Source: Sinohyriopsis cumingii
Lineage: Eukaryota; Mollusca; Bivalvia; Unionida; Unionidae
Length of the DNA stretch: 64,000 nucleotides
Direction: 5' to 3'
NCBI GenBank assembly: GCA_028554795.2
Contig: CM068839.1
Span: 40,081,006 to 40,145,005, forward strand
In this document: positions 1 to 64,000 of the stretch, in pieces
Layout: the number at the start of each line of letters is the position of its first letter
Position numbering within the stretch: the first letter of the stretch is position 1
Notes under the pieces: generated by a model
Database searches by the model: none
Told to the model about the DNA's origin: nothing
What the model saw: only the letters and a program-made list of their open reading frames with translations
Program-made: the position numbers and the translations under genes

Positions 1-251
1 TGTTTAAAAGCCCTCGAGATAAATCGCAAGTGCAAGTCTTAGCCGAACAGTTAGGAACGCCTTGGCTGACTCAGGCGTACGACGATGCCACTCAAGCTCC
101 ACACGTATATTTACTCGTCGATTTGAAACCTACGACCCCGATGATTTGCGATTTCGTACCCAATTGTTTCACCACTGGTGCCAAGACGGAGGGCCTGTCC
201 TATACACGTCTCCGTCCTCGACTTAATTTCACTCAACAAAAAAATCTATAA
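1..251 (+). CDS. Packaging ATPase (FtsK-HerA/A32 type), C-terminal fragment
   Basis: The frame is open from the window edge (codons start at base 3) to a TAA at 249-251, giving about 82 residues. It contains FKSPRDKSQ, then LAEQLG, then VYLLVDLKPTTP, the C-terminal pattern of Polinton packaging ATPases, which pump genomic DNA into the capsid. The Walker A and B motifs lie upstream and cannot be checked. A TATA-like sequence for the next gene overlaps the stop. The fold assignment rests on recall of the family pattern and on position beside the core genes. Confidence 0.6.
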   Translation, partial: FKSPRDKSQVQVLAEQLGTPWLTQAYDDATQAPHVYLLVDLKPTTPMICDFVPNCFTTGAKTEGLSYTRLRPRLNFTQQKNL

Positions 252-252
252 A
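246..252 (+). promoter_or_regulatory. TATA-like box of the first core gene
   Basis: TATAAAA overlaps the ATPase stop codon and lies 46 bp before the ATG at 292. Similar boxes precede several other genes of this element, suggesting separate promoters for its genes. Confidence 0.45.
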
Positions 253-291
253 AACCTCAGACACTTTTCGTCTGTCTCACACAGTCTGAAC

Positions 292-915
292 ATGACGTCC
301 CTTCAGTCGCATCTTCCTGTCAAACTGATTCGTGCCTTGTATGGCATCAGTCGAGAAAAAAATTCACAAATACGGGCTCGTGTCTTAGAAGCTAGTCTCA
401 AAGAAGTCTTACGATGGTTCACGGTGACAGCACGTCAATTACTACAAGGGATCATTCAGATTCCTCATCAAACCAAACGCTTTTTTGATCGAAACAAAGT
501 CGCTTTGACCCAACTGGCCGATCCCCGCATCGACACTCAAACCAAAAAACAAATCATTTTGAAACCTGGAGGGAGCGATACTCTAGGAGGGGTCATCATT
601 CGCTCCCTCTTAAGATGGGATCCTAATGCTCCCAAACTTCTCCCCAAGAAAAAAGTCAAACGAAGCTCCAAAAGAAGAAAAAGAGCCACGGTGTCAAGGC
701 CGCAAGGACACCCGTGTCTCCAAGAACTTCTCCAGTGGCAGGACCCTCCTCTTACCAGTCATCACTCCGGAAAAAGAAAAGAAGCCCTCAGAAAAAGAAA
801 CAGAGAAAAAGTCCATAGAAAAAGAAAAGTCCACAGAAGAAAACTAGTCGCAAGAGAGGCACTTCAGCCAGGACACAACCTTACACTCGCGAACCACGAC
901 TTGCAACGGCGGTGA
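292..915 (+). CDS. Basic virion core-like protein (frame probably altered towards the end)
   Basis: The ATG at 292 follows a TATA box. The first 110 or so residues are helical and basic. They end in the pattern LADPRIDTQTKKQIILKPGG, which resembles the K-rich 'KKQ(I/L)L...GG' block of Polinton core/pX-like proteins and of the next gene. After about residue 120 the frame becomes an unusually long K/R run up to 915, while other frames of the same bases give acidic or S/P/T-rich readings. A frameshift in the low-complexity tract is therefore likely, and the true C-terminus may be the block at 1035-1235. Predicted role: DNA-binding or condensing protein in the particle. Confidence 0.55.
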   Translation: MTSLQSHLPVKLIRALYGISREKNSQIRARVLEASLKEVLRWFTVTARQLLQGIIQIPHQTKRFFDRNKVALTQLADPRIDTQTKKQIILKPGGSDTLGGVIIRSLLRWDPNAPKLLPKKKVKRSSKRRKRATVSRPQGHPCLQELLQWQDPPLTSHHSGKRKEALRKRNREKVHRKRKVHRRKLVAREALQPGHNLTLANHDLQRR

Positions 916-1235
916 CCTCGTCTCCGGTAGCCTCAGGTTCATTCACTTCTCCGTTGATGACACCAAGAACTGAAAAGTACTTGGAGACGCTGATCACACC
1001 AAGAACTTCCCCAGTGGCAGGACCCTCCAATTGAGTGGCAGTGGCCGCTGCTCACAAAGTACCTTCTCCCAAAATCAAAGTCCAAGAAAGATCGGGCATG
1101 TTACAAAGTTTACTGGATTTGTCCAAGCAAGAACTGGCTCGATTGAGTCCGTTACGTACCACTGCACGACGTGTCATGTCTGTCTTGAAGTTGATACGAC
1201 GTAAAGACAACCAGTGGCGACGCGTTCCAGTATAA
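916..1235 (+). pseudogene. Displaced C-terminal part of the core-like protein
   Basis: A frame open to the TGA at about 1034 reads S/P/T-rich text and repeats the phrase PRTSPVAGPS, which also appears near 712-745 in another frame. The next stretch (1035-1235) reads LLDLSKQELARLSPL and ends NQWRRVPV, a well-ordered helical, basic segment without its own ATG. The simplest reading is that 292-1235 was one gene for a core protein with a Pro/Ser-rich linker, now broken by a stop and at least one frameshift. Confidence 0.4.
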
Positions 1236-1240
1236 AAAAG
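1231..1240 (+). promoter_or_regulatory. TATA-like box upstream of the pX-like gene
   Basis: TATAAAAAAG lies 63 bp before the ATG at 1294 and overlaps the end of the preceding frame. Confidence 0.45.
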
Positions 1241-1293
1241 GCCTGTGACCAAGTAGGGGTATCAGTGTTTTTGGTGCTCCTGAAGACTCAAAG

Positions 1294-1695
1294 ATGTCAC
1301 CCTCCAGAAAACATCCCTCTTCTAAAACCCAAGGAAAGAAAAGGAAAGGACTGCCTCCTCGTTTAGTCAAACATGAGGATATGTTATCTGTCCTGTCCAA
1401 AACTTCTCCACCCCTACGAAAAAAACTCATTCAATCAGCCTCCAAAGAGGTCATCGATACCGTGTGCGAATGTTGTTTGAACGTCTTGAAAGGCACGATC
1501 CCTTTGTCCAAACACCAGAAACAATGCTTAGGCAAACATCGTCACGTAGTTCGCCAAATGGTTCAAAAGAAAATACCCCTTTGTCAAAAGAAGAAGATGT
1601 TGGTCCAACGTGAAGGAATTTTACCCCTCTTGTTAGGCCCATTGCTGAAAGGAGTCTTGGGAACCATGTTGGGAGGACTGGTGGGAGCAAGATAA
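1294..1695 (+). CDS. Conserved Polinton core/pX-like basic protein
   Basis: A 133-residue intact protein. Residues 25-60 form a helical block (LSKTSPPLRKKLIQSASKE) followed by VCECCLNVLKG. Residues 90-115 read QMVQKKIPLCQKKKMLVQREG, then a hydrophobic glycine-rich tail (LLLGPLLKGVLGTMLGGLV). This layout, with a basic KKK(x)L block and then a Gly/Leu amphipathic tail, is common to Polinton/adintovirus proteins compared with adenovirus core or membrane-active peptides. Likely role: packaged DNA-binding and/or membrane-active virion peptide. The family is recognised by pattern only. The exact function is inferred. Confidence 0.7.
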   Translation: MSPSRKHPSSKTQGKKRKGLPPRLVKHEDMLSVLSKTSPPLRKKLIQSASKEVIDTVCECCLNVLKGTIPLSKHQKQCLGKHRHVVRQMVQKKIPLCQKKKMLVQREGILPLLLGPLLKGVLGTMLGGLVGAR

Positions 1696-1700
1696 AAAGG
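1691..1700 (+). promoter_or_regulatory. TATA-like box upstream of the 1744 gene
   Basis: GATAAAAAGG overlaps the stop of the pX-like gene and lies 53 bp before the next ATG. Confidence 0.35.
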
Positions 1701-1743
1701 CCCTCTGGAGTCCCAAGATCTCAGAATCGACCCCTGATATCCC

Positions 1744-2373
1744 ATGGAAGGACGAAAACTAGCTTTAGTGCCTTACAAACGATGGATGGAATACCATCGT
1801 TGGCAAGAACAACGCACCCCGCATTTACCTCCCAATCCCAATTTGAGCGAAATGTCCCAGTTACAACACGAATTGCAGTCCTTGATGGATCGCCAAGATT
1901 TGTCCGAAACAAAAAAATCGCAAAAGTACGGTCAACTCTTGCAACAACTGCAACTCTTTCACCAGAAAGCCTCAGACGAAACAGCTCTTCCCACTCTGAA
2001 AGATTTTAAGACCTTGATGAAAAGTCCAGCACCATCACCAGTACCACCAACACTGTCTGTGACCAAGACAGAAAAAGGAGAAGAAGAAGAAGAAGAAGAA
2101 GAAGAAGGGTTTCAAGCTCCATCAGAAAAAGTACGGAAGTTAACAACACCACCTACGTCCAGAATTGGATGGATTAAAAAGATGATGACCACCCCTTCTT
2201 CATCACAAGAGAAAAAGAAGGTGAAGACAGAAGTGAAACAAGAACCGATATCCCCCGCTCAGACATCCTCCTCCTCGACACCTATTGCCGGTCGCACACG
2301 CAAAGCATTGCAATCCAAGAAAGTACCGCAAGAGAAAAAGAATAGCATCCTCCAAGAATGGGTGTCTTATTAA
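1744..2373 (+). CDS. Conserved Polinton accessory protein with acidic linker
   Basis: 209 residues, intact. The N-terminus reads LALVPYKRWMEYHRW, then a helical region with LQHELQSLMD and YGQLLQQLQLF that looks coiled-coil. A run of about ten glutamates follows (residues 113-122), then a basic S/T/P-rich tail ending in KNSILQEWVSY. A protein of this design (short N-terminal 'PYKRW' motif, helix, charged tail) recurs between the core and integrase genes of many invertebrate Polintons, but I know of no assigned function. A virion or DNA-scaffold role is only an inference from its place. Confidence 0.55.
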   Translation: MEGRKLALVPYKRWMEYHRWQEQRTPHLPPNPNLSEMSQLQHELQSLMDRQDLSETKKSQKYGQLLQQLQLFHQKASDETALPTLKDFKTLMKSPAPSPVPPTLSVTKTEKGEEEEEEEEEGFQAPSEKVRKLTTPPTSRIGWIKKMMTTPSSSQEKKKVKTEVKQEPISPAQTSSSSTPIAGRTRKALQSKKVPQEKKNSILQEWVSY

Positions 2374-2389
2374 CAAACAAATAAAAAAA

Positions 2390-3499
2390 ATGGAAAAAGT
2401 GTTAGCCAGCATTTACTACGATCCCTCTCACCCTGCAGGTTACGCAGGAGTTCAAAACTTGTATCGTGATGCCAAAACGCGAATGAAAAGTCTCCGTTTA
2501 CCTCAAGTGCAACGATGTTAACAAAAACAAGCTACCTACACTTTACACAAACCCATTCGACGCAAGTTTTCCAGAAGTCGCACCCGAGTGGAAGGCATCG
2601 ATCATCAATGGCAAGCCGATTTAGCCGATGTCTCTCATTTGGCCAGCTACAATTGTGGCTACAAATATTTGTTTTGTGTCATCGACGTCTTTTCCAAATT
2701 TACCTGGGTCGTACCCTTGACTTCCAAATCGATCAGCGAGTTAGTGCGAGCCCTGCAACGGGTGTTGAAACAAAGCGGTCGTCACCCTCTTCGATGGCAA
2801 ATGGACAAAGGTACCGAATTTCTAAACCAAGCTTTCCAAAAAGAATTAAAGAAACGTGACATTCATTTTTTTACCACCGAGAATCCCGAAACCAAAGCTA
2901 GCATCGTGGAACGTTTTCAACGCACTTTGAAAGAACGCATGTGGAAATATTTTACGCATCATCACACTCTAAAGTACATCGACATCTTACCGTACCTGGT
3001 GCAAGCGTACAACCAATCTTACCATCGAAGCATTGGACGTGCCCCGCAAGAGGTGACTCCCGAGAACGAAGTGCTGGTGTTTGAGCGCCTGTTTGGTACA
3101 TCCCCGACGAGGGCTGTCCCCAAGAAAAGTGGAGTGGTGGCCGTAGGAGATTGGGTACGCATTGGCAAAACCAAACGCACTTTCGACAAAGGTTACTTAC
3201 CTAACTGGACGACCGAATTGTTTCGTGTCACTGGACGAGTGCATGGCCGTCATCCTGCCGTCTATAAATTAGAAGACATGAACGGAGAAGTGCTCAAAGG
3301 AACGTTTTATTTGCCCGAGTTACAACGTGTCACCAAAAAAGAAGACGACGTGTACGACATCGAAAGCATTCTCGAACGCAGAACCCGTAAAGTAGGCAAA
3401 CGACGTGTCAAAGAAGTCAAAGTACGTTGGAAAGGATATCCACCCAGTTTTGATTCTTGGATCGACGCTTCGCAAGTCATCGACTATAAAAAGAAGTGA
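2390..3499 (+). pseudogene. Retroviral-type DDE integrase with chromodomain, in-frame stop
   Basis: This enzyme would insert element DNA into the host chromosome. The frame starts at ATG 2390 (VLASIYYDPSHPAGY) and is cut by an in-frame TAA at 2519-2521. The same frame is then open to 3499. The catalytic triad is visible: D in WQADLADV, D in QMDKGTEF and E in ASIVERFQRTLK. The C-terminus has a chromodomain (YDIESILERRTR, then VRWKGYPPSFDSWI), as in classic Polinton integrases. The stop lies near the end of the N-terminal domain, before the catalytic core. Readthrough is possible but not suggested by any context I can see. Confidence 0.85.
3485..3492 (+). promoter_or_regulatory. TATA-like sequence at the end of the integrase gene
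   Basis: TATAAAAA lies 20 bp before the ATG at 3505. It is so close that any transcript would be almost leaderless or start inside the gene, so it may be fortuitous. Confidence 0.25.
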
Positions 3500-3504
3500 C
3501 CATC

Positions 3505-3909
3505 ATGCCCTTTCACACAGACGCAGCTACTACGGTAACCACTCCTTCACCCAGTTCTTCTCTGCAAGATTTACAAAAACAACCCTTGTGGGTGTGGTGT
3601 GGAGAACGTGTGCCTAAAACGCAAATCGTCTTTTTCTGCCAAATCTTCGTGGTGTATTGTGTCATCGGGGCAGCCATTGCCAATTTGAGTTCGCAACAAG
3701 GAGACAAACAATTGTGGACCATTTTATTGAGCAGTTGCATCGGTTACCTGCTTCCCAATCCCTCCCTGAAATTCTCTTCCAACGGGAACCTTGTGTCCAG
3801 CGCCAGTGCCAGTTACCACTCCAACAACAACAACAACCCCATTTTGGGTGGAGACAATCCTCTGACTTCCAGTAACCCCTCGGACAGCCACAGAACTCTG
3901 GAATTATGA
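3505..3909 (+). CDS. Small membrane protein conserved in Polintons
   Basis: About 134 residues. I chose the ATG at 3505, just after the integrase stop. An S/T-rich N-terminus is followed by RVPKTQIVFFCQIFVVYCVI (first membrane helix), a short NLSSQQGDKQLW loop and LLSSCIGYLLPNPSL (second hydrophobic segment), then a polar N/S-rich tail. The 'FFCQ...LW..LLSS..GYLLPNP' pattern is one I associate with a membrane protein found beside penton genes in invertebrate Polintons. It overlaps the start of the penton frame by 4 bases. A virion membrane or egress role is an inference. Confidence 0.6.
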   Translation: MPFHTDAATTVTTPSPSSSLQDLQKQPLWVWCGERVPKTQIVFFCQIFVVYCVIGAAIANLSSQQGDKQLWTILLSSCIGYLLPNPSLKFSSNGNLVSSASASYHSNNNNNPILGGDNPLTSSNPSDSHRTLEL

Positions 3910-4834
3910 ACAATAACAACCAATTTTACTTAACCTTACCCAGTGACAGTTCCGTGGAGGTGTTTCCCAACAACACCTTGTGCTGTTACACGGCCAAATT
4001 ACCTCAGGCCATCCAATTAGATCACGAAGCCCATTGGGAAGTGGCTTTAGTGGAAATCATTCACCCAACCCAAGTCCTCAATGTCCTTCCTAATCAAAAT
4101 TATTTACGGTGGAAGTTCATGACGAATCCTTGCCAAAGTACTTGAATAGCCATGTCAAATATTATCAGAAAACCTATGATGACAAAACTCAAAAGTGGTC
4201 CTACCACTTGTTCGTTCCCCCAGGCTATTATTTTAGCGGTCAACATTTAGTCAGCACCATTACCTCCAGATTTAATGTCGTGTTTCTTAAAGCTTTGGAA
4301 AGTGTCAAAAAAAATGTCACCATGGAATGCCACAAAGCAGCTCGTCGCTTCTTGATGAAATTTGACGGGGGTAAAATCATGTCTTTTTTATTTTGTCCTG
4401 AATTGTTTGACATCTTGGGTGGGGACATGGACATGAGAATGACCATGATCAAGAAAAACGAATTACCAGTCATTTCCGACAACGATTCTTTTACCAAGTT
4501 ATTTCGTTCCCCGGTAGAACTGAACCAAGGACTGAATTTTATTTTTGTGTACTCCGATGTGGTGGAGTACAACGTGGTGGTACACACCTCTGTACCGTTA
4601 CTGCGTGTCATTCCTTTCAAAGTGGATTCTGCCACGAATGCTGACGAGGAAGGTGGAAACACTTATCACGTCCACCGCGAATTTGTACATCCTCACTATT
4701 TGCCTGTCAGCAAGTCTTATTTGGACACGGTCAACATTGCTATAAAAGGAGATTTGGGACAAAATATTCCATTCACCAAAGGAAAAGTCACGGTGAAACT
4801 CCATTTTCGAAAACGATTCTCTCACGAATTGTAA
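3906..4834 (+). pseudogene. Penton-like minor capsid protein, frameshifted
   Basis: The ATG at 3906 begins NNNNQFYLTLPSDSS, then TAKLPQAIQLD and WEVALVEI, the N-terminal pattern of Polinton penton proteins. These form the five-fold vertices of the capsid. That frame stops at 4143-4145, while homologous text continues in another frame from about 4109 to the TAA at 4832-4834. The second part ends GKVTVKLHFRKRF, the usual final strand motif of this family. A single small indel between about 4100 and 4145 explains the break. Total length (about 310 codons) fits a single-jelly-roll penton. Confidence 0.78.
4741..4749 (+). promoter_or_regulatory. TATA-like box inside the penton gene
   Basis: TATAAAAGG lies 97 bp before the ATG at 4838 and could drive the pVI-like gene. 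Confidence 0.35.
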
Positions 4835-4837
4835 GTC

Positions 4838-5281
4838 ATGTATCCAGTGTACCGAGGGGTTGCTCGACAGCGAGGACACGGTTTAGGAGATATGTTAAAA
4901 TCGGCCTTTCGTTCGGTGGCCCCGGTGTTGAAACCGATGGTGACACGCGGATTGCACGCCTTGAAAGATGCGGCATTGACCCAAGGCAAAGAATTTCTCC
5001 AAAATGTCATCATCGACAAACAAAACCCCAAAGAAGCTTTCATGAGGGCAGGCAAAAATGTCTTGCTGCAAACAGGCAAAGACCTTTCGGGTCGACGAGA
5101 AACACCTATAAATGCCCTGCACGCTACCGAGTCAGGCATTCCTACTTTCTTGAAGCCACAGCAAGGACAAGGCAGAAAGAGACGACGAAGAAAACACCCT
5201 TTCACCAGACTTCACACGTCTAAAGCTAGAAAGACAAAGAAAAGAAGAACCGTTCGAGACTTAGATGTTTTCGATTATTGA
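4838..5281 (+). CDS. pVI-like membrane-active virion protein
   Basis: 147 residues, intact. The N-terminus has a Gly-rich turn and amphipathic helix (GHGLGDMLKSAFRSVAPVLK). The middle is helical (GKEFLQNVIID, then AFMRAGKNVLLQTGK). The C-terminal third is strongly basic (RKRRRRKHPF, KARKTKKRRT). The 'G.GLGD' start followed by a helix is shared with the protein at 30803-31237 in the second element. Adintovirus proteins of this type are compared with adenovirus protein VI, which breaks endosomal membranes during entry. The gene sits directly between penton and major capsid and overlaps the next upstream-extended frame slightly. Confidence 0.62.
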   Translation: MYPVYRGVARQRGHGLGDMLKSAFRSVAPVLKPMVTRGLHALKDAALTQGKEFLQNVIIDKQNPKEAFMRAGKNVLLQTGKDLSGRRETPINALHATESGIPTFLKPQQGQGRKRRRRKHPFTRLHTSKARKTKKRRTVRDLDVFDY

Positions 5282-5294
5282 GAAAGAGAAAAAA

Positions 5295-6628
5295 ATGATG
5301 CACCGAGAGTCTTGTGCTTGTTCCAAGTCGGAACTAGATCTGTTTACCATGCCACCCACCATGATGACGATGCAAGAATCCCAGTGGGTCGAATTTCATC
5401 CCGTCTCCTCTTTGACGGAATCAGCTCCCTTCGAGTTTGATATCAAAGGTCAACCCGAAGATTACATCGATCTGAATAGCAGTTACCTGTACTTGAAAGT
5501 CAAAATGATCAAAATGGACAACTCCAATCCCGCAGACGTTGCTAGAGTAGCTCCCGTCAACAATTTCATGCATTCCTTGTTCAGCGAAGTGGACTTGTAC
5601 TTGAATAACAAACTGGTCAGCAGCAGCATGGATATTTACCCTTACCGAGCATACCTGGAAAATCTCTTGACGTACGGAAAAGAAGCCAAGAATACTCATC
5701 TGGATGCTTGCGTGGTATGGAAACCTGACACAGCGGGTGAAAACACGTTTAACGACACAGTCCTGACAGCAGATGACGATCCTCACAATGTGGGGTTTAA
5801 CGACCATCATAAGAAAATTCTGCAAGGGCGAAGTTTAGAACTGATGGATCGTTTGCATTTGGAAATGTGGTTACAAGAAAAGTAGAAAAGTATTTGCTAA
5901 ACGGAGTGGATGTCCGCCTGAGACTGAATCGTACCACTGCTGCTTTCCATTTGATGGCTAATGCTAACGAGTACAAAACTGTCATCCAAGAAGCCAGACT
6001 CTACGTACGACGCGTGGAAGTGTTACCCAAAGTGGGAAACGACGTCAGTCACACGTTGAGCAGAACGACCGCCAAGTATCCGATACAACGCGTAGAAGTG
6101 AAAACGTTCACCATTCCTGCTGGACAGCGATCTATGATTGAAGATCATCTGTTCCAAGGACAGTTACCCAAGCGTTTGATCGTTGGTATCGTCAGGAATT
6201 CAGCTTTCAACGGAACCCACGATCAAAATCTGTTCCAGTTTCAACATTACAATGTGTCCAAGATCGAAGTCAGTCGCGACGGTAAGACCTTGTGTAGCCG
6301 GCCCTTTGAGCCCAACTTTGGTGTCGCGAAGAATTATTTCAGATCGTACTTGTCCCTGTACGAAGCCACGGGACAGTTAGGAACCAACACCAGTCACGGT
6401 ATTTTGTACGACGATTATGCAGGAGGCTACACTTTGTGGGGTTTTGATTTCACTCCAGACCAAGGCAGCGACGAGGGAAATTTCCACCCTATAAAATCTG
6501 GTCAGATTCGTGTGGAACTTCAGTTTGCAAATCCACCTCCAGATCACACAGTGAACGTCCTCCTGTATGCAGAATTTGATAATACGATAGAAATCAACAG
6601 TTTGAGAGAAGTCATTCTAGATTATTAG
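5295..6628 (+). pseudogene. Major capsid protein (double jelly roll, hexon-like), frameshifted
   Basis: I chose the ATG at 5295 (a second ATG follows at 5298). The N-terminal part reads SELDLFTMPPTMM, EDYIDLNSSYLYLKVKM and APVNNFMHSLFSEVDLYLN, the signature of Polinton/adintovirus major capsid proteins. The frame stops at 5883-5885. The family text resumes in another frame at about 5867-5885 (YLLNGVDVRLRLNRT) and runs to 6626-6628, ending INSLREVILDY. One indel in the A-rich stretch 5875-5895 accounts for it. Total about 445 codons, normal for the family. Confidence 0.85.
6490..6496 (+). promoter_or_regulatory. TATA-like box inside the major capsid gene
   Basis: TATAAAA lies 144 bp before the ATG at 6634. 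It may serve the small Cys/His gene. Confidence 0.3.
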
Positions 6629-6633
6629 AAGCC

Positions 6634-7074
6634 ATGGAAGACTGTTATCCCTCTTTACCTAGTGGAGAAACTTTGAAGATGGAATGTGAGGAGACCGTGG
6701 AAGAAGAAGAAGAAGAAGAAGAATCCCAAGACGAAGAAGTTATCATGATGAAGTCAAGATGGCCAGAACAAGAAGCCCATTTAGTCTCCTGTTTTGCTAC
6801 ATTCCTGGCAGATATAATGAAAAAATTGATCAAGGAAGAGTGCTATAGATGTCACAACGATCATCCCAGTCAAATTCAACACGACAAATGTCTGATGTTG
6901 AGTCAAGAAGAAAAATTGGACGAATATCTGGACAAAGCTTGGGATCACATCAAGATAGAATTCGTGTTGAATGAGTGGAATAAAGGCTTGGGTAAACATT
7001 CTTCTCCTCCATTAACGTCTCTGGAGTGCCGTCGCATCGAATCTCTCTTGGACCAGAGTAAGAAGTCGATCTAA
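6634..7074 (+). CDS. Small acidic Cys/His protein conserved in Polintons
   Basis: 146 residues, intact, starting 5 bp after the capsid stop. An acidic run (EETVEEEEEEEESQDEE) is followed by ECYRCHNDHPSQIQHDKCLM, a compact Cys/His motif that could bind zinc, and a helical C-terminus. The 'C..C...HPSQ..HD..LM' pattern recurs in invertebrate Polintons next to the major capsid gene, but its role is unknown to me. A regulatory or assembly factor would be a guess. Confidence 0.55.
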   Translation: MEDCYPSLPSGETLKMECEETVEEEEEEEESQDEEVIMMKSRWPEQEAHLVSCFATFLADIMKKLIKEECYRCHNDHPSQIQHDKCLMLSQEEKLDEYLDKAWDHIKIEFVLNEWNKGLGKHSSPPLTSLECRRIESLLDQSKKSI

Positions 7075-7166
7075 ACGCCTTTTACTTGTCAAACATTTTC
7101 AAGCAAAAAGTCAGGATCGAATTGATCACTTATCATTACCTATGAAGAAGAAAACCACACAAATAA

Positions 7167-7766
7167 ATGGATACCTGGGAACTTTATTACCTTTTGAACC
7201 ACAGTTCGTACACTGCTTCTTGGAATCCTGTCGTCTGTGCTAAAGATGAACTCCCTCATCGTAAACCTCAAGACCATCAAGCTTATGTGATCAACACGGA
7301 CGACAGTCATCTCCCGGGAACCCACTGGGTAGCCGTCTACTTTCCTCAAGAAGGATGTGTGGAATATTTTGATTCGTATGGATTGCCCCCTTTGGAAGAC
7401 GATATCATCGACTTTATGAGAAGAAATGCTCAGACCACCCGATTCAATAATGTGAAATTACAAGGCACAGATTCCTTGGTGTGTGGACAATATTGTGTGT
7501 ATTTTCTGCATCATCGTAGCCTGGGCTATTCCTTAGAACATTTAGTGACTCATTTTGATCCTCGTTCTTCTTCTAGAAACGATGTGAAAGTAGATAAATG
7601 GTTTTGTGACCATTATGCTTATCTTTGTCTCAAGCTAGGAAACGTAGGAAACGTAGTATCCATCAATGGCCTAATGACTTCCAACAGTGGAAATCACAAT
7701 TTCATTCACAACGTTGCCAACCCTGTCCAAAATAATGTGTTAGTTGAAAAAAAAAAATGTTTGTGA
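7167..7766 (+). CDS. Adenain-type maturation cysteine protease
   Basis: About 199 residues. The catalytic pattern of C5/C48-fold viral proteases is visible: His in GTHWVAVYF, Asp in VEYFDSYG and Cys in CGQYCVYFL, with a Gln-containing region preceding. It cleaves capsid and core precursors during virion maturation. The body of the protein looks intact to WFCDHYAYLCLKLGN. The tail after that is low-complexity and may be recent extension, since the gene ends in an A-run. It is the last gene of this element in the window. Confidence 0.85.
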   Translation: MDTWELYYLLNHSSYTASWNPVVCAKDELPHRKPQDHQAYVINTDDSHLPGTHWVAVYFPQEGCVEYFDSYGLPPLEDDIIDFMRRNAQTTRFNNVKLQGTDSLVCGQYCVYFLHHRSLGYSLEHLVTHFDPRSSSRNDVKVDKWFCDHYAYLCLKLGNVGNVVSINGLMTSNSGNHNFIHNVANPVQNNVLVEKKKCL

Positions 7767-7983
7767 TTTGAAAAAAAAAATGTTTAATGTTATATTGTTT
7801 GATTATTGTTAAAAATGTTGAGTTGTTTGTTAGTGTTAAGTGATTCTGAATAAAAATGTTGTGTTTTGAAGAAAAAAATGCCTTTGTGGTTTGTTTGGCT
7901 ATAGGAATCTTGATTCATGCTCTTTGACTTCTTACTATCCCTCTCATGACACTCATTGAACGTTTCGGCTCGAAAACCGTGTA
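7767..7983. other. AT-rich 3' flank of the first element
   Basis: A-runs and repeated AAAAATGTT words, with AATAAA at about 7849 that could serve as a polyadenylation signal for the protease transcript. No gene. The element's right inverted repeat should be near here but cannot be told without its left end. Confidence 0.4.
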
Positions 7984-8021
7984 GGGATGTTTTCCTTCCC
8001 GTCCGCGCTTTGACTTTAAAG
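7984..8021 (+). promoter_or_regulatory. Shared box-plus-TATA promoter, copy 1
   Basis: AGGGATGTTTTCCTTC followed by CGTCCGCG, then TTTAAAG 32 bp after the start of the box. The same pair occurs at 10021 and 13234 with the same 33-bp spacing, and a fourth box without a clear gene lies at 10746. An ATG follows at 8045. Confidence 0.6.
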
Positions 8022-8044
8022 CCGGGGTAGCCTCCAGTCTAACC

Positions 8045-8383
8045 ATGAATACTCTACAAATGGGAAGAAGATGTTGGCCCTACTACCAAGCCAAGTAAAT
8101 CAAAAGCAAAAAGAGCTTTGACGGCCTTCAAAAAGAGAGGAGAACTACTTCTAGAGTGCCCTTTAAATCTAGCAGTCATGATCGCTACTATAGTGACAGT
8201 ACACCACGGGCTGAAAACACAGATCATCTCATACCAGGTTCAAATGCTTGACTGGATCCTGAAAGACCTAACCGATCCAGGTCTACCACCATCAGACCGC
8301 CCCCGGAGACGATATACACCGCCAATAACATACTTCAACATGAGTGGAGTAAAACAGGCGGAACTACCACCACCACCAAAGTA
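8045..8383 (+). pseudogene. Small unknown gene with histone-like 3' end, 5' part shifted
   Basis: The ATG at 8045 opens only 13 codons. A different frame is open from about 8052 to 8383 and reads lysine-rich (KPSKSKAKRALTAFKKRG), then hydrophobic (LNLAVMIATIVTVHHGL), then Pro-rich (DRPRRRYTPP) and ends PPPPK. One indel after the ATG would explain this. The stop is directly followed by a histone-type stem-loop. The protein is not recognised. Context: first member of the small-gene group between the two Polintons. Confidence 0.4.
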
Positions 8384-8399
8384 GTCCTTTTAAGGGCTA
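8384..8399 (+). terminator. Histone-mRNA-like 3' stem-loop
   Basis: AGTCCT-TTTA-AGGGCT: a 6-bp stem with one T-G wobble and a 4-nt loop, starting at the stop codon region of the small gene. The animal histone signal has the same stem and loop size. No clear purine-rich downstream element is present here. Confidence 0.5.
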
Positions 8400-8871
8400 A
8401 TAAATTGCCTTTTTTATCTAATAGGTAAACCTAAATTGGCTTCGTTTCCCTCTTTGAATTTACCCAAAAAAACTACAAATTTGAACCATTGGCCCACCGC
8501 TCAAAATTCACAACTATCGAAAAACCTACCAGTGACAAAACTTTTAAATGTCGCTTAGACATATTACTTTAAATAAGGAATAATAGGGAGTTCGTTTATG
8601 CACACTTCTGTACTAGAATAGATAGAACGTTAAGGGATAGGAAATTCAACAGACTAGCAGGATTTGAACTAATTGCACAGGTGGCTTACACAATACTGGT
8701 ATTTTTCTGTCCACTAGTATAACTGGACATGATTTGAATTAAGTACGGGCTGGCGTTTCGGGAAGTACACAACATCCAGGGCTGGCTTGCTGAGCACCTT
8801 TTCCTCCTTTACCACGCTCGGATTTTGTACAAAAGTGGCAAGATGTGGAACGATTTCCACTTACCACAAGC
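8400..8871. other. Intergenic DNA with a possible decayed gene end
   Basis: No convincing gene. Just before 8872 two frames end in words (TTSPGVLM or PQAQVS, then stop) that match the ends of the frames before the second hairpin array at 12879. Either a related gene end or simply conserved DNA lies here. Confidence 0.3.
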
Positions 8872-9195
8872 CCAGGTGTCCTAATGTGACGTCATAGCTG
8901 GCCAATGGCAGCTGACGTTACATACTGTTTGGGTTGACACCTGGGGCTGCCAATGCAACTGAATACATGAGTGTGGGTTTGCACTACTCCTACTCATGAA
9001 TTAGGCCTTACATTTAGTATCGTTTGGGCACGCCACTACTGTCTACGAACAAAAGGCCCAATCAAATAGTACTCTATGAGTACATAAATGCCTGAAGGGT
9101 GTGGCACCATTCCTCCCCTCAGGAGTAATCAAAAAGGTGCCCTTGGCACCACAAACCAGAGGTACATGTCTATTGCAGACGAACACCGCTATAAT
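8872..9195 (+). other. Hairpin array, copy A, ending at TATAAT
   Basis: In order: an outer stem CCAGGTGTC/GACACCTGG (8872-8944) enclosing a long hairpin (8886-8921), CATGAGT/ACTCATG, GTACTC/GAGTAC (9069-9083), CCTGAAGGG/CCCCTCAGG (9091-9123), GGTGCC/GGCACC (9136-9150), and GGT...ACC (9161-9187) enclosing GTC/GAC. TATAAT follows at 9190 and an ATG 61 bp later. Copy B (12879-13204) keeps the same order and spacing with changed but still paired stems. This could be a structured RNA leader or a DNA cruciform promoter. Confidence 0.6.
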
Positions 9196-9250
9196 TCAAC
9201 TCAACAACAACAAGTCTAACCATCCATTGTCGACTCATCCTCCTACGAAG

Positions 9251-9629
9251 ATGTGCTCCAGACTAGCTAAGCTAAACGAAGCCTACGTGAATTTGCATAG
9301 GGTCAGACACAGTCTGATACCGAAGCCAGAAGAGATAGAGAATGTGAGAATGTTAAAAGTCACTGAAGACCAGATAGAAGAGCTCTTCAGAGAAGAAATG
9401 AACAGGGAGAAAGAAGAATGGACGGAGAAGTACAGACTTCAGAAACAACAGAGAGAGCAGCAACAGCAACAACAGCAGCATCAGCAGCATCAGTAACCTG
9501 AACCTGACAGAGGCTTTGTCGATTGTCGTATCGACACCAAAGAGTTCTTCTTCTCTTTCCGAAGAAGCAGACCTATCGTCAGAAAGTCTATCGTCAGAGG
9601 ACGTCGCATTCTTAGAATATAAAAGATAG
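9251..9629 (+). pseudogene. Small coiled-coil gene with histone-like 3' end (frameshift in CAG repeat)
   Basis: ATG 9251 starts CSRLAKLNEAYVNLHRVRHS, similar to the start of the gene at 10113 (SRRLAKLLELHVHLQYARLI), so the two are paralogues. A charged helix follows, then a CAG-repeat Gln run that stops at 9494-9496. In the next frame the text continues through the repeat as a Ser/Glu-rich acidic tail (TPKSSSSLSEEADLSSES) and stops at 9627-9629, 20 bp before the histone-type stem-loop. The repeat has probably slipped. Function unknown. The shape suggests a small nuclear or chromatin-associated protein, but this is only inference. Confidence 0.5.
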
Positions 9630-9648
9630 CCATAGCAAACAAAAAAAC

Positions 9649-9664
9649 AGCCCTTTTCAGGGCT
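9649..9664 (+). terminator. Histone-mRNA-like 3' stem-loop with downstream purine element
   Basis: AGCCCT-TTTC-AGGGCT is a perfect 6-bp stem with TTTC loop, followed by ACCCA, as in animal histone mRNAs. GAAAAGAAA at 9678 resembles the histone downstream element that pairs with U7 snRNA. Confidence 0.75.
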
Positions 9665-9689
9665 ACCCATACCTCTAGAAAAGAAATAA

Positions 9690-10020
9690 CAATCGATTTG
9701 CCAATATGTGTTTGTAGAGTAGTGTGAATATAAACACTCACTCTTTTCTGGTGTGATTGTATGTGTTTGTGATTGTAAGCGATCAAGTACGTTTGTGTGT
9801 ATAGTAGATAATGATCATGTTTTTTGCTGTTTGACGTGTGGAGAGTAGATTTTGGTTTTGATTTGATTGCTTTGCGTATGTGGATAGTATAATATTAATT
9901 TAAATGGCTTGTAAAAATTTTTTAGAATAGTGATGGGTAGTATAAAGAAGTGAGTGAGTGTTTCTTTTAGGTCCGCGCGTTGTTTGGTCATGATCTAGGT
10001 AATATAGGTTTTGGGTTTTA
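9690..10020. other. TG-rich intergenic spacer
   Basis: T/G-rich DNA shared with the spacer after 10490 (for example GTAGAGTAGTGTGAATATAAACACT at 9713 and 10526 in near-identical form). The whole gene-plus-spacer unit therefore appears to have been tandemly duplicated. No gene seen. Confidence 0.5.
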
Positions 10021-10060
10021 GGGGGATGTTTTCCTTCACGTCCGCGTTTTAACTATAAAT
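10021..10060 (+). promoter_or_regulatory. Shared box-plus-TATA promoter, copy 2
   Basis: GGGGGATGTTTTCCTTC, CGTCCGCG and TATAAAT 33 bp after the box start, 59 bp before the ATG at 10113. Confidence 0.65.
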
Positions 10061-10112
10061 TGAAAATCGCTCGGCAGTCTAGTTACCCTTGTTGATTGAT
10101 CAACACTAGAGA

Positions 10113-10334
10113 ATGAGCAGAAGGCTAGCGAAACTGTTAGAACTTCATGTGCACCTGCAATATGCCAGGCTCATACTGAATGAGCTGGCCGCAGACTCTA
10201 TAGTGGAAGAAGGAAGGATGAAAGAGGAGGAGAGAAGAAAAAAAAGAAGAGGAGAAAAAGGAGAGAAGAATGGCTGTACCACAGACACAAGAAGGAAATT
10301 TCAGAATCCCAGAGACAGAAGATTGGGATTCTGA
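10113..10334 (+). pseudogene. Paralogous small coiled-coil gene
   Basis: Starts SRRLAKLLELHVHLQYARLI, like the gene at 9251, then a K/E/R-rich helix. The frame ends at 10334. An overlapping frame, reachable by one indel in the A-tract near 10230-10245, reads E/K-rich, then acidic (IPETEDWDSEATHSA), and runs past the stem-loop. The second frame better matches the acidic tail of the paralogue. I therefore suspect a frameshift, as in its neighbour. Unknown function. Confidence 0.45.
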
Positions 10335-10460
10335 AGCCACTCATTCCGCCTCTGCGCTCCCAACAAAAAAAGTAAAGGAGACTGGAGTAGAAGATGTGTG
10401 TGTGGTGCCAGGCCTGGAAGGTGCCATCATTAACCAGGTGCCCTGGAGTTCAAAACAAAC

Positions 10461-10476
10461 AACCCTTTTCAGGGCT
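10461..10476 (+). terminator. Histone-mRNA-like 3' stem-loop
   Basis: AACCCT-TTTC-AGGGCT: 6-bp stem with one A/C mismatch, TTTC loop, followed by ACCCA. GAAAAGAAA about 15 bp further repeats the arrangement at 9649-9685. Confidence 0.65.
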
Positions 10477-10745
10477 ACCCAAACCTTTAGAAAAGAAATA
10501 GTAATCCATTTGACATTGTGTGTATGTAGAGTAGTGTGAATATAAACACTGACTAATTTTTCCTAGTGTGAGTGTATGAGTTTATGTATATGATTGTGTG
10601 TTTATAAGCGCTAGCATAGGTTAGTGTGGATAGTAGATTATTGGAATTTGATTTTAATGCTTTGCGTTTGTGGATGGTAGATTTTGGGTTAGTTTATTGC
10701 TGGTTCGCGTATGTGGATAGTAGATAATATGAAATGAGAAAAGTA

Positions 10746-10772
10746 GGGGATGTTTTCCTTCACGTCCGCGCG
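10746..10772 (+). promoter_or_regulatory. Orphan copy of the shared promoter box
   Basis: GGGGATGTTTTCCTTC and CGTCCGCG recur, but no ATG-led gene follows. A 5'-truncated LINE starts about 55 bp downstream, so the unit was probably disrupted by that insertion. Confidence 0.45.
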
Positions 10773-10825
10773 TTTTAAGTGATAATCTAGGTAATATAAG
10801 TTTTATATAAATCGTTAATTAGATC

Positions 10826-12590
10826 TAAACTAGATTACGGATGCCAAATTTACAACTCGGCACCCCAAAATAACCTCAAGAAACTAGATAGCATACAAAG
10901 AAAGGCCCTAATTATTTGCACTGGAGCACTACCATCCACATCACTAGTGGAACTTCAAATCTTAACTGGAGAACTGCCGCTCCACCTTCGAAGACAAGAA
11001 CTCACCCTCAGATATGCAGCCAGGCTAACAACACACCCCGACACACACCCCACCCGGCTAGCTATAAATAAATGCAACATACCTTTTAGAACTAAATTAT
11101 CATAAAACATACCAGCAGGGAAATTAGTCCATCAATTAGTTGAACAAATTCCTATAGACAGCCTCCAAGCAGAAATTGCAAATCACTATGACAAAGAACC
11201 ATGGATAAATATCAACCCCTGAGTTAACACCCCCATTACGAAATATGGCAATAAAAACGAACAGGAACTCAAACTAAACACAATCTGTACAGAAGAAATC
11301 AACTCAAAATATTGCAACTACATTAAGATTTACACTGATGGATCCAAAATAACAGAACCACCCAGAACAGCAGCAGCTTACGTAATCCCCGAACTTAACT
11401 ACCTAACCTCTGCTCTATATACACAGCTGAATTCTGGGCCATACTTGAAGCACTCAAATGGATCAAAGAGAACAAAATACCCCAAGCGGTAATAATAAGT
11501 GACTCGCTAAGCGTCATAAACTCAATACTTAATAACAACACCAAATCGAGAGAAAACTATCTTAGGCAAACCAATTTATTGTTAAAAATACTGAACAATA
11601 ATAACTTACAAGTAGAATTTATGTGGATACCATCTCATATTAACATACCAGGTAACGATATGGCAGATATAACAGCTAAACAAAAACTAAACGAAACCAC
11701 TCACATCAACCTAGATTATAGCATATGCGAACTCAATAGCATATCTAAAACCCTCATTGATAATAAAATGGCAGGAATTATGGAACACAAGCACCCAAGG
11801 CAGGAAACTAAAAACCATCAGTAAAGAAGTATGTAGAAATAGGAAACCACCCAAAACAAAAGGCAGTGAACAAAAATTCATAAATAGAATACTCACGGGC
11901 AAAACCAAGCTGGCTAACAGCTTCGGACAGTACATAGGACCACAACCACATAACCCTAACTGCTACCACTGCAGGGTCCCAGAAGACATAGAGCATATTT
12001 TTAACAACTGGCATACACTTGAAAAAGAAAGGGCTAAGTTTAAAGTTAAACAGCATAATATTGAATCCCCTGCAACATACCCAGAATTCTTGATGAACAC
12101 AAATCCCAATATTAATCTAACATTCAAAAATATCATAAGTTTTATACACGAATCCAATCTAATGAAAAAAATCTAAGAGAGTAAATCAAAGACCAGTTAA
12201 AAATATTACACATCACTGTTTGGGAATTATGACGGCCGGCTCGGTCTCGTGGGTTCACAGATTGACACAGCCGTTCATAGCCCGAATAATAAAAACCAGT
12301 TAAGGACGAATATTACAAAATCACTGTTTGGGAATTATGACGGCCTGCTAGGTCTCGTAGGTTCATAAACTGACACAGCCGTTCATAGCCCGAATAATAA
12401 AAACCAATTAAGGCCACAAAAAATTAAAATAGGAAAATAGGAATTAATTAAAACAGGACTCCATAATAACATACAAACAACCATAAAACAAGTTTTCATT
12501 CCAAACCAATAAGATAAGGAATCAAAATAAATAAGGAATTCATGAAGAAAAAAAAGAAAAAGAAAAATAAATATACTCCTAGCCGTCTCC
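10826..12590 (+). mobile_element. 5'-truncated non-LTR retrotransposon (LINE) with RNase H, decayed
   Basis: Broken + strand frames read the end of a reverse transcriptase (LDYGCQIYNSAPQNNLKKLD, then QRKALIICTGALPSTSLVEL and LRRQELTLRYAARL). An RNase H follows (IYTDGSK, YTAEFWAILEALKW, IISDSLSVINS, WIPSHINIPGNDMAD), then a terminal Cys/His block (CYHCRVPEDIEHIFNNW). Many stops and shifts show it is old. The 3' region (12215-12420) has two tandem copies of a roughly 100-bp unit (TTTGGGAATTATGACGGCC...), then an A-rich end near 12590. This fits the Jockey/I-like group with RNase H. Confidence 0.8.
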
Positions 12591-12893
12591 TTGTCTCTAA
12601 AACAACATCTGGCTGAACTTTTAAATCAAGCTTCCACAGCTATTTCTACTAACATACTCAGCCAAATCCAGGCAATATTGGCAGACGACCCTGAAGAATT
12701 TGAAACTTCCACGCTGGCAGCGGCCCTGTAAGTATCATCATCCAGCGGCGATGAAGCTGATGAACCTGCACCACCTAAACAGAGTGGAAAAAAGGAAGGC
12801 TCTGTCTACCGGAATATGGGACTGGGAAAGGCATTTGATGATATCAAAAAAGCGGGCCACTTCGTCAATACCACAAGACCAGGTGTCCTAATG
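12580..12893 (+). pseudogene. Unknown coding remnant ending in the hairpin array
   Basis: One frame, interrupted by a single TAA near 12729-12731, reads a helical segment (LKQHLAELLNQASTAISTNI), an acidic stretch (ILADDPEEFETS), SSSSGDEADEPAPPKQ and finally GLGKAFDDIKKAGHF, and stops as ...PGVLM inside the outer arm of hairpin array B. The composition is protein-like, but I recognise no family. It may be a small gene cut by the LINE or a remnant of another element. Confidence 0.35.
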
Positions 12894-13204
12894 TGACGTC
12901 ATCGCTGCCGACGAATCGTAGCGGGAGTCACATACTGCTTGGTTGGACACCTGGGGCATTTCGATCCTACTAAGAAACACGAGTGTGTGGTGTGACTATT
13001 CCCACTCATGTTTATTAGCCTTCCAGTCAGGTTGTTAAGGACTAGTTAGTCCTACACATGAGTGGCTAAATTAAAAAGTACTCTTTGAGTACATAAAAGC
13101 CTGGGGGATGAGGCTCCTTTTCCTTCCCCCAGGAGTAATTAAAAATCACGCAGTGCGTGAATAAACAAGTGGTACATGTTCAAAAGAACGAAAACCACTA
13201 TAAT
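12879..13204 (+). other. Hairpin array, copy B, ending at TATAAT
   Basis: Same layout as copy A: CCAGGTGTCC/GGACACCTGG (12879-12954, perfect 10 bp) enclosing GTGAC/GTCAC and CGCT/AGCG. Then GTACTC/GAGTAC (13078-13092), CCTGGGGG/CCCCCAGG (13100-13133), CACGCA/TGCGTG (13147-13159), and GTGGT/ACCAC (13169-13198) enclosing GTTC/GAAC. TATAAT follows at 13199. Several stems differ in sequence from copy A while remaining paired. Confidence 0.6.
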
Positions 13205-13233
13205 CCAACTAACTAACTAAGTTTCGGGTCTTA

Positions 13234-13272
13234 GGGGGATGTTTTCCTTCACGCCCTCGCTTTTCGTATAAG
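13234..13272 (+). promoter_or_regulatory. Shared box-plus-TATA promoter, copy 4
   Basis: GGGGGATGTTTTCCTTC, a diverged CGCCCTCG, and TATAAG 33 bp after the box start, 55 bp before the ATG at 13322. Confidence 0.6.
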
Positions 13273-13321
13273 AACCCACAGTGTTCGTCGTTCGCACCAT
13301 TCTAAGGAATAAACAAAGAAG

Positions 13322-13435
13322 ATGGAGGTGACAAAATTATTTAACGATTTGAGACATAGCTATTTTTGGATCATGGATGGGACTTATGTAGTAGAAAGAT
13401 TGAATAAGGAAGGAAGATTTGAAGGTAGCCTGAAC
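13322..13435 (+). pseudogene. 5' part of a small coiled-coil gene split by the second Polinton
   Basis: ATG 13322 starts EVTKLFNDLRHSYFWIMDG and the frame runs to the TGAAC target site at the left end of the second element. On the other side (32896 onwards) the coding frame resumes without gap once one target copy is discounted. The gene was therefore intact in frame at the time of insertion. Promoter copy 4 lies directly upstream and a histone-type stem-loop ends the distal part. Function unknown. Confidence 0.7.
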
Positions 13436-13978
13436 AGCAGCAGAGAGGGTGAACAGACCACTTAAGGGAGTGGTCACCCTTGTGTTTTACCAAAAAAAAT
13501 AGTGACCACTCATAGAGGTCAATTACCACGTCTACGATTATTGTTTGTCCCAAACAGAATTGTAGACGAGCCCTCTCTGCTGCTATCAGTCTTGGAAATC
13601 ATCATCTGAATCTGTTTCATCTTCATCTGAATCTTCGGAATTTGTTCTATGTTTCAAGTAATATTCAAGTTCTGATGGTGGTTTTTCTATTTTTGGATTT
13701 ATGTTCTTTCTGTGTTTATAATATATCATCAAACTTCTGTATCGATCTCCACCGCAATTTTTACAAATCTGATATAATCCTCTAACGCCGTTGTTACATC
13801 CAACACAACTTCGTGGACCAGCATGAGGATTTTTCTTTATAAGATAATTATGTTTCTTGCAATATTCTCCACGGCATTTTTTATTACAGTTGTTAGTGGT
13901 TCCTTGACGTAACCACGCACAGTTGTTCATTATATTAATGATATCTGTTTAATACAATTTAATTTTATCATCACCCCT
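13436..13978. repeat. Left terminal inverted repeat
   Basis: 543 bp matching the reverse complement of 32353-32895 with roughly ten or more differences, mostly in the acidic tail of the gene it carries. The outermost 150 bp are themselves bounded by inverted copies of GCAGCAGAGAGGG and contain the stem GAGTGGTCAC/GTGACCACTC, so the tip can fold on itself. Confidence 0.93.
13586..13930 (-). CDS. Cys-rich zinc-binding protein carried in the left inverted repeat
   Basis: 114 residues. Spaced Cys/His residues: C at 4, CNKKCRGEYCKKH, then CVGCNNGV and CKNCGG, enough for two zinc sites. The C-terminal tail is Asp/Glu/Ser-rich. It is nearly identical to the gene at 32401-32745 in the other repeat and related to 19646-19945. 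Being inside the repeat, it is present twice per genome and transcribed from both ends inwards relative to the termini (outwards in coding direction). Role unknown. A regulator of transcription or of terminal DNA is plausible, but only inferred. Confidence 0.75.
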   Translation of the reverse strand: MNNCAWLRQGTTNNCNKKCRGEYCKKHNYLIKKNPHAGPRSCVGCNNGVRGLYQICKNCGGDRYRSLMIYYKHRKNINPKIEKPPSELEYYLKHRTNSEDSDEDETDSDDDFQD

Positions 13979-13979
13979 G

Positions 13980-14645
13980 TTACCCAAATATTTTATCAAT
14001 ACCCACACGATATCTTGTTCTTGGATCATGTAAATTTATTGTTATAAATCCATGCGGAGTAGCTTGCGCTCGTGAGAAGAAATTTTTGAATTTAATTATA
14101 TCCATGTCACCACCACACCAAGTTTGATGAATATTTCGCAACGTGTGTGTGTCTACGCCATTAAACACAACTAAAATGTTGCAGTTGTCTCTGATCACCT
14201 TCGGAATTTGTGTATATCGTTGAGTAACATAGATCACGTCTGTATTTTTGTGTCTACCTCGGGAAAATATTCTGGCTGGATTTGATTGTTTATCTAGCAT
14301 CACATCGTCGTATACAACTAAATTATTAATAAATCCGTCTATGGAATCTACGGATGGTGCTTCATCAATATCGGTTATAAACTCTATAACATCATTATCC
14401 TCATCCAGCAATCGCGCGTTTTCATTGAAATCTTTAAGTACATCATAACATCGCTGATCATCAACGGATGGTGCTACTAAATATAATTTATCCCATTTCA
14501 ACCATCTCATTATCAGATTAAGTAATAATTGCGTCTTACCCGATCCAGATGGTCCTATGATAATCATTCTGATGGAGTTCGGTAGCGCAGGATGATGCTT
14601 AACTGGCTCTCGTTGCCGAGTTGCTGAGAAATCAATTATATCCAT
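13980..14645 (-). CDS. Packaging ATPase (FtsK-HerA/A32 type)
   Basis: 221 residues, intact. Walker A is GPSGSGKTQLLLNL near residue 32 and Walker B is NLVVYDDV near 108, followed by NTDVIYVTQRYTQIP (sensor-like) and a C-terminal HGFITINLHDP. The length and motif spacing match Polinton packaging ATPases, which translocate DNA into the capsid. The stop lies directly at the inner edge of the left inverted repeat. It is divergent from the next gene, so the 12-bp gap to 14658 must hold both promoters or sit in a shared region. Confidence 0.88.
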   Translation of the reverse strand: MDIIDFSATRQREPVKHHPALPNSIRMIIIGPSGSGKTQLLLNLIMRWLKWDKLYLVAPSVDDQRCYDVLKDFNENARLLDEDNDVIEFITDIDEAPSVDSIDGFINNLVVYDDVMLDKQSNPARIFSRGRHKNTDVIYVTQRYTQIPKVIRDNCNILVVFNGVDTHTLRNIHQTWCGGDMDIIKFKNFFSRAQATPHGFITINLHDPRTRYRVGIDKIFG

Positions 14646-14657
14646 ATATATTATAAC

Positions 14658-15159
14658 ATGAATTTATATTGTTTACGCTGTAGAGTTAAAACTCCAACCA
14701 CTGATTTAGCCACAGTTATAACAAAAAACAAAAAAAATAGCGTACGGTGGAAAATGTTCTATATGCGGTAGAAAGAAATTTTCGTTTTTACCTAATAAGC
14801 GCGGTGGTGATATTGCTAATTTGATGTCAAAGTTTCCAGGTGCTCCATGGGCTAAATACAGTGGAGAAAAACATCTACCAGGATATAATTATTGCGGTCC
14901 TGGTACTCGACTCGATATCAGGCTCGATAATCAGGATCAACCAAAACCAGGCGAGGAACCAATAAACGCTATTGATCGAGCTTGTCATGCTCATGATGTA
15001 GCTTATAAAAGTCAAAATCTACAAGATAGGCATATTGCAGATGTAAAATTAATTCATTCATTAAATTCTATAAAAAATAAAAATATTAGAGAATCATTAG
15101 CTAATTGGTTAGTAAGATCCTCGATGAAAGGTAAATTAGCGATTGGGGCTGGTAATTAA
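14658..15159 (+). pseudogene. Zinc-ribbon plus phospholipase A2 protein, frameshifted
   Basis: ATG 14658 starts NLYCLRCRVKTPTTD, half of a CxxC zinc ribbon of the DUF5679 type. After A-runs at 14723-14737 the other half (CSICGRKKFSF) appears in the next frame, so one indel separates them. The second frame continues to 15157-15159 with a parvovirus/insect-type PLA2 domain: LPGYNYCGPGT (calcium loop) and DRACHAHDVAY (His-Asp active site). In parvoviruses such a domain lets virions leave endosomes. Here it could act in entry. Ends 2 bp before the integrase ATG, suggesting co-transcription. Confidence 0.78.
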
Positions 15160-15161
15160 TA

Positions 15162-16148
15162 ATGGAATCAATTTATTATTCACCGAGAGGATACTGGAGA
15201 GGCAAAGCAGCAATTGGTAAACTCGCTGATGCAGTGGCGGTTAAACATTCTACTGCTAAAACGTGGTTATCTAAACAAGCAATATGGCAAATTTATCTAC
15301 CACGTCCTAAACAAATTCAGTACGCGTATTTCGATGTCAGTGTTCCTAATGAAGTTCATCAAGCTGATATTCTGTTTTTACCGCATGATACTGTGCGTGG
15401 AAAAACGTACAAGTACGCGCTAACCGTAGTTGATGTTGCAAGTAGATATAAAGAAGCAGAGCCGCTATCAGCGAAAACATCATCTGAAGTAGCCGATGCG
15501 TTTGAACGAATTTATCAACGAGGTGGTGGACCACGAGGTGGTCTACGATGGCCACAGCTACTACAGGTTGATCCTGGTAAGGAATTTCTTGGTCCAGTAT
15601 CATCGTTGATGAAACAACATAATACCAAAATACGACGAGGTCATACTGCAATTCATCGTGACCAAGCAATTGTTGAGCGATTTAATCGAACACTTGCTGA
15701 GCGGTTATTTGGATATCAATACGCGAGGGAATTTATTCAAGATAAAAGATCTCGCAAATGGGTGGCAAGATTACCAGGCGTGATAGCTGCATTAAATGAT
15801 GAGATCACACGAACAACCAACATGAAACCCATTAGCGCGGTCACATAAAAATATATACCAACACAACGAAAAGATGTTGGAAAACAAAAAATATTAGGTG
15901 ATGTTACAGTCAGATATTTATATGAGCCTGGTGAACTTAAAGGTGGTAAAGCGAGAGCGACCGATCCTATTTGGAGTGTTACCACACACAAAATATCTAC
16001 CGTGACAAGATCCACCGGGAGAAACGTAGGCGTTTCCAGACCTGCAATCTACAGATTAGATTCGGCCGCTCCTCAACGTGGATTTACACGTGAACAACTA
16101 CAAATAATTCCCGCGGATACACAACTACCACCAAAATCACTACGGTGA
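15162..16148 (+). pseudogene. Retroviral-type integrase (second type), in-frame stop
   Basis: Starts ESIYYSPRGYWRGKAAIGKL, the N-terminus of a second well-known Polinton/adintovirus integrase type. Triad: D in VHQADILFLPHD, D in LQVDPGKEF and E in DQAIVERFNRTLAERLF. An in-frame TAA at 15846-15848 interrupts it. The same frame then stays open to a TGA at 16146-16148 with a basic C-terminal domain (RGFTREQLQIIP). No chromodomain is present, unlike the integrase at 2390. Catalytic residues lie before the stop, so only the C-terminal domain is lost. Confidence 0.87.
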
Positions 16149-16158
16149 TTTCGATCAC

Positions 16159-19100
16159 TTAACTAGCGCCTCTACGTCGATTACACTCAAGACAGGTAAA
16201 CATGGTATTTTCTCGTGTATGACCGCGACTATTATCTTTTCTATCTACGGTAAATTGTCTTGAATTATTACTCGAATACCGCCATAACATTATACAATTA
16301 CAACTGGTGCAATGATTATTCTGCTGCTGTTTTAACTCAATAATAAATTCAACATCAAGATCAAAGTCACGTTTATTTTTTTTGTCAGATTGTTTGTATC
16401 CGATTAATTTTTTTCTTATTATATCATCATCGATGATGTTAAATTTATCAACGATTTCAGGAATTATGATTCTACGTAATTGAGATATATTTCTGACCCT
16501 CGATACCGCCAAATAAACTAAATTTGACCACTCGATGCGATCGTCTACAATCCAAACTCGTGTATCAGAAATAGTTAATCCCTGAGACGAGTGGATTGTC
16601 ATAGCGTATCCCAACACCCATGGAGATTTGTCAGCGTGTATTGCATCTTCGACTACACTGATATCAACGGCGACAATATCATTTAATACGAGATTTTGAT
16701 TCTTAGTCTGTCCTGGAATATCAACATTAATATTCTGTTTTCGTGTATCTGATGGTCTATAACACAACGGTACGGGTAATTCTGAATATTTTTCTTTATG
16801 TAGTTGAAATAACTGTTGTTGTAAAGCGTCTCTGATTATTTTTCTACTTGCTACGATCAAATCGGTGGGTCTCCATAATTTCAAAAAATCACTCATTGAT
16901 GTCTCTGAGATCACTCCACGTATTATTTCACACTGAATTTTGTTTGATTGTAATCTGATTAATTTTTTAAACTCCTTCAAATTTGCATCAAGAGCTCTAT
17001 GATCATCATCTATTTCTTCGTAATAATCAACGAAATTTTTTAACCAATCATGTGGAGATGGTCCAACAAAAGGCGGCGGTTGACCATGATCGCCACACAT
17101 TATTATGGCGGTATTTTTCGTCAACAACCAATCAAGAAACATTTTTAATGTATCCAATGACACCGTGCATATCTCATCCCAAATAATTATTTTAGGTATA
17201 TATTTTTCTCCCATCCGTTCAGGAGTCCATGTATCTCCGCGCCACCGAAAGAAACTATGATACGTGCACGATTGTACTTGCCGCTGTTTCATCTCACGTG
17301 CAAGTCTATGTGTGGGTGTCAGCACGATTATATCTGAATTTCTAAAAACATTAATCGTTCGAGTTGTTTTGCCGCATCCACCAGGTCCATTGAGATATAC
17401 TGTCTTATATCTGGTTATTGGATCACTCAACGATGGTGCTTTCGACATTTCTGATATTTTATTACCCTCACGATAAAAATCTCTCACTGGAACATCTGCT
17501 GATTCTGTGTAATTGTGTAATAGTTCCTTTTTTATTCTCCACGAACCCCATCGTTCATCATTACTTGTAAATTTCATAACAAGTTCTAAATATTTACTTG
17601 AAATATAAAACGAATCTGTTGCGACTCTGACTGCGGTCTCAGGAAATCTATTAATCATCGATAATAAATTTATAGAAACATAAGCCAACATGGAAGATCT
17701 TAGATGAGTATATTGCGGGGATACGTCATTTATGTAACTAACGATCGTACCTAATTTTGTTCCGTCGGATAAATAAACTCTCTCGATTTACAAATATATT
17801 TTTCGCCGTTGTATCAGCAATTATAAAATCGTACTCGGCATCATCTAAAATTAATCGTGCGTGATGTCTTTTATAATCATATGCACCACCTTGACTAAAT
17901 TTACCTATAATTTTTCTACCGAGATCTTTTGCGGTTTTGAGTTTATTAGGAATATCATCCTTAAACTCGCTGATAACTTCAGAATCTGACATGGGCAACC
18001 AAACTTTGGTCTGTGCATGATATGATATAATTGCCTCACTGACCACCAACGATGTCAGTATCGCACAATCTAGCATATATCGTAACAAAACTATAGGTGC
18101 CCAACGTTTTTCACAAAAATGTCTGCCAAACCAAACATAACAAATCTTGTGAAGATTTTCGTTAAACTCGAATGATTCAATACAGGCGAATCCAGTCAGA
18201 TCAAAATCAGGTAATGGTCCATTAATTGCCACTCGCGTCATCTCGTTTGTTGGGTGACCAAATCTTTCAAAGTACGTAGAACAATCTCCGTATCCCAGAA
18301 AACTTCCTGGATAACATGCAACCATATCAACCGAAATAACATCATTGTAATTATATTTGGTATTCCATAATCCGCCATGTCCATATTCGACGCAACTTGC
18401 GCGTACGTCCTCGAGTAAATCAAATCGTGTTGGTTTCCATGAATTTCGTTCTCTGGCGAAATGAGCCGCAACAGATGGAACGGTAAAACAATTAGTTAGT
18501 AATTTGTCAGTATTTTCCGCGTGCTTGTACTTGAAAAACGTCGCGAGATTTTTCATCTCGTCATGGAGGGATTCTGTGCGATATATTTCACCGTTCGGTT
18601 TGACAAACTGATCAAATTCACCCTCCTCATTACTTTTAAATAACCATACCGATACAGGATCGGTTTTACTTATTTCGTTGATAAAATCAAACATACTATC
18701 TGCCCCAGAATTATCTGCCCCAGAATTATCTGGGGAGTAAAATCTAACAGTTCGATCACGTGGAAATATTGTTACTGCGTTAGTCCATGCGTGCGCGTTA
18801 TGATCGATAATATTTATTGGAGCTCCCTTCGATTTATATTTCGACTGGTACAGTACTTCTCCCGTTATTGTCGCCACAGTTATTGGAAATTTTAATATTT
18901 TTCCTAACTCAGCAACATCTTTTATTGTAGCACCGGTATCCTTAACCGAATCAGCGCACGAGTTTATTTTTTCACGCCTTAAATCGGTTAATCCATTTCC
19001 ACGCATCACGTTTGTAAAGTGTTCTATTACTCGTTCGGCTACACAATTTAACCTTGAAAATTTCATCGGCGCTAGTTTATCAACGTTGGGTTTTTTATTT

Positions 19101-19597
19101 ATCTCATAGATTCCATAAATAACCGCTGTTACAGGATACGCTCGTTCATAATACGGTTTGTCAATACCCGTCAGTAGACCCGGTCTGGAATTTTTACTTA
19201 ATATGATAGTTTTATTATTGCCAAGGACAGGATCATATTTGTCACGGATAATCCAACTACCTGTTTCTGTTAATACAATAAATTTTACTCTGAAGAAATA
19301 TTTTTGATTGCCCTCGTATTCAGCGATGTAGTTAATGATAGTTGCCGCTCGCTTGTCGTTCATTGTGGCGTCCGTGACAGCTTCCTTGACTCCGTCAAGG
19401 CGTATGATCTTGAACGTTGACCATGTATGAGATGCACCATCCGTGTAAAATTCTTTCTTGGCGTCGTGAACTTTCGAGATCAAACTTTTATTTTTCGGAT
19501 CAACCAAATCTCGTACTGGCAAGTCAGAAGATAATCTGTCAAGGTTGAATTTATATTTAACAGGCCTAGTTTGGGATAATCTCTCAAACTCGTTCAT
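16159..19597 (-). pseudogene. Family B DNA polymerase - SF1 helicase - HNH nuclease, frameshifted
   Basis: About 1,146 codons from ATG 19597. Polymerase motif A is DVISVDMVACYPGSF, motif B KDLGRKIIGKFSQGG and motif C VATDSFYI. Between B and C the frame changes in a CTCTCTC tract at 17778-17784, the only break I see. After motif C the same frame runs into an SF1 (PIF1/RecD-like) helicase: GPGGCGKTT, IIIWDEI, GDHGQPPPF, YAMTIHSSQG, YLAVSRVRN. It ends in an HNH-like zinc domain (CTSCNCIML, DRKDNSRGHT, CLECNRRRG). Polintons replicate with a protein-primed polymerase. Having helicase and nuclease joined would make a one-protein replisome. Confidence 0.85.
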
Positions 19598-19645
19598 ATA
19601 ATTAAAACAAATATTTAAATAAAGAAAATTATATATATATATACA

Positions 19646-19945
19646 ATGTCTCAATGCAGATGGTTGATGATCGGCTCAGTAAATCGATGCAACAAATCCT
19701 GTAGAAAGGAATTTTGTTGGATGCACTCACAAAACATACGACGAGGAAGTCTAGGACCAATACCATGTCTACGGTGTGGTATTGGAGTGCGAGGAAAAAC
19801 AGAATTATGTGGAAAGTGCGGCGGAAAACGTTTCAGAGAACTTAAAAGATATTATGACAAAAAAAATAATAGCGGTGAAAACGCTATAAAATCCGTGAGG
19901 GATTATATATCAAGATTTCAGACAAACAATGATTTAAACGTATAA
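19646..19945 (+). CDS. Internal Cys-rich zinc-binding protein, paralogue of the repeat-borne genes
   Basis: 99 residues, intact. Cys/His order matches the proteins in the terminal repeats: C5, CNKSCRKEFCWMH, CLRCGIGVRG and CGKCGG, followed by a basic helix instead of the acidic tail. It is divergent from the polymerase gene with a 48-bp AT-rich gap (TATATATATA at 19632) that could be a two-way promoter. Three copies of one family in one element point to an essential or dosage-linked role, but the function is unknown. Confidence 0.7.
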   Translation: MSQCRWLMIGSVNRCNKSCRKEFCWMHSQNIRRGSLGPIPCLRCGIGVRGKTELCGKCGGKRFRELKRYYDKKNNSGENAIKSVRDYISRFQTNNDLNV

Positions 19946-19955
19946 TATTATTATA

Positions 19956-20163
19956 ATGGAGCAAAATATATTTGTCCCACATCCTGTCATAACAAACTAT
20001 GAATCAAATATTAATGGTATCATCAGACATTGCCAGTTGAAGAGACAAGTTGGTTATATTAATAATTTTGGTTATCTTAGATTTACAATTGGAAAGAAAC
20101 ATTATATATGTCATAGATTTACGTATGAATGTCATAATGGGATGATCAATGACGGTCTTGTTA
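19956..20163 (+). pseudogene. HNH endonuclease, N-terminal part (split by a transposon)
   Basis: Starts EQNIFVPHPVITNYESNING and continues to YICHRFTYECHNGMINDGLV, the pattern of phage-type HNH nucleases with a strand-and-helix before the active site. It is cut at the TTA at 20161-20163 by a 2.4-kb DNA transposon. The rest is at 22567 onwards, and the frame is preserved across the empty site. Such genes are often mobile or homing nucleases in large DNA viruses. Follows the Cys-rich gene by 10 bp. Confidence 0.8.
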
Positions 20164-22563
20164 CACTGGTCAACAGTGAAATCATTACTGACTTGAAAAG
20201 GCCCTAATCTGTAGTATTTTGGTGTGCCGAACACGAATATAACCGTGAAAAATTTGTATTGGCTCTCGTTTTGAAGATATTCATATACCTCATTTTCTAT
20301 GTTTCACTGTGTAAATTTCTCCAGTAGGACTGCAGCAACATCCGGAATAATGATGTAACATTGCATAATACCATCATGCTCACATCATCCACAGTTGATT
20401 GCATCATTTTCTGATGCAATGCAATACTAATGCCATGCGGCTGCTGAAGTAAGTTGACGTCAGCAGTGTACTATACATGTGTAGGCCTATTATACTAATG
20501 CCAGGCGGCTGCTGAAGCTGACGTAAGCAGTGTACTATATAAAGCCCAATCAGATAGGTTCAGCATTTAAAATATTTTAGACGTTGTGCGAGACAGTTCA
20601 AGCTACTGTTACATAAAACTTATTATTTTATCCACTTACGTACAATAAAGAACAGTAATGCCTCGAAAGTGTGTTAATACCGCGGACAATTTTTGCTATA
20701 TTTGTGGGGAAGTGACATTTGCCAACCAGAAGAAAAGTATCAATTCTCAAGTGAAGAAGACATATCATCTTTACTTCGGATGCAAGGTTGGTGACCAAGA
20801 CAAGCCTTGGGCTCCGCATATATGCTGTGCTACATGTACAACACAGCTTTCACAGTGGTTGAATTGCAAAAGGTCATCAATGCCGTTTGCAGTCCCAATG
20901 GTGTGGAGAGAGCCAAGCAACCACCTAAATGACTGTTACTTCTGCTTGGTTCCTCCTCTTTCCGGCGGAATAACGAAGCGAAAGAAGTCGAGAATAGTCT
21001 ACCCAAACATTCCGTCTGCATTGAGACCAGTTCCACATGGTGAGGGACTTCCTATTCCAGAACCTCCAGCAGAATATTCTCTTGATTCATCTGACGAAGA
21101 CAAAGGTGAGTCGACCTGTTCTTCTCCTGGTCCATCAGCATGCAGTGATCCAGATTTTCACTGTGGTGCATCATCAACCCCACACAGAATAACACAGGAA
21201 GAACTAAATGACCTGATTCGTGATTTGGACTTATCAAAGAACAAGGCAGAATTGCTAGGATCAAGACTCCAACAATGGAATCTTCTAGAAGAAGATGTCA
21301 CAATTACTGCATATCGAAAGCGCCACCAGCAATTGGAGCCTTTCTTCAGAAAGGAAAGTAATCTGATATTCTGTTCCGATATTGAGGGCCTCATGAATGC
21401 TTTAAAAATCACTCATGACCCACAAGAATGGAGACTATTTGTGGACTCTTCGAAACTGAGTCTCAAGGCTGTGCTTTTGCACAATGGAAACATTCTTCCA
21501 TCTATTCCAGTAGCGTATGCTGTCCACATGAAAGAGACATACGATAACTTAAGGCAGCTACTGAATTCCATTGAGTATAACAAGTACAGCTGGCACCTCT
21601 GTGGTGATTTGAAGGTAGTTGCCCTTTTAATGGGACTGCAGCAAGGATATACAAAATACATGTGTTTCTTATGCGAGTGGGATAGCCGAGCAAGGGAAAT
21701 GCACTACATGAGGAAGGAATGGACTCACAGGCAGAATGTAGCCATTGGAGAGAAGAATATCCAACACCCAGCTCTGGTTGAGGCTCAGAAAATCTTGCTA
21801 CCACCCCTTCACATCAAACTAGGTTTGATGAAGAACTTCGTGAAAGCCATTGACCGGACTTTGCCAGCATTCCGATACCTGCATGAAAAATTCCCTCGAC
21901 TCAGCGAAGCAAAGATTAAAGAGGGAGTTTTTGTGGGTCCTCAGATTCGAGAGCTTTTCAAAGATGACCGGTTCAACAACTTGCTGGAAGGTGACGCGAA
22001 ACAAGCATGGAATGCTTTTCGCCTAGTTTCTACAAACTTCCTCGGAAATGTTAGGGCAGAAAACTATAAGGAACTAGTAGAAGACATGTTGATGAAGTAT
22101 AAGAAACTTGGCTGCAATATGTCTCTAAAGATTCACTTCCTTCATTCCCATTTGGATTTCTTTCCTAGCAACTGTGGTATTGTTAGTGATGAACACGGCG
22201 AACGTTTTCATCAAGATATCGCAACAATGGAACAAAGATACCAGGGAAAATGGTCCACTACAATGCTGGCTGACTACTGCTGGACACTCCTCAGAGATGC
22301 TCCCGAACAGCTGTACAAGAGACAGGCGAAGAAATCTAAGATGTAGTCAATGACTTGATTTTTTATAGGTAGGCTATTACAGTTGACCTTTTACTATTGG
22401 AATGCATTTCGTTATGTAAACATTAATTTCTTGCAGATTACAAAAAAACTAGAGCCAATTTTGCAATTTGACTGTCATATTCGTGTTCAGCACATAAAAA
22501 TTGATAAGAATTGACTAATTTTATTTCAGTAACATGACTTTTGTAAAAATTTGTTGTCCAGTG
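20164..22563 (+). mobile_element. Nested DNA transposon, 2.4 kb, TTA target duplication
   Basis: Ends are CACTGGTCAACA and TGTTGTCCAGTG (11 of 12 paired) with TTA on each side (20161-20163, 22564-22566). Further internal complementarity (GAACACGAATAT near 20227 against ATATTCGTGTTC near 22480, and TTGGCTCT against AGAGCCAA) makes an imperfect repeat of about 85 bp. It holds one intact gene at 20658-22346. CACTG ends are seen in CMC-type elements and TTA duplications in PIF/Harbinger types, so the superfamily is uncertain. Confidence 0.88.
20658..22346 (+). CDS. Transposon-encoded protein (widespread family, transposase candidate)
   Basis: 562 residues in one uninterrupted frame. The N-terminus has Cys pairs (FCYICGEVTF, HICCATCTTQL, CYFCLVPP) that look like a zinc domain. 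Then come a Ser/Asp-rich linker, LSKNKAELLGSRLQQWNLL, RLFVDSSKLSLKAVLLHNGN, the pair DLKVVALLMGLQQGYTKYMC and CEWDSRAREM, LPPLHIKLGLMKNFVKAID and SDEHGERFHQDI. I know this protein as a high-copy unnamed family in invertebrate genomes. Acidic residues in the conserved blocks could form an RNase H-like catalytic core, but I cannot prove it. Intactness suggests recent activity. Confidence 0.75.
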   Translation: MPRKCVNTADNFCYICGEVTFANQKKSINSQVKKTYHLYFGCKVGDQDKPWAPHICCATCTTQLSQWLNCKRSSMPFAVPMVWREPSNHLNDCYFCLVPPLSGGITKRKKSRIVYPNIPSALRPVPHGEGLPIPEPPAEYSLDSSDEDKGESTCSSPGPSACSDPDFHCGASSTPHRITQEELNDLIRDLDLSKNKAELLGSRLQQWNLLEEDVTITAYRKRHQQLEPFFRKESNLIFCSDIEGLMNALKITHDPQEWRLFVDSSKLSLKAVLLHNGNILPSIPVAYAVHMKETYDNLRQLLNSIEYNKYSWHLCGDLKVVALLMGLQQGYTKYMCFLCEWDSRAREMHYMRKEWTHRQNVAIGEKNIQHPALVEAQKILLPPLHIKLGLMKNFVKAIDRTLPAFRYLHEKFPRLSEAKIKEGVFVGPQIRELFKDDRFNNLLEGDAKQAWNAFRLVSTNFLGNVRAENYKELVEDMLMKYKKLGCNMSLKIHFLHSHLDFFPSNCGIVSDEHGERFHQDIATMEQRYQGKWSTTMLADYCWTLLRDAPEQLYKRQAKKSKM

Positions 22564-22566
22564 TTA

Positions 22567-22857
22567 TTGATCATATTGATGGAAATCCTCAAAACAATAA
22601 TTTATCCAACCTTCGTGTTGTCACATACAGCGAGAATAATACGCGCGGTAATACAGGAAGATGTAAGACAATCGGAAAGAGGGCGGTAATTTCCACAAAC
22701 ATAGAAACTGGTGAAGAAAAAAATATTTCGTTCAATGCATTCAGCTGCAAAATATTTTGATATTCACTCGCAATCAGTACAAAGAGTGGCAGAAAATATA
22801 TATAAAACAGCTTTATCGAAAAAATATAAGCAGAAAATTACATTTCAGTATCAATAA
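22567..22857 (+). pseudogene. HNH endonuclease, C-terminal part, frameshifted
   Basis: Directly after the right TTA the text reads IDHIDGNPQNNNLSNLR, the HNH active-site motif, continuing the frame of 19956-20163. The frame stops at 22758-22760, but from about 22735 another frame reads SAAKYFDIHSQSVQRVAENI up to a TAA at 22855-22857. This resembles a C-terminal DNA-binding (NUMOD-like) segment. A one-base indel near 22730-22740 explains it. Confidence 0.7.
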
Positions 22858-23441
22858 TTATCATCACCACATTATTAACTATCATCACCACATTGAATTA
22901 ATTTTTTTAATTTATGTCACAGTAGGTCCTCCATACACTACTGAATTTTTGATTATATAAAAGGGAGATTACTTTGTAATATATAGTTTTCTTCGTAGAT
23001 TTTGATTTTTTATGATCGTAATTAGTCAGTTTAACTAATTACATCGTAATTAATTACATCGTAATTAATTACTCGTAGAAGTATTATTTATGGTTTTTAA
23101 ATATTTCCCATTATACAACATTACGAGAGATCATGATAATGTTATTGATCCGTAGGAAGCTGTGTGTAGAACAGAAACCGTTGTCATGGTAATCGATCTG
23201 CAGGTGTGTTCATGCCACCGTTATTATTGATTCGCAGTCTGCTTAGGAAAAATGCTGTTATAAATACAGAAACTGTTATTATTCAGAAACTGTTGTTATA
23301 AATACAGAAACTGTTATTATTCAGAAACTGTTATAAATACAGAAACTGTTATTATTCAGAAACCGCTGTTTAGTGTAAATATTGGTTCCTTAGCTATATA
23401 GCTAACTATATATTAACTTCCAAAACATATGTTCGTAACAA
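22858..23441. repeat. AT-rich spacer with short tandem repeats
   Basis: No gene. Holds TATCATCACCACATT twice near 22860, ATTAATTACATCGTA repeats near 23040, and a tandem of about 36 bp (CAGAAACTGTTATTATT units) at 23265-23365. Confidence 0.6.
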
Positions 23442-23501
23442 GGTTTGATAGCTCAATCAGTATGGTATTGGACTGTGACGCTCGCGGTCCAGGATCAAAC
23501 C
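23442..23501 (+). ncRNA. tRNA-like element with Pol III A and B boxes
   Basis: GGTTTGAT (23442-23449) pairs with ATCAAACC (23494-23501). An A-box-like TAGCTCAATCAG begins at 23449 and a B-box-like GGATCAAACCC (10 of 11 to GGTTCRANYCC) lies at 23492. An inner stem TGGAC/GTCCA is present. The arms do not fold as a full cloverleaf, so this is not a standard tRNA. It could be a Pol III promoter for the hairpin array downstream, or the head of a SINE. A T-run at about 23544 may stop Pol III. Confidence 0.4.
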
Positions 23502-23583
23502 CCCATGGCTGACAATTTGTCGGTGGTGTACGCATAATTGCGATTTTTATAATAGTGGGGGGAACCGCAAACCCCCCCCCCCC

Positions 23584-23682
23584 CGCTCAGCAAAATTCCC
23601 ACCCACAATATTGACTTGTGGGTGATACATATTTTCGTATCACCCACTGGATTAATTATTGTGGGTGGGTTTTTGCTGAGCG
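23584..23682. repeat. Nested palindrome (two-level hairpin)
   Basis: Outer arms CGCTCAGCAAAA...TTTTGCTGAGCG with CCCACCCACAAT/ATTGTGGGTGGG, and an inner perfect arm GTGGGTGATAC/GTATCACCCAC around an 8-nt loop. Lies between the tRNA-like element and the hairpin array. Confidence 0.85.
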
Positions 23683-23691
23683 TATATGTTT

Positions 23692-24249
23692 GTACTGTCC
23701 TTAGTTAAGTTATATGTTTGTGCCGTCCAATGCATAATCTGAGCTCGCTAATACACTCGATAGGGGCTCTTCATTCATAATCTGAGCTCGCTAATACACT
23801 CGATAGGGGCTCTTCATTCATTGTATATATCCATTTCATTGTATATATGTTATGTGTATATCCTCTAAACTTGGTAGATTGCGGTGGCAAGCTACGAGTT
23901 TAATGAGGATTGTGCTGTCCTTAGTTAGTTATATGTTATGTGTATATCCTCTAAACTTGGTAGATTGCGGTGGCAAGCTACGAGTTTAATGAGGATTGTT
24001 CTGTCCTTAGTTATATGTTATGTGTATATCCTCTAAACTTGGTAGATTGCGGTGGCAAGCTACGAGTTTAATGAGGATTGTGCTGTCCTCCCTCTTGGGC
24101 CTCTAGACCGTTGTTTGGCGGGTTAGGGGCTCTCGTAGAGGGAATATTTGCCTAATGAACATGGTAGATTGCGGTGGCAAGCTACGAGTTCTTGGTTGTG
24201 CTGTCCCTGAAACATCCCGACGAACTCGCTAAACACTCGATAGGTGTTC
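23692..24249 (+). repeat. Array of repeated hairpins with conserved linker
   Basis: Three 51-nt hairpins (23860-23910, 23946-23996, 24028-24078; arms ATCCTC/GAGGAT, AAACT/AGTTT, TAG/CTA, TTGC/GCAA, loop GGTG) spaced 82-86 bp. A fourth shorter copy (24157-24191) has GAAC/GTTC instead. Three small hairpins of a second kind follow: GAGC...GCTC at 23741 and 23784, and GAAC...GTTC at 24222, all with CTA/TAG inside. One CCTCTA/TAGAGG hairpin is at 24100-24141. The linker TGTGCTGTCC or a variant recurs six times. Stems change in paired fashion, which suggests folded RNA. Confidence 0.65.
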
Positions 24250-24291
24250 TAGGGATATTTTTTTTTATTTTGAAGATTTATATATTATATA

Positions 24292-24735
24292 ATGAACCAT
24301 GAAAATATCAATGATGTAATTGTTGCTATTAAAAAATTGAAAAAAGATGGAATTAATATATCTGATGAACTTAATCCTGAAAAAATAGTTTCTGACTTTG
24401 AGATTTTACAAGAACGTAAAACCCAGGGGACACACACACTATCATCTGAATACAGGCTCATGAAACGGATTCAGGCGGCAATGTTTCAGTCGCTAGCTAC
24501 CGTAGAAGATGATCATGTGAAGGAGTTCGTTCCTCTCTCTGCCGCCGTAGAAAGAATTAAATCGTTATTATCCCACGAGTACGAGGCAAAGAAAACGATT
24601 AGTACTCGCATAAGACTATTAAGAAAAATTATGTTAGAGAGTAACTTCGTTACTGGTGAAACGATCCAGAGTAACTTCGTTACTGGTGATAATGAAAATG
24701 AAAGTTTTGGTAACCGGGGTCCATGTCAACGCTGA
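24292..24735 (+). CDS. Unknown helical protein
   Basis: 147 residues from ATG 24292, open to 24735. Lys/Glu-rich and helical throughout (VIVAIKKLKKDGINISDELN, VERIKSLLSHEYEAKKTIS). Near the end SNFVTG(E/D) occurs twice because a hairpin-forming DNA word (AGTAACTTCGTTACT) is repeated at 24642 and 24672. I do not recognise a family. It is the last + gene before the convergent junction with the virion genes. It may be real or only a lucky open frame. Confidence 0.45.
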   Translation: MNHENINDVIVAIKKLKKDGINISDELNPEKIVSDFEILQERKTQGTHTLSSEYRLMKRIQAAMFQSLATVEDDHVKEFVPLSAAVERIKSLLSHEYEAKKTISTRIRLLRKIMLESNFVTGETIQSNFVTGDNENESFGNRGPCQR

Positions 24736-25491
24736 CCACGTGTATTGGTAGTCAAAATCAAGAAAATTCTAACCTTGTCAAATTGTTCCTAATAAATTTT
24801 ATTTATTATAAATTAATTTTATTTATTAATAATATTATTTTTACTGAGGATTTTTTTTTTTACTAAAATCAAGAAAAATGCACGAATTACTTGATTCTGA
24901 CGGGGTAGTTGGTAGTCAAAATCAAAGAAAAATGCACGAATTACTTGATTTCTGACGGGGTAGTCAAAATCAGGAAAATTGAGCAATTTCGTTGTATTTT
25001 AGTAAAAAAAAATAAAAATCTCAGTAAAAATAATATTATTAATAAATAAAATTAATTTATAATAAATAAAATTTATTAGGAACAATTTGACAAGGTTAGA
25101 ATTTCTTATTTCTGACGGGGTAGTTGGTAGTCAAAATCAAGTAATTCGTACATTTTTATGTTTCTGAGGGGGTAGTTGGTAGTCAAAATCAAGTAATTCG
25201 TACAATTTCAGTAAAAATCAGGAAAATTAATAAATCTTATTTTTTTTGTGATAGAAATTTTAATTTTTACTTTCATCGACCAGCTTTTTTAGTTGCCTAG
25301 GCCGATTAATTTGTACCAAACACAAATTTGTGCCAGTAATAATAAAATATTTTTTTATTTATTTTTTTAAGTTGATCGAATTTGAGTCTGATCTCTGTTA
25401 CAAATGTTCTTCTAACTGTTAAGAAATCCTCGCGTGTAAAAACCCTCCATTACATGAAGATCTACGATAAAAGTCCTCAGGACAGAAATCC
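24736..25491. repeat. Convergent intergenic region with 100-bp inverted repeat and direct repeats
   Basis: Arms 24766-24869 and 24996-25102 are almost perfectly inverted (AT-rich, loop about 126 bp). Around and inside them GGTAGTCAAAATCAA(G) and TTTCTGACGGGGTAGTTGG recur four to five times, and AAAATGCACGAATTACTTGATT twice. The region separates the + replication-side genes from the - virion genes. No gene. Could be a two-way transcription end, a replication origin or a degraded small transposon. 25230-25491 is plain AT-rich DNA. Confidence 0.8.
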
Positions 25492-26907
25492 TTAAGATTT
25501 CACATACAGATTTATTACAAGCTCTTCTTCACGTATGTCAATTAAGCGATTAAGGTGGTCTGTGAGTTTAAAATTGATTCGTGTTAACATATTATTGTGA
25601 CACCGTAAATACACGGGATTAGTTGGTTCTTGCACGATTAAACTTCCAGGGGGAACTTGTGGTGTGAACGTGTACAGGATGTATCCTTGTTGAGCCTGAT
25701 TTGATCTTCCGAGATCTATTTGATAGCTGCCATCGATTACGTCACAAACCAGATTGACCGCGACCGTCGGTGTTATATTAACGATCCCCGGAGATACGTG
25801 TCTTCCGCCGCCGTGTGGATCATTATCATGTCTAAGAACGGTTGGATATGGTGCTAGTTTTCTCCATGCATCGAGTATTTTAGGAAAAAACTCATCAATG
25901 ACATCACTGACAGATTTTCTTAACTCGGTTACACTATACCCGGGAAATTTAAAATTTGGTACATCGGCTTCTGTTAATTTATATTTATCTAACCATATTT
26001 TTGCCTCAGATCTTTCAGAAAATTCTAAACTAAGCATCGCCTGAACTATTCGGTTATTAATATATTCCATATCTGATATAAGCTGATTTAATATTTCCAC
26101 ACGCGTGATGATTTTTTCACGCGATGACGCTGATATTTCAAAAATATGTTCGTTAAAATATTGATTTAGTTGATCTAGTTGTTTTTTACACTCTTGATTG
26201 ATTTCCTGAAAATATTGAATAATATCACTCCGATAAATAACAAAACTATTTGCTTTTTCCCCGGAATTGTTAAAAGCCCATAACTCATCAAAATCGTGAA
26301 TTAAAACCTTGCTAAGCATCGATTTACCTTTTAAAATACGTAGTTTTTCCCCGTATGATGGATTAATTTCATGATATGATTGTCTATCCGTGACATAATC
26401 AGACTTTTTCGGCTCTGGTGGTATCGGTGTTATCGGTGGTGATATTTCAGGCCAACCTAGCACGGATCTTATCGTGGATTGATAAATATCAACGGCATAA
26501 TCAGGCGAGTTTATTTCAACCGTCGAGGACAGGGTGGGTTCATGAACATTAATTGATATTTTTGATTCTTTTCCCGTTATTGATTTTATTCTACGCGCAA
26601 ATTCCTCACTGATCTCTTCAATCTCGTAACTGCCGGTTGGTATTCCAACAACAACCCAGTCAGGTGTTCCATCGGGTTTGTTGTTGTTAGCAAATACGAG
26701 CGAATTATTTGCTGGTGTACCATTAAATGATTTTGATCTGATATTTGGCCAGCTGTAATATACTCGTAATTGTGCTAGTGCTATTTCTTTTACTGGAATT
26801 GCAGTAGGAAAGTTAACACTAAATTCAGGATTAATTGAACTTACCGAGATCATCGTTATCTTTAGCGGAGTTGTGTTGGTCACGATCTGCTGGAGTAATT
26901 CTGTCAT
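25492..26907 (-). CDS. Penton-like minor capsid protein with long insertion
   Basis: 471 residues, intact. N-terminus: INPEFSVNFPTAIPVKEIAL and LRVYYSWPNI, strands typical of Polinton pentons. C-terminus: YILYTFTPQVPPGSLIVQEP, MLTRINFKLTDHLNRLIDI and EELVINLYVKS, the same closing-strand pattern as the penton at 3906-4834. Between lies a helical section (residues about 200-330; QECKKQLDQLNQYFNEHIFE) not seen in the first element's penton, so this protein is about 160 residues longer. It may carry a vertex extension. Its start overlaps the end of the SLATT-like gene. Confidence 0.7.
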   Translation of the reverse strand: MTELLQQIVTNTTPLKITMISVSSINPEFSVNFPTAIPVKEIALAQLRVYYSWPNIRSKSFNGTPANNSLVFANNNKPDGTPDWVVVGIPTGSYEIEEISEEFARRIKSITGKESKISINVHEPTLSSTVEINSPDYAVDIYQSTIRSVLGWPEISPPITPIPPEPKKSDYVTDRQSYHEINPSYGEKLRILKGKSMLSKVLIHDFDELWAFNNSGEKANSFVIYRSDIIQYFQEINQECKKQLDQLNQYFNEHIFEISASSREKIITRVEILNQLISDMEYINNRIVQAMLSLEFSERSEAKIWLDKYKLTEADVPNFKFPGYSVTELRKSVSDVIDEFFPKILDAWRKLAPYPTVLRHDNDPHGGGRHVSPGIVNITPTVAVNLVCDVIDGSYQIDLGRSNQAQQGYILYTFTPQVPPGSLIVQEPTNPVYLRCHNNMLTRINFKLTDHLNRLIDIREEELVINLYVKS

Positions 26908-27354
26908 TATTGATACTTGTATCTTTAATACCTTCGTCGTATATTTTGGTTATCATTGAAAATTCGAAATCAGATATAATTCCATCACTGAGACTCGCTG
27001 ATAACAACGAGGATAATTTCGAGTATGCTACCGTCGCTGTATGTAATTTTATTTTGTAATCGGATAATTTTTCGTTCGTACAAGTACATATTTTTTTGTG
27101 ATGATATTAAGCACACCTGCAATAGTTGTTGCTGCTGAAATACAAATAGTTACAGCTACTGGTGCCATCGTTGTCAACGCTGATAATATTACACCGGTTC
27201 CAGCAACAACAGCGGATACTGAATAAACAATCACATCAACGATAACCAATCGTCGTCGATATTTTTTTACTTTTACTGTATATTGATCAACTTGATCTTT
27301 TAGCGCCGCCTGCCATTCACGCGCTTGATTGTATCTGTATTGTGCACCGTCCAT
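26831..27354 (-). pseudogene. SLATT-like two-helix membrane protein, frameshifted
   Basis: ATG at 27354: AQYRYNQAREWQAALKDQVD, basic YRRRLVIVDVIVYSV (helix 1), MAPVAVTICISAATTIAGVL (helix 2). That frame stops at 27049-27051. In another frame the family text goes on (LSDYKIKLHTATVAYSKLSS, then LSDGIISDFEFSMITKIYDE, an EF-hand-like 'SDG.ISD.EF' motif) to a stop at 26831-26833. The shift is in the A-run near 27060-27066. The gene end overlaps the penton start by 77 bp. Similar proteins occur in cnidarian and other Polinton-rich genomes. Virion-membrane or sensing role unknown. Confidence 0.6.
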
Positions 27355-27362
27355 ATATATTT

Positions 27363-28385
27363 TTATGCAGTAACCAATTGAGGTGTTTCAGCTACAAATT
27401 CCAAACACCACCAGAAGGATGTTGCGGTTAATTTCTTATCATCTGCTTCCAGAATAAATATTTCTTCGGTTCCGCTATTTAATACAACAGATACAACCCC
27501 GGAAAACCTGTCGGTGGAATGACGCCATGGAAACGTTGTAAATATTTCAAATTTTGCAGCACTAAACACAGACAGCCTGTACACGCCAGTGACTGTTGCG
27601 GTATATTTGATAGTATTATTTTGCTGCGACCATGTTGCAAATCCCGATGATACCGTGCATACGATGTTTGTGATATGCCCGGGAGTTATTTCAGCTGGAA
27701 TTTTAATCAGACTGGTTTTATTGATAATCTCAGGAATTCCCGCTACGATGTCTAGCTGTGTTCGTTTGATCGTGCCTAGGTCAGTTTTGATATCAGAAAG
27801 TTTCATGTCAATGGCGCGTGGAGTACCGAAGAATTTATCCATGGTATCATCGATTTTTTGAAAATTTCTTCGAAATCTTCCAAAAGCTCCTGCGTGAACG
27901 TCATACTCAGCCCGTAACGTGAATAATTTACCGTCTACGGTGCCATAGTTGACGTCGACGTATTTTTTTGTTGCTGCGTCTTCGTCAGATGTTGGATCTC
28001 TTAAAACTACTATTTTGTTCCCGTTCATGCTAAGTTCACCCATCATTGTGTCACCGGTGTTTCTCACGCGATTAGCAACACTTTTTGCAATTTCATCTCT
28101 GATGGTTTTAAGTGACATACTTGAATCTCTGATTCTACCACCATCAGTAAACACGGGAATATTATCTGTAACTGCACCGAGTACTCGTCGAACTATATCA
28201 TTCCATTTGATATTGCTGGTTTTTAGTTTACCATATCGATCTTGAAAAATAACAACTTCATCTGGGTCAACTCCAGCCAGGTTCATGATATCAGCGAGGT
28301 CATCCTTAGTCACATACTTCGACAGATCAACGTCGCCGAGCTTTTTCTTAACGCGTGAAGAAGATCTTCCGTAAATATCAACCAT
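27363..28385 (-). CDS. Fiber-like protein with phage tail-type trimer motif
   Basis: 340 residues, intact. Residues 1-50 are a possible attachment segment (SRVKKKLGDVDLSKYVTKDD). The middle contains NTGDTMMGELSMNGNKIVVL followed by DPTSDEDAATKKYVD, the motif common in phage tail fibers and other trimeric fibers, then a helical stretch. The C-terminal 110 residues (ITPGHITNIVCTVSSGFATW, YTATVTGVYRLSVFSAAKF) are beta-rich and look like a C1q/TNF-type or knob domain. Likely a receptor-binding vertex fiber; the neighbouring penton would anchor it. The role is inferred from architecture. Confidence 0.65.
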   Translation of the reverse strand: MVDIYGRSSSRVKKKLGDVDLSKYVTKDDLADIMNLAGVDPDEVVIFQDRYGKLKTSNIKWNDIVRRVLGAVTDNIPVFTDGGRIRDSSMSLKTIRDEIAKSVANRVRNTGDTMMGELSMNGNKIVVLRDPTSDEDAATKKYVDVNYGTVDGKLFTLRAEYDVHAGAFGRFRRNFQKIDDTMDKFFGTPRAIDMKLSDIKTDLGTIKRTQLDIVAGIPEIINKTSLIKIPAEITPGHITNIVCTVSSGFATWSQQNNTIKYTATVTGVYRLSVFSAAKFEIFTTFPWRHSTDRFSGVVSVVLNSGTEEIFILEADDKKLTATSFWWCLEFVAETPQLVTA

Positions 28386-28402
28386 TATATAAGATCCGTT
28401 GT

Positions 28403-28882
28403 TTAAAACGCCTTACGCGCAACATATCGGTTGCTTGTATAATCGTGCACGACTTTATGTGGCGGCCTGGATGATTTTGATATAGCGTCGAGTACATTAA
28501 TTACTTCACGGCCGCATATTGGCGGATCTGTCATTGTTTGTGTGGGTAGCGTTGAATACCAAACTTTGGAACCTCTGGTTGTTGCGTGGAGTGGTGCGAC
28601 ATACTTGATAAATTCAACAGGTGGAGCTAACCCGTATGAATCAAAATAAACAATTCCACGCGGATCAACCGCGTATGATACCCAATGAGTACCGGGTCCG
28701 GAACGTTCATCGAGATTAATAATACCTGTTTCTAGTTTGTTTGGTTGTTTCTGTAATTGATCTCGCATAAAAACACCTCTAAAGGCGGATATTTTTAATT
28801 TTTTAGCGGCATTAAGTAAATCAAAATTTGATGCTGGAACGTCTAACGAAGTGACCCTGGAAGCCTTAGGCCTCTCCCCCAA
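28403..28882 (-). CDS. Adenain-type maturation cysteine protease
   Basis: About 159 residues. LKISAFRGVFMRDQLQ near the start is a conserved block of this group. His is in SGPGTHWVSYAV, Asp in IVYFDSYGLAPP and the likely nucleophile Cys in PPICGREVINVLD, so the usual C5-type order is kept. The sequence around Cys (CGREV) is less typical than CGQYC at 7167-7766. The ATG at 28882 gives a slightly short N-terminus, with the previous gene ending 16 bp upstream. Processes virion precursors. Confidence 0.8.
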   Translation of the reverse strand: MGERPKASRVTSLDVPASNFDLLNAAKKLKISAFRGVFMRDQLQKQPNKLETGIINLDERSGPGTHWVSYAVDPRGIVYFDSYGLAPPVEFIKYVAPLHATTRGSKVWYSTLPTQTMTDPPICGREVINVLDAISKSSRPPHKVVHDYTSNRYVARKAF

Positions 28883-28898
28883 CGAGATCCTGGCAATC

Positions 28899-29294
28899 TT
28901 AAGCCGCGCCCCTTTTTTTGTATCCTTGCCCTGTTGCTTTCTTTAGTGCCATTCCAGCGGCTGTTCCAACAGCACCTAACGCGGCCGCTTTTGCTACGGC
29001 TGGAGCAGCTGCAGCTATTAATGCCGGAATAGCCGCGAGTAGTGGAAATATACCACCCGTTTTAACCATGTCTTTGATGGCGCTCGGGGAGAGATGGAAT
29101 TGAACTCCAGTTTTTGATTCTAGGGCTTTATTGAAATGTTTAATCTGATTATTTGTCAGCGATAATTTGTTTGGACCACCACTAATATGATCTCGTTTTA
29201 GTGATATTTTAGTTCCGCATTTGTTGGCGGTTTTTGATTGAAGCTTTTTTACCTGACCGGGGGTCAGAGTAACATTAACATGACTATACGACAT
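28899..29294 (-). CDS. Adintovirus core/membrane-active protein with two LTP-type repeats
   Basis: 131 residues, intact. Two related blocks: VNVTLTPGQVKKLQSKT and NKLSLTNNQIKHFNKALE, with ISLKRDH and FHLSPSAIKDM segments, then GGIFPLLAAIPALIAAAAPA and an Ala/Gly-rich hydrophobic helix and a short basic tail (GYKKRGAA). The repeated 'LT..Q...' plus hydrophobic Gly/Ala tail is familiar from adintovirus/Polinton virion proteins. Probably packaged and membrane-active. Function is inferred. Confidence 0.68.
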   Translation of the reverse strand: MSYSHVNVTLTPGQVKKLQSKTANKCGTKISLKRDHISGGPNKLSLTNNQIKHFNKALESKTGVQFHLSPSAIKDMVKTGGIFPLLAAIPALIAAAAPAVAKAAALGAVGTAAGMALKKATGQGYKKRGAA

Positions 29295-29328
29295 TTTTAT
29301 ATAAATAATATTTTTCTAAATAACACGA

Positions 29329-30788
29329 TTAAATATTTTCCACCGGTGCATCAACGACCCTCATTCGACCACTGCCACCTTCAAGTAACATGGCTTTGTC
29401 GCTAAGTACGACAGCGATCGCTCTGTAGAAGCCGGGAACAATTGGTGGACCGGGTATATCAGGAGGAGGGTTAGTAACATGAGCTCGAAAGTGTATATCA
29501 ACAACAGATTGTTTGGATAAATCAAGATGTTCTAGTGAAAAATAATAAATCGGATATAGACCTGTAAAATCTAGTTGTGATATTTGCAAACCGGTATCTA
29601 TATTTTGATCACGTCCCATGAATGACATTAAACGATGATATGCGCGCGCTACATGATTTTGATCAAAATTTAGTTGTATATCCTCGGCTGGTTCTTGATG
29701 TCCATTTATCCGTAAGGAAACTTCATTAACTCCAAGGTTATCAAATATCATATGTGAAAGTTGTTGATCATTTATCCGGTTAATATTTTGCAATGCAATA
29801 AAAATATGTCGTGGTGCAGAAACACCCTGTTGTGATGCTATATGCCATGTAAATAAACCATTAATATTGCTTTGAGCAGCATCTGTGGTTACTGTTAACC
29901 ATGATAGCAATGATTTACCGCCTTGATCCATAAAAGATAGTAATTTTTGTTCCTCAGTAATAGATGGAGTCATTACTGGCATCCACAATGAAAGTTTTGA
30001 TATATTTACTTTACCAGCAGCAACAACACCAGCCAGATTGCATCATTATCATCACCTTTTCTTACGAGCACAATTGTGTGTTTAGCTCCAAAGATGACTT
30101 TTCTAACATTTCTGCAAAATCCAAAGATGTGAGATAATGGAATTGCACATGAAAAATTTCTATCATTTCCTAACAGCGCTGATCGGCGTGTTGCAAATCC
30201 TAGGTTGTAAGTCGCATTAACGGTTCCTATAATATCAAAAGCAGCAGCTGGTCTGGCTGCGTGTTCAAAGTCAACTGGCTGTGGATCAGCTGCAGTATCT
30301 TGTGGTGTCCGTACTTTGGTATACTGAACATGATCAGCGTTGTCAGTAATATCCTTGGCAAACATCATTGTTGGACCAGCCGATCTTGTAAAGTCGTCAG
30401 AATATCTCGCCAGACCAATTATTGTTGTAGCAACGTCGACATCATTCTGAATTGATTCAATATTTTTTCCATCAATCATGTATGTGGCGCCACTAAATAA
30501 TGCCATAATCCCGTTGTTGACAAAACCAACACGCAAATTAGCAGCATATGGCGTATTAGCTACAACATCCGTTACAAGTCTACCTTCTACTTCAATAAAC
30601 GTCTCAGCGGGCAAGAAATATCTACTTGTATCATGAACCTGTAATTCGATTCTCCCTCGCTGATTTGGTAGTCTTGCGTCATAAGAATAAAATTGATAAT
30701 CACGTACCGACTCGTACTTAAGGACAGGTGCCTCCATATCAAATGCTGGGTCTGATTCGCGCCTGAACATTTTTATTATAGTTACCAT
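29329..30788 (-). pseudogene. Major capsid protein (double jelly roll), frameshifted
   Basis: The N-terminal part begins at ATG 30788 or, better, 30770 (MFRRESDPAFDME): SVRDYQFYSYDARLPNQRG, then IELQVHDTSRYFLPAETFIE. This frame stops at 30006-30008. The C-terminal half is in another frame from about 30040 to 29329: LSLWMPVMTPSITEEQK, GLYPIYYFSLEHL, VLSDKAMLLEGGSGRMRVVD. A single indel near 30025-30045 explains it. About 485 codons in total, as expected. The sequence is far from the capsid at 5295-6628, supporting a separate lineage. Confidence 0.82.
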
Positions 30789-30802
30789 TTTTCAAATGAT
30801 GA

Positions 30803-31237
30803 TCATCGTCGACGAAGACCACTTCCTGCTATTAAATTTGCTGTTATATTTTTTTCTGCTTCTTCAGATATCGCCGCTAGTTTTTGATTTGCAGCCTGAT
30901 TTATTATTTTACTTACGTCTGCGGGCATCACCTCAGTACTTGCCAGTTTCACCGGTGATTGTTGTTTTCGTCGCAATAATCGTGCTAGTCTTTCCTTGAT
31001 CGCCGAGAACGCCTTACCAGCAACATTGACAATTGCACCAGGAGCTTTATCACGAACAATATCAATAGCCTTCATCGATAATTGTTTTGCAACAGGTGCT
31101 ACTTTTGGAGCTATCCTTGTAAATAATCCCTGAATAACATCACCAAGTCCATTTCCGTAAATAACACTATAGATTGGTAATCGTGAGTTTACCGCTCTAA
31201 CCTGTGTGGGTTTACGATGATTATTATGCACAATCAT
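30803..31237 (-). CDS. pVI-like membrane-active virion protein
   Basis: 144 residues, intact. YGNGLGDVIQGLFTRIAPKV near residue 27 is the 'G.GLGD' turn plus amphipathic helix also seen at 4838-5281 in the first element. A long helical region (VAGKAFSAIKERLARLLRRK) and a C-terminal GSGLRRR follow. Located directly upstream of the major capsid gene in transcription order, as in the other element, which supports the pairing with capsid. Endosome-breaking or capsid-cementing role inferred from adenovirus protein VI. Confidence 0.62.
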   Translation of the reverse strand: MIVHNNHRKPTQVRAVNSRLPIYSVIYGNGLGDVIQGLFTRIAPKVAPVAKQLSMKAIDIVRDKAPGAIVNVAGKAFSAIKERLARLLRRKQQSPVKLASTEVMPADVSKIINQAANQKLAAISEEAEKNITANLIAGSGLRRR

Positions 31238-31271
31238 CTTATTTTATTTACCATTTATCTAATCGCGGTGA

Positions 31272-32300
31272 CTAATCATCAACGAGCTCATCAATAAGTT
31301 CTCGGTAAACGCCAATATCCATGATACCACCTTGAAATAGTCGCCGACAAATATCAGCTGCTTCATTGGTTATTTCTGGTGAATTATTTCCGGCACGTTT
31401 TCCTCCTATGAGAACTTCTAACCGTGACACGTCATTGAGGATATTATCAGGACAAATAAAATTATTTCCCAGACCACTGCCAGTAGCTCCTTCTTCTTCT
31501 GATTTCTTAAATAGTCTTAAGGGTGATCTTTTTTCCGTTGTTTTCTTAAATAGTCTTGAGGGTGATACTTCTTCTTCTTCCTCACTTATTGTTCTGAGAG
31601 ATTGTGATACTTCTGATCCTTTTTGTGCAAGATACATGTCTATGTTTCTGCGATAATCATTATATACCTCATCACTAGAGTAAACTCTATCTTTATTGTA
31701 ATATATACGATATATCCATTTATACCAGATTTCAGGATCACTAATACGAGTGGAACTATATTCAGGTCTTAAAAGTTCTTCTTTTTTATTAAAACTTTCT
31801 ACTGCAAGTTTTGATAACGTATTAATATCCTTAATTTTTTTTATGAATTTGATACCCACCTTGGTAAATTTATTGCTCAGCATAATCGTTCTTCCTTCAT
31901 CATCTTTCATATCACCTATCTCAGCACGAAGTTGTCCAATTTCTTCAAGTATTTCCTCACCAACAGGTGGAGGCTGAGCCGCGGCTATTTCCCTGGCTAT
32001 GCCAGGTGGAAGATCTCGTAAAATCTTCTTTGCCTGTTTAGTTCTTCTTGCTATTTTTTCAGCCTGCGCCGCAGTTTGTTTTGATACCGGAAGAAGATCT
32101 TCTTTGATGACTGTCGTAACTTTCTCAGTAGCTGCAGTGACGGGTTTAAACAGTTTTTTAGTGTCTTCTTCATACTCAACTTTTGCTTCTTGCTGCGCTT
32201 GTAGATTTTTTCTAAATGAGTCTTTGACAGGAAGAAATTTTTTAATTGCTTCTAATCGTTCTCGAGCTGTTCTTGCAGTATGAGATTCTGGATGTATCAT
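31272..32300 (-). CDS. Coiled-coil structural protein of unknown role
   Basis: 342 residues, intact. The first half is charged helix (ARERLEAIKKFLPVKDSFRK, KIARRTKQAKKILRDLPPGI). An internal duplication PSRLFKKTTEK / PLRLFKKSEEE follows (residues about 252-272), then a C-terminal block (DVSRLEVLIGGKRAGNNSPE, ICRRLFQGGIMDIGVYRELI). The last block ('L.....AGN....N....I...L...G.I....Y..L') recurs at the C-terminus of structural proteins in this virus group. First gene of the - strand virion block and about 50 bp from the right inverted repeat. Confidence 0.6.
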   Translation of the reverse strand: MIHPESHTARTARERLEAIKKFLPVKDSFRKNLQAQQEAKVEYEEDTKKLFKPVTAATEKVTTVIKEDLLPVSKQTAAQAEKIARRTKQAKKILRDLPPGIAREIAAAQPPPVGEEILEEIGQLRAEIGDMKDDEGRTIMLSNKFTKVGIKFIKKIKDINTLSKLAVESFNKKEELLRPEYSSTRISDPEIWYKWIYRIYYNKDRVYSSDEVYNDYRRNIDMYLAQKGSEVSQSLRTISEEEEEVSPSRLFKKTTEKRSPLRLFKKSEEEGATGSGLGNNFICPDNILNDVSRLEVLIGGKRAGNNSPEITNEAADICRRLFQGGIMDIGVYRELIDELVDD

Positions 32301-32352
32301 TTTATTATAACATAATAATTTAATTAATATCAGCAGAAGAGGAGCAGCAGAG

Positions 32353-32895
32353 AGGGGTGATGATAAAATTAAATTGAATTAAACAGATATCATTAATATA
32401 ATGAACAACTGTGCGTGGCTGCGTCAAGGAACCACTAACAATTGTAATAAAAAATGCCGTGGAGAATATTGCAAGAAACATAATTATCTTATAAAGAAAA
32501 ACCTTCATGCTGGTCCACGAAGTTGTGTTGGATGTAACAACGGCGTTAGAGGATTATATCGGATTTGCAAAAATTGCGGTGGAGATCGATACAGAAGTTT
32601 GATGATATATTATAAACACAGAAAGAACATAAATCCAAAAATAGAAAAACCACCATCAGAACTTGAATATTACTTGAAACATAGAACAAATTCCGAAGAT
32701 TCAGATGAAGATTCCCATGATTCAGATGATGATTCCCAAGACTGATAGCAGCAGAGAGGGCTCGTCTACAATTCTGTTTGGGACAAACAATAATCGTAGA
32801 CGTGGTAATTGACCTCTATGAGTGGTCACTATTTTTTTTGGTAAAACACAAGGGTGACCACTCCCTTAAGTGGTCTGTTCACCCTCTCTGCTGCT
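32353..32895. repeat. Right terminal inverted repeat
   Basis: 543 bp, inverted copy of 13436-13978. Its inner edge (GCAGCAGAGAGGGGTG, 32344) again shows the terminal 13-mer, so that word occurs at the tip, 150 bp inside the tip and at the inner border of this repeat. Confidence 0.93.
32401..32745 (+). CDS. Cys-rich zinc-binding protein carried in the right inverted repeat
   Basis: 114 residues, the second copy of the gene at 13586-13930. All Cys/His positions are the same (CNKKCRGEYCKKH, CVGCNNGV, CKNCGG). Differences are few: a Pro/Leu and a Gln/Arg change and several in the acidic C-terminal tail. Both copies remain open while many single-copy genes in this element are broken, either by chance or because the inverted repeats have been corrected against each other. 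Confidence 0.75.
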   Translation: MNNCAWLRQGTTNNCNKKCRGEYCKKHNYLIKKNLHAGPRSCVGCNNGVRGLYRICKNCGGDRYRSLMIYYKHRKNINPKIEKPPSELEYYLKHRTNSEDSDEDSHDSDDDSQD

Positions 32896-32900
32896 TGAAC

Positions 32901-33368
32901 AATGTGAAGAGTCTTGGAGTAGCAAAAGATCTAATAGGGGGAATGACTGAGGAAGAAGTAGAAAGAATCAGAGGATTCATTGACCCACCTTACGTGAGAG
33001 TAGGTACTTTAAAGGAAGCCTTGGATCATGTCATAGAAGTCAGGAGCTTCCTAGAAAATAGCTTTTATTGGACTGACTGGTGGTACTTAAAGTGGGGTTT
33101 TAACCAGTTGATAAAAGCAGAAGAACTAATTAGAGAGGTAATGAAAGTAGAAGTGATGAAGATAAAAGAAAAATGGAGCAAAGAGAGAAAGGAAGAAGAG
33201 AATAAGAAGAAGAAATTAGAGTTTGAAAGATTGAATAACAACTGGATGAAGATCCAACAGAAATTCAGAGCGATGGGTCATCCTGAATGGATAACAGAAA
33301 CTGAAAAGCGGAAGAAGAAAGAAATAATGGAAAAAATGAGAACTTGGTGGAAGAAGTGGAGGACTTAG
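32901..33368 (+). pseudogene. 3' part of the small gene split by the second Polinton
   Basis: The frame continues that of 13322-13435: NNVKSLGVAKDLIGGMTEEE, VRVGTLKEALDHVIEVRSFL, WTDWWYLKWGFNQLIKAEEL, then a K/E-rich helix and a final MRTWWKKWRT, stop at 33366-33368. A Trp-rich basic end (IRSWWRKRRN) is also readable near 35020-35045 in the neighbour at 34711, so they are relatives. A histone-type stem-loop follows 21 bp after the stop. Unknown family. Helical charged middle suggests a coiled coil. Confidence 0.65.
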
Positions 33369-33389
33369 AAGAAGAAGAAGAAACCCAAA

Positions 33390-33405
33390 GGCCCTTTTCA
33401 GGGCC
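33390..33405 (+). terminator. Histone-mRNA-like 3' stem-loop (best match)
   Basis: CAAA-GGCCCT-TTTC-AGGGCC-ACTCC: matches the animal histone consensus GGYYCT-TTTC-AGRRCC with flanking A's and ACYCC-type downstream bases. CGAAAAGA 13 bp later fits the histone downstream element. Confidence 0.85.
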
Positions 33406-34440
33406 ACTCCAATATCTCGAAAAGACCTTGACTTTCAATTGCCTACCCCTTTTTTTATTTTTAAAAAAATAGAGACCCCCTCCCTTTTTCAATTTTCGCC
33501 TGTTCCATTTCCATAGACCCATCAGGTCGGGACCGTATTAAAATAGGGTCCCGACCCTGTTCCATATTCCCCTTGTCGCTCAACAGTCCCAAAATATATT
33601 TCCCATGTTAAATTCCCATTGTCGCCAGGGTACAAATTTTTTTCTCCTATGTTAAATTTTCCATTGTCGCCAGGGTACAACCCTCTATTTTAACATTGAA
33701 GTCGCCTTGTCGCTATACTATCCCACCTTACTACTATTAAATATCCGGGTCATCAGGAATTAACAAGTGACAAAAGCACTTAGTTTGCTTAAGCGACTAT
33801 AATTATATTCAGATTCAGACTTCGCGGCGGCAAGTCGCAGCCAGACGGCCAAGAACTCAACAATGGCTGTTAGGGGTTCGTATACTTGACCAGTACTACG
33901 CCAATACTTTTCACAAACACCCAATGGATACCCTTATAGAAGCTGCAAATCATCTTACTGCATTACACCGAAAAGAGGCATTCCCTGAATAGCGATGTAA
34001 AGAACCACGCAGTGCAGCGGAAATCGTGGACTAAGAAGACGACCGTTGCTCATTTGGACTGCCGTCCTAAAGCACTTGCAAGGGCTATTACTAAACAAAT
34101 GCCTCTTATTTTAAGAGTTTCTACTTGGGCTTAGAAACCCGATTTGATTGAACTCACACAACGAATTTGATCTTCTGATGACCTTTCAAAAATTATACCA
34201 TTCTCAACAACAAATTGTGACAGAATTTTATAAAAGTCACTTTGACTATGTGTAAATTAGTTGTGTTTTTTTAAATTTTAATGTATGCTTAGTAGACTAA
34301 ATTTGAAGCTTATGACAGTAGGTTAATTTAAGACTTAGATTAAATGTGACTCTAATTACGATTGTAGCTAACACAAAACTAGTAATAGGGACTCCCGAAA
34401 AGTTTCAACTGGGATAATTTAACTCAGAGTAAGGCTTTGG
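33406..34440. other. Spacer with a strong hairpin, tandem repeats and a decayed promoter unit
   Basis: A perfect 10-bp hairpin GGTCGGGACC/GGTCCCGACC lies at 33525-33556. A unit containing CCCATTGTCGCCAGGGTACAA is repeated at 33615-33680. GCGACTATAAT at 33794-33803 and an ATG 64 bp later match the end of the hairpin arrays but with weak stems, and the frame after the ATG closes quickly. A short open stretch near 33897-33990 (HPMDTLIEAANHLTALHRKE) may be a gene relic. The rest to 34440 shows nothing clear. Confidence 0.4.
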
Positions 34441-34550
34441 CGTATAAATACGTTCCTGTGGGCTGTGGTTGCCTCCTAACGGGGCCCTTCCCTCCTTTGC
34501 ACGCGCCGACATATTACTAATTGAGAAGTGTGACATTCGCGCACAAATGC

Positions 34551-34654
34551 GGGGCTGTAGTGGATTTATTCCTACAGTCCCGACCAACTGAAAATCTCGA
34601 CATTCGAGAATTAAACTAGTCGCAAAAGCACTAGTTTGCGTGTGCGACTATAAT
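34551..34654 (+). other. Hairpin array, copy D, ending at TATAAT
   Basis: GGGGCTGTAG/CTACAGTCCC (34551-34581), TCTCGA/TCGAGA (34595-34609), AGTCGCA/TGCGACT (34618-34649) and TATAAT at 34649, 62 bp before ATG 34711. Spacers between the three hairpins (13 and 8 nt) are nearly those of copies A (12, 10) and B (13, 9), while the stem sequences are unrelated. Confidence 0.6.
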
Positions 34655-34710
34655 TCAGTAATTATTGATTGATTGACTTCGCCCTTTCAACATTGAATAA
34701 TATAAGAAGA

Positions 34711-35047
34711 TGGCTTCTAACACGATTGATAAAATGAAAACATTGTAGGAAGCAGCAGACGATCTAGGTATGGTGGAGGAGATGCTCGTCAGACTAAATG
34801 ATGATCACTATTCTTATAGCCCATATAGCGAAAAGGGGAATCAACAATTTGAGAAAGACGAAAAGACTTTAGGGATCTGAATAACAAGATAAGGAGGAGG
34901 AAGATGATAGAAGAAAGAGAGCCTGGAACGAAAAAATAGAAAAAGAAGAGAATGAGAAGAGGAAAGAAGAGGAGAGGGAGAAAGAGGAGAAGAAAAAGAA
35001 GAATGTACGACAGTAAATAAGAAGTTGGTGGAGGAAAAGAAGAAATA
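34711..35047 (+). pseudogene. Decayed member of the histone-tailed small-gene group
   Basis: ATG 34711 opens a short frame (ASNTIDKMKTL) with an early stop, then the same frame reads EAADDLGMVEEMLVRLNDDH and stops again near 34878. Further on the DNA is purine-rich (K/E/R codons in all frames), and near 35020-35045 it encodes a Trp-rich basic end like that of the 32901-33368 gene. A degenerate stem-loop follows. Clearly non-functional now. Confidence 0.5.
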
Positions 35048-35064
35048 ATAAGAAGAAAACCAAA

Positions 35065-35080
35065 GGCCCTTTTCACTGCC
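35065..35080 (+). terminator. Degenerate histone-like stem-loop
   Basis: GGCCCT-TTTC-ACTGCC keeps the loop and three outer pairs but has lost inner pairs. CGAAAAGA follows, as at the other loci. Decay matches that of the gene upstream. Confidence 0.55.
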
Positions 35081-35136
35081 ACTCATATGCCTCGAAAAGA
35101 TATTTACTCTCTTTGCCATATTTGTGTTTAATGTCC

Positions 35137-35174
35137 ATGTATGTATGTATGTATGTATGTATGTATGTATGTAT
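35137..35174. repeat. (ATGT)n microsatellite
   Basis: About nine ATGT units. Two (GT)n runs follow at 35567-35586 and 35598-35621. The remainder of 35081-36300 is AT-rich, with CCGTAAACGTTCCCA repeated twice near 35390-35420 and no gene. Confidence 0.9.
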
Positions 35175-36399
35175 ACATCTATGTCCCGCCAGTCCTTCCC
35201 CGCCAAGAGTTCTAGGTTATTCACCCGCTGTTTGATCAGATTCAGGTCAGCCCCTTGCAACATTGTTACCAATCTCCAGCCCCATGACGTCACCTCACCT
35301 GTTTCATTCCTATTCACCCTATACAACAATCCCACTTTCCCTTGTCCGTATACAGTCCCGATATTCTCCATGTTCAATTCCCATTGTCCGTAAACGTTCC
35401 CAGGAGGTCCGTAAACGTTCCCACGACCTTTTTGACTGAAATTTCCATTGTATATAGGGTATACCCATTAACTACTCTCGCAACAAACTTTCTCATCAAT
35501 TTTCGGGGGAGGGGGAAGGGAATATATTCCAAGATAAAAATTATCAGTGAACGTTGGAACATAAGGGTGTGTGTGTGTGTGTGTGTCTTTGGATAGGTGT
35601 GTGTGTGTGTGTGTGTGTGTGTGATTATATAAAAATACAAAAGAAGTTGCTGGATAAGGGTGTGTTTTTGGATATTATATGAGGTGCTTTGGTTAAATGT
35701 GTTTGTTGGATTGTAGATAAAAATTTATAACATTACCATTTTCGTTTGTCTCCGGTAACTATCGACCCTTTTCCTCATAAAATTTTTAACTTCAAACGTA
35801 TATTGTCCCTCGAAATACCTTTGTCCTTATACACACATTTTCCCCAAAATTCCATTCCCATATTCAACATATTAAAATTGTAACATATGTCTTCCCCTTG
35901 CCCCTAAATGACAAACCAATGGAAACCTACGCACAACTTTAACGTACGATTTCACATTTACCAAGGTGCCGAACCATGTAACTCCGTGGCGTAATGTTGT
36001 GTCCTGTATATCCACAGAGAGGTTCATTTAATTACTTCTACGATCTATTCTCGGAGTTTTGTGTGTGTGTGTACGCCTATAATCTTTCACGTTTAAAATA
36101 TACTTATGTTATATTTTAGATGTATGGACTATGTAAGACTAAAATTAGGAATTCGTATTTTATATTGGATTTTGTACTTTCTTCATTGGCGTATGCTTAT
36201 TTTTCATTTTTTAAGCAATATTTCCCAAAAACCATAGATTGAATTAATCCTGCCAGATATTTCCGTTCTTAAAATAATATTAAGATGTCATATATAAAAT
36301 ATGTAATGATAGCGAACGCTTGAACGCCGAGTACAAACAACAACAAATACATGTAGCTAGCATTTTAGCTTGGCGGCAAGTTCTTGTCGCAGTTACTTA

Positions 36400-36419
36400 C
36401 CCTGGATAGAGCTCTTCAT
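36400..36419 (-). other. Possible first coding exon of a divergent gene
   Basis: On the - strand ATGAAGAGCTCTATCCAGG is followed by GTAAGT, a good donor site, about 105 bp upstream of the rotatin ATG on the opposite strand. Only 19 coding bases, so this may be chance. If real, the two genes share a two-way promoter. Confidence 0.2.
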
Positions 36420-36524
36420 TTTGGCGGATGTTTTGAAACATGTTCAGACGAATTTTCAATATGGATAAACAAGTCCTACACAACAAGATATATCTTGTAA
36501 TGTCTATAATCAGATGAAGTCATT

Positions 36525-36579
36525 ATGTCAGGGAATCTTAGACACGATGTTGATTTTCATGGTCTCTTCAAGAAACTTG
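36525..36579 (+). CDS. RTTN: Rotatin, coding exon 1 (start)
   Basis: ATG 36525 reads SGNLRHDVDFHGLFKKLG and ends with one base of a codon at a GTATGT donor; the next exon supplies the other two bases. Rotatin is a large armadillo-repeat protein of centrioles and basal bodies, needed for centriole elongation, ciliogenesis and left-right patterning in vertebrates. The eight exons found here (through 63313) cover only the first roughly 370 residues of a protein that is usually above 2,000 long, so the gene continues past the window. All exon phases join cleanly. Confidence 0.72.
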
Positions 36580-39500
36580 GTATGTGCAATAAAAAAAGAG
36601 CTGATCATGCGATCCACCAATGATATATTATCGAGGTAGATGAAATGATCGGAGCTGCTGAATCTGATCTCTCAGTTTACCAGAGTTAAATTCGGAGAAT
36701 TGATCTGTTTCATAATTAATTTATTTTTGTGTGATCACCATGACCCATCCAGTTATCGTTCCATAAATGATTAAAATATGGTTTAGTGTCCCCTACCTGG
36801 TCCAAAATATGTCATTTAGGAACTTGAAAAAACGGGGTCATAAATGACCTTAACGAATGGATTCCCGTTCATGTTGAAAATCGAGAGTTAAGTAATCCTG
36901 GCTCCAAATATGGGGAGTCGGAAGGATAATCGTGTGAGTCCCAGTCAATCACAAAGTCTTAGCCCCAGAGTAAGAATTTGTCCCAATACAAGCTATACTC
37001 CTTAAAAAATCAAAGGTACCCCTGACTAGAACGATACTTGATTTGGTCAAAAGTATGGATTTTATTTGATATTCAAAGTTACATTTTTAAACTGTATATT
37101 TCTTAATTTTCTTTCAGTATTTATTTAATAATTGTCTTATCTACTGGTAATACTAGTATTCTGATACTGTCAATTCACAATAATGACTGCAGTAAATTAC
37201 CAGTGCTCCAGTAAAATGCACCATGCTGAATAATTTTACACATACAGTATTGTCTGTCTGGAAGCAAATTTTTTAGCTATAGCTGGATGTGGTACTGGAG
37301 AATACCAGATGATACTAAATGTCTAATATTTTTAATGTATCCAGTATCTACTAGTATTGGATTTGACAGCAAGACTTGAATTTCCATTATTGTTATTTGT
37401 CAGTTGGCAAGATTTTAGCTGTTCAGAAAATATTGGTTTTTAGAATTTTTTGGGAGAATATTTTTAAAAAAACGTTTTGAAATGTATCCATTGTAAAATG
37501 AGAGAGAAAACAGACTGTCAAAATAAAAATTACTCGAATAGTGTATTCTATAAGTATTGCAAAAGAGATGATACTGGTTTACCAGTATCATTATCATATA
37601 AACCGAGATAACTTTTGGAGATCTAAACATTTCCAGACAGCTAGTATTTGCTGGTATTGTCAGTGTTAGCAGATTTGAGAAAATATTAGAACAATACTGG
37701 TAGATTTACTTTATAAACATATTCATTCCATGGTTTAGTTGGTTTTGCATGAAAGTGGTGCTGACCAGATATCCTGTATGGCCACCATGGTGGACATCAT
37801 GACAATCTTATTACATGTATTGATTCATCTCTTGAATAGAGTCATATCATCATGAATTTTCACCAGAAAGTTTCTTATGATGTTGGTACTAAAGAAAATT
37901 TGTACTGATCTGACAGCCAACATGGCTACCATGGCAGCCATCATAAAAATCTTAATGATGTGCAGTTTTCCTCAATGAAAATGGTGCCAATCTTACATCC
38001 AATATTGCTTTGATACAGGCTAATTTGAAAATCTTGTTATTGCTAAAAAAATATTATTACACATGATTTTGCTGGTCTTAAAATTGATGGTTGCAAATTA
38101 ACATTTTGCTACTAATTATTCTGATTTTGCTAGCTAAATAAGCAATCAACTAGAAGTTTTTTGCCTATGGTATTTGGAAGTATGCTTAATTTGTATTAAA
38201 AAATATGAAATATGCTAATTAATGGACATTGATAAGAGCCTGATTTAAAAAGATCTGAATTCTGCTAATACTGAAAAATGTTATTTAAGGGCCTTGTTTT
38301 AAAAAAATGATTCAGCAGTTTTATAAAGAAGAAATGGTCTTAAATTGAATTCCTCATGCACGAGTCCCTTCAAGGAGCTCTTGTCATTAGAGTTATTGCC
38401 CTTTTGACTTGCAGCTGAATGTTACATATTACAAAATTGTGAATGCAGCTGTTTCAGTTTTCAGTGCCTCACTTTGAAGCTTGGCAAATGTTAAGTTTAT
38501 GATTTGAAGATGTTTATACTGACAAATTATTTTGCTTGCACAATTTTTGTTAGAGTCACTGCTTTTTTTTGTTTTGCAGCTGAATGTAGTGTATGAGAGA
38601 ATCTTGTGAGAATATCTAATGTAAAAGCTTTCATGGGTTGCTATGAAACATGATATACATTATGGTCAGATTATGGTCAGCTTCTAGAGGTGCATATTTT
38701 AAATAGTAACCATAAACAGTTACTATAAATAGAAAATAAGGGAACTGTTCAACTTACATAGTGGAATGATTGCACACGCTGACAATATAAGATCACTAGA
38801 AGGAGGTCTGAGATGGTGTCACATGACACAAGCCTTGAACTGTACTCATTATTTTGTGTCCCACTTGCTCCTGATGTTGCCAGATATAATCTTTGATCTG
38901 AACTTTGAATCATTTTTACATGAATTACCCAGGTAATTATGAACACCTTTAACCAAAATAATTGCATTAATATACATATACATTTCATTGTTACATAATG
39001 GTAATTGTGCACTCAGACGAATGCAGTACTTGCATGTAGAAGGTATTGTTTTCTTACTTTTTTTAATGATCATACTAATAGTTCAGTGGCCCCGAGTGGC
39101 CAAGTGGTCTAAAGCGCTCTTCGTTATGGATCACTGCCATCTCACCTCTGTCTGCATAGGTTCGAGTCTTGGATTCGGCCAATGTGGATATGTGAGAAAG
39201 CTTGCCAGTAGCTTCTCAAGGGTCAGTGGTTCTTACTGGGGTTTTCCCGTGTTCTTCCTCCACCATTAATACTGGCCACCATGTATAGCCTATTGTGTGC
39301 TGAAAAATGGTGTTAAACCCTACAAAAACAACAACAACAACAACAATTAATAGTGCACATGTAGAATTTTTATAGGATCAGGGTTGATCAAATCCCATAG
39401 CTTGATGTCCTGGACTTTTGAAATCGGATAAGTAACATTTTCCTAGGTACTAGTCTTGAGTCCAGGGCATGTGTTTTTCTCCTATTTTAAAACAAGCCAG

Positions 39501-41082
39501 GCAGGCACTGATTTTCATATATTGATTATTGTTTCTATTTGTATATCTTGATTCAGGCCCTTCTGGCAGTGTGAATTCTCCAGTCCACCTCATCGTTTTA
39601 TTCTTTCACATCCTGTGATGCTACAGTAAATGGTTGTTGATGATCATTGCATGTGCACAAGGTCTGTTACAGCTTAAGTGCATGTTTTGGCTCAGTGACC
39701 AAATAAACATAACAGTAGATGCTGATGCAAGATGCTTGTCTCCATCAGCGAATGAAAGTATCAGTGTTTATGTGTCGTCTCATCATTATATTGTTGCATC
39801 TCATCAGTCAATAAAATCACTTTCCATATACTGGGAGAACCTTATTGTGGCATTATAAAGAATTTTGTCTTCTTCACCTTATCCTCATTTGATGGGCCTT
39901 TCGGAGCCACACAAACTGTCTGATTGAACTAGACTATTTGTTTATGCAGAAACCATGAAGAGGTTTTCATCAATCTGATAAAATTTTGTTCTGCTTTAAA
40001 ATTAAGATCTGATGTACATGTAGACTGATAGGATCAATGGTCATTTTCTGTTCCCCAATCAAAATACAGCTTTCACATTGCTGAAAGTGAAAATGATATT
40101 TGATACTTCATTATAAACAATAACTCCTTAATGTATGCCTAAAAATAGTTGGCTTGGAATTCCAAAGCTCACCAGAACATGGACATTTATCGGTGTCTGT
40201 CAGATCTCTTATAATGAGGATTGGCCACAAGTGAATGTTGAAATGGATAGAGAAGGATCACCTGCTCAAGATGACATGGATGAGGATCAACTTGTCTCAA
40301 GCTGACTTTTAAAAGTATAGAAAGTGCCAATGCAGAATTGGCTGGCATCTGGCCTTAGTACATAGAATGGGAAAGGAATCTTTTGTCAGTAAAATTCCAT
40401 TATTGCCCCCCCCCCCCCCCATTTCAGCCTCCAGTACCCATGAGTATCCAATGGTAGATATGGGGACATACCTGTCATAAGAAAATTTCTTGCAGCATCA
40501 CTGTATCATGCAAATGAGAAAAAAATACTGTCACTTTCTGTCTTGTGATGGAATAATGCATGCAGGCTGTTATTGGAAAGCTGTGAACTTGATAGTAAGG
40601 TAAATTTATGATCTGTATTGTATTTAGAATTGGATTGTAATGAGGACACCATACCAAAGGAGAACTGTGATACAGAATCCTGCTTAAGGAAATCAGCTGT
40701 TAAATTACTGCACTGAATAAAAAGGTTGGCCTCCTTTGTACTATCATACTATCATGTTAATTATGTCTTTTGAATCAAATAAAGGAGGTGGAATAAAAGA
40801 AAAAGGTAAAAGGCATGCAAATTCTACATACTTAAAATTTAGCGGCCCCGGTCATATGTCAGGTGAACTCACTTCAGTTGATCAATTGAACACTGTTATA
40901 AATGTTATTGTGTATGTAACATAAACTACCTTAAATGAACAGACTCACTCATAACTGATCAAAGGTAGCAAGGCAACCAAGCGAAATGAAAACTGTATTA
41001 TTATTATTATTAATCCAGAGTGTATTGATTTTAAGCCACAGGAAAGATAATCTATGACAAGCATATTACTGTTGTCCTGTAG
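36580..41082 (+). other. Rotatin intron 1
   Basis: 4.5 kb, AT-rich. Holds a long-period repeat related to 43300-43740 and 60480-61500 (around 37740-38060, ...ATGGCNACCATGG...), a SINE at 39083-39347, a poly-C run near 40408, and an ATT microsatellite near 40998. No gene seen. Confidence 0.7.
39083..39347 (+). mobile_element. tRNA-derived SINE with 7-bp target duplication
   Basis: Flanked by TAATAGT (39076-39082 and 39348-39354). The head looks like a leucine-type tRNA: A box GAGTGGCCAAGTGG, B box GGTTCGAGTCTT. The body includes CTGGGGTTTTCCC and TTCTTCCTCCACC, a conserved central segment type of invertebrate SINEs. The tail is GGTGTTAAACCCTAC followed by (AAC)n. Confidence 0.85.
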
Positions 41083-41270
41083 GTCATCATCTTGAGGAGA
41101 TCCGAGTTCGAGCACTGGAGAATATTGTATCAAAATTGGACCACAAGTTGATCTGTGATGCAGACTTGGTACAAGAGCGCCACCTCTTCATCAGGCTTTT
41201 AGAGTGGTTTAATTTTCCTAATACTGTCCGTCACCATGAGGTGCTATCGTTGCTGCAAAGGCTGTCACAG
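41083..41270 (+). CDS. RTTN: Rotatin, coding exon 2
   Basis: 188 bp between TCCTGTAG and GTAAAT. Reads [20 protein letters not shown], then [20 protein letters not shown] and [20 protein letters not shown]. This is the most conserved N-terminal armadillo region of rotatin (human counterpart: the block with LICYADLIQER and LLEWFNFP). It identifies the gene. Starts with two bases of a glycine codon left open by exon 1 and ends on a codon boundary. Confidence 0.92.
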
Positions 41271-44200
41271 GTAAATACAATTTACATAGAAATATGAATT
41301 AAAATATAATAGTCTTTTAATAAAAAATATTAGATAACTATATTCAAGAAAGTTTATTTAGTAGGATTTAAGCATAATTATTCCCCATATAATATATTTG
41401 TTTTTTTTTTTGTCATGTATATTTGATTTAATTTGTATTTGATTTAATTTAATTGTTTATTTGTTAGTTTAAAAATTTGTGTATTCAGTTATATGCTATT
41501 GAATGTAACTTTATTTACTGGAATAGAGTTCAGTTCTGGCTGATTTTTTTTTCTTTTTCAAAGTAAAGAACTAATAATAGAAACTTTGTATCTAATGGTG
41601 ACCTAGTTCCTGACTTTGATTCAGAACCTGTAGAGTTGTAGTAAACAACTTTTAAAATATTTTTAAAATTCTTTCTCAGAGTAAGATTCATAAAGTGGAA
41701 TCAAGCCATACTTGTAGTACGTGACAAATAACGTGTTTATTGTTACAAACTGTTGGTTTTCCCATAAGGATGAACTCTTGACCTCCATCCTGTAATCTGT
41801 TTTTGCGTTGTAGTTAGATTTATTACTAATGTTTTGAGAAAGAATCATCATTCCTGACTTAACACTTTAGAAGTTAAAGTGTTTTCTGTTGTGACCAGTT
41901 TTGGGCTAATTATTTTGTTTTCTTCAATTTATTTGGATTTCAAGTTTGTTTTCCCTGGAAATACTAGTGCTCTTAATTAATTCTTGGACAAAGACATTTA
42001 TCGAAATTTATACAGAATTAAAAAAACTGGCATTTGATAGAAGGTGTTCAGCCACAAGAAAAAAAGCAAAAGTTGAATGAGAATGATGAAGAATAATTCT
42101 TATGATAAGGAAAAGTGTAATGGAAAATTTCAGAAGAAATGGACAAAAAAACAGGGAATGGCTTAATTATGACGAGGAAAGGAACATTATGTGGTGTAAC
42201 TGGTGTACATAATTCACAAAAACAAACACACAGAAAACATCCAGTTTTGTTGCGGGTTGTTCGAACTTTAAAATTGAATCAGTAAACATACATGAAAGCT
42301 GTGTGACATTGTTTTGTGAACAGGACTAGTAAAGATTTGGCAGGACTAGTAGATTTCTCAGTATACTAGTCCTTCTGGCTACAAAGAAATTTGTGTTAAA
42401 TTCGAGCCCTGTATAGGGGACTGGTCTTTCTTGAGATAGTCTGATAAAATGTTGTTGGCATCATCTATACTTTGGCACATAATGATGTGAGCTCGGGCAA
42501 ATGGATGGTGTTTCTTGAGATGGACCTTATAAAATGTTGGCCACAGCAGCTCTACTTTGGTAAATCATGATGTGAGGTCACAGGGTTGATCTTTCTTGAG
42601 ATAGGCCTCAAGAAAATATGAACCACGACATCTTTACTTTGGTACATCATTATAAAATTAGACCACAGCAGCTTTAGAACTTGTGCAATATAATGTGGTA
42701 TTGTTTTGCTCTGCAGTTATGCAATAATAATGTCCATTTGGTCCTTGTGGTTTGGCTCCTTGGTTATTTTCTCCTTCAGAAAGAGGGATGTGTAGAAGGT
42801 AAATATGTGTGCATTTCTTTAAAGAACAGTAGGGAGAATGTTGAGTCACATCTAGACTTCTTTCATATATTGTACTTAAATTTCTTTGCATGTAGTACTA
42901 GGGAAAAATGCATATCTAACTGAGACAGCTGATCGAAATCGTTGCACCTTGTTGCTGGAGAAATGAACTTGAACTAGTACATGAACTTAAGCTGTTTTTA
43001 AAGTTTGGAAAATTGATTGTTTCACTTCTGAACATGCAATAAATTAATTATATAATATGAGGTAAATAGATTTTGTGCATTGCCAAACACTTCAGTATCA
43101 GAGGTAAGGAAATCTTTTATGTAGTCCACAATTCTATAATGTCTAAATGAAAGTGAATGATTTTTAAAAAAAACACCTGAAACAAATGAAGTTTGATTGC
43201 TGGTCCTTCTAAATGGAAGCTTATACTGACATGAGGTTTATGCTAGACAACTAATTTTAATTATGTTTGTACGAAATGAAAATGTTGCTTATCTGTTTTT
43301 AAATATGACCACCATGGTTGATGTCTTAAAAATATTGTTGCTGCTTCTCCGTAATGGAAAGTCATATGAACATGGGGTTTTCACCAGAACACATCTTATG
43401 GTGTTTAATTGGTTCTTAATGAAAATTATGCTGATCTGATATCTAATATGGCCACCATGGCAGTCATTTTGAAAACATTATCACCTCCAGAATTAATGGT
43501 CATATTGACTAAGTATTTCTCATGATATCTAATTGTTCCTAAATACAAATGTTGCTAATCATGTATCAAACATGCTTTGATGGCCATCTTGAATATTTTG
43601 TTATCACTATTTTCTCTAAAATGATGGTCATATTTAAATGGGTTTTCCACCAGTGGTCATCTAATGTTGTCTAGATTGTCTTAAAGGAAAATGGTGCCAA
43701 TCTGAAGTCCAGTATAACTGCCACAGTAACTGTTTCTTAAGACCTGAGAATATCAAATGGTTCCAGCACTCAAAAGAAGACATGCTCTTATTGATTTCCT
43801 AGAAATTCATTTACAGTATCGGTCCATTTGAATGAGACAGGTTTTTGACTGGTTCTCCTTTCACTCAAGGAAATAACAAAATGTTTATAAATATAAATAT
43901 TTTTAACTCACACAACATTCTCAAATTCTTCTTACTACAACTGTCCCAAACTACATTGGTGTATTGCAAAAAGGGTCTAATCCAAGTCAGGTGCAACTAT
44001 GAATGAATTCTTTTGGAAAGTTTATACTTTAATTTTCTCAACAATGCTAACTTTTTATTTCCTTTATTGGCTATATAATCAATATGTTCATTCTGATTAA
44101 AATTACTTTAAATCATCAAACCAACCTGTCTGAGACTTAACAAAGGAGGCATTTGCCATCTAAACATAATTCAGGGACTTGTATATTTGACCTTTTTTGA

Positions 44201-44815
44201 GAAGAACATTACCTTACTTCCATTTTCATAGCATTCAGTATCATAAACCACTGTTTTGGCCATAATCTAACTTTTCCAAATCATGGCTAATCAGTCGTTC
44301 AGCATCAGAAGCACTTGGAGGTGAATAACACAATAATGAGTTGTTTTCAAAAAGACAATTCATTGATTCCGCATTGTCATTTACATAAACCAAAAACAAT
44401 AAGGGACCTGTATTTGTTCTCCAAAGCTTATATGGGTTAAATTGTTATCTGTGTATTGCTGCAAAGAATTGCAGAAGTGGAAAGGGAAGATTTGCAATCA
44501 ATATATCCCATGATTGGAGTACATTGCTGTTTTATAAATAATAATAATCAACTACATTAACTTGTTTTTGACTTGTACATAATCTTAATAATGTGTATTT
44601 GAATTGTCTTTTAATGGTGGACTGAAACATATCACATAGTTTCTTGTTTGTTCTCACAGGGAGATAGGTTAATATCTTTATGTGAAGAATTCCATTATTA
44701 TTATTATTGTTGTTGTTGTTGTTGTTATTCATATTATTTACAATGTCATATCATAAAGGTTTCCAAGGAGATCAGTTATGGATTTTGTATGATTTTGTCT
44801 TTCACTTTAAATCAG
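41271..44815 (+). other. Rotatin intron 2
   Basis: 3.5 kb. Three tandem units of about 95 bp (...TTTCTTGAGATAG...ACTTTGG...) at 42415-42675, the long-period repeat at 43300-43740, and an ATT/GTT microsatellite at 44695-44730. No gene seen. Confidence 0.65.
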
Positions 44816-45002
44816 CACACATCTGGTGCAGAAGTATTACAGGATATTGGAGGGATTGAATTCTTGACACAGCTTCGTGGGGATGTCTCACCTGCATTGC
44901 AGCCCCTGATTGACCAAATACTAGAAAATACAATGAGACTTCCTGATGTAGGGGGCAGCCAGCATGCTCCAGAATGTATATACCAGAAACATGACCATCC
45001 AG
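44816..45002 (+). CDS. RTTN: Rotatin, coding exon 3
   Basis: 187 bp between TTAAATCAG and GTAAGT. Reads HTSGAEVLQDIGGIEFLTQL and PALQPLIDQILENTMRLPD, matching the rotatin segment 'VGAVEFLSKLR...LQ..ID.IL' by pattern. Begins in phase 0 and ends one base into a codon. Confidence 0.85.
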
Positions 45003-48000
45003 GTAAGTGGCACAAAAATCCATTGCCTGGCAGCCTACAACAACTAATGTTTACTTCAGGCAGCCAAGTAGTCTGAAATCCACTGCCCGCTTATGCAACT
45101 GGATTTCGATGGCTGTGGTTTAAAATAAGTTTAATTGCTATGATGAAAAATCACTTTGAATCAACTACCTTCTGGTCTGGTGGTTGTTATTCATGCCAAT
45201 CGTTAATGTTTACGTAAGATTGTATAATTACCGTATGTGGCAGAATCAATCATATATAACAACTCTACTTTTTGCTTGTTGTCCAGCATGTCAGAACTGG
45301 TTAATGTCAGATTTTAAGGCATGTTTACTTTCTGACACTGATTAGGGTTTTGCAAAACAAGAATTACCTATGGAAGAGACACTAGGAACATAATAAGATA
45401 AAACCACATTTTATCCAGCCTCCATTCTTAGACTGTCACATGCTGCAGTTGTAATTGTTTTCAGATTCTCTTATATGATGCAATAAGCTTCAAATGAGTG
45501 CTTCATATAAGAAATGCAAATACTCTTTCATAAATCAGTGCACATTTTTAATATAATGATAGTTATTCTGTGCTAATAAAAACAATCATTTTGCCAAAAA
45601 AATTATATGATGATATCAAAAAATTTTTTTATTGTCATGTGCTTAATATTTATATCAGGGTGAAAAATAACTTGTAAAACATTTTGAAACTAATATGAAT
45701 CTAAACATTTAAACAGTACTAAATCTATAATTATACAGAGAATAATTTGACTATAGAATTCTACATATACAGAGCAAATTTATAAATGCCCAAAATGATG
45801 TTTATTTTAGCACCTTGAAATTGATTTGTTTATATTGATGTTAGAGTACCTACAACAAACCTATATATTAACCAATAAACAATGATGACAATATGTGCCA
45901 AAGATGTGGAGAACATGTATGATACAAGTCTCACTTGCACAAAGTTTTTTTATGACTTTTAATTGGAATGTATGTGCAGATTGGTCAGAAGGAAAAAAAT
46001 TGAAAAGATGGTTTAAATGGAAAGTGATGAAGTCACCAATAGTGGCTTGATAATCTGCCACTTCGGTGGTCCCTGCCATTTACTGGATAACTTTACTATG
46101 GTTTTTAGAATTATATAGGAGTTTTGGTTAGCTAAACTATCCTTTTCATTGCACATGCTGACCAAACAGTTACAGATCCAACTGACAACCAAGCTGTCTG
46201 TCCAGCTAAGATCCAAGCTGACTGACTAGCTGGCAACCAGGCTATCACGCCAACAAAGGTCACTGGTCAGTTCACTTACCAGCAATTCATGCCAGCAAGA
46301 CAAAATGTGATACTTGCATGGCCAGAGATACAATTGCTGACTCATTTCTTTACAAATTAACTAGTTAGGGAGATATCAAAACTAAACACTGGTCATTTAA
46401 TTATGGCATATTTGTTGGCTACATACCTTGCTGCACATGGAATAGTGCTGATGAGGACAACTTCCTTAATTAGTGTGGGGATGACCTCAGTCAGTCAGCG
46501 TACTTCTACCCAACCATGGAATATATGGAGTTTCAGATTTAAAGCAACTGTGCAAGAAATGTTCAGTTTCACTAATCTCTTGGTGCCCAACATTGCTGTC
46601 TGTGAGCCAGGTATATAGGATGAAGGCTTTGGTTGACTTGGAAGATGAGATAAAACATCCCTCTCTCTGTTTAATACATCTGTCAGTGAATACTAAAATA
46701 ATCTGATGGGCTGTTGTTCAGGCAAAATTGTAAATCTCAAGAATACGAAGGTTTTTTTTGGAAGACTAGTATCATTCTCATTACAATAGTACTGCTTGCA
46801 CTTGGACATCTTTAAATACTAAATGACCTATATTGGACAAAGGCATTGAAGCCATTAATGTGACAGCACTACAGTTTGTAAGGTTTATCAGATTGGCTTT
46901 CCATTCAACTTCCAGGTTACTATGGAATATGATTTCAACATTTTAATTGCTCAGTCTGTTGTCAATTTCAATTTGTTTCTTTATGAAATTTTGGGTATTG
47001 ATAATGTATGGGAGTTCATGGCTAGTATTGCCAAGGTAATTAAGAGGGGTATGAACCATTCTATGGCTAAAGGCCAGATCACTTCAGAAAACTCTGAACT
47101 GGTGAAATGAGAGTCCTCATTCCATGGCTGGCTGTCCTACAGCCTTTGGTATACCATTGCTGTTTGGTGGTAGACTCCATAGATATAGAAACAGACATCC
47201 AGTCCAACCTTTATTGCCATTGCCTTGGGCATTCTGGCCAGATTAGTCTCAGCAGCAACAGAGAGACAAAAAAGAGAGGATCGAATACTGCTCAACAGCA
47301 CTTTTGACCTTAGTCAAATTGCAGGCAGCAACAGTCCACACAATACCTGAGACAGTTCAGTAAACATATTGGCAACATGGTTTCTTCTTTCTCATGCCTT
47401 CCAACAATTGTAGATGACTTGCCACTCTGGCTGCATGCTGACACCTGCCTAATGACACCAGATGCCCTCACTTTTAAAATGCTCAGATTGACCTGGATGT
47501 AATGGTGGATGCCATGATGGCAGACCAGACCCTCCAGTAAGGCAGATGTGAAAGAGGTGGCTGAGACAATTACATCTAGAAAATTGGATGAACAAAAAAT
47601 GCTTTGTTTGCCATCCCTACGCTTGCCCAGATGCTGTCAGTTTCAGATGTGTTGGCTGATACAAGAAGCAATGACACAGTTGCTGGCCTCAGGAAAGTTA
47701 TCATCCATACATCCATTTCAAACCTCCAGGGATGGTTCAGAGATGATTGGGAAGTCCAGGAGCACGATATTAGTCAGATCTGGATGCTCCATATCATGGT
47801 CCTTTCTTGTTTTCTGTCACTCTGGTCATTGACCAGTCTGTCCAGCAAGTTGGCTGGCTTAACCTATTGTCTAGTGACCGAAGATTTGTCATGTCTGTGA
47901 GCCATGCCACATACCATGTGATAGTTTTGGGGTACGTGAAAACGTAAAGCTATCATTTGGACTGATCTATTCTTTTCTCAGTGCATTCTGTTTGGGCGGT

Positions 48001-50955
48001 TCCAGAACTGACCATCCAGGTAACAACTATGCAGGCCATCTAGTCAACATCTGAGTTAACTATCTAGCTGGGTCAAGTGTCCTCTCTAGCTGACCATTCT
48101 ACCAAGAAAGCCATGGTATTTGCACTGCTGCCAATTCAACTGGTGAGTAATTTGTTGACTGCTTATCAGTTGGAGAGATACCGTGACACAGAGAGAATGG
48201 CAGTGCCTTGTCCATCCCTCTGAGAATGTTAAACACAGACATGGAGGTAGTGCCAATGAAGACTACCACCTCCCCAGTAAGTGTGGTGATGTAACATACT
48301 CAGATCCCACAATGTAATGGAGTGAGTTCAGCTTTAAAGCGACTGTCAAGAAAACATATGGTGTTTTGATGACTCCAATGCCAATTGCACGTGAAGCTTA
48401 TCAGATTAAGGCTTCAGTAGACTTGTGACATGGAAGATGATGCTGAACATTTCTCCTTCCATATACTGCAACAATCACCAAAGATGAGACTATCAGACCA
48501 TCTGTCAGATAAGATCCATGATCTGGGGATTCTAAGGCATTTTTTCTTCTTCTGAAAGCCAGCTACCAGCAGTGTTTTTGTTGTGCTTATATTAAATATG
48601 TTGGATATATTTATAATTGTGTTTCAGACATTAAATCCAAACATTGCAGTGGTGATGATGACCCTTCCTGTTTACAAGCTGGATAAGACTGTCATGCTTT
48701 GCTACTTCTGGCAACAGCTTTCATGTTAGATCTTGCAATCATATACCTTTCTTGGCAACAAATTGGAATAAAAAAATAACCAGCTATGTCCCAGACTTAG
48801 AAGCCTGTGCAGTTTATTTGCTGTCAGGTTGGGGGTTTAGGCCTATTTTACACAGCCCCCTCTCCCTCAAGCTTTTGATACTAAAATAATACAGAAATTG
48901 AGGAGTACAGTGAGGCTGAACCAAGTCAAAGCAGTGATCACAGGTGTTTCATCCATATCTGGATCTTTTTTTCTCTTTCATATCTGGTTTTGGTCAGGAG
49001 AGTCATGTGAGGAAATTATTTTCAACCTTCAGTTATGGAGAGAATCTCACAAGATAAGAAGGCCCTCCACTTTGAAGGGTTTTACAGAGTGTGGCATGTT
49101 TTCAGGGCCTGGTGAAAGGGTAGCAGCATCATCTCTTTTGAGTTCCTCACTCCTGCTGACATTTTTCTCTGGCTTGTTGAAGAAAAAGTATTGACTCAGG
49201 CTACTATCAAAGGGTACCACTCTATGATATCCAACACTTACCTGTTAGCCAGTTTTCATTTTATTGGGTCAAACTGTCTCATTCAGAATTGTAAATGGAA
49301 TCTTTCATGGGTTTCGATTTGGCATAAACTCAGTGCAGCTCAAGCCTTTTAGATAGTACCCCAATGAAGCTGCTGTCTTACATGACATGCTTCTGATAAC
49401 TTTGGCTTTGGCATACAGAATGAGCAAGTTACATGACTTTAGAGTGGACCCAAATTATCTCTAGTTCAGATTGGGTGGTTTCATGGATCTAATGACATGA
49501 CCAGGCTTTATAGCAGAAATTGACGGCAGTCAGCACTGTCAGTGAAAGACTGGTCATACACTTTATCCCCTTGAGAAGAGAGGCAGTAGTGCAAGATCAT
49601 GTCCATGATCCTTAGAGCACATGGAGAGAAGTTGTTGGGCAAACCTCTTTTGAATCATGGCATAAGTGGGTATTATGCTCAGCGTACATTGAAGTCTAAA
49701 AAGTTAAATTTGCCTCATGAAGATTTCAGCTCATGAGATTTGAGACTTCTCAGCAAGCCTCACGTCTGAATGTAATGCTTTGATTCAAGATAGAATACAA
49801 GCTGTTTGCTGGCAAGCACAGTCAACCATCTCAAGTTTTATTCCTGTGATCTCTGATCTAGCTTCAGAGAGAGGGTAATAGAATCTAGTGGGTTGAGTGG
49901 CTGCAGCCCAGACATGTGCCACTTCCAGTTGATGTCAGCCTAATCTCCTCACAGGCATTAGTTTAATGCTTTTGCTGGATTCACCCAGAATTTGGTTTGA
50001 AGAATACAGTTTGTTTTCTTGTTATCTGTGTATGGTTGTCATGGGTTACCTGACTGTCAGTTGTGTTTCTATCATGTTAGGAGAGCAGAGTGTGCTTCCT
50101 ATAGGGAATCCAGCCATTCTTCCGTCAGTGGATAAAATAAATGTGCAGTATCTTTTCACCTAATATTAATGTAATTGGTAAATGTATTCAAAAGAGAAAG
50201 CAAATGTTTTAATAAATTATATTTTGCTGAGAATACTATCCCTGTCACATTAATATAAAAGCTTCATACGCCTACCCACAAAATGCAAGCATCATTGTTG
50301 AGGGATTTCTCAAGCTAAAACTGAGTAAGCAATCATAGCCACATAATGGTTGTTAGGGGAGGTAATGGGAAAGATTTGTAAGATTTTCTTTCATCTATAT
50401 GTTATATAGATGGGAAATGTGGTCAATTTTTGGTCTGTCCACAATTGCAGGATTGGATTGGTGGCAGAATGTTTTTTCTAAGGTTAATTTGAGCAGATAA
50501 ATATTCTTGGAGAAAATAATTTACTAAAACATTTGCAGATTTCTTTGTGGAGAATTTTTTTTCTTTCTCATGTGCATGGTTTATTACCTGTAAACTTAAC
50601 TCATTTGTTATTTTTCAAAGAGTTTCTGAAACTAGTATCAATAGATACTTGCTATGGGGAAATGTTAAATATTCTTGCACAAAAATGTTGTAATATTTAA
50701 CTTGGAGAACAATGCTGTATACATAATTAGTACTAACAAGATTGTATGGTACTGTCATAAACCTTTTTATCATCCATAGATATAGGTTTCTTTTAATAGT
50801 ATTTACTGGTTTAGAGTACTATGCAGAACAGGCTTGATAAGGTCTTCGTAGAAGAAATCAAATCCCAGCTAGAACTGATTTATTCTTGATTCAAACCCTA
50901 ATGTTACTTTGAGCTGGCAGGTACCTTTTATTTAAATCCTTAATTTCTATTCCAG
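45003..50955 (+). other. Rotatin intron 3, with an old unidentified repeat
   Basis: 6 kb. From about 46100 to 49900 the base composition is less AT-rich and short open frames abound. Two stretches (46400-46680 and 48240-48460; for example GAGTTCAGCTTTAAAGCGACTG against GAGTTTCAGATTTAAAGCAACTG) are diverged copies of one sequence. This looks like an old transposon, type not determined. No rotatin exon is needed here: exon 3 and exon 4 phases join. Confidence 0.45.
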
Positions 50956-51150
50956 AGTTTGAAAGCACCCTGCATTCCACTTTGTCCAGAAATACAGCAG
51001 AATGGACAGCCAGCTCTGCACATGCTCCATCATCTTGCCAGCAAGAACCTTCATGTCTTCCGGACTACAGGGAACCACCTTTGGGCTACTTTGGGGAGGA
51101 GGGTCTCCAGAATACTGAACCCAATTCAGAAGTGGCTGGGATGTTGGAAG
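50956..51150 (+). CDS. RTTN: Rotatin, coding exon 4
   Basis: 195 bp between TATTCCAG and GTAATA. Reads FESTLHSTLSRNTAEWTASS and YREPPLGYFGEEGLQNTEPN. This segment is poorly conserved in rotatin. The assignment rests on splice sites, the open frame, correct phase on both sides and position between recognised exons. Confidence 0.7.
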
Positions 51151-51762
51151 GTAATATGGTACAATAAAACACTGTAAGGACCGTGTATACTTTGGTCTTT
51201 TTATGCCCTACCATGACAGTTGTATGGGTAAATAGTGTTATCCTTGTCTGTCCATCCGTCTTTACTGTGTTATACCTTTGTTAAAGCTTAAAAGTACTGT
51301 ATTTCTTGTGATTTTTTAAAAACATGATAGTGTGGAAAATAATGTGTAAAAAAATTCATTTTGGGGAAGAGATTTTTTATAACAAAATAAAGTACTCAAT
51401 GTTATTGACTCCAAAATATCTACATCATCTTTAGCATTTAATTCATTGGATGTAAATAGAGTGTGCATTAGTACAAATTTTGTCTTGAATTTTCTGACAT
51501 ACGTGTGTAATGAAATAAAAAAGTTTGAAAATAGGTAAGCATAACTTTGACATAAGTGTTCCACAGTTTTTTCTCAAACAGCACTCAACAAAATTTGATT
51601 ATATTTCCTGGAAAGCATCCTGGCATAAAAGGCCATTTAGTTTTGTTAAAAATTATACCAATCCACTATTAGATATGACTGCTCTTTCTAAAAATAGATA
51701 GAACTTTTAAAGATGTCTAAAAAACTATTGAAATGTTATTGCACCATCAAATATAGCCGCTA

Positions 51763-53271
51763 CAGTAAAACCAGTTATGAGAGACCGCCCCTTCTGCCAA
51801 CAAAAGTGCAGTCTCTCAAGATACGTGGTGTCTCATAACAGTTTTGTACAAAAACACCAGTTTCCAAGATCCAGTTCCTGAAAAATTTAAAGAAAAATAA
51901 CCACAATCACCATACCTATATTCTATTATTTATTAATAATTGCTAAAATATTATATGCATTCATCTGAAGTCAAAATTATATAGCAGTAAAGATATACTT
52001 CTATCATTAAACATGAAATCACATTTACATTTGAAGATCACATGTACGTGTATTAGGATATGAAGTCATTTCTGATTTACTCATTTTCCTTATAACACCC
52101 CAAAATTTGTTTTACCAACGTTTAAACCACTATTTTGCGAGTGGTAGTCAGCTCTTTTTTATTTCTGTCACTTACAATAATTATTTTCTTCAGCATTAAA
52201 ATTTGTCTCTTTTTGTTGGAAGTTTGTAGATTGTTGTTAAGGTACTAGGTGTTAACATTGTAAGTGCTCAGTTGTAATATCGACTGTAAAGATGGTATTG
52301 ACTGGGCTTTGGGAAAATATGAAAATCTATACATGTGCATTACATATCTAATAATTAATGAAATAAAAAGAATCTCGTATCTCATCTAGAAACAGAATCA
52401 TTTGCTCAGAGACAAAAGTCAACGACTTAATTCAATGGAGACACAAAGGGATTAACTCTATAAACAAAGAGTGTAACCAAGTCACACCAACTTGAATTGA
52501 CAACAGCTTGGTGATTAGAATGTAATCGCTATGATGTCGGGGAAAAAAACAACAAGCATGACAAGCCCCCCCCCCCCCCCGGCAATGAGGATTAACTCTA
52601 GTGACAAACAATATACGCAACCACTACCTTAATTTCGGCACTACAGTGGTTATTTGTGACTTACATTAGCCTGGTTTATGGACTTTAGCATCTGTCACCG
52701 GCAGCCAGAATCATTTTTCTTTTTGTTCTTTTTATGTTTGTTTTTTATCAGAACCATTTACTAACAAAGCAGTTGTTGTTACAATTTATTACATAGAGGT
52801 CAGTGGTGTTTGTCTCTGTTCTAGTGATACAGTATTTTATGGTGCTGGATTCTGGGTCCTACATAACAGCGGTAGCTATGATAAGGCTGGGAACCAGGCT
52901 AAGTGCTGTAATAATTGACATGTACTTTAGTCTAGTTTACAAAAGAAAATAAAAAACAAAGAAGCATACCTACATTATTTCAGATATCGGTAGCCAGCCT
53001 ATTTTATTATTCTCAGAACGGTATATGTAGTCATTGTTAAGGAAATTAAATAAACTAGGTTGGTGGAGATTATCCATGTTTTTGCAATGCTGTCATTCAT
53101 AGCAGTGTCGAAATGCATATTTTCAAAGACTTCGCTGTTGCTGGTTGTTTTCAGCAGGTGGTCTCTCACAACAGAGTGTTTATATAAGAAAATAGATCCA
53201 TGCATTACAGTTGTGGTCGGAAATTACAGGTGGTTACTCATAGCAAAGGTCGTGCATAACAGGTTTTACTT
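51763..53271. mobile_element. Decayed DNA transposon with TA duplication (Tc1/mariner-pogo type ends)
   Basis: CAGTAAAACCAGTTATGAGAGACC at the left end matches the inverted right end in about 20 of 24 positions, and TA flanks both sides. No intact transposase inside. Lies in rotatin intron 4. Confidence 0.55.
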
Positions 53272-53575
53272 TATTATTGAAAACAGTAATAAATTAAAAA
53301 AATGACAGAATTTGACCAATTCTAGCAGAAAGAATATCTGAATGAAGGCATTTAAAATGTGTTCAAATAATGCCAGTCTGCAATCAAATGTGATCAACAT
53401 TATTAAAATAAAAAAAACATTAACTGACTTGATCACAGAGACCACTCAGCAGATTTTACCAAATTTGACAGAAAGAGCTTTTCATGATGTACAAATGATG
53501 CAATCAGTAGCATTGGAACAAATTTCTTCAGAGATGATCCTGCTGACCCAAATTTCTTGTTCTTGCAGTCTTAGT

Positions 53576-53815
53576 TTCAATCCCCTTCGAACCTCATGTT
53601 TGATATGCATCAGATTTCAATCCCCTTCGAACCTCATGTTTGATATGTGTCAGATTTCAATCCCCTTTGAACCTCATGTTTGATGTGCATCAGATTTCAA
53701 TCCCCTTTGAACCTCATGTTCGATGTGTAAGTTTTTCAATCCCCTTGGAACCTCTTGTTTGATATGTGTCAGATTTCAATCCCCTTTGAACCTCATGTTT
53801 GATATGTGTCAGATT
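53576..53815. repeat. 40-bp minisatellite, six copies
   Basis: Unit TTTCAATCCCCTTTGAACCT followed by CATGTTTGATATGTGTCAGA, with small differences between units. Intronic. Confidence 0.9.
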
Positions 53816-55398
53816 TATGAGATTAGACTGTAATGATTAAAATTTCAAGTTTTCAGTTGTTATCTAGTTTTAGTGTCCCATCATAAAATATGAAAGGGTC
53901 ATATCATGTTATTCTCATCATTCCATCTTTATGGCTGAAAAATGTTTGAAAATATTATGCTCCATGGAATCAAGATTTTCATACCAAAAAAATAAATAAA
54001 ATCCAGATTTTTTATCTTCATATTCTCTATAAATATTTGTCATAAGCAACAAAAAATTGTACTTGCCCAGCAAAATTTTACACTTGTCTCAGTCTTTGAG
54101 GTGAAAGCTCAATATTTTTATGAATGGTGAACATATGAGTTTTTCACCCACAAGATGATATATATCCGTTATTCACTCGAAACATTTTTTTATAATTTTT
54201 TCTCTTGCATGTTGACTATCTAAAGTATATAATAGATTTATGTAGGACATGTTGTAAAGTAATGTCAGCTGTTTACTGTTTATGTTTTGCTTTGGTCTGT
54301 GTCACTGTGCACAACAAATAGTTCCCCTTGAGACAGATGTAAATTAATTGATATTTCGATTATAACAATTTACTAGTTTCAAGGATATAAATTTCTCCTT
54401 TGAATACATTCCCTGATTACATTAATGTTAGGAAGAAATTGCTACCTCTCAAATCCAACAATTGTGGAAAGACAAAATGTTGTTCCTGCATACACCTCTG
54501 TCCTGTATGCTGCACATTACAGAGTCCAAAAACCGAGATTGTAAGCAAGGACATGACGAACCTGAAAAACCAAGATGGGGATGCCATTATTTCTGCTTGT
54601 CCTTGAAATATCCTGGGGATGGTGGTAATGGGGCTGTTTAATGTCTGAATACTCGTTTTGTAATCACACTGGGAATAATTGTCAGTAAAGAGCTCTTTTT
54701 AATAAAGTTGTTCGCTTTTTATGTAAAATTACCTATATAAAATTACCTTTATTTTAACTGGAGTAGCATAAAAAAATAGGAGACCATAACTGCTAACTTC
54801 TCCACATGATTTGTGCGATGTTTGTCTTTTGTAGTTTTACTCCCATTACTTGATATTATACAAAAGATTGATTAACATGATAAAACAATGCAGGTCAACT
54901 TTAGATTGATTGTAACAATGCAGTGAACATATCTATTAATTGGAGATCAAAATGTCTTCATTACTTAATTAGATTCTCAAGGTAATGCTCGTGGGCATCA
55001 CTCTGATGGTCAGATGACACTTTTCATGTTTGAACACAAGAGTGCATATTAAAACTTATTTAATTGGTATTTATTTATTAAGATATTGCCTCCAATAGGT
55101 ATTGCTAATATTTTAAATTATAAAACTTTTGTTGTATTTTATCTTTTACGTGTATTGGTAATATATTTTATTAAGAAAATTTAACACAATATATAATTTC
55201 TTCTTACAAGTTGTAAATTTCATTATGCTGATTCAAATTTCTGGACACTAACTGACCTTTTATTCACATTCTACATATGGGTGCCTATTGTGGGGGCATT
55301 TTCTATTAAGAAAAAAGGGGATCCACACAGGGATCCACATTATTATTATTATTATTATTATTACTGTAATTATTATTAGTGTTATTATTATTACATAG
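53816..55398. other. 3' part of rotatin intron 4
   Basis: AT-rich, with an ATT microsatellite at 55341-55373 just before the exon 5 acceptor. No gene. Confidence 0.6.
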
Positions 55399-55483
55399 GA
55401 TCACCCAGCTGCTTCAGAATGACTACCTTTCCCTGGCTTGCCCTGACTTCCACAGATAGACATGTCATTGTGTCTACCAACTC
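55399..55483 (+). CDS. RTTN: Rotatin, coding exon 5
   Basis: 85 bp between TTACATAG and GTAAGT. Reads GSPSCFRMTTFPWLALTSTD and RHVIVSTN, matching the conserved rotatin phrase 'FPWL.LT.TDRHV'. Starts with two bases of a codon and ends with two, which fits the neighbours exactly. Too short to be found by frame length alone. Confidence 0.85.
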
Positions 55484-56275
55484 GTAAGTTAATCTCTAGC
55501 AATTTTTTGCAGTGAATTTAAGTGCAATGCTCTGTCATATTTAAAGTGTTTAAAATTTAGGGTGCTAAAATTACAAGCATGCATAAGATAACTTTGGTAA
55601 CAGACATTTTTGGGGGTAAAGTGACCATATATTATTCCAAGGTTTAAAAAAGAAACAAAAATGGAAGGTATTTTAGTATTGTGAAACCTCTCAAGATTGA
55701 AACTATGGTAAATAATGAAATCTCCTTAAATTGAATCATGTTTTTAGTTCCCAATATATTTCATAGAATAGCAAGACATTTTACATCGTAAACTGAAGCA
55801 TTTCTGCTCAGAAAACCACAATAAATACTATTTCTACACTAATATGAATGGATAAAACCGAAACTTAATCAGAGAATGTTGCCAAGGTTAATTAAATAGT
55901 GTAATAACTGAGTTAAAAAACCCAGTAGAGATGGAAAAACAGATATCAACACAATTTTAATTATTACATATCTGCTTGTATGTAAAAATGGACTGGCTGA
56001 TAATACTTTATCAAAACAATATTTATGTTAGACAACATCTGATCACATCTGAGTTCTTGGTGAAAGTAAAGAACGCATTAAGAATCCCACTTCCCACCCC
56101 CTTACACCCCAAACAATTGAATCTTACCCCTATGGATTTTGGTCTTGAGAAGTTTAATTGTATCAGATGTGTAAGTTCTTCCTGTATTCTGATGAAATTG
56201 ATACAGATCATGTCAGATGATGAAGAGTAACTACATGATATTGGTTGATAATTGATTTAAACTAGTGATGCACAG

Positions 56276-59070
56276 CTACTGTATATACTCACGTATAAGC
56301 CCATGCACATATAAGCCGACCCCAAAACTAAACAGGTATAAACACTAAAAAGTGCATGACCCACATATAAGCCGACCTACAACTCCGAGACATCTCAAGA
56401 TGCACGAGATAAGTTCTAAATGCATTTATTTAGGCAAAGTTATATTTAAAAAAATTACATGTATATTTATCTTGAGGTTGGCATGCAGGATTATTAAAAA
56501 GAAATGGTATAAACTTGTTTGAAAATTAATTTATTTAATTTTCTGTTTTCTTATAGTTTTTGCCTAATTTAGATTTGTGTATAATTTGATTGAACGATGA
56601 CAAGAATTTATCAATTGCGAGTTGCTGTAACGCTACCTCTCCCTTTTGACTTGATTATTGTTTGTTTATGCATTATTGCATTGGACATTTTATATCAGTG
56701 CACTGGTAATTACGTTTTTACTTTGCTTTGAAATTGTAAATACCTAACTCATTAAAATGTAATCCCAGTATGACATTACAATGAACAAACAATACGGTTT
56801 GATTCAGCGCTCGCAATTAGGCTACTGAATGTATTTACATAATGGCACCACCGCATGTACATTGTAGGTTTGATTACGTGCTGAATTAAGTACATCCCTT
56901 GCAGTCGAGTCATGGGCACCATTGCGCTAAACTTTAATGATATCCTCAAAATACAATAATAAAGTTTCAGAAATAATGCTTCAAAAATTATGCTAATACT
57001 GTAAAAGATGAGTTGTAGTTGGCTTTGATGTAAAGGACCTTACACCATAACTGTCAGCTTTCACACCTGGAGGGGAAAAAACTCCTGAGATTTTTGGGGT
57101 CACTCCATACGTTCCTCCCGATTTCATAATATCTTCTGATTTTTGCAGAGAATTCTTGATTATTACATTATGTCTTCGATTTTCATTTCTTCTAAACAAG
57201 AAAAGTCCTACATGTTCTGTTGTATCACCTGTGAATTATTGTTGTGATGAAATAGTTACTTTACTAATATAAAGAATTCGCTTCTTCACTAAATAGAATA
57301 TTAAGTTAAAACATTATTCACATAAAGTATTGATTTTATTACCGCTACAATAATACAAAAATAAAAAAAATAAACTAGAACAACAAAAATGAATCACAAC
57401 AATAAAATTGTCCTCAGTTAATTTCAATCACAAGAATGATCACTACGAATGATATAACACCATATGATATAGCGCCATTACCACAAAAGAAACTTATGAT
57501 AGTGAACACCTGGCATTTTTATACCATATATACCAATTCTAATTACCATCGTTAAATTAAAAGAAAAATGAAAATACATACGATGCAGCAAATGTGTCCT
57601 AAACAACTAATTCAGAATACATGTTTTATAATAAACAATAGTAAATGCTTTACGAATAAGATCGGATATACAAAGACGGGGAAAATAGTTGCCACATGTA
57701 CAGTACCATGAGGCTGGCTATTGTGGTACCTTTAGTCAACAAAATTGGGAATCCTTTATTTGCCAATCAATTGCTGGTGCTTGTGTAACACACAGTAGTG
57801 TAGAACATGGTTTCTTTGAATTATGACAGAGGGCCAATCATTTTCACAAAATAGTTGCATGGATAAGGATTCATTTTTAATTAGCCACAGCTGACCAGAA
57901 TATGAAAATAGGGAATGTCACAGGGAGAAACGGTGAGTCTTTATGCAAATTTCATGCATATTGGGCCAGGAAGATCGATCAATATTTAGTGAAAACAAGG
58001 CTTTAGAAATGCCACGAAAAACCTCCTGAATTTAGGTCCCAATCTCTATTTTTTTTATTCAGTCTCCCTACTTGGCTTTTGAAAAGTTGACAGGTATGCC
58101 TTACACCCCGTTTTACAAAACTTCAGTAATCATGCTATTGTTATGGAACAAAAGGCAATTACACATCAATGTACTGGTATAATTACCAGTCAGAATTCCC
58201 TCTTATCACAAGCCAGTTTCAGGGTTTTAATGATTAACTGGCCTGTACTGCTGTCGCAAAACGAAAGACAAATTCGCCGACTATCAACAAAGGAAATGCC
58301 GAAACATCAAGCTTACCATTGTGTGGAAAGTTATGATATTTGTTCAGCTAAAACACAAAACTAAAATTGATTGATGTTGAGCTTAGTTGATCTTGATGAG
58401 AATTTAAGTCTTTATTATTACCACACTTCGTGAACATGTAAATTATGATGGTTATGTGCCTTGTACAATTAAACATGTGTACCTTTTTAAGAATATTACC
58501 TCAATTTGTAGGATTGCTTATATCATTGAAAATGAGTAACTCGTGAGCACATGATTCAACGTAAATGAAACAGCTTTTAAGGACTAGCTGAAATGTTTTC
58601 TGGAAGAATGCAGTTTGGTCGAAACAATGAATAAAGCAAAATCTGCATCTAATATGTTTGGGAATAAGTAAGGATTTAAATGATGCTATGCACGCATTGC
58701 ACTGTGTAAGTACTGTACTTTGTAGTTCAGCATGGTCTCCCTGGTAAACACAACCAGCCCGTGAATTATGAAGTCTGTATTTACCTTTATTTAACTTCGA
58801 AATCAGAAAATATGCACATGCAAAATAATAACAAAATCAATCATAGTACTCTGTAACAGTTTAATAAATGTTGGGTCACCGAAAGTCATTTTTTTACATG
58901 CCTATGTCTTAGGACACAAAAAATAATTATTGTTTCATGTGCCAAGATTTACAGCCATTACATTAGTCAACATAAGTTTAGACATTCTCCCATGGATAAG
59001 CTGACCACCCCCTTCCTCCAGGCCTTTTATTCCCTAAATTATTCGGCTTATATGCGATTATATACGGTAG
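56276..59070. mobile_element. Decayed DNA transposon in rotatin intron 5
   Basis: CTACTGTATATACTCACGTATAAGCC at 56276 is matched by the inverted AATTATTCGGCTTATATGCG...TATACGGTAG ending at 59070. 'CACATATAAGCCGACC' recurs twice after the left end. No target duplication or intact gene found. The span 57200-57700 is plain AT-rich. Confidence 0.5.
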
Positions 59071-59854
59071 TTAACAAAACTGCATGGTTGCTATTCAGTC
59101 CTTGCAAAAAATTAGAGTACCTTTTTGTCTTGTGCATTCATAGTCACAGTAATCTATAAAATTAAAAAGCTACTTTGGAGTTGAAGTCAGAATCTCATGA
59201 ATTTCTGGACTGAATATGCTCGGAGTATTCCCTCATGGAACATTGTAAATTAATTCCCTAGACCTTTCACAGGTGATTCAAGCATGGTGATACAACATGC
59301 CTTAATGTCGGACAGGTGCTTGCCACCATGCCTTAATGCCAGTGTCCTTTAAATATATTAACAGAGCATCGAAATTAAAACATATTTGAAGATGACTGGG
59401 CTTGTTCTTTGTTCCTTTTGGTTATTTGCAAATTCTTGTTCTGTTTTAACATCTAGAATGACACCAGATACTAATTATTCCTAACCTGGTGTTTGACGGT
59501 GACAAAAAATGTCACGAAAAATTCAACTGCTAATGAAAGAAACTTACTTTATTTTTTATCCGTCAAGAGGGTGACAATTATAATTTTGACCTACCAACCA
59601 GGCAAGAATGATGTAGGGAAAATAGCCCCAAAATTCTAATTTGTTTTTGTTCTTTAGTAAAAATTGGGTTATTACTATTTCACTTGCTCACTTTTAGTTT
59701 CTAAATGTAAAGGCTATATAAATTTTCACTGCTTTTATCAATTCAGGTCTTCCTTTCCACCACCTTGAATTTTTTCTTTGGAAAACCCCAGCTTCTTCTT
59801 CCCTTTTTTTTTAATTTTTGTGTATGATGCTACTGAGTTAATCTTGATTTTCAG

Positions 59855-59969
59855 ATCTCTGCAGAGTCGAGAACCTCCACTACTAATCAGTACTTGTGAA
59901 TTCCTTAGTGATGTTGTTTTCCAAGACTTCCCAGCAGAAATCTTCTTACAAAGACCTAATATTATTAAG
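59855..59969 (+). CDS. RTTN: Rotatin, coding exon 6
   Basis: 115 bp between TGATTTTCAG and GTTAGT. Reads SLQSREPPLLISTCEFLSDV and VFQDFPAEIFLQRPNIIK, which is close to the vertebrate phrase 'DFPAEIFLQRP.I'. One of the two most secure exons of the gene. Ends on a codon boundary. Confidence 0.92.
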
Positions 59970-60181
59970 GTTAGTTTGGTATTAAATACTACATCTTTAT
60001 GAGAAAATATGGATTTAACGAAACACTTGACACATTATCCAAGATGTTTTTCCTGTTTCAGATTTGAAAAGATACTATGTCCATCCAAAACTTTTATTTG
60101 AAATTCAGAGGTAGATTTTTCTGGTAGCCCACCCAGTATACTATTGCAGTTGCCCTAGGATTGTAGTAATTAATATTCTTC

Positions 60182-60228
<47 letters not shown>

Positions 60229-61773
60229 CAGTTAGACAGACTGAAAACTGGTTGTCACTAAAATCATATGGTTGTCCACATTAGAAATTCTGTAATGGAA
60301 ATCCACTTAACGTGATTAATCAAGAGTAAAACAGACTTCATGTCTAATGAAATTATTGGCTTCTTTTAGTTAATTTTATCAGAAATGTTTGATTAATCTC
60401 AATAAGGATTTTAATGCTTATGACTCATCATATTCCCTATTGGCTCTTGGAACATAAAAGATACTTTGTTGTTTTAAAAGAACCAAATTATGATGTTTAG
60501 TTGCTCATAATTGTAAGATGGTGCTGATTTGACCTTCAATATCACTGCCATGATGGCTAACTTGAAAATCTTGTTAATACTATTTATCCTAGATAAGTGG
60601 TTCCATTCCTGTGGGGCATGGACATCAGGGGGTTATTCCAAAGGGTCAGGGAATAGACTGACTCAATAATATGTCACACACACATACAGTACTGTTTATC
60701 AAATGTAGATATTTGTTGTTGTGGTGAATAAAATATGAATTCATTCACAATGGTTACTGATTTCATATTAGTTTTTTGTCATTATGTATTTTTTCCATTA
60801 ATGGAGCCTAAAAGAACAACAATTGGCATGTTGGGAACCACTGTCCTAGATGGATGGTAATATTGACATTGTATTTTCACCAAAAGGATTATTATGATGC
60901 CTAGTTGGCCTTCAACAGAAATGGTACCATCTGATATCCAATATGACCACCATGGCTCCCATATTAAAAATCTTGTTATTGTTACTCCTCCAAAATGAAA
61001 GTCATACCAGCATGGGTTTTCCACCAGAACACTTTTTAAAATTTAAATGGTGCCAGTCTGATATCCAGTAATGCAGCTATTTTGAGAATCTTGTTACTGT
61101 TATTCCTCTAAAATGCAAACACATTTCAGTTTTCATCAGAAGAGTTCTTATGGTTTTAGATTGGTTCTAACTGAAAATGTTGCAAACTGGCTTTCAGTAT
61201 GGCTGCCATAGTGGTCATGTTGAAAATATTGTTACCTTTGCTCCTCCTTGTTGGATGGCCAGAGCAGGATGGGGTTTTCACTAGAAGACTTCTTTTGATA
61301 CCTAGTTAGTCCTAATTGAAAATGGTGCCACTTATACATTTAGTATATCAGCCATGATTTCCATCCTAAAATTTTTGTTGTCACTACTCCTGCCAAAGTC
61401 TTCTAATGATATCTACTTGGTCCTAAATGAAAATGTTGTCAATTTGACATCTAAAATGGTCACCACAGCAGCTAATTTGAAAATCTTGTAATAGCTGAAG
61501 AATATTGGAGATAGTTTAAACACTCTGCAGTTAAACGGAAGAAATTGTCCTTTCTTGAATTCATGGAAATTCTTTTTGTGAAGCAAAGCATCAATCCTTG
61601 TGAGTGACTATTTGTTTGTGTGCTGCTTTAAAGTAGGCTTTGAATGAAAACACTTTAAGCCGATTTTAATTAAACCTTCTTTTCTAACAATAGGATATGT
61701 ACAATGATTTTAATAACAGCAGTTTAGATGAGTTATGAGACAAAATCATAGATATAAGTTCGTTCTTCTTCAG
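59970..61773 (+). other. Rotatin intron 6 with long-period repeats
   Basis: (CA)n at 60186-60225. From about 60480 to 61500 five to six diverged copies of a roughly 140-160-bp unit (...GATATCCAATATGACCACCATGG...TTGAAAATCTTGTTA...CTCCTCCAAAATG...TTTTCACCAGAA...) follow one another. The same unit appears in introns 1 and 2. Confidence 0.7.
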
Positions 61774-61918
61774 AATTTAATGGCACTGATGACAACACCT
61801 CATCAAGAGAATCAGAAGCTAAGAATACATGCGACCAGAACACTGTGTGACTACACTGTGTGCCTCAAGACCAGGATACGATATTACCAAGACCCCAGTT
61901 TATACACACCAAAACAAG
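61774..61918 (+). CDS. RTTN: Rotatin, coding exon 7
   Basis: 145 bp between TTCTTCAG and GTACAA. Reads NLMALMTTPHQENQKLRIHA and TRTLCDYTVCLKTRIRYYQD. Position and helical armadillo-like pattern fit the rotatin stretch with 'SLL.L...............CL..L...L..R.....D'. Phase 0 in, phase 1 out, matching its neighbours. Confidence 0.8.
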
Positions 61919-63165
61919 GTACAATGTGAATGTCCCCATTGTTATTGTCGTTGTAGGGCCAGGATCAGATATTATCAAAACGCTTTTTTTGTATATACCT
62001 AAACAATGTAAAGTGGGTATGCAACCTTGATATTGTTATTTTAATTGTCTCTTTTGCAACAAATGAGACAACAACAACAATTAAAAGATTTTAAATCAGC
62101 AGACACATACATTACATATCTCTCTCTCTCTCTCTCTCTCTCTTGTTTGCATCAGTGGGTTGTGTATTGTTTTTACATTTATAGTCACTTGTATACACTA
62201 TAGAAGGATGAAAGCTTCATAGTGGATGGACCTGCATTCTGCAAATAATGGAGAGGAAGCAATATTAATATAGAAGATGATATATTTTGACCCTAATGCA
62301 AAGATAACTGAATATCAGATTGAACATTTCACTATAAATATCCTTTTGGGCTACCTGAGATCAACATTGGTAGCCCAAACTAATCATTCTTGAAGTCTCT
62401 GGGCAAAAATGTGTCAGACCTACCTCTGTATAAGGTATTTGTACTTTCCATTATATTTCTGATATTTCTTAACAGAAGCCACTAAAATATGCTGTAATTA
62501 GGACAAGTCTTGTAAATAGTGTTTTTTCTTCATTTGTAAATATCCATCTTACCATTTTCAGTAATTGACTAAATTTGTAACAGTAAATTAAAAATGTTCT
62601 CAGGTCTTAATTATTATCAATTAATTACTCATCTCTACAAATGTCTCTCAGCATTACTGAATATAACTCTCAATTGTCATTTTTGAATACCAGTTGCAAC
62701 ATTTTGAAAGAAATAATTTTATTGCATAGTGTTTCAAAAATATGTTATTTTTATTAGCAGAATTGTTGCCATGCCTGCTTTAAAAAAAAATATGTTGACG
62801 TGTAGTTCTACTTTGTGAGCTGCATTTTGTTTTTGCACTATGTATGCATTGTCATTGTACAGAAGCATGTTTGTTTTGTAAGAAAAGATGTTACTGTGAA
62901 GTATATTATCCATATGCACACACTTTGTAACCTCATTTAAGACACTGGCCAAAGGATTGTACAGTTTGGACTGTAATAAGAGGAGGCTGGTAAAGGAAAG
63001 TAAAGCCATGGCTTAAAAATTGACAAAAAACACAAGAACTAGTTGTTTGGGAGAGTTAAGTATTAGTTAAAGGAGATTATTATTATATGAATTTGGATTA
63101 AATGTATATAACAAATTAGTACCAATTGAGCTATATATAAAAATATTTCATGAATATTTTTCTAG
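61919..63165 (+). other. Rotatin intron 7
   Basis: AT-rich, (TC)n microsatellite at 62119-62142. No gene. Confidence 0.65.
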
Positions 63166-63313
63166 ATTTTAGTGCCACCCCTTCACCTTTTTCCACACCT
63201 ACTAGTTCCACTTCTGACCCTGTGGTGGATGGGAGACCATCAGTGGTGGGCTGGAATGACACTCGCCCCCGGGGAGATGGACGAGATGGGGACACATCTG
63301 CATCATCAAGCAG
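63166..63313 (+). CDS. RTTN: Rotatin, coding exon 8
   Basis: 148 bp between TTTTCTAG and GTAAGA. Reads FSATPSPFSTPTSSTSDPVV, then DGRPSVVGWNDTRPRGDGRD and a Ser-rich end. The RPSVVG...RPRGDG phrase is shared with vertebrate rotatin. Begins with two bases of an Asp codon and ends two bases into the next, so the gene must go on beyond the window. Confidence 0.85.
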
Positions 63314-64000
63314 GTAAGAAATAAGTTGTTTAAACAATTTTTTAAATAGTAACTTCATGACCCCCAACTCACCTCTGTGGTGAATTTGATTTTCAAACCT
63401 TGCTAAATACTTAGAGATGATTCCAACAATGAAATTAAGGGCTCCCATCCCTAGAATTGGGAATTTATATCATGAAATGAGTATTTGAGGGAATTTTTCA
63501 CACATAGGCTTATGGTTCCTAAACTCCTATCCCTCATCACTTATAACTTTTGTTGCAATTTATTTTCAGATGCCTTTTTATAGCAGATTATAAAATTAAT
63601 ATTATAAAGGTTTGTGTACACCAGAATTGTTTATTTCATTTAAGTAGCAGGAATAGTAGAGGTTGCTGCTGTCATGCTCTTGACATGAAAACAGCTTTTT
63701 TTAATAACAAGTCCTTAATATTTGATCTGTTTCTTCTTCTGATATATAAATTTAGGCTGTATTGTAATAATTGTTTTTTACTTACTGGAATAAAGATAGC
63801 CAGTGATCACATGGCAGAATTAGTTTCCAGCAAACTAAAATTCTGTTCTCTTTTGAAGAATATTAATCTTTGCAGCATAATTACCAAGCAGATACAAGGC
63901 AATGAACTAGAATACTGAACACTATTAAAAATTATATTCCCTTTACAATGAATAAAGCATGAAATGGAATGTTATAAAATAAAAAAAAACATGATTCGGT
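63314..64000 (+). other. Rotatin intron 8 (start)
   Basis: No exon with plausible splice sites seen up to the window end. AT-rich. A 122-codon open frame at 63550-63918 lacks any conserved pattern and is probably chance. Confidence 0.55.

Follow-up and report, generated by a model that had tools for sequence, protein, structure and literature searches.

An intergenic element built as a comb of hairpins occurs in three copies (arrays A, B and D) and one degenerate copy (C) on the + strand of the window, the whole stretch of 64,000 nucleotides of contig CM068839.1 from Sinohyriopsis cumingii that was analysed here. The comb has a fixed size, a fixed order and a near-fixed spacing, and its stems change in matched pairs. 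Since shape and spacing are kept while many letters of the stems change in pairs, the folded shape of the array itself appears to matter. The reading preferred here, to which a probability of roughly 40% is given, is that a single structured element, of which the arrays are copies, acts as a folded RNA of the + strand.

Layout and Copies of the Arrays

The hairpins of the original prediction are all present at the places given for them. The 3' half, common to A, B and D, consists of H4 (6 bp, 3-nt loop), H5, H6 (6 bp, 3-nt loop), H7 and CTATAAT, in that order, and the linkers measure 7 nt (H4-H5), 12 nt (H5-H6), and 7, 7 and 8 nt (H6-H7 in A, B and D, respectively); these lengths correct the spacers of 12/10, 13/9 and 13/8 nt proposed earlier. 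The H4-H7 spans (9067-9195 in A, 13076-13204 in B and 34526-34654 in D) align with few gaps. H4 and H6 have the same geometry, and their 3-nt loops end in T in six of six cases. The 5' half, H1 to H3, is common to A and B, which are 71.6% identical over 352 columns (BLASTN, 8862-9201 against 12869-13210), with an abrupt start and stop of the similarity. Of the hairpin order predicted to be shared by the copies, H4-H7 are present in A, B and D, and no H1 was recognised at D.

Array A opens with H1 and its 9-nt conserved leader TACCACAAG (8862-8948; arms 8871-8880 and 8936-8945, with a covarying hairpin inside), followed by H2 (8966-8998), H3 (9004-9058, an outer stem with one both-sides change relative to B), H4 (9069-9083), H5 (9091-9123), H6 (9136-9150, all pairs of which vary among A, B and D), H7 (9158-9190, with an internal loop) and CTATAAT (9189-9195). 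The corresponding parts of array B are H1 with the conserved leader (12869-12958), H2 (12978-13010), H3 (13017-13067), H4 (13078-13092), H5 (13100-13133), H6 (13146-13160), H7 (13168-13199) and CTATAAT (13198-13204). In array D, H4 (34528-34542, with two G-T pairs), an addition to the layout first described, precedes H5 (34550-34582), H6 (34595-34609), H7 (34618-34649) and CTATAAT (34648-34654), and from the start of its TATAAT to the ATG of gene 4 there are 61 nt. Short simple repeats come after TATAAT in A and B.

A decayed copy had been suspected near 33750-33803, and covariance model R1 of the comb recovered it as copy C (33698-33803, + strand; 30.2 bits, E 4.9e-4), in which H4, H6, H7 and CTATAAT are degenerate, H5 is missing and no established gene stands behind. 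The next best match in the window scored 13.6 bits (E 0.84), and beyond A, B, D and C only chance-level covariance-model matches were obtained there. A descriptor of H4, 7 nt, H5, 12 nt and H6, composed after the copies were known, fits A, B and D alone in the window (three on +, none on -), and 150 random first-order-Markov windows gave nine fits on both strands, i.e., 0.06 per window. The H1 model R2 matched A and B, and its further matches in the window were at E 0.57 and worse. CTATAAT closes all four copies, as the original prediction had it for TATAAT, but taken alone it is a common word (12 in the window against 12.9 expected).

Covariation and Pairing

Pairing was assessed on an alignment of H4-H7 from A, B and D, which has 132 columns and was not fitted to the structure. 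Standard pairs fill 96.1% of the 102 cells, a value reached in none of 500 shuffles (mean 73.5), and sliding the alignment by 1-3 columns lowers pairing to 38.2-53.9%. Both sides have changed in 20 of the 34 pairs, against a shuffled mean of 7.2 and never as many in 500 shuffles, a count taken over three sequences and uncorrected for their relatedness. RNAalifold, run without a supplied structure, recovered the identical 34 pairs. The prediction that stems differ yet pair is thus confirmed, and selection on folding is well supported by the covariation controls, RNAalifold, the covariance model and the pairwise change counts; for these three sequences, relatedness uncorrected, paired change exceeds the controls as in a conserved structured element, at a level of evidence below that of an R-scape test.

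Counted by pairs of copies, double, kept single and broken-in-one changes among the 34 pairs number 9, 0 and 2 between A and B, 16, 3 and 4 between A and D, and 14, 3 and 2 between B and D. In H6, five of the six pairs differ at once between A and B. Most stem changes lead from one Watson-Crick pair to another, and G-T cells outnumber A-C cells by 5 to 1 among the 102, which is a small bias. Conservation is somewhat higher at unpaired than at paired positions (letters kept 37/60 vs 26/68 for A-D, 35/59 vs 35/68 for B-D, and 45/59 vs 47/68 for A-B), and the unpaired letters are A-rich, with 90 A and 56 T summed over the three copies. A-rich unpaired letters are a usual trait of structured RNA. 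Parts of the + strand in the window are A-rich anyway.

Folding Energies of the Two Strands

For H4-H7, the RNA z-scores on the + and - strands were -2.81 and -1.68 in A, -6.48 and -5.84 in B, and -6.24 and -3.90 in D, so that + is better in three of three copies; DNA z-scores favour + in two of three. By plain minimum energy, the - strand is lower for H4-H7 of A (-40.9 vs -37.5). The full-length RNA z-scores (+/-) are slightly better on - for A (-3.36/-3.63) and B (-6.81/-7.10), and D alone clearly prefers + (-5.67/-3.57). Under DNA parameters, A, B and D likewise fold better than shuffles, with H5 lost in A. With RNA parameters, the minimum-energy fold of both A and B is the consensus comb. 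In D, the RNA minimum closes otherwise (-49.9 vs -48.4 kcal/mol for the comb) and the DNA parameters lead to a comb-like fold. Taken together, the folding energies do not discriminate between the strands or between RNA and DNA.

Neighbouring Genes and Histone-Type Endings

Arrays A, B and D each stand upstream of a small gene or remnant with a histone-type 3' stem-loop. Gene 1 (9251-9496, 81 aa), whose stop position is passed by six of eight relatives, is followed by such a stem-loop at 9644-9688 (31.5 bits, gathering score 34). Gene 2 (10113-10334), a paralogue of gene 1 with a homologous leader, has one at 10456-10501 (21.3 bits). Gene 3 was severed by an inserted Polinton-like element into a 5' part (13322-13435) and a 3' part (32896-33368), of which 141 aa from 32943 match relatives, and its stem-loop (33385-33430) reaches 35.1 bits, above the gathering score. 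Gene 4 (34710-35105) is broken by stops and carries a decayed stem-loop (35060-35105, 19.1 bits); at their 3' ends, genes 3 and 4 share 73% identity. All of these features lie on the + strand, and other mobile elements are also present in the locus.

The stem-loops resemble the histone 3' UTR family RF00032, with matches behind genes 1, 2 and 3 and a decayed one behind gene 4, although the gathering score is reached in only one of the four (gene 3). The genes are not recognisable as histones, and the stem-loop lies at the opposite end of the gene, separate from the array. In P0018, a relative of gene 3, the residues KPKGPFQGHS fit read-through of the same type of stem-loop, as judged by back-translation. 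Among 22 protein relatives, two carry the name Sinanodonta woodiana. The predicted structure of P0002 is a helical protein (mean pLDDT 77.5), and its Pfam matches were all below threshold.

CTATAAT and Promoter Motifs

In front of gene 1, the TATAAT of A precedes AAGTCTA by 22 nt, and in two neighbouring promoters without arrays TTTAAA and TATAAA precede CAGTCTA by 20 and 21 nt. The AGTCTA motif, a post hoc choice, has eight occurrences on the + strand of the window, and it marks the point from which the leaders of genes 1 and 2 can be aligned. Because its distance to the shared motif matches that in the two neighbouring promoters, the TATAAT of A may be the TATA box of gene 1. In three other promoters, a type I motif stands 30 nt before a TATA-like box, and array A stands in that place. 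Gene 2 has this motif with TATAAA (10024-10059, +) and no array, and gene 3 has it with TATAAG (13237-13272, +), 3' of array B. Arrays A and D end about 55 nt before the start codon. The spacing from TATA to ATG had been considered as proof of a TATA box and was dropped, since an ATG follows at 55-65 nt in 48 of the 243 TATAA[TAG] words of the window.

Array B retains CTATAAT though gene 3 is served by a separate promoter motif and by a TATAAG 68 nt downstream, which makes it doubtful that a TATA box is the only role of CTATAAT. The original prediction had set a DNA cruciform, if TATAAT is a TATA box, against a structured leader RNA. The position of the TATA word does fit gene 1, but the either/or is too sharp, since an array upstream of one start could still be part of a longer transcript or of a separate RNA.

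Relation to Known Families and Systems

At the gathering cut-off, only Histone3 of Rfam is reached in the window, outside the arrays. A permissive search of the two array regions (to E 10) gave only weak matches well below gathering, namely tfoR at 9088-9173 (E 3.3) and CRISPR-DR52 at 34580-34616 (E 5.6), and the array belongs to no described Rfam family tested. ARAGORN detected no tRNA or tRNA-like gene. An H/ACA snoRNA was rejected, as no ACA follows the last hairpin by eye, and so were the hammerhead and other ribozymes, for which there was no Rfam match. In a viral collection from which near records may be absent, neither exact words from two array stretches nor protein-guided searches (packaging ATPase, P0001, alignment A4 and P0023) gave a confirmed relative. 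The histone stem-loop word had no match in that collection; the promoter word had one, in a viral contig of 110 kb, which was judged to be chance, and R1 was empty in 13,315 bases of that contig. Alignment A4 and the promoter word gave nothing in the genome collection. In the parts of the literature available to us, neither such a hairpin element nor a promoter conserving a comb of hairpins was found among the matches listed.

With structured 5' leaders and IRES elements the array has in common its several ordered hairpins, its conserved unpaired linkers and, in A and D, its end shortly before the start codon; it differs in the suspected TATA box before the start codon and in having no credible Rfam match to such families (E <= 10). 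Large DNA viruses of invertebrates have palindromic repeats as origins or enhancers, which likewise are repeated palindromes beside promoters in a cluster of small genes, whereas the array has fixed spacing and geometry with free sequence, and no relative was confirmed in the viral collection searched. Integron attC and similar sites are read as folded single strands. Structure is kept there while sequence varies, and the sites adjoin gene units as the arrays do, but the array has several hairpins instead of one and a eukaryotic setting.

Proposed Mechanism and Rival Explanations

If the array works as a folded + strand RNA, transcription would begin upstream of H1 and place the array either in a long 5' leader of the adjoining small gene or in an RNA of its own that ends near CTATAAT; the shape of the array, together with the unpaired A-rich linkers, would be recognised by a protein or by the ribosome. 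For gene 1, and perhaps gene 4, TATAAT may also serve as the TATA box of a shorter mRNA without the array; such a gene would yield array-bearing and array-less transcripts, both ending at the histone-type stem-loop. This reading is favoured by covariation well above the shuffled and slid controls, the agreement of RNAalifold, the H4-H7 RNA z-scores, the comb as RNA minimum of A and B, the excess of G-T over A-C cells, the two G-T pairs needed by H4 of D, and the better conserved, A-rich unpaired positions. Against it, the TATAAT of A suits a TATA box of gene 1, whose mRNA would then lack the array; upstream of 8862 and 12869, A and B have no sequence in common that might serve a longer RNA as promoter; and a second promoter separates array B from gene 3. 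The slight - strand preference of full-length A and B and of the minimum energy of H4-H7 in A, the smallness of the G-T bias, and the departure of the RNA minimum of D from the comb that DNA parameters keep point in the same direction, and the nine double changes without kept singles between A and B resemble whole-stem replacement more than stepwise G-U drift.

It is somewhat doubtful that the array acts instead as a promoter or origin element in DNA, lying wholly upstream of the transcription start, with its hairpins formed in single-stranded or extruded DNA and their shape read by transcription or replication proteins beside the TATA box. The TATA-to-AGTCTA distances of 20, 22 and 21 nt in three promoters (for a motif chosen post hoc), the place of array A where other promoters have the type I motif, the mostly Watson-Crick changes, the DNA-parameter folds and the lack of a clear strand preference in full-length A and B agree with such an element. 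Two G-T pairs in H4 of D would be poor in DNA, however, the H4-H7 RNA energies prefer +, and the linkers would be double-stranded, which leaves their conserved A-rich letters unexplained. No eukaryotic promoter is known to us in which a hairpin comb is conserved while the sequence is not. A speculative and rather improbable reading is that a eukaryotic promoter-proximal comb, recognised by shape and abutting the TATA box, replaces or accompanies the usual upstream motif and links the transcription of a family of small non-histone genes to DNA replication, the phase of histone-type 3' end processing.

The sharp ends of the A/B similarity, the simple repeats after TATAAT in A and B, the other mobile elements of the locus and the absence of an established gene behind copy C would suit a SINE-like element or hairpin transposon inserted upstream of genes, with its fold kept for a transposition enzyme and its tail a TATA box by chance. 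Such an origin is unlikely: A, B and D are each followed by a small gene or remnant, no target-site duplication was seen around the arrays by eye, there is no tRNA-like part, and decaying insertions would not be expected to keep 20 of 34 pairs through double changes. Matched arms could also arise by mutation, through template switching or gene conversion that rewrites one arm or swaps whole stems between copies, as the simultaneous differences in H6 and the lack of kept single changes between A and B might indicate; this has little probability, for it leaves unexplained the fixed loop lengths, the linkers of 7, 12 and 7-8 nt, the conserved linker letters and the terminal CTATAAT of four copies. 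Inverted repeats of 6 bp with a 3-bp spacer have the geometry of steroid-receptor sites, which H4 and H6 match exactly in three copies, and the array might then be an ordinary enhancer of palindromic transcription-factor sites. This is very improbable, as a dimer reading DNA needs conserved sequence and the six hairpins have five different half-sites, and H5 and H7 do not fit; the steroid-receptor IR3 site was rejected, its constant hexamer half-site being absent.

Significance

That the stems of the three copies largely differ while the geometry stays the same is direct evidence of selection on shape in a eukaryotic intergenic element, and this element is not in Rfam. The genes that it precedes are not histone genes yet have the ending of histone messages, an unusual feature in its own right. 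Should the array act as DNA, it would exemplify a promoter recognised by its fold, an old idea for which no clean comparative example is known to us. If it acts as the folded RNA preferred here, it would represent a new structured family in bivalves.

Structure of the Hairpin Arrays

The hairpin arrays A (8862-9195), B (12869-13204) and D (34526-34654), which stand before genes 1, 3 and 4, respectively, each end in CTATAAT. A and B have about 340 nt in common, and their hairpins are numbered H1 to H7 from 5' to 3'. The 5' half consists of H1, H2 and H3, and 4 of its 40 predicted pairs are altered on both arms between A and B; the outer arms of H1 are almost invariant and its inner hairpin is partly covarying. 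The 3' half (H4, H5, H6, and H7) is also present in D, and the three copies were aligned over 132 columns. When the copies were folded singly (pairs of up to 45 nt), the pairs largely coincided in the alignment columns. The structure string was taken from A, B, and D themselves, and RNAalifold, with no structure supplied, returned the same 34 pairs. It was originally predicted that the stems differ yet remain paired, and this was borne out: among the three sequences, uncorrected for kinship, 96.1% of the cells pair and 20 of the 34 pairs are changed on both sides, against means of 73.5% and 7.2 in partner-shuffled controls, none of which (0/500) reached the observed values. Sliding the partners by 1-3 columns lowered pairing to 38-54%. 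In H6, all six pairs vary among A, B, and D, while the layout of six pairs and a 3-nt loop is constant.

A covariance model built from A, B, and D (R1) was used to search the whole window with filters off. It recovered these arrays and then copy C at 33698-33803 (E 4.9e-4), in agreement with the decayed copy proposed near 33750-33803; beyond these four, just chance-level matches were found in the window (E at least 0.84). Copy C is without H5, has some broken pairs, terminates in CTATAAT as A, B, and D do, and has no established gene downstream. Its free fold takes a different shape (-21.1 vs. -8.5 kcal/mol with local pairs only), and 4 of 200 shuffles fold equally well with RNA energies, or 8 of 200 with DNA energies. 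Both D and C are able to form another, long-range fold, which in D differs from the comb by at most 1.5 kcal/mol; by these modeled energies, the alternative folds of D might possibly act as a switch.

No Rfam family matched the array, and no element of its kind appeared among the matches listed from open-licence papers. Steroid-receptor sites resemble H4 and H6 in geometry, but the half-sites of H4 and H6 differ among themselves. The array is genuine: a structured element with strong covariation, and one that is undescribed within the reach of these searches.

Gene Cluster and Mobile Elements

Without its inserted elements, the locus is a series of small genes, all on the + strand: the paralogous genes 1 (ATG at 9251) and 2 (ATG at 10113), gene 3 (ATG at 13322), and gene 4 (ATG at 34710), whose frame is broken by stops. 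Residues 2-39 of the related protein P0002 match the left part of gene 3 and residues 54-191 the right part; therefore, gene 3 is split by the Polinton/adintovirus-like element at 13436-32895. This element has 543-nt inverted repeats (13436-13978 and 32353-32895, 97.2% identity) and TGAAC on each flank. A Pox_A32-type ATPase, an rve integrase, a PLA2-like domain, and an AAA_19 helicase exceeded the Pfam cut-offs, and protease and capsid matches were sub-threshold only. An integrase with a chromodomain (2588-3499) belongs to another mobile element, and an adenain-like protease frame was seen by eye at 7167-7766, with no Pfam match; together they are perhaps a second Polinton-like element, or the integrase may come from an LTR element. 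Since LINE-like remains (about 10.8-12.4 kb, by eye) are also present, these elements identify the window as animal rather than bacterial DNA. A 40-nt tandem repeat lies at 53535-53816, seen as six 83-nt matches that overlap at intervals of 39-40 nt. A reading frame with one stop (12600-12896) enters array B and terminates inside H1, and could be a remnant of another small gene.

The 3' ends of genes 3 and 4 are 73% identical. Histone-type 3' stem-loops, known elements that are unusual here in lying behind small non-histone genes, were matched on the + strand behind all four genes: that of gene 3 (33385-33430, 35.1 bits) exceeds the Rfam cut-off of 34, and those of gene 1 (9644-9688, 31.5 bits), gene 2 (10456-10501, 21.3 bits), and gene 4 (35060-35105, 19.1 bits) fall below it. 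P0018, a relative of gene 3, contains residues compatible with read-through of the same stem-loop. When gene 3 and related sequences were used for a profile search, 22 proteins were listed; two are named from the freshwater mussel Sinanodonta woodiana, and 20 are on contigs of 591-2018 nt (18 from jgi/ena and 2 from ncbi). The window therefore probably derives from a unionid mussel or a near relative of one.

Role of the TATAAT

Four copies of the promoter motif GGATGTTTTCC are present (7985, 10024, 10748, and 13237), and a TATA-like box follows 30 nt later in all three of those measured. In the array-less promoters at 8015, which is without a proven gene, and 10054, TTTAAA and TATAAA precede CAGTCTA by 20 and 21 nt, respectively; the TATAAT of array A stands 22 nt before AAGTCTA. 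From this AGTCTA-type motif onward, gene 1 and gene 2 have alignable leaders; the motif was picked post hoc and has eight occurrences on the + strand of the window. The distance from box to ATG (61, 59, 55, and 61 nt for genes 1-4 and 65 nt for C) is weak evidence for a TATA box, because the window contains 243 such boxes and 48 of them are likewise followed by an ATG at 55-65 nt. Judged from sequence, use of the TATAAT as a TATA box is likely in A and possible in D. One point speaks against this as the only role: array B retains the CTATAAT heptamer even though gene 3's own motif and TATAAG come after it. We think it likely that TATA-box use is not the whole role.

RNA or DNA

The original prediction left a DNA cruciform and an RNA leader as alternative candidate functions of the array, which is present in four copies at one locus. 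For H4-H7, the + strand had the better z-score in all three copies with RNA energies and in two of three with DNA energies. The comb of A requires RNA parameters, and the 5:1 ratio of G-T to A-C is at most suggestive of RNA. That no single changes were kept between A and B points away from RNA. At full length, the - strand is slightly better in both A (-3.36 on +, -3.63 on -) and B (-6.81 and -7.10) when compared with shuffles, the corresponding values for D being -5.67 and -3.57; the plain minimum energy of H4-H7 in A is lower on the - strand, and in D the RNA minimum differs from the comb and the DNA fold is comb-like. We tentatively put the probability that the array works as RNA at about 0.4, and consider action as DNA rather unlikely.
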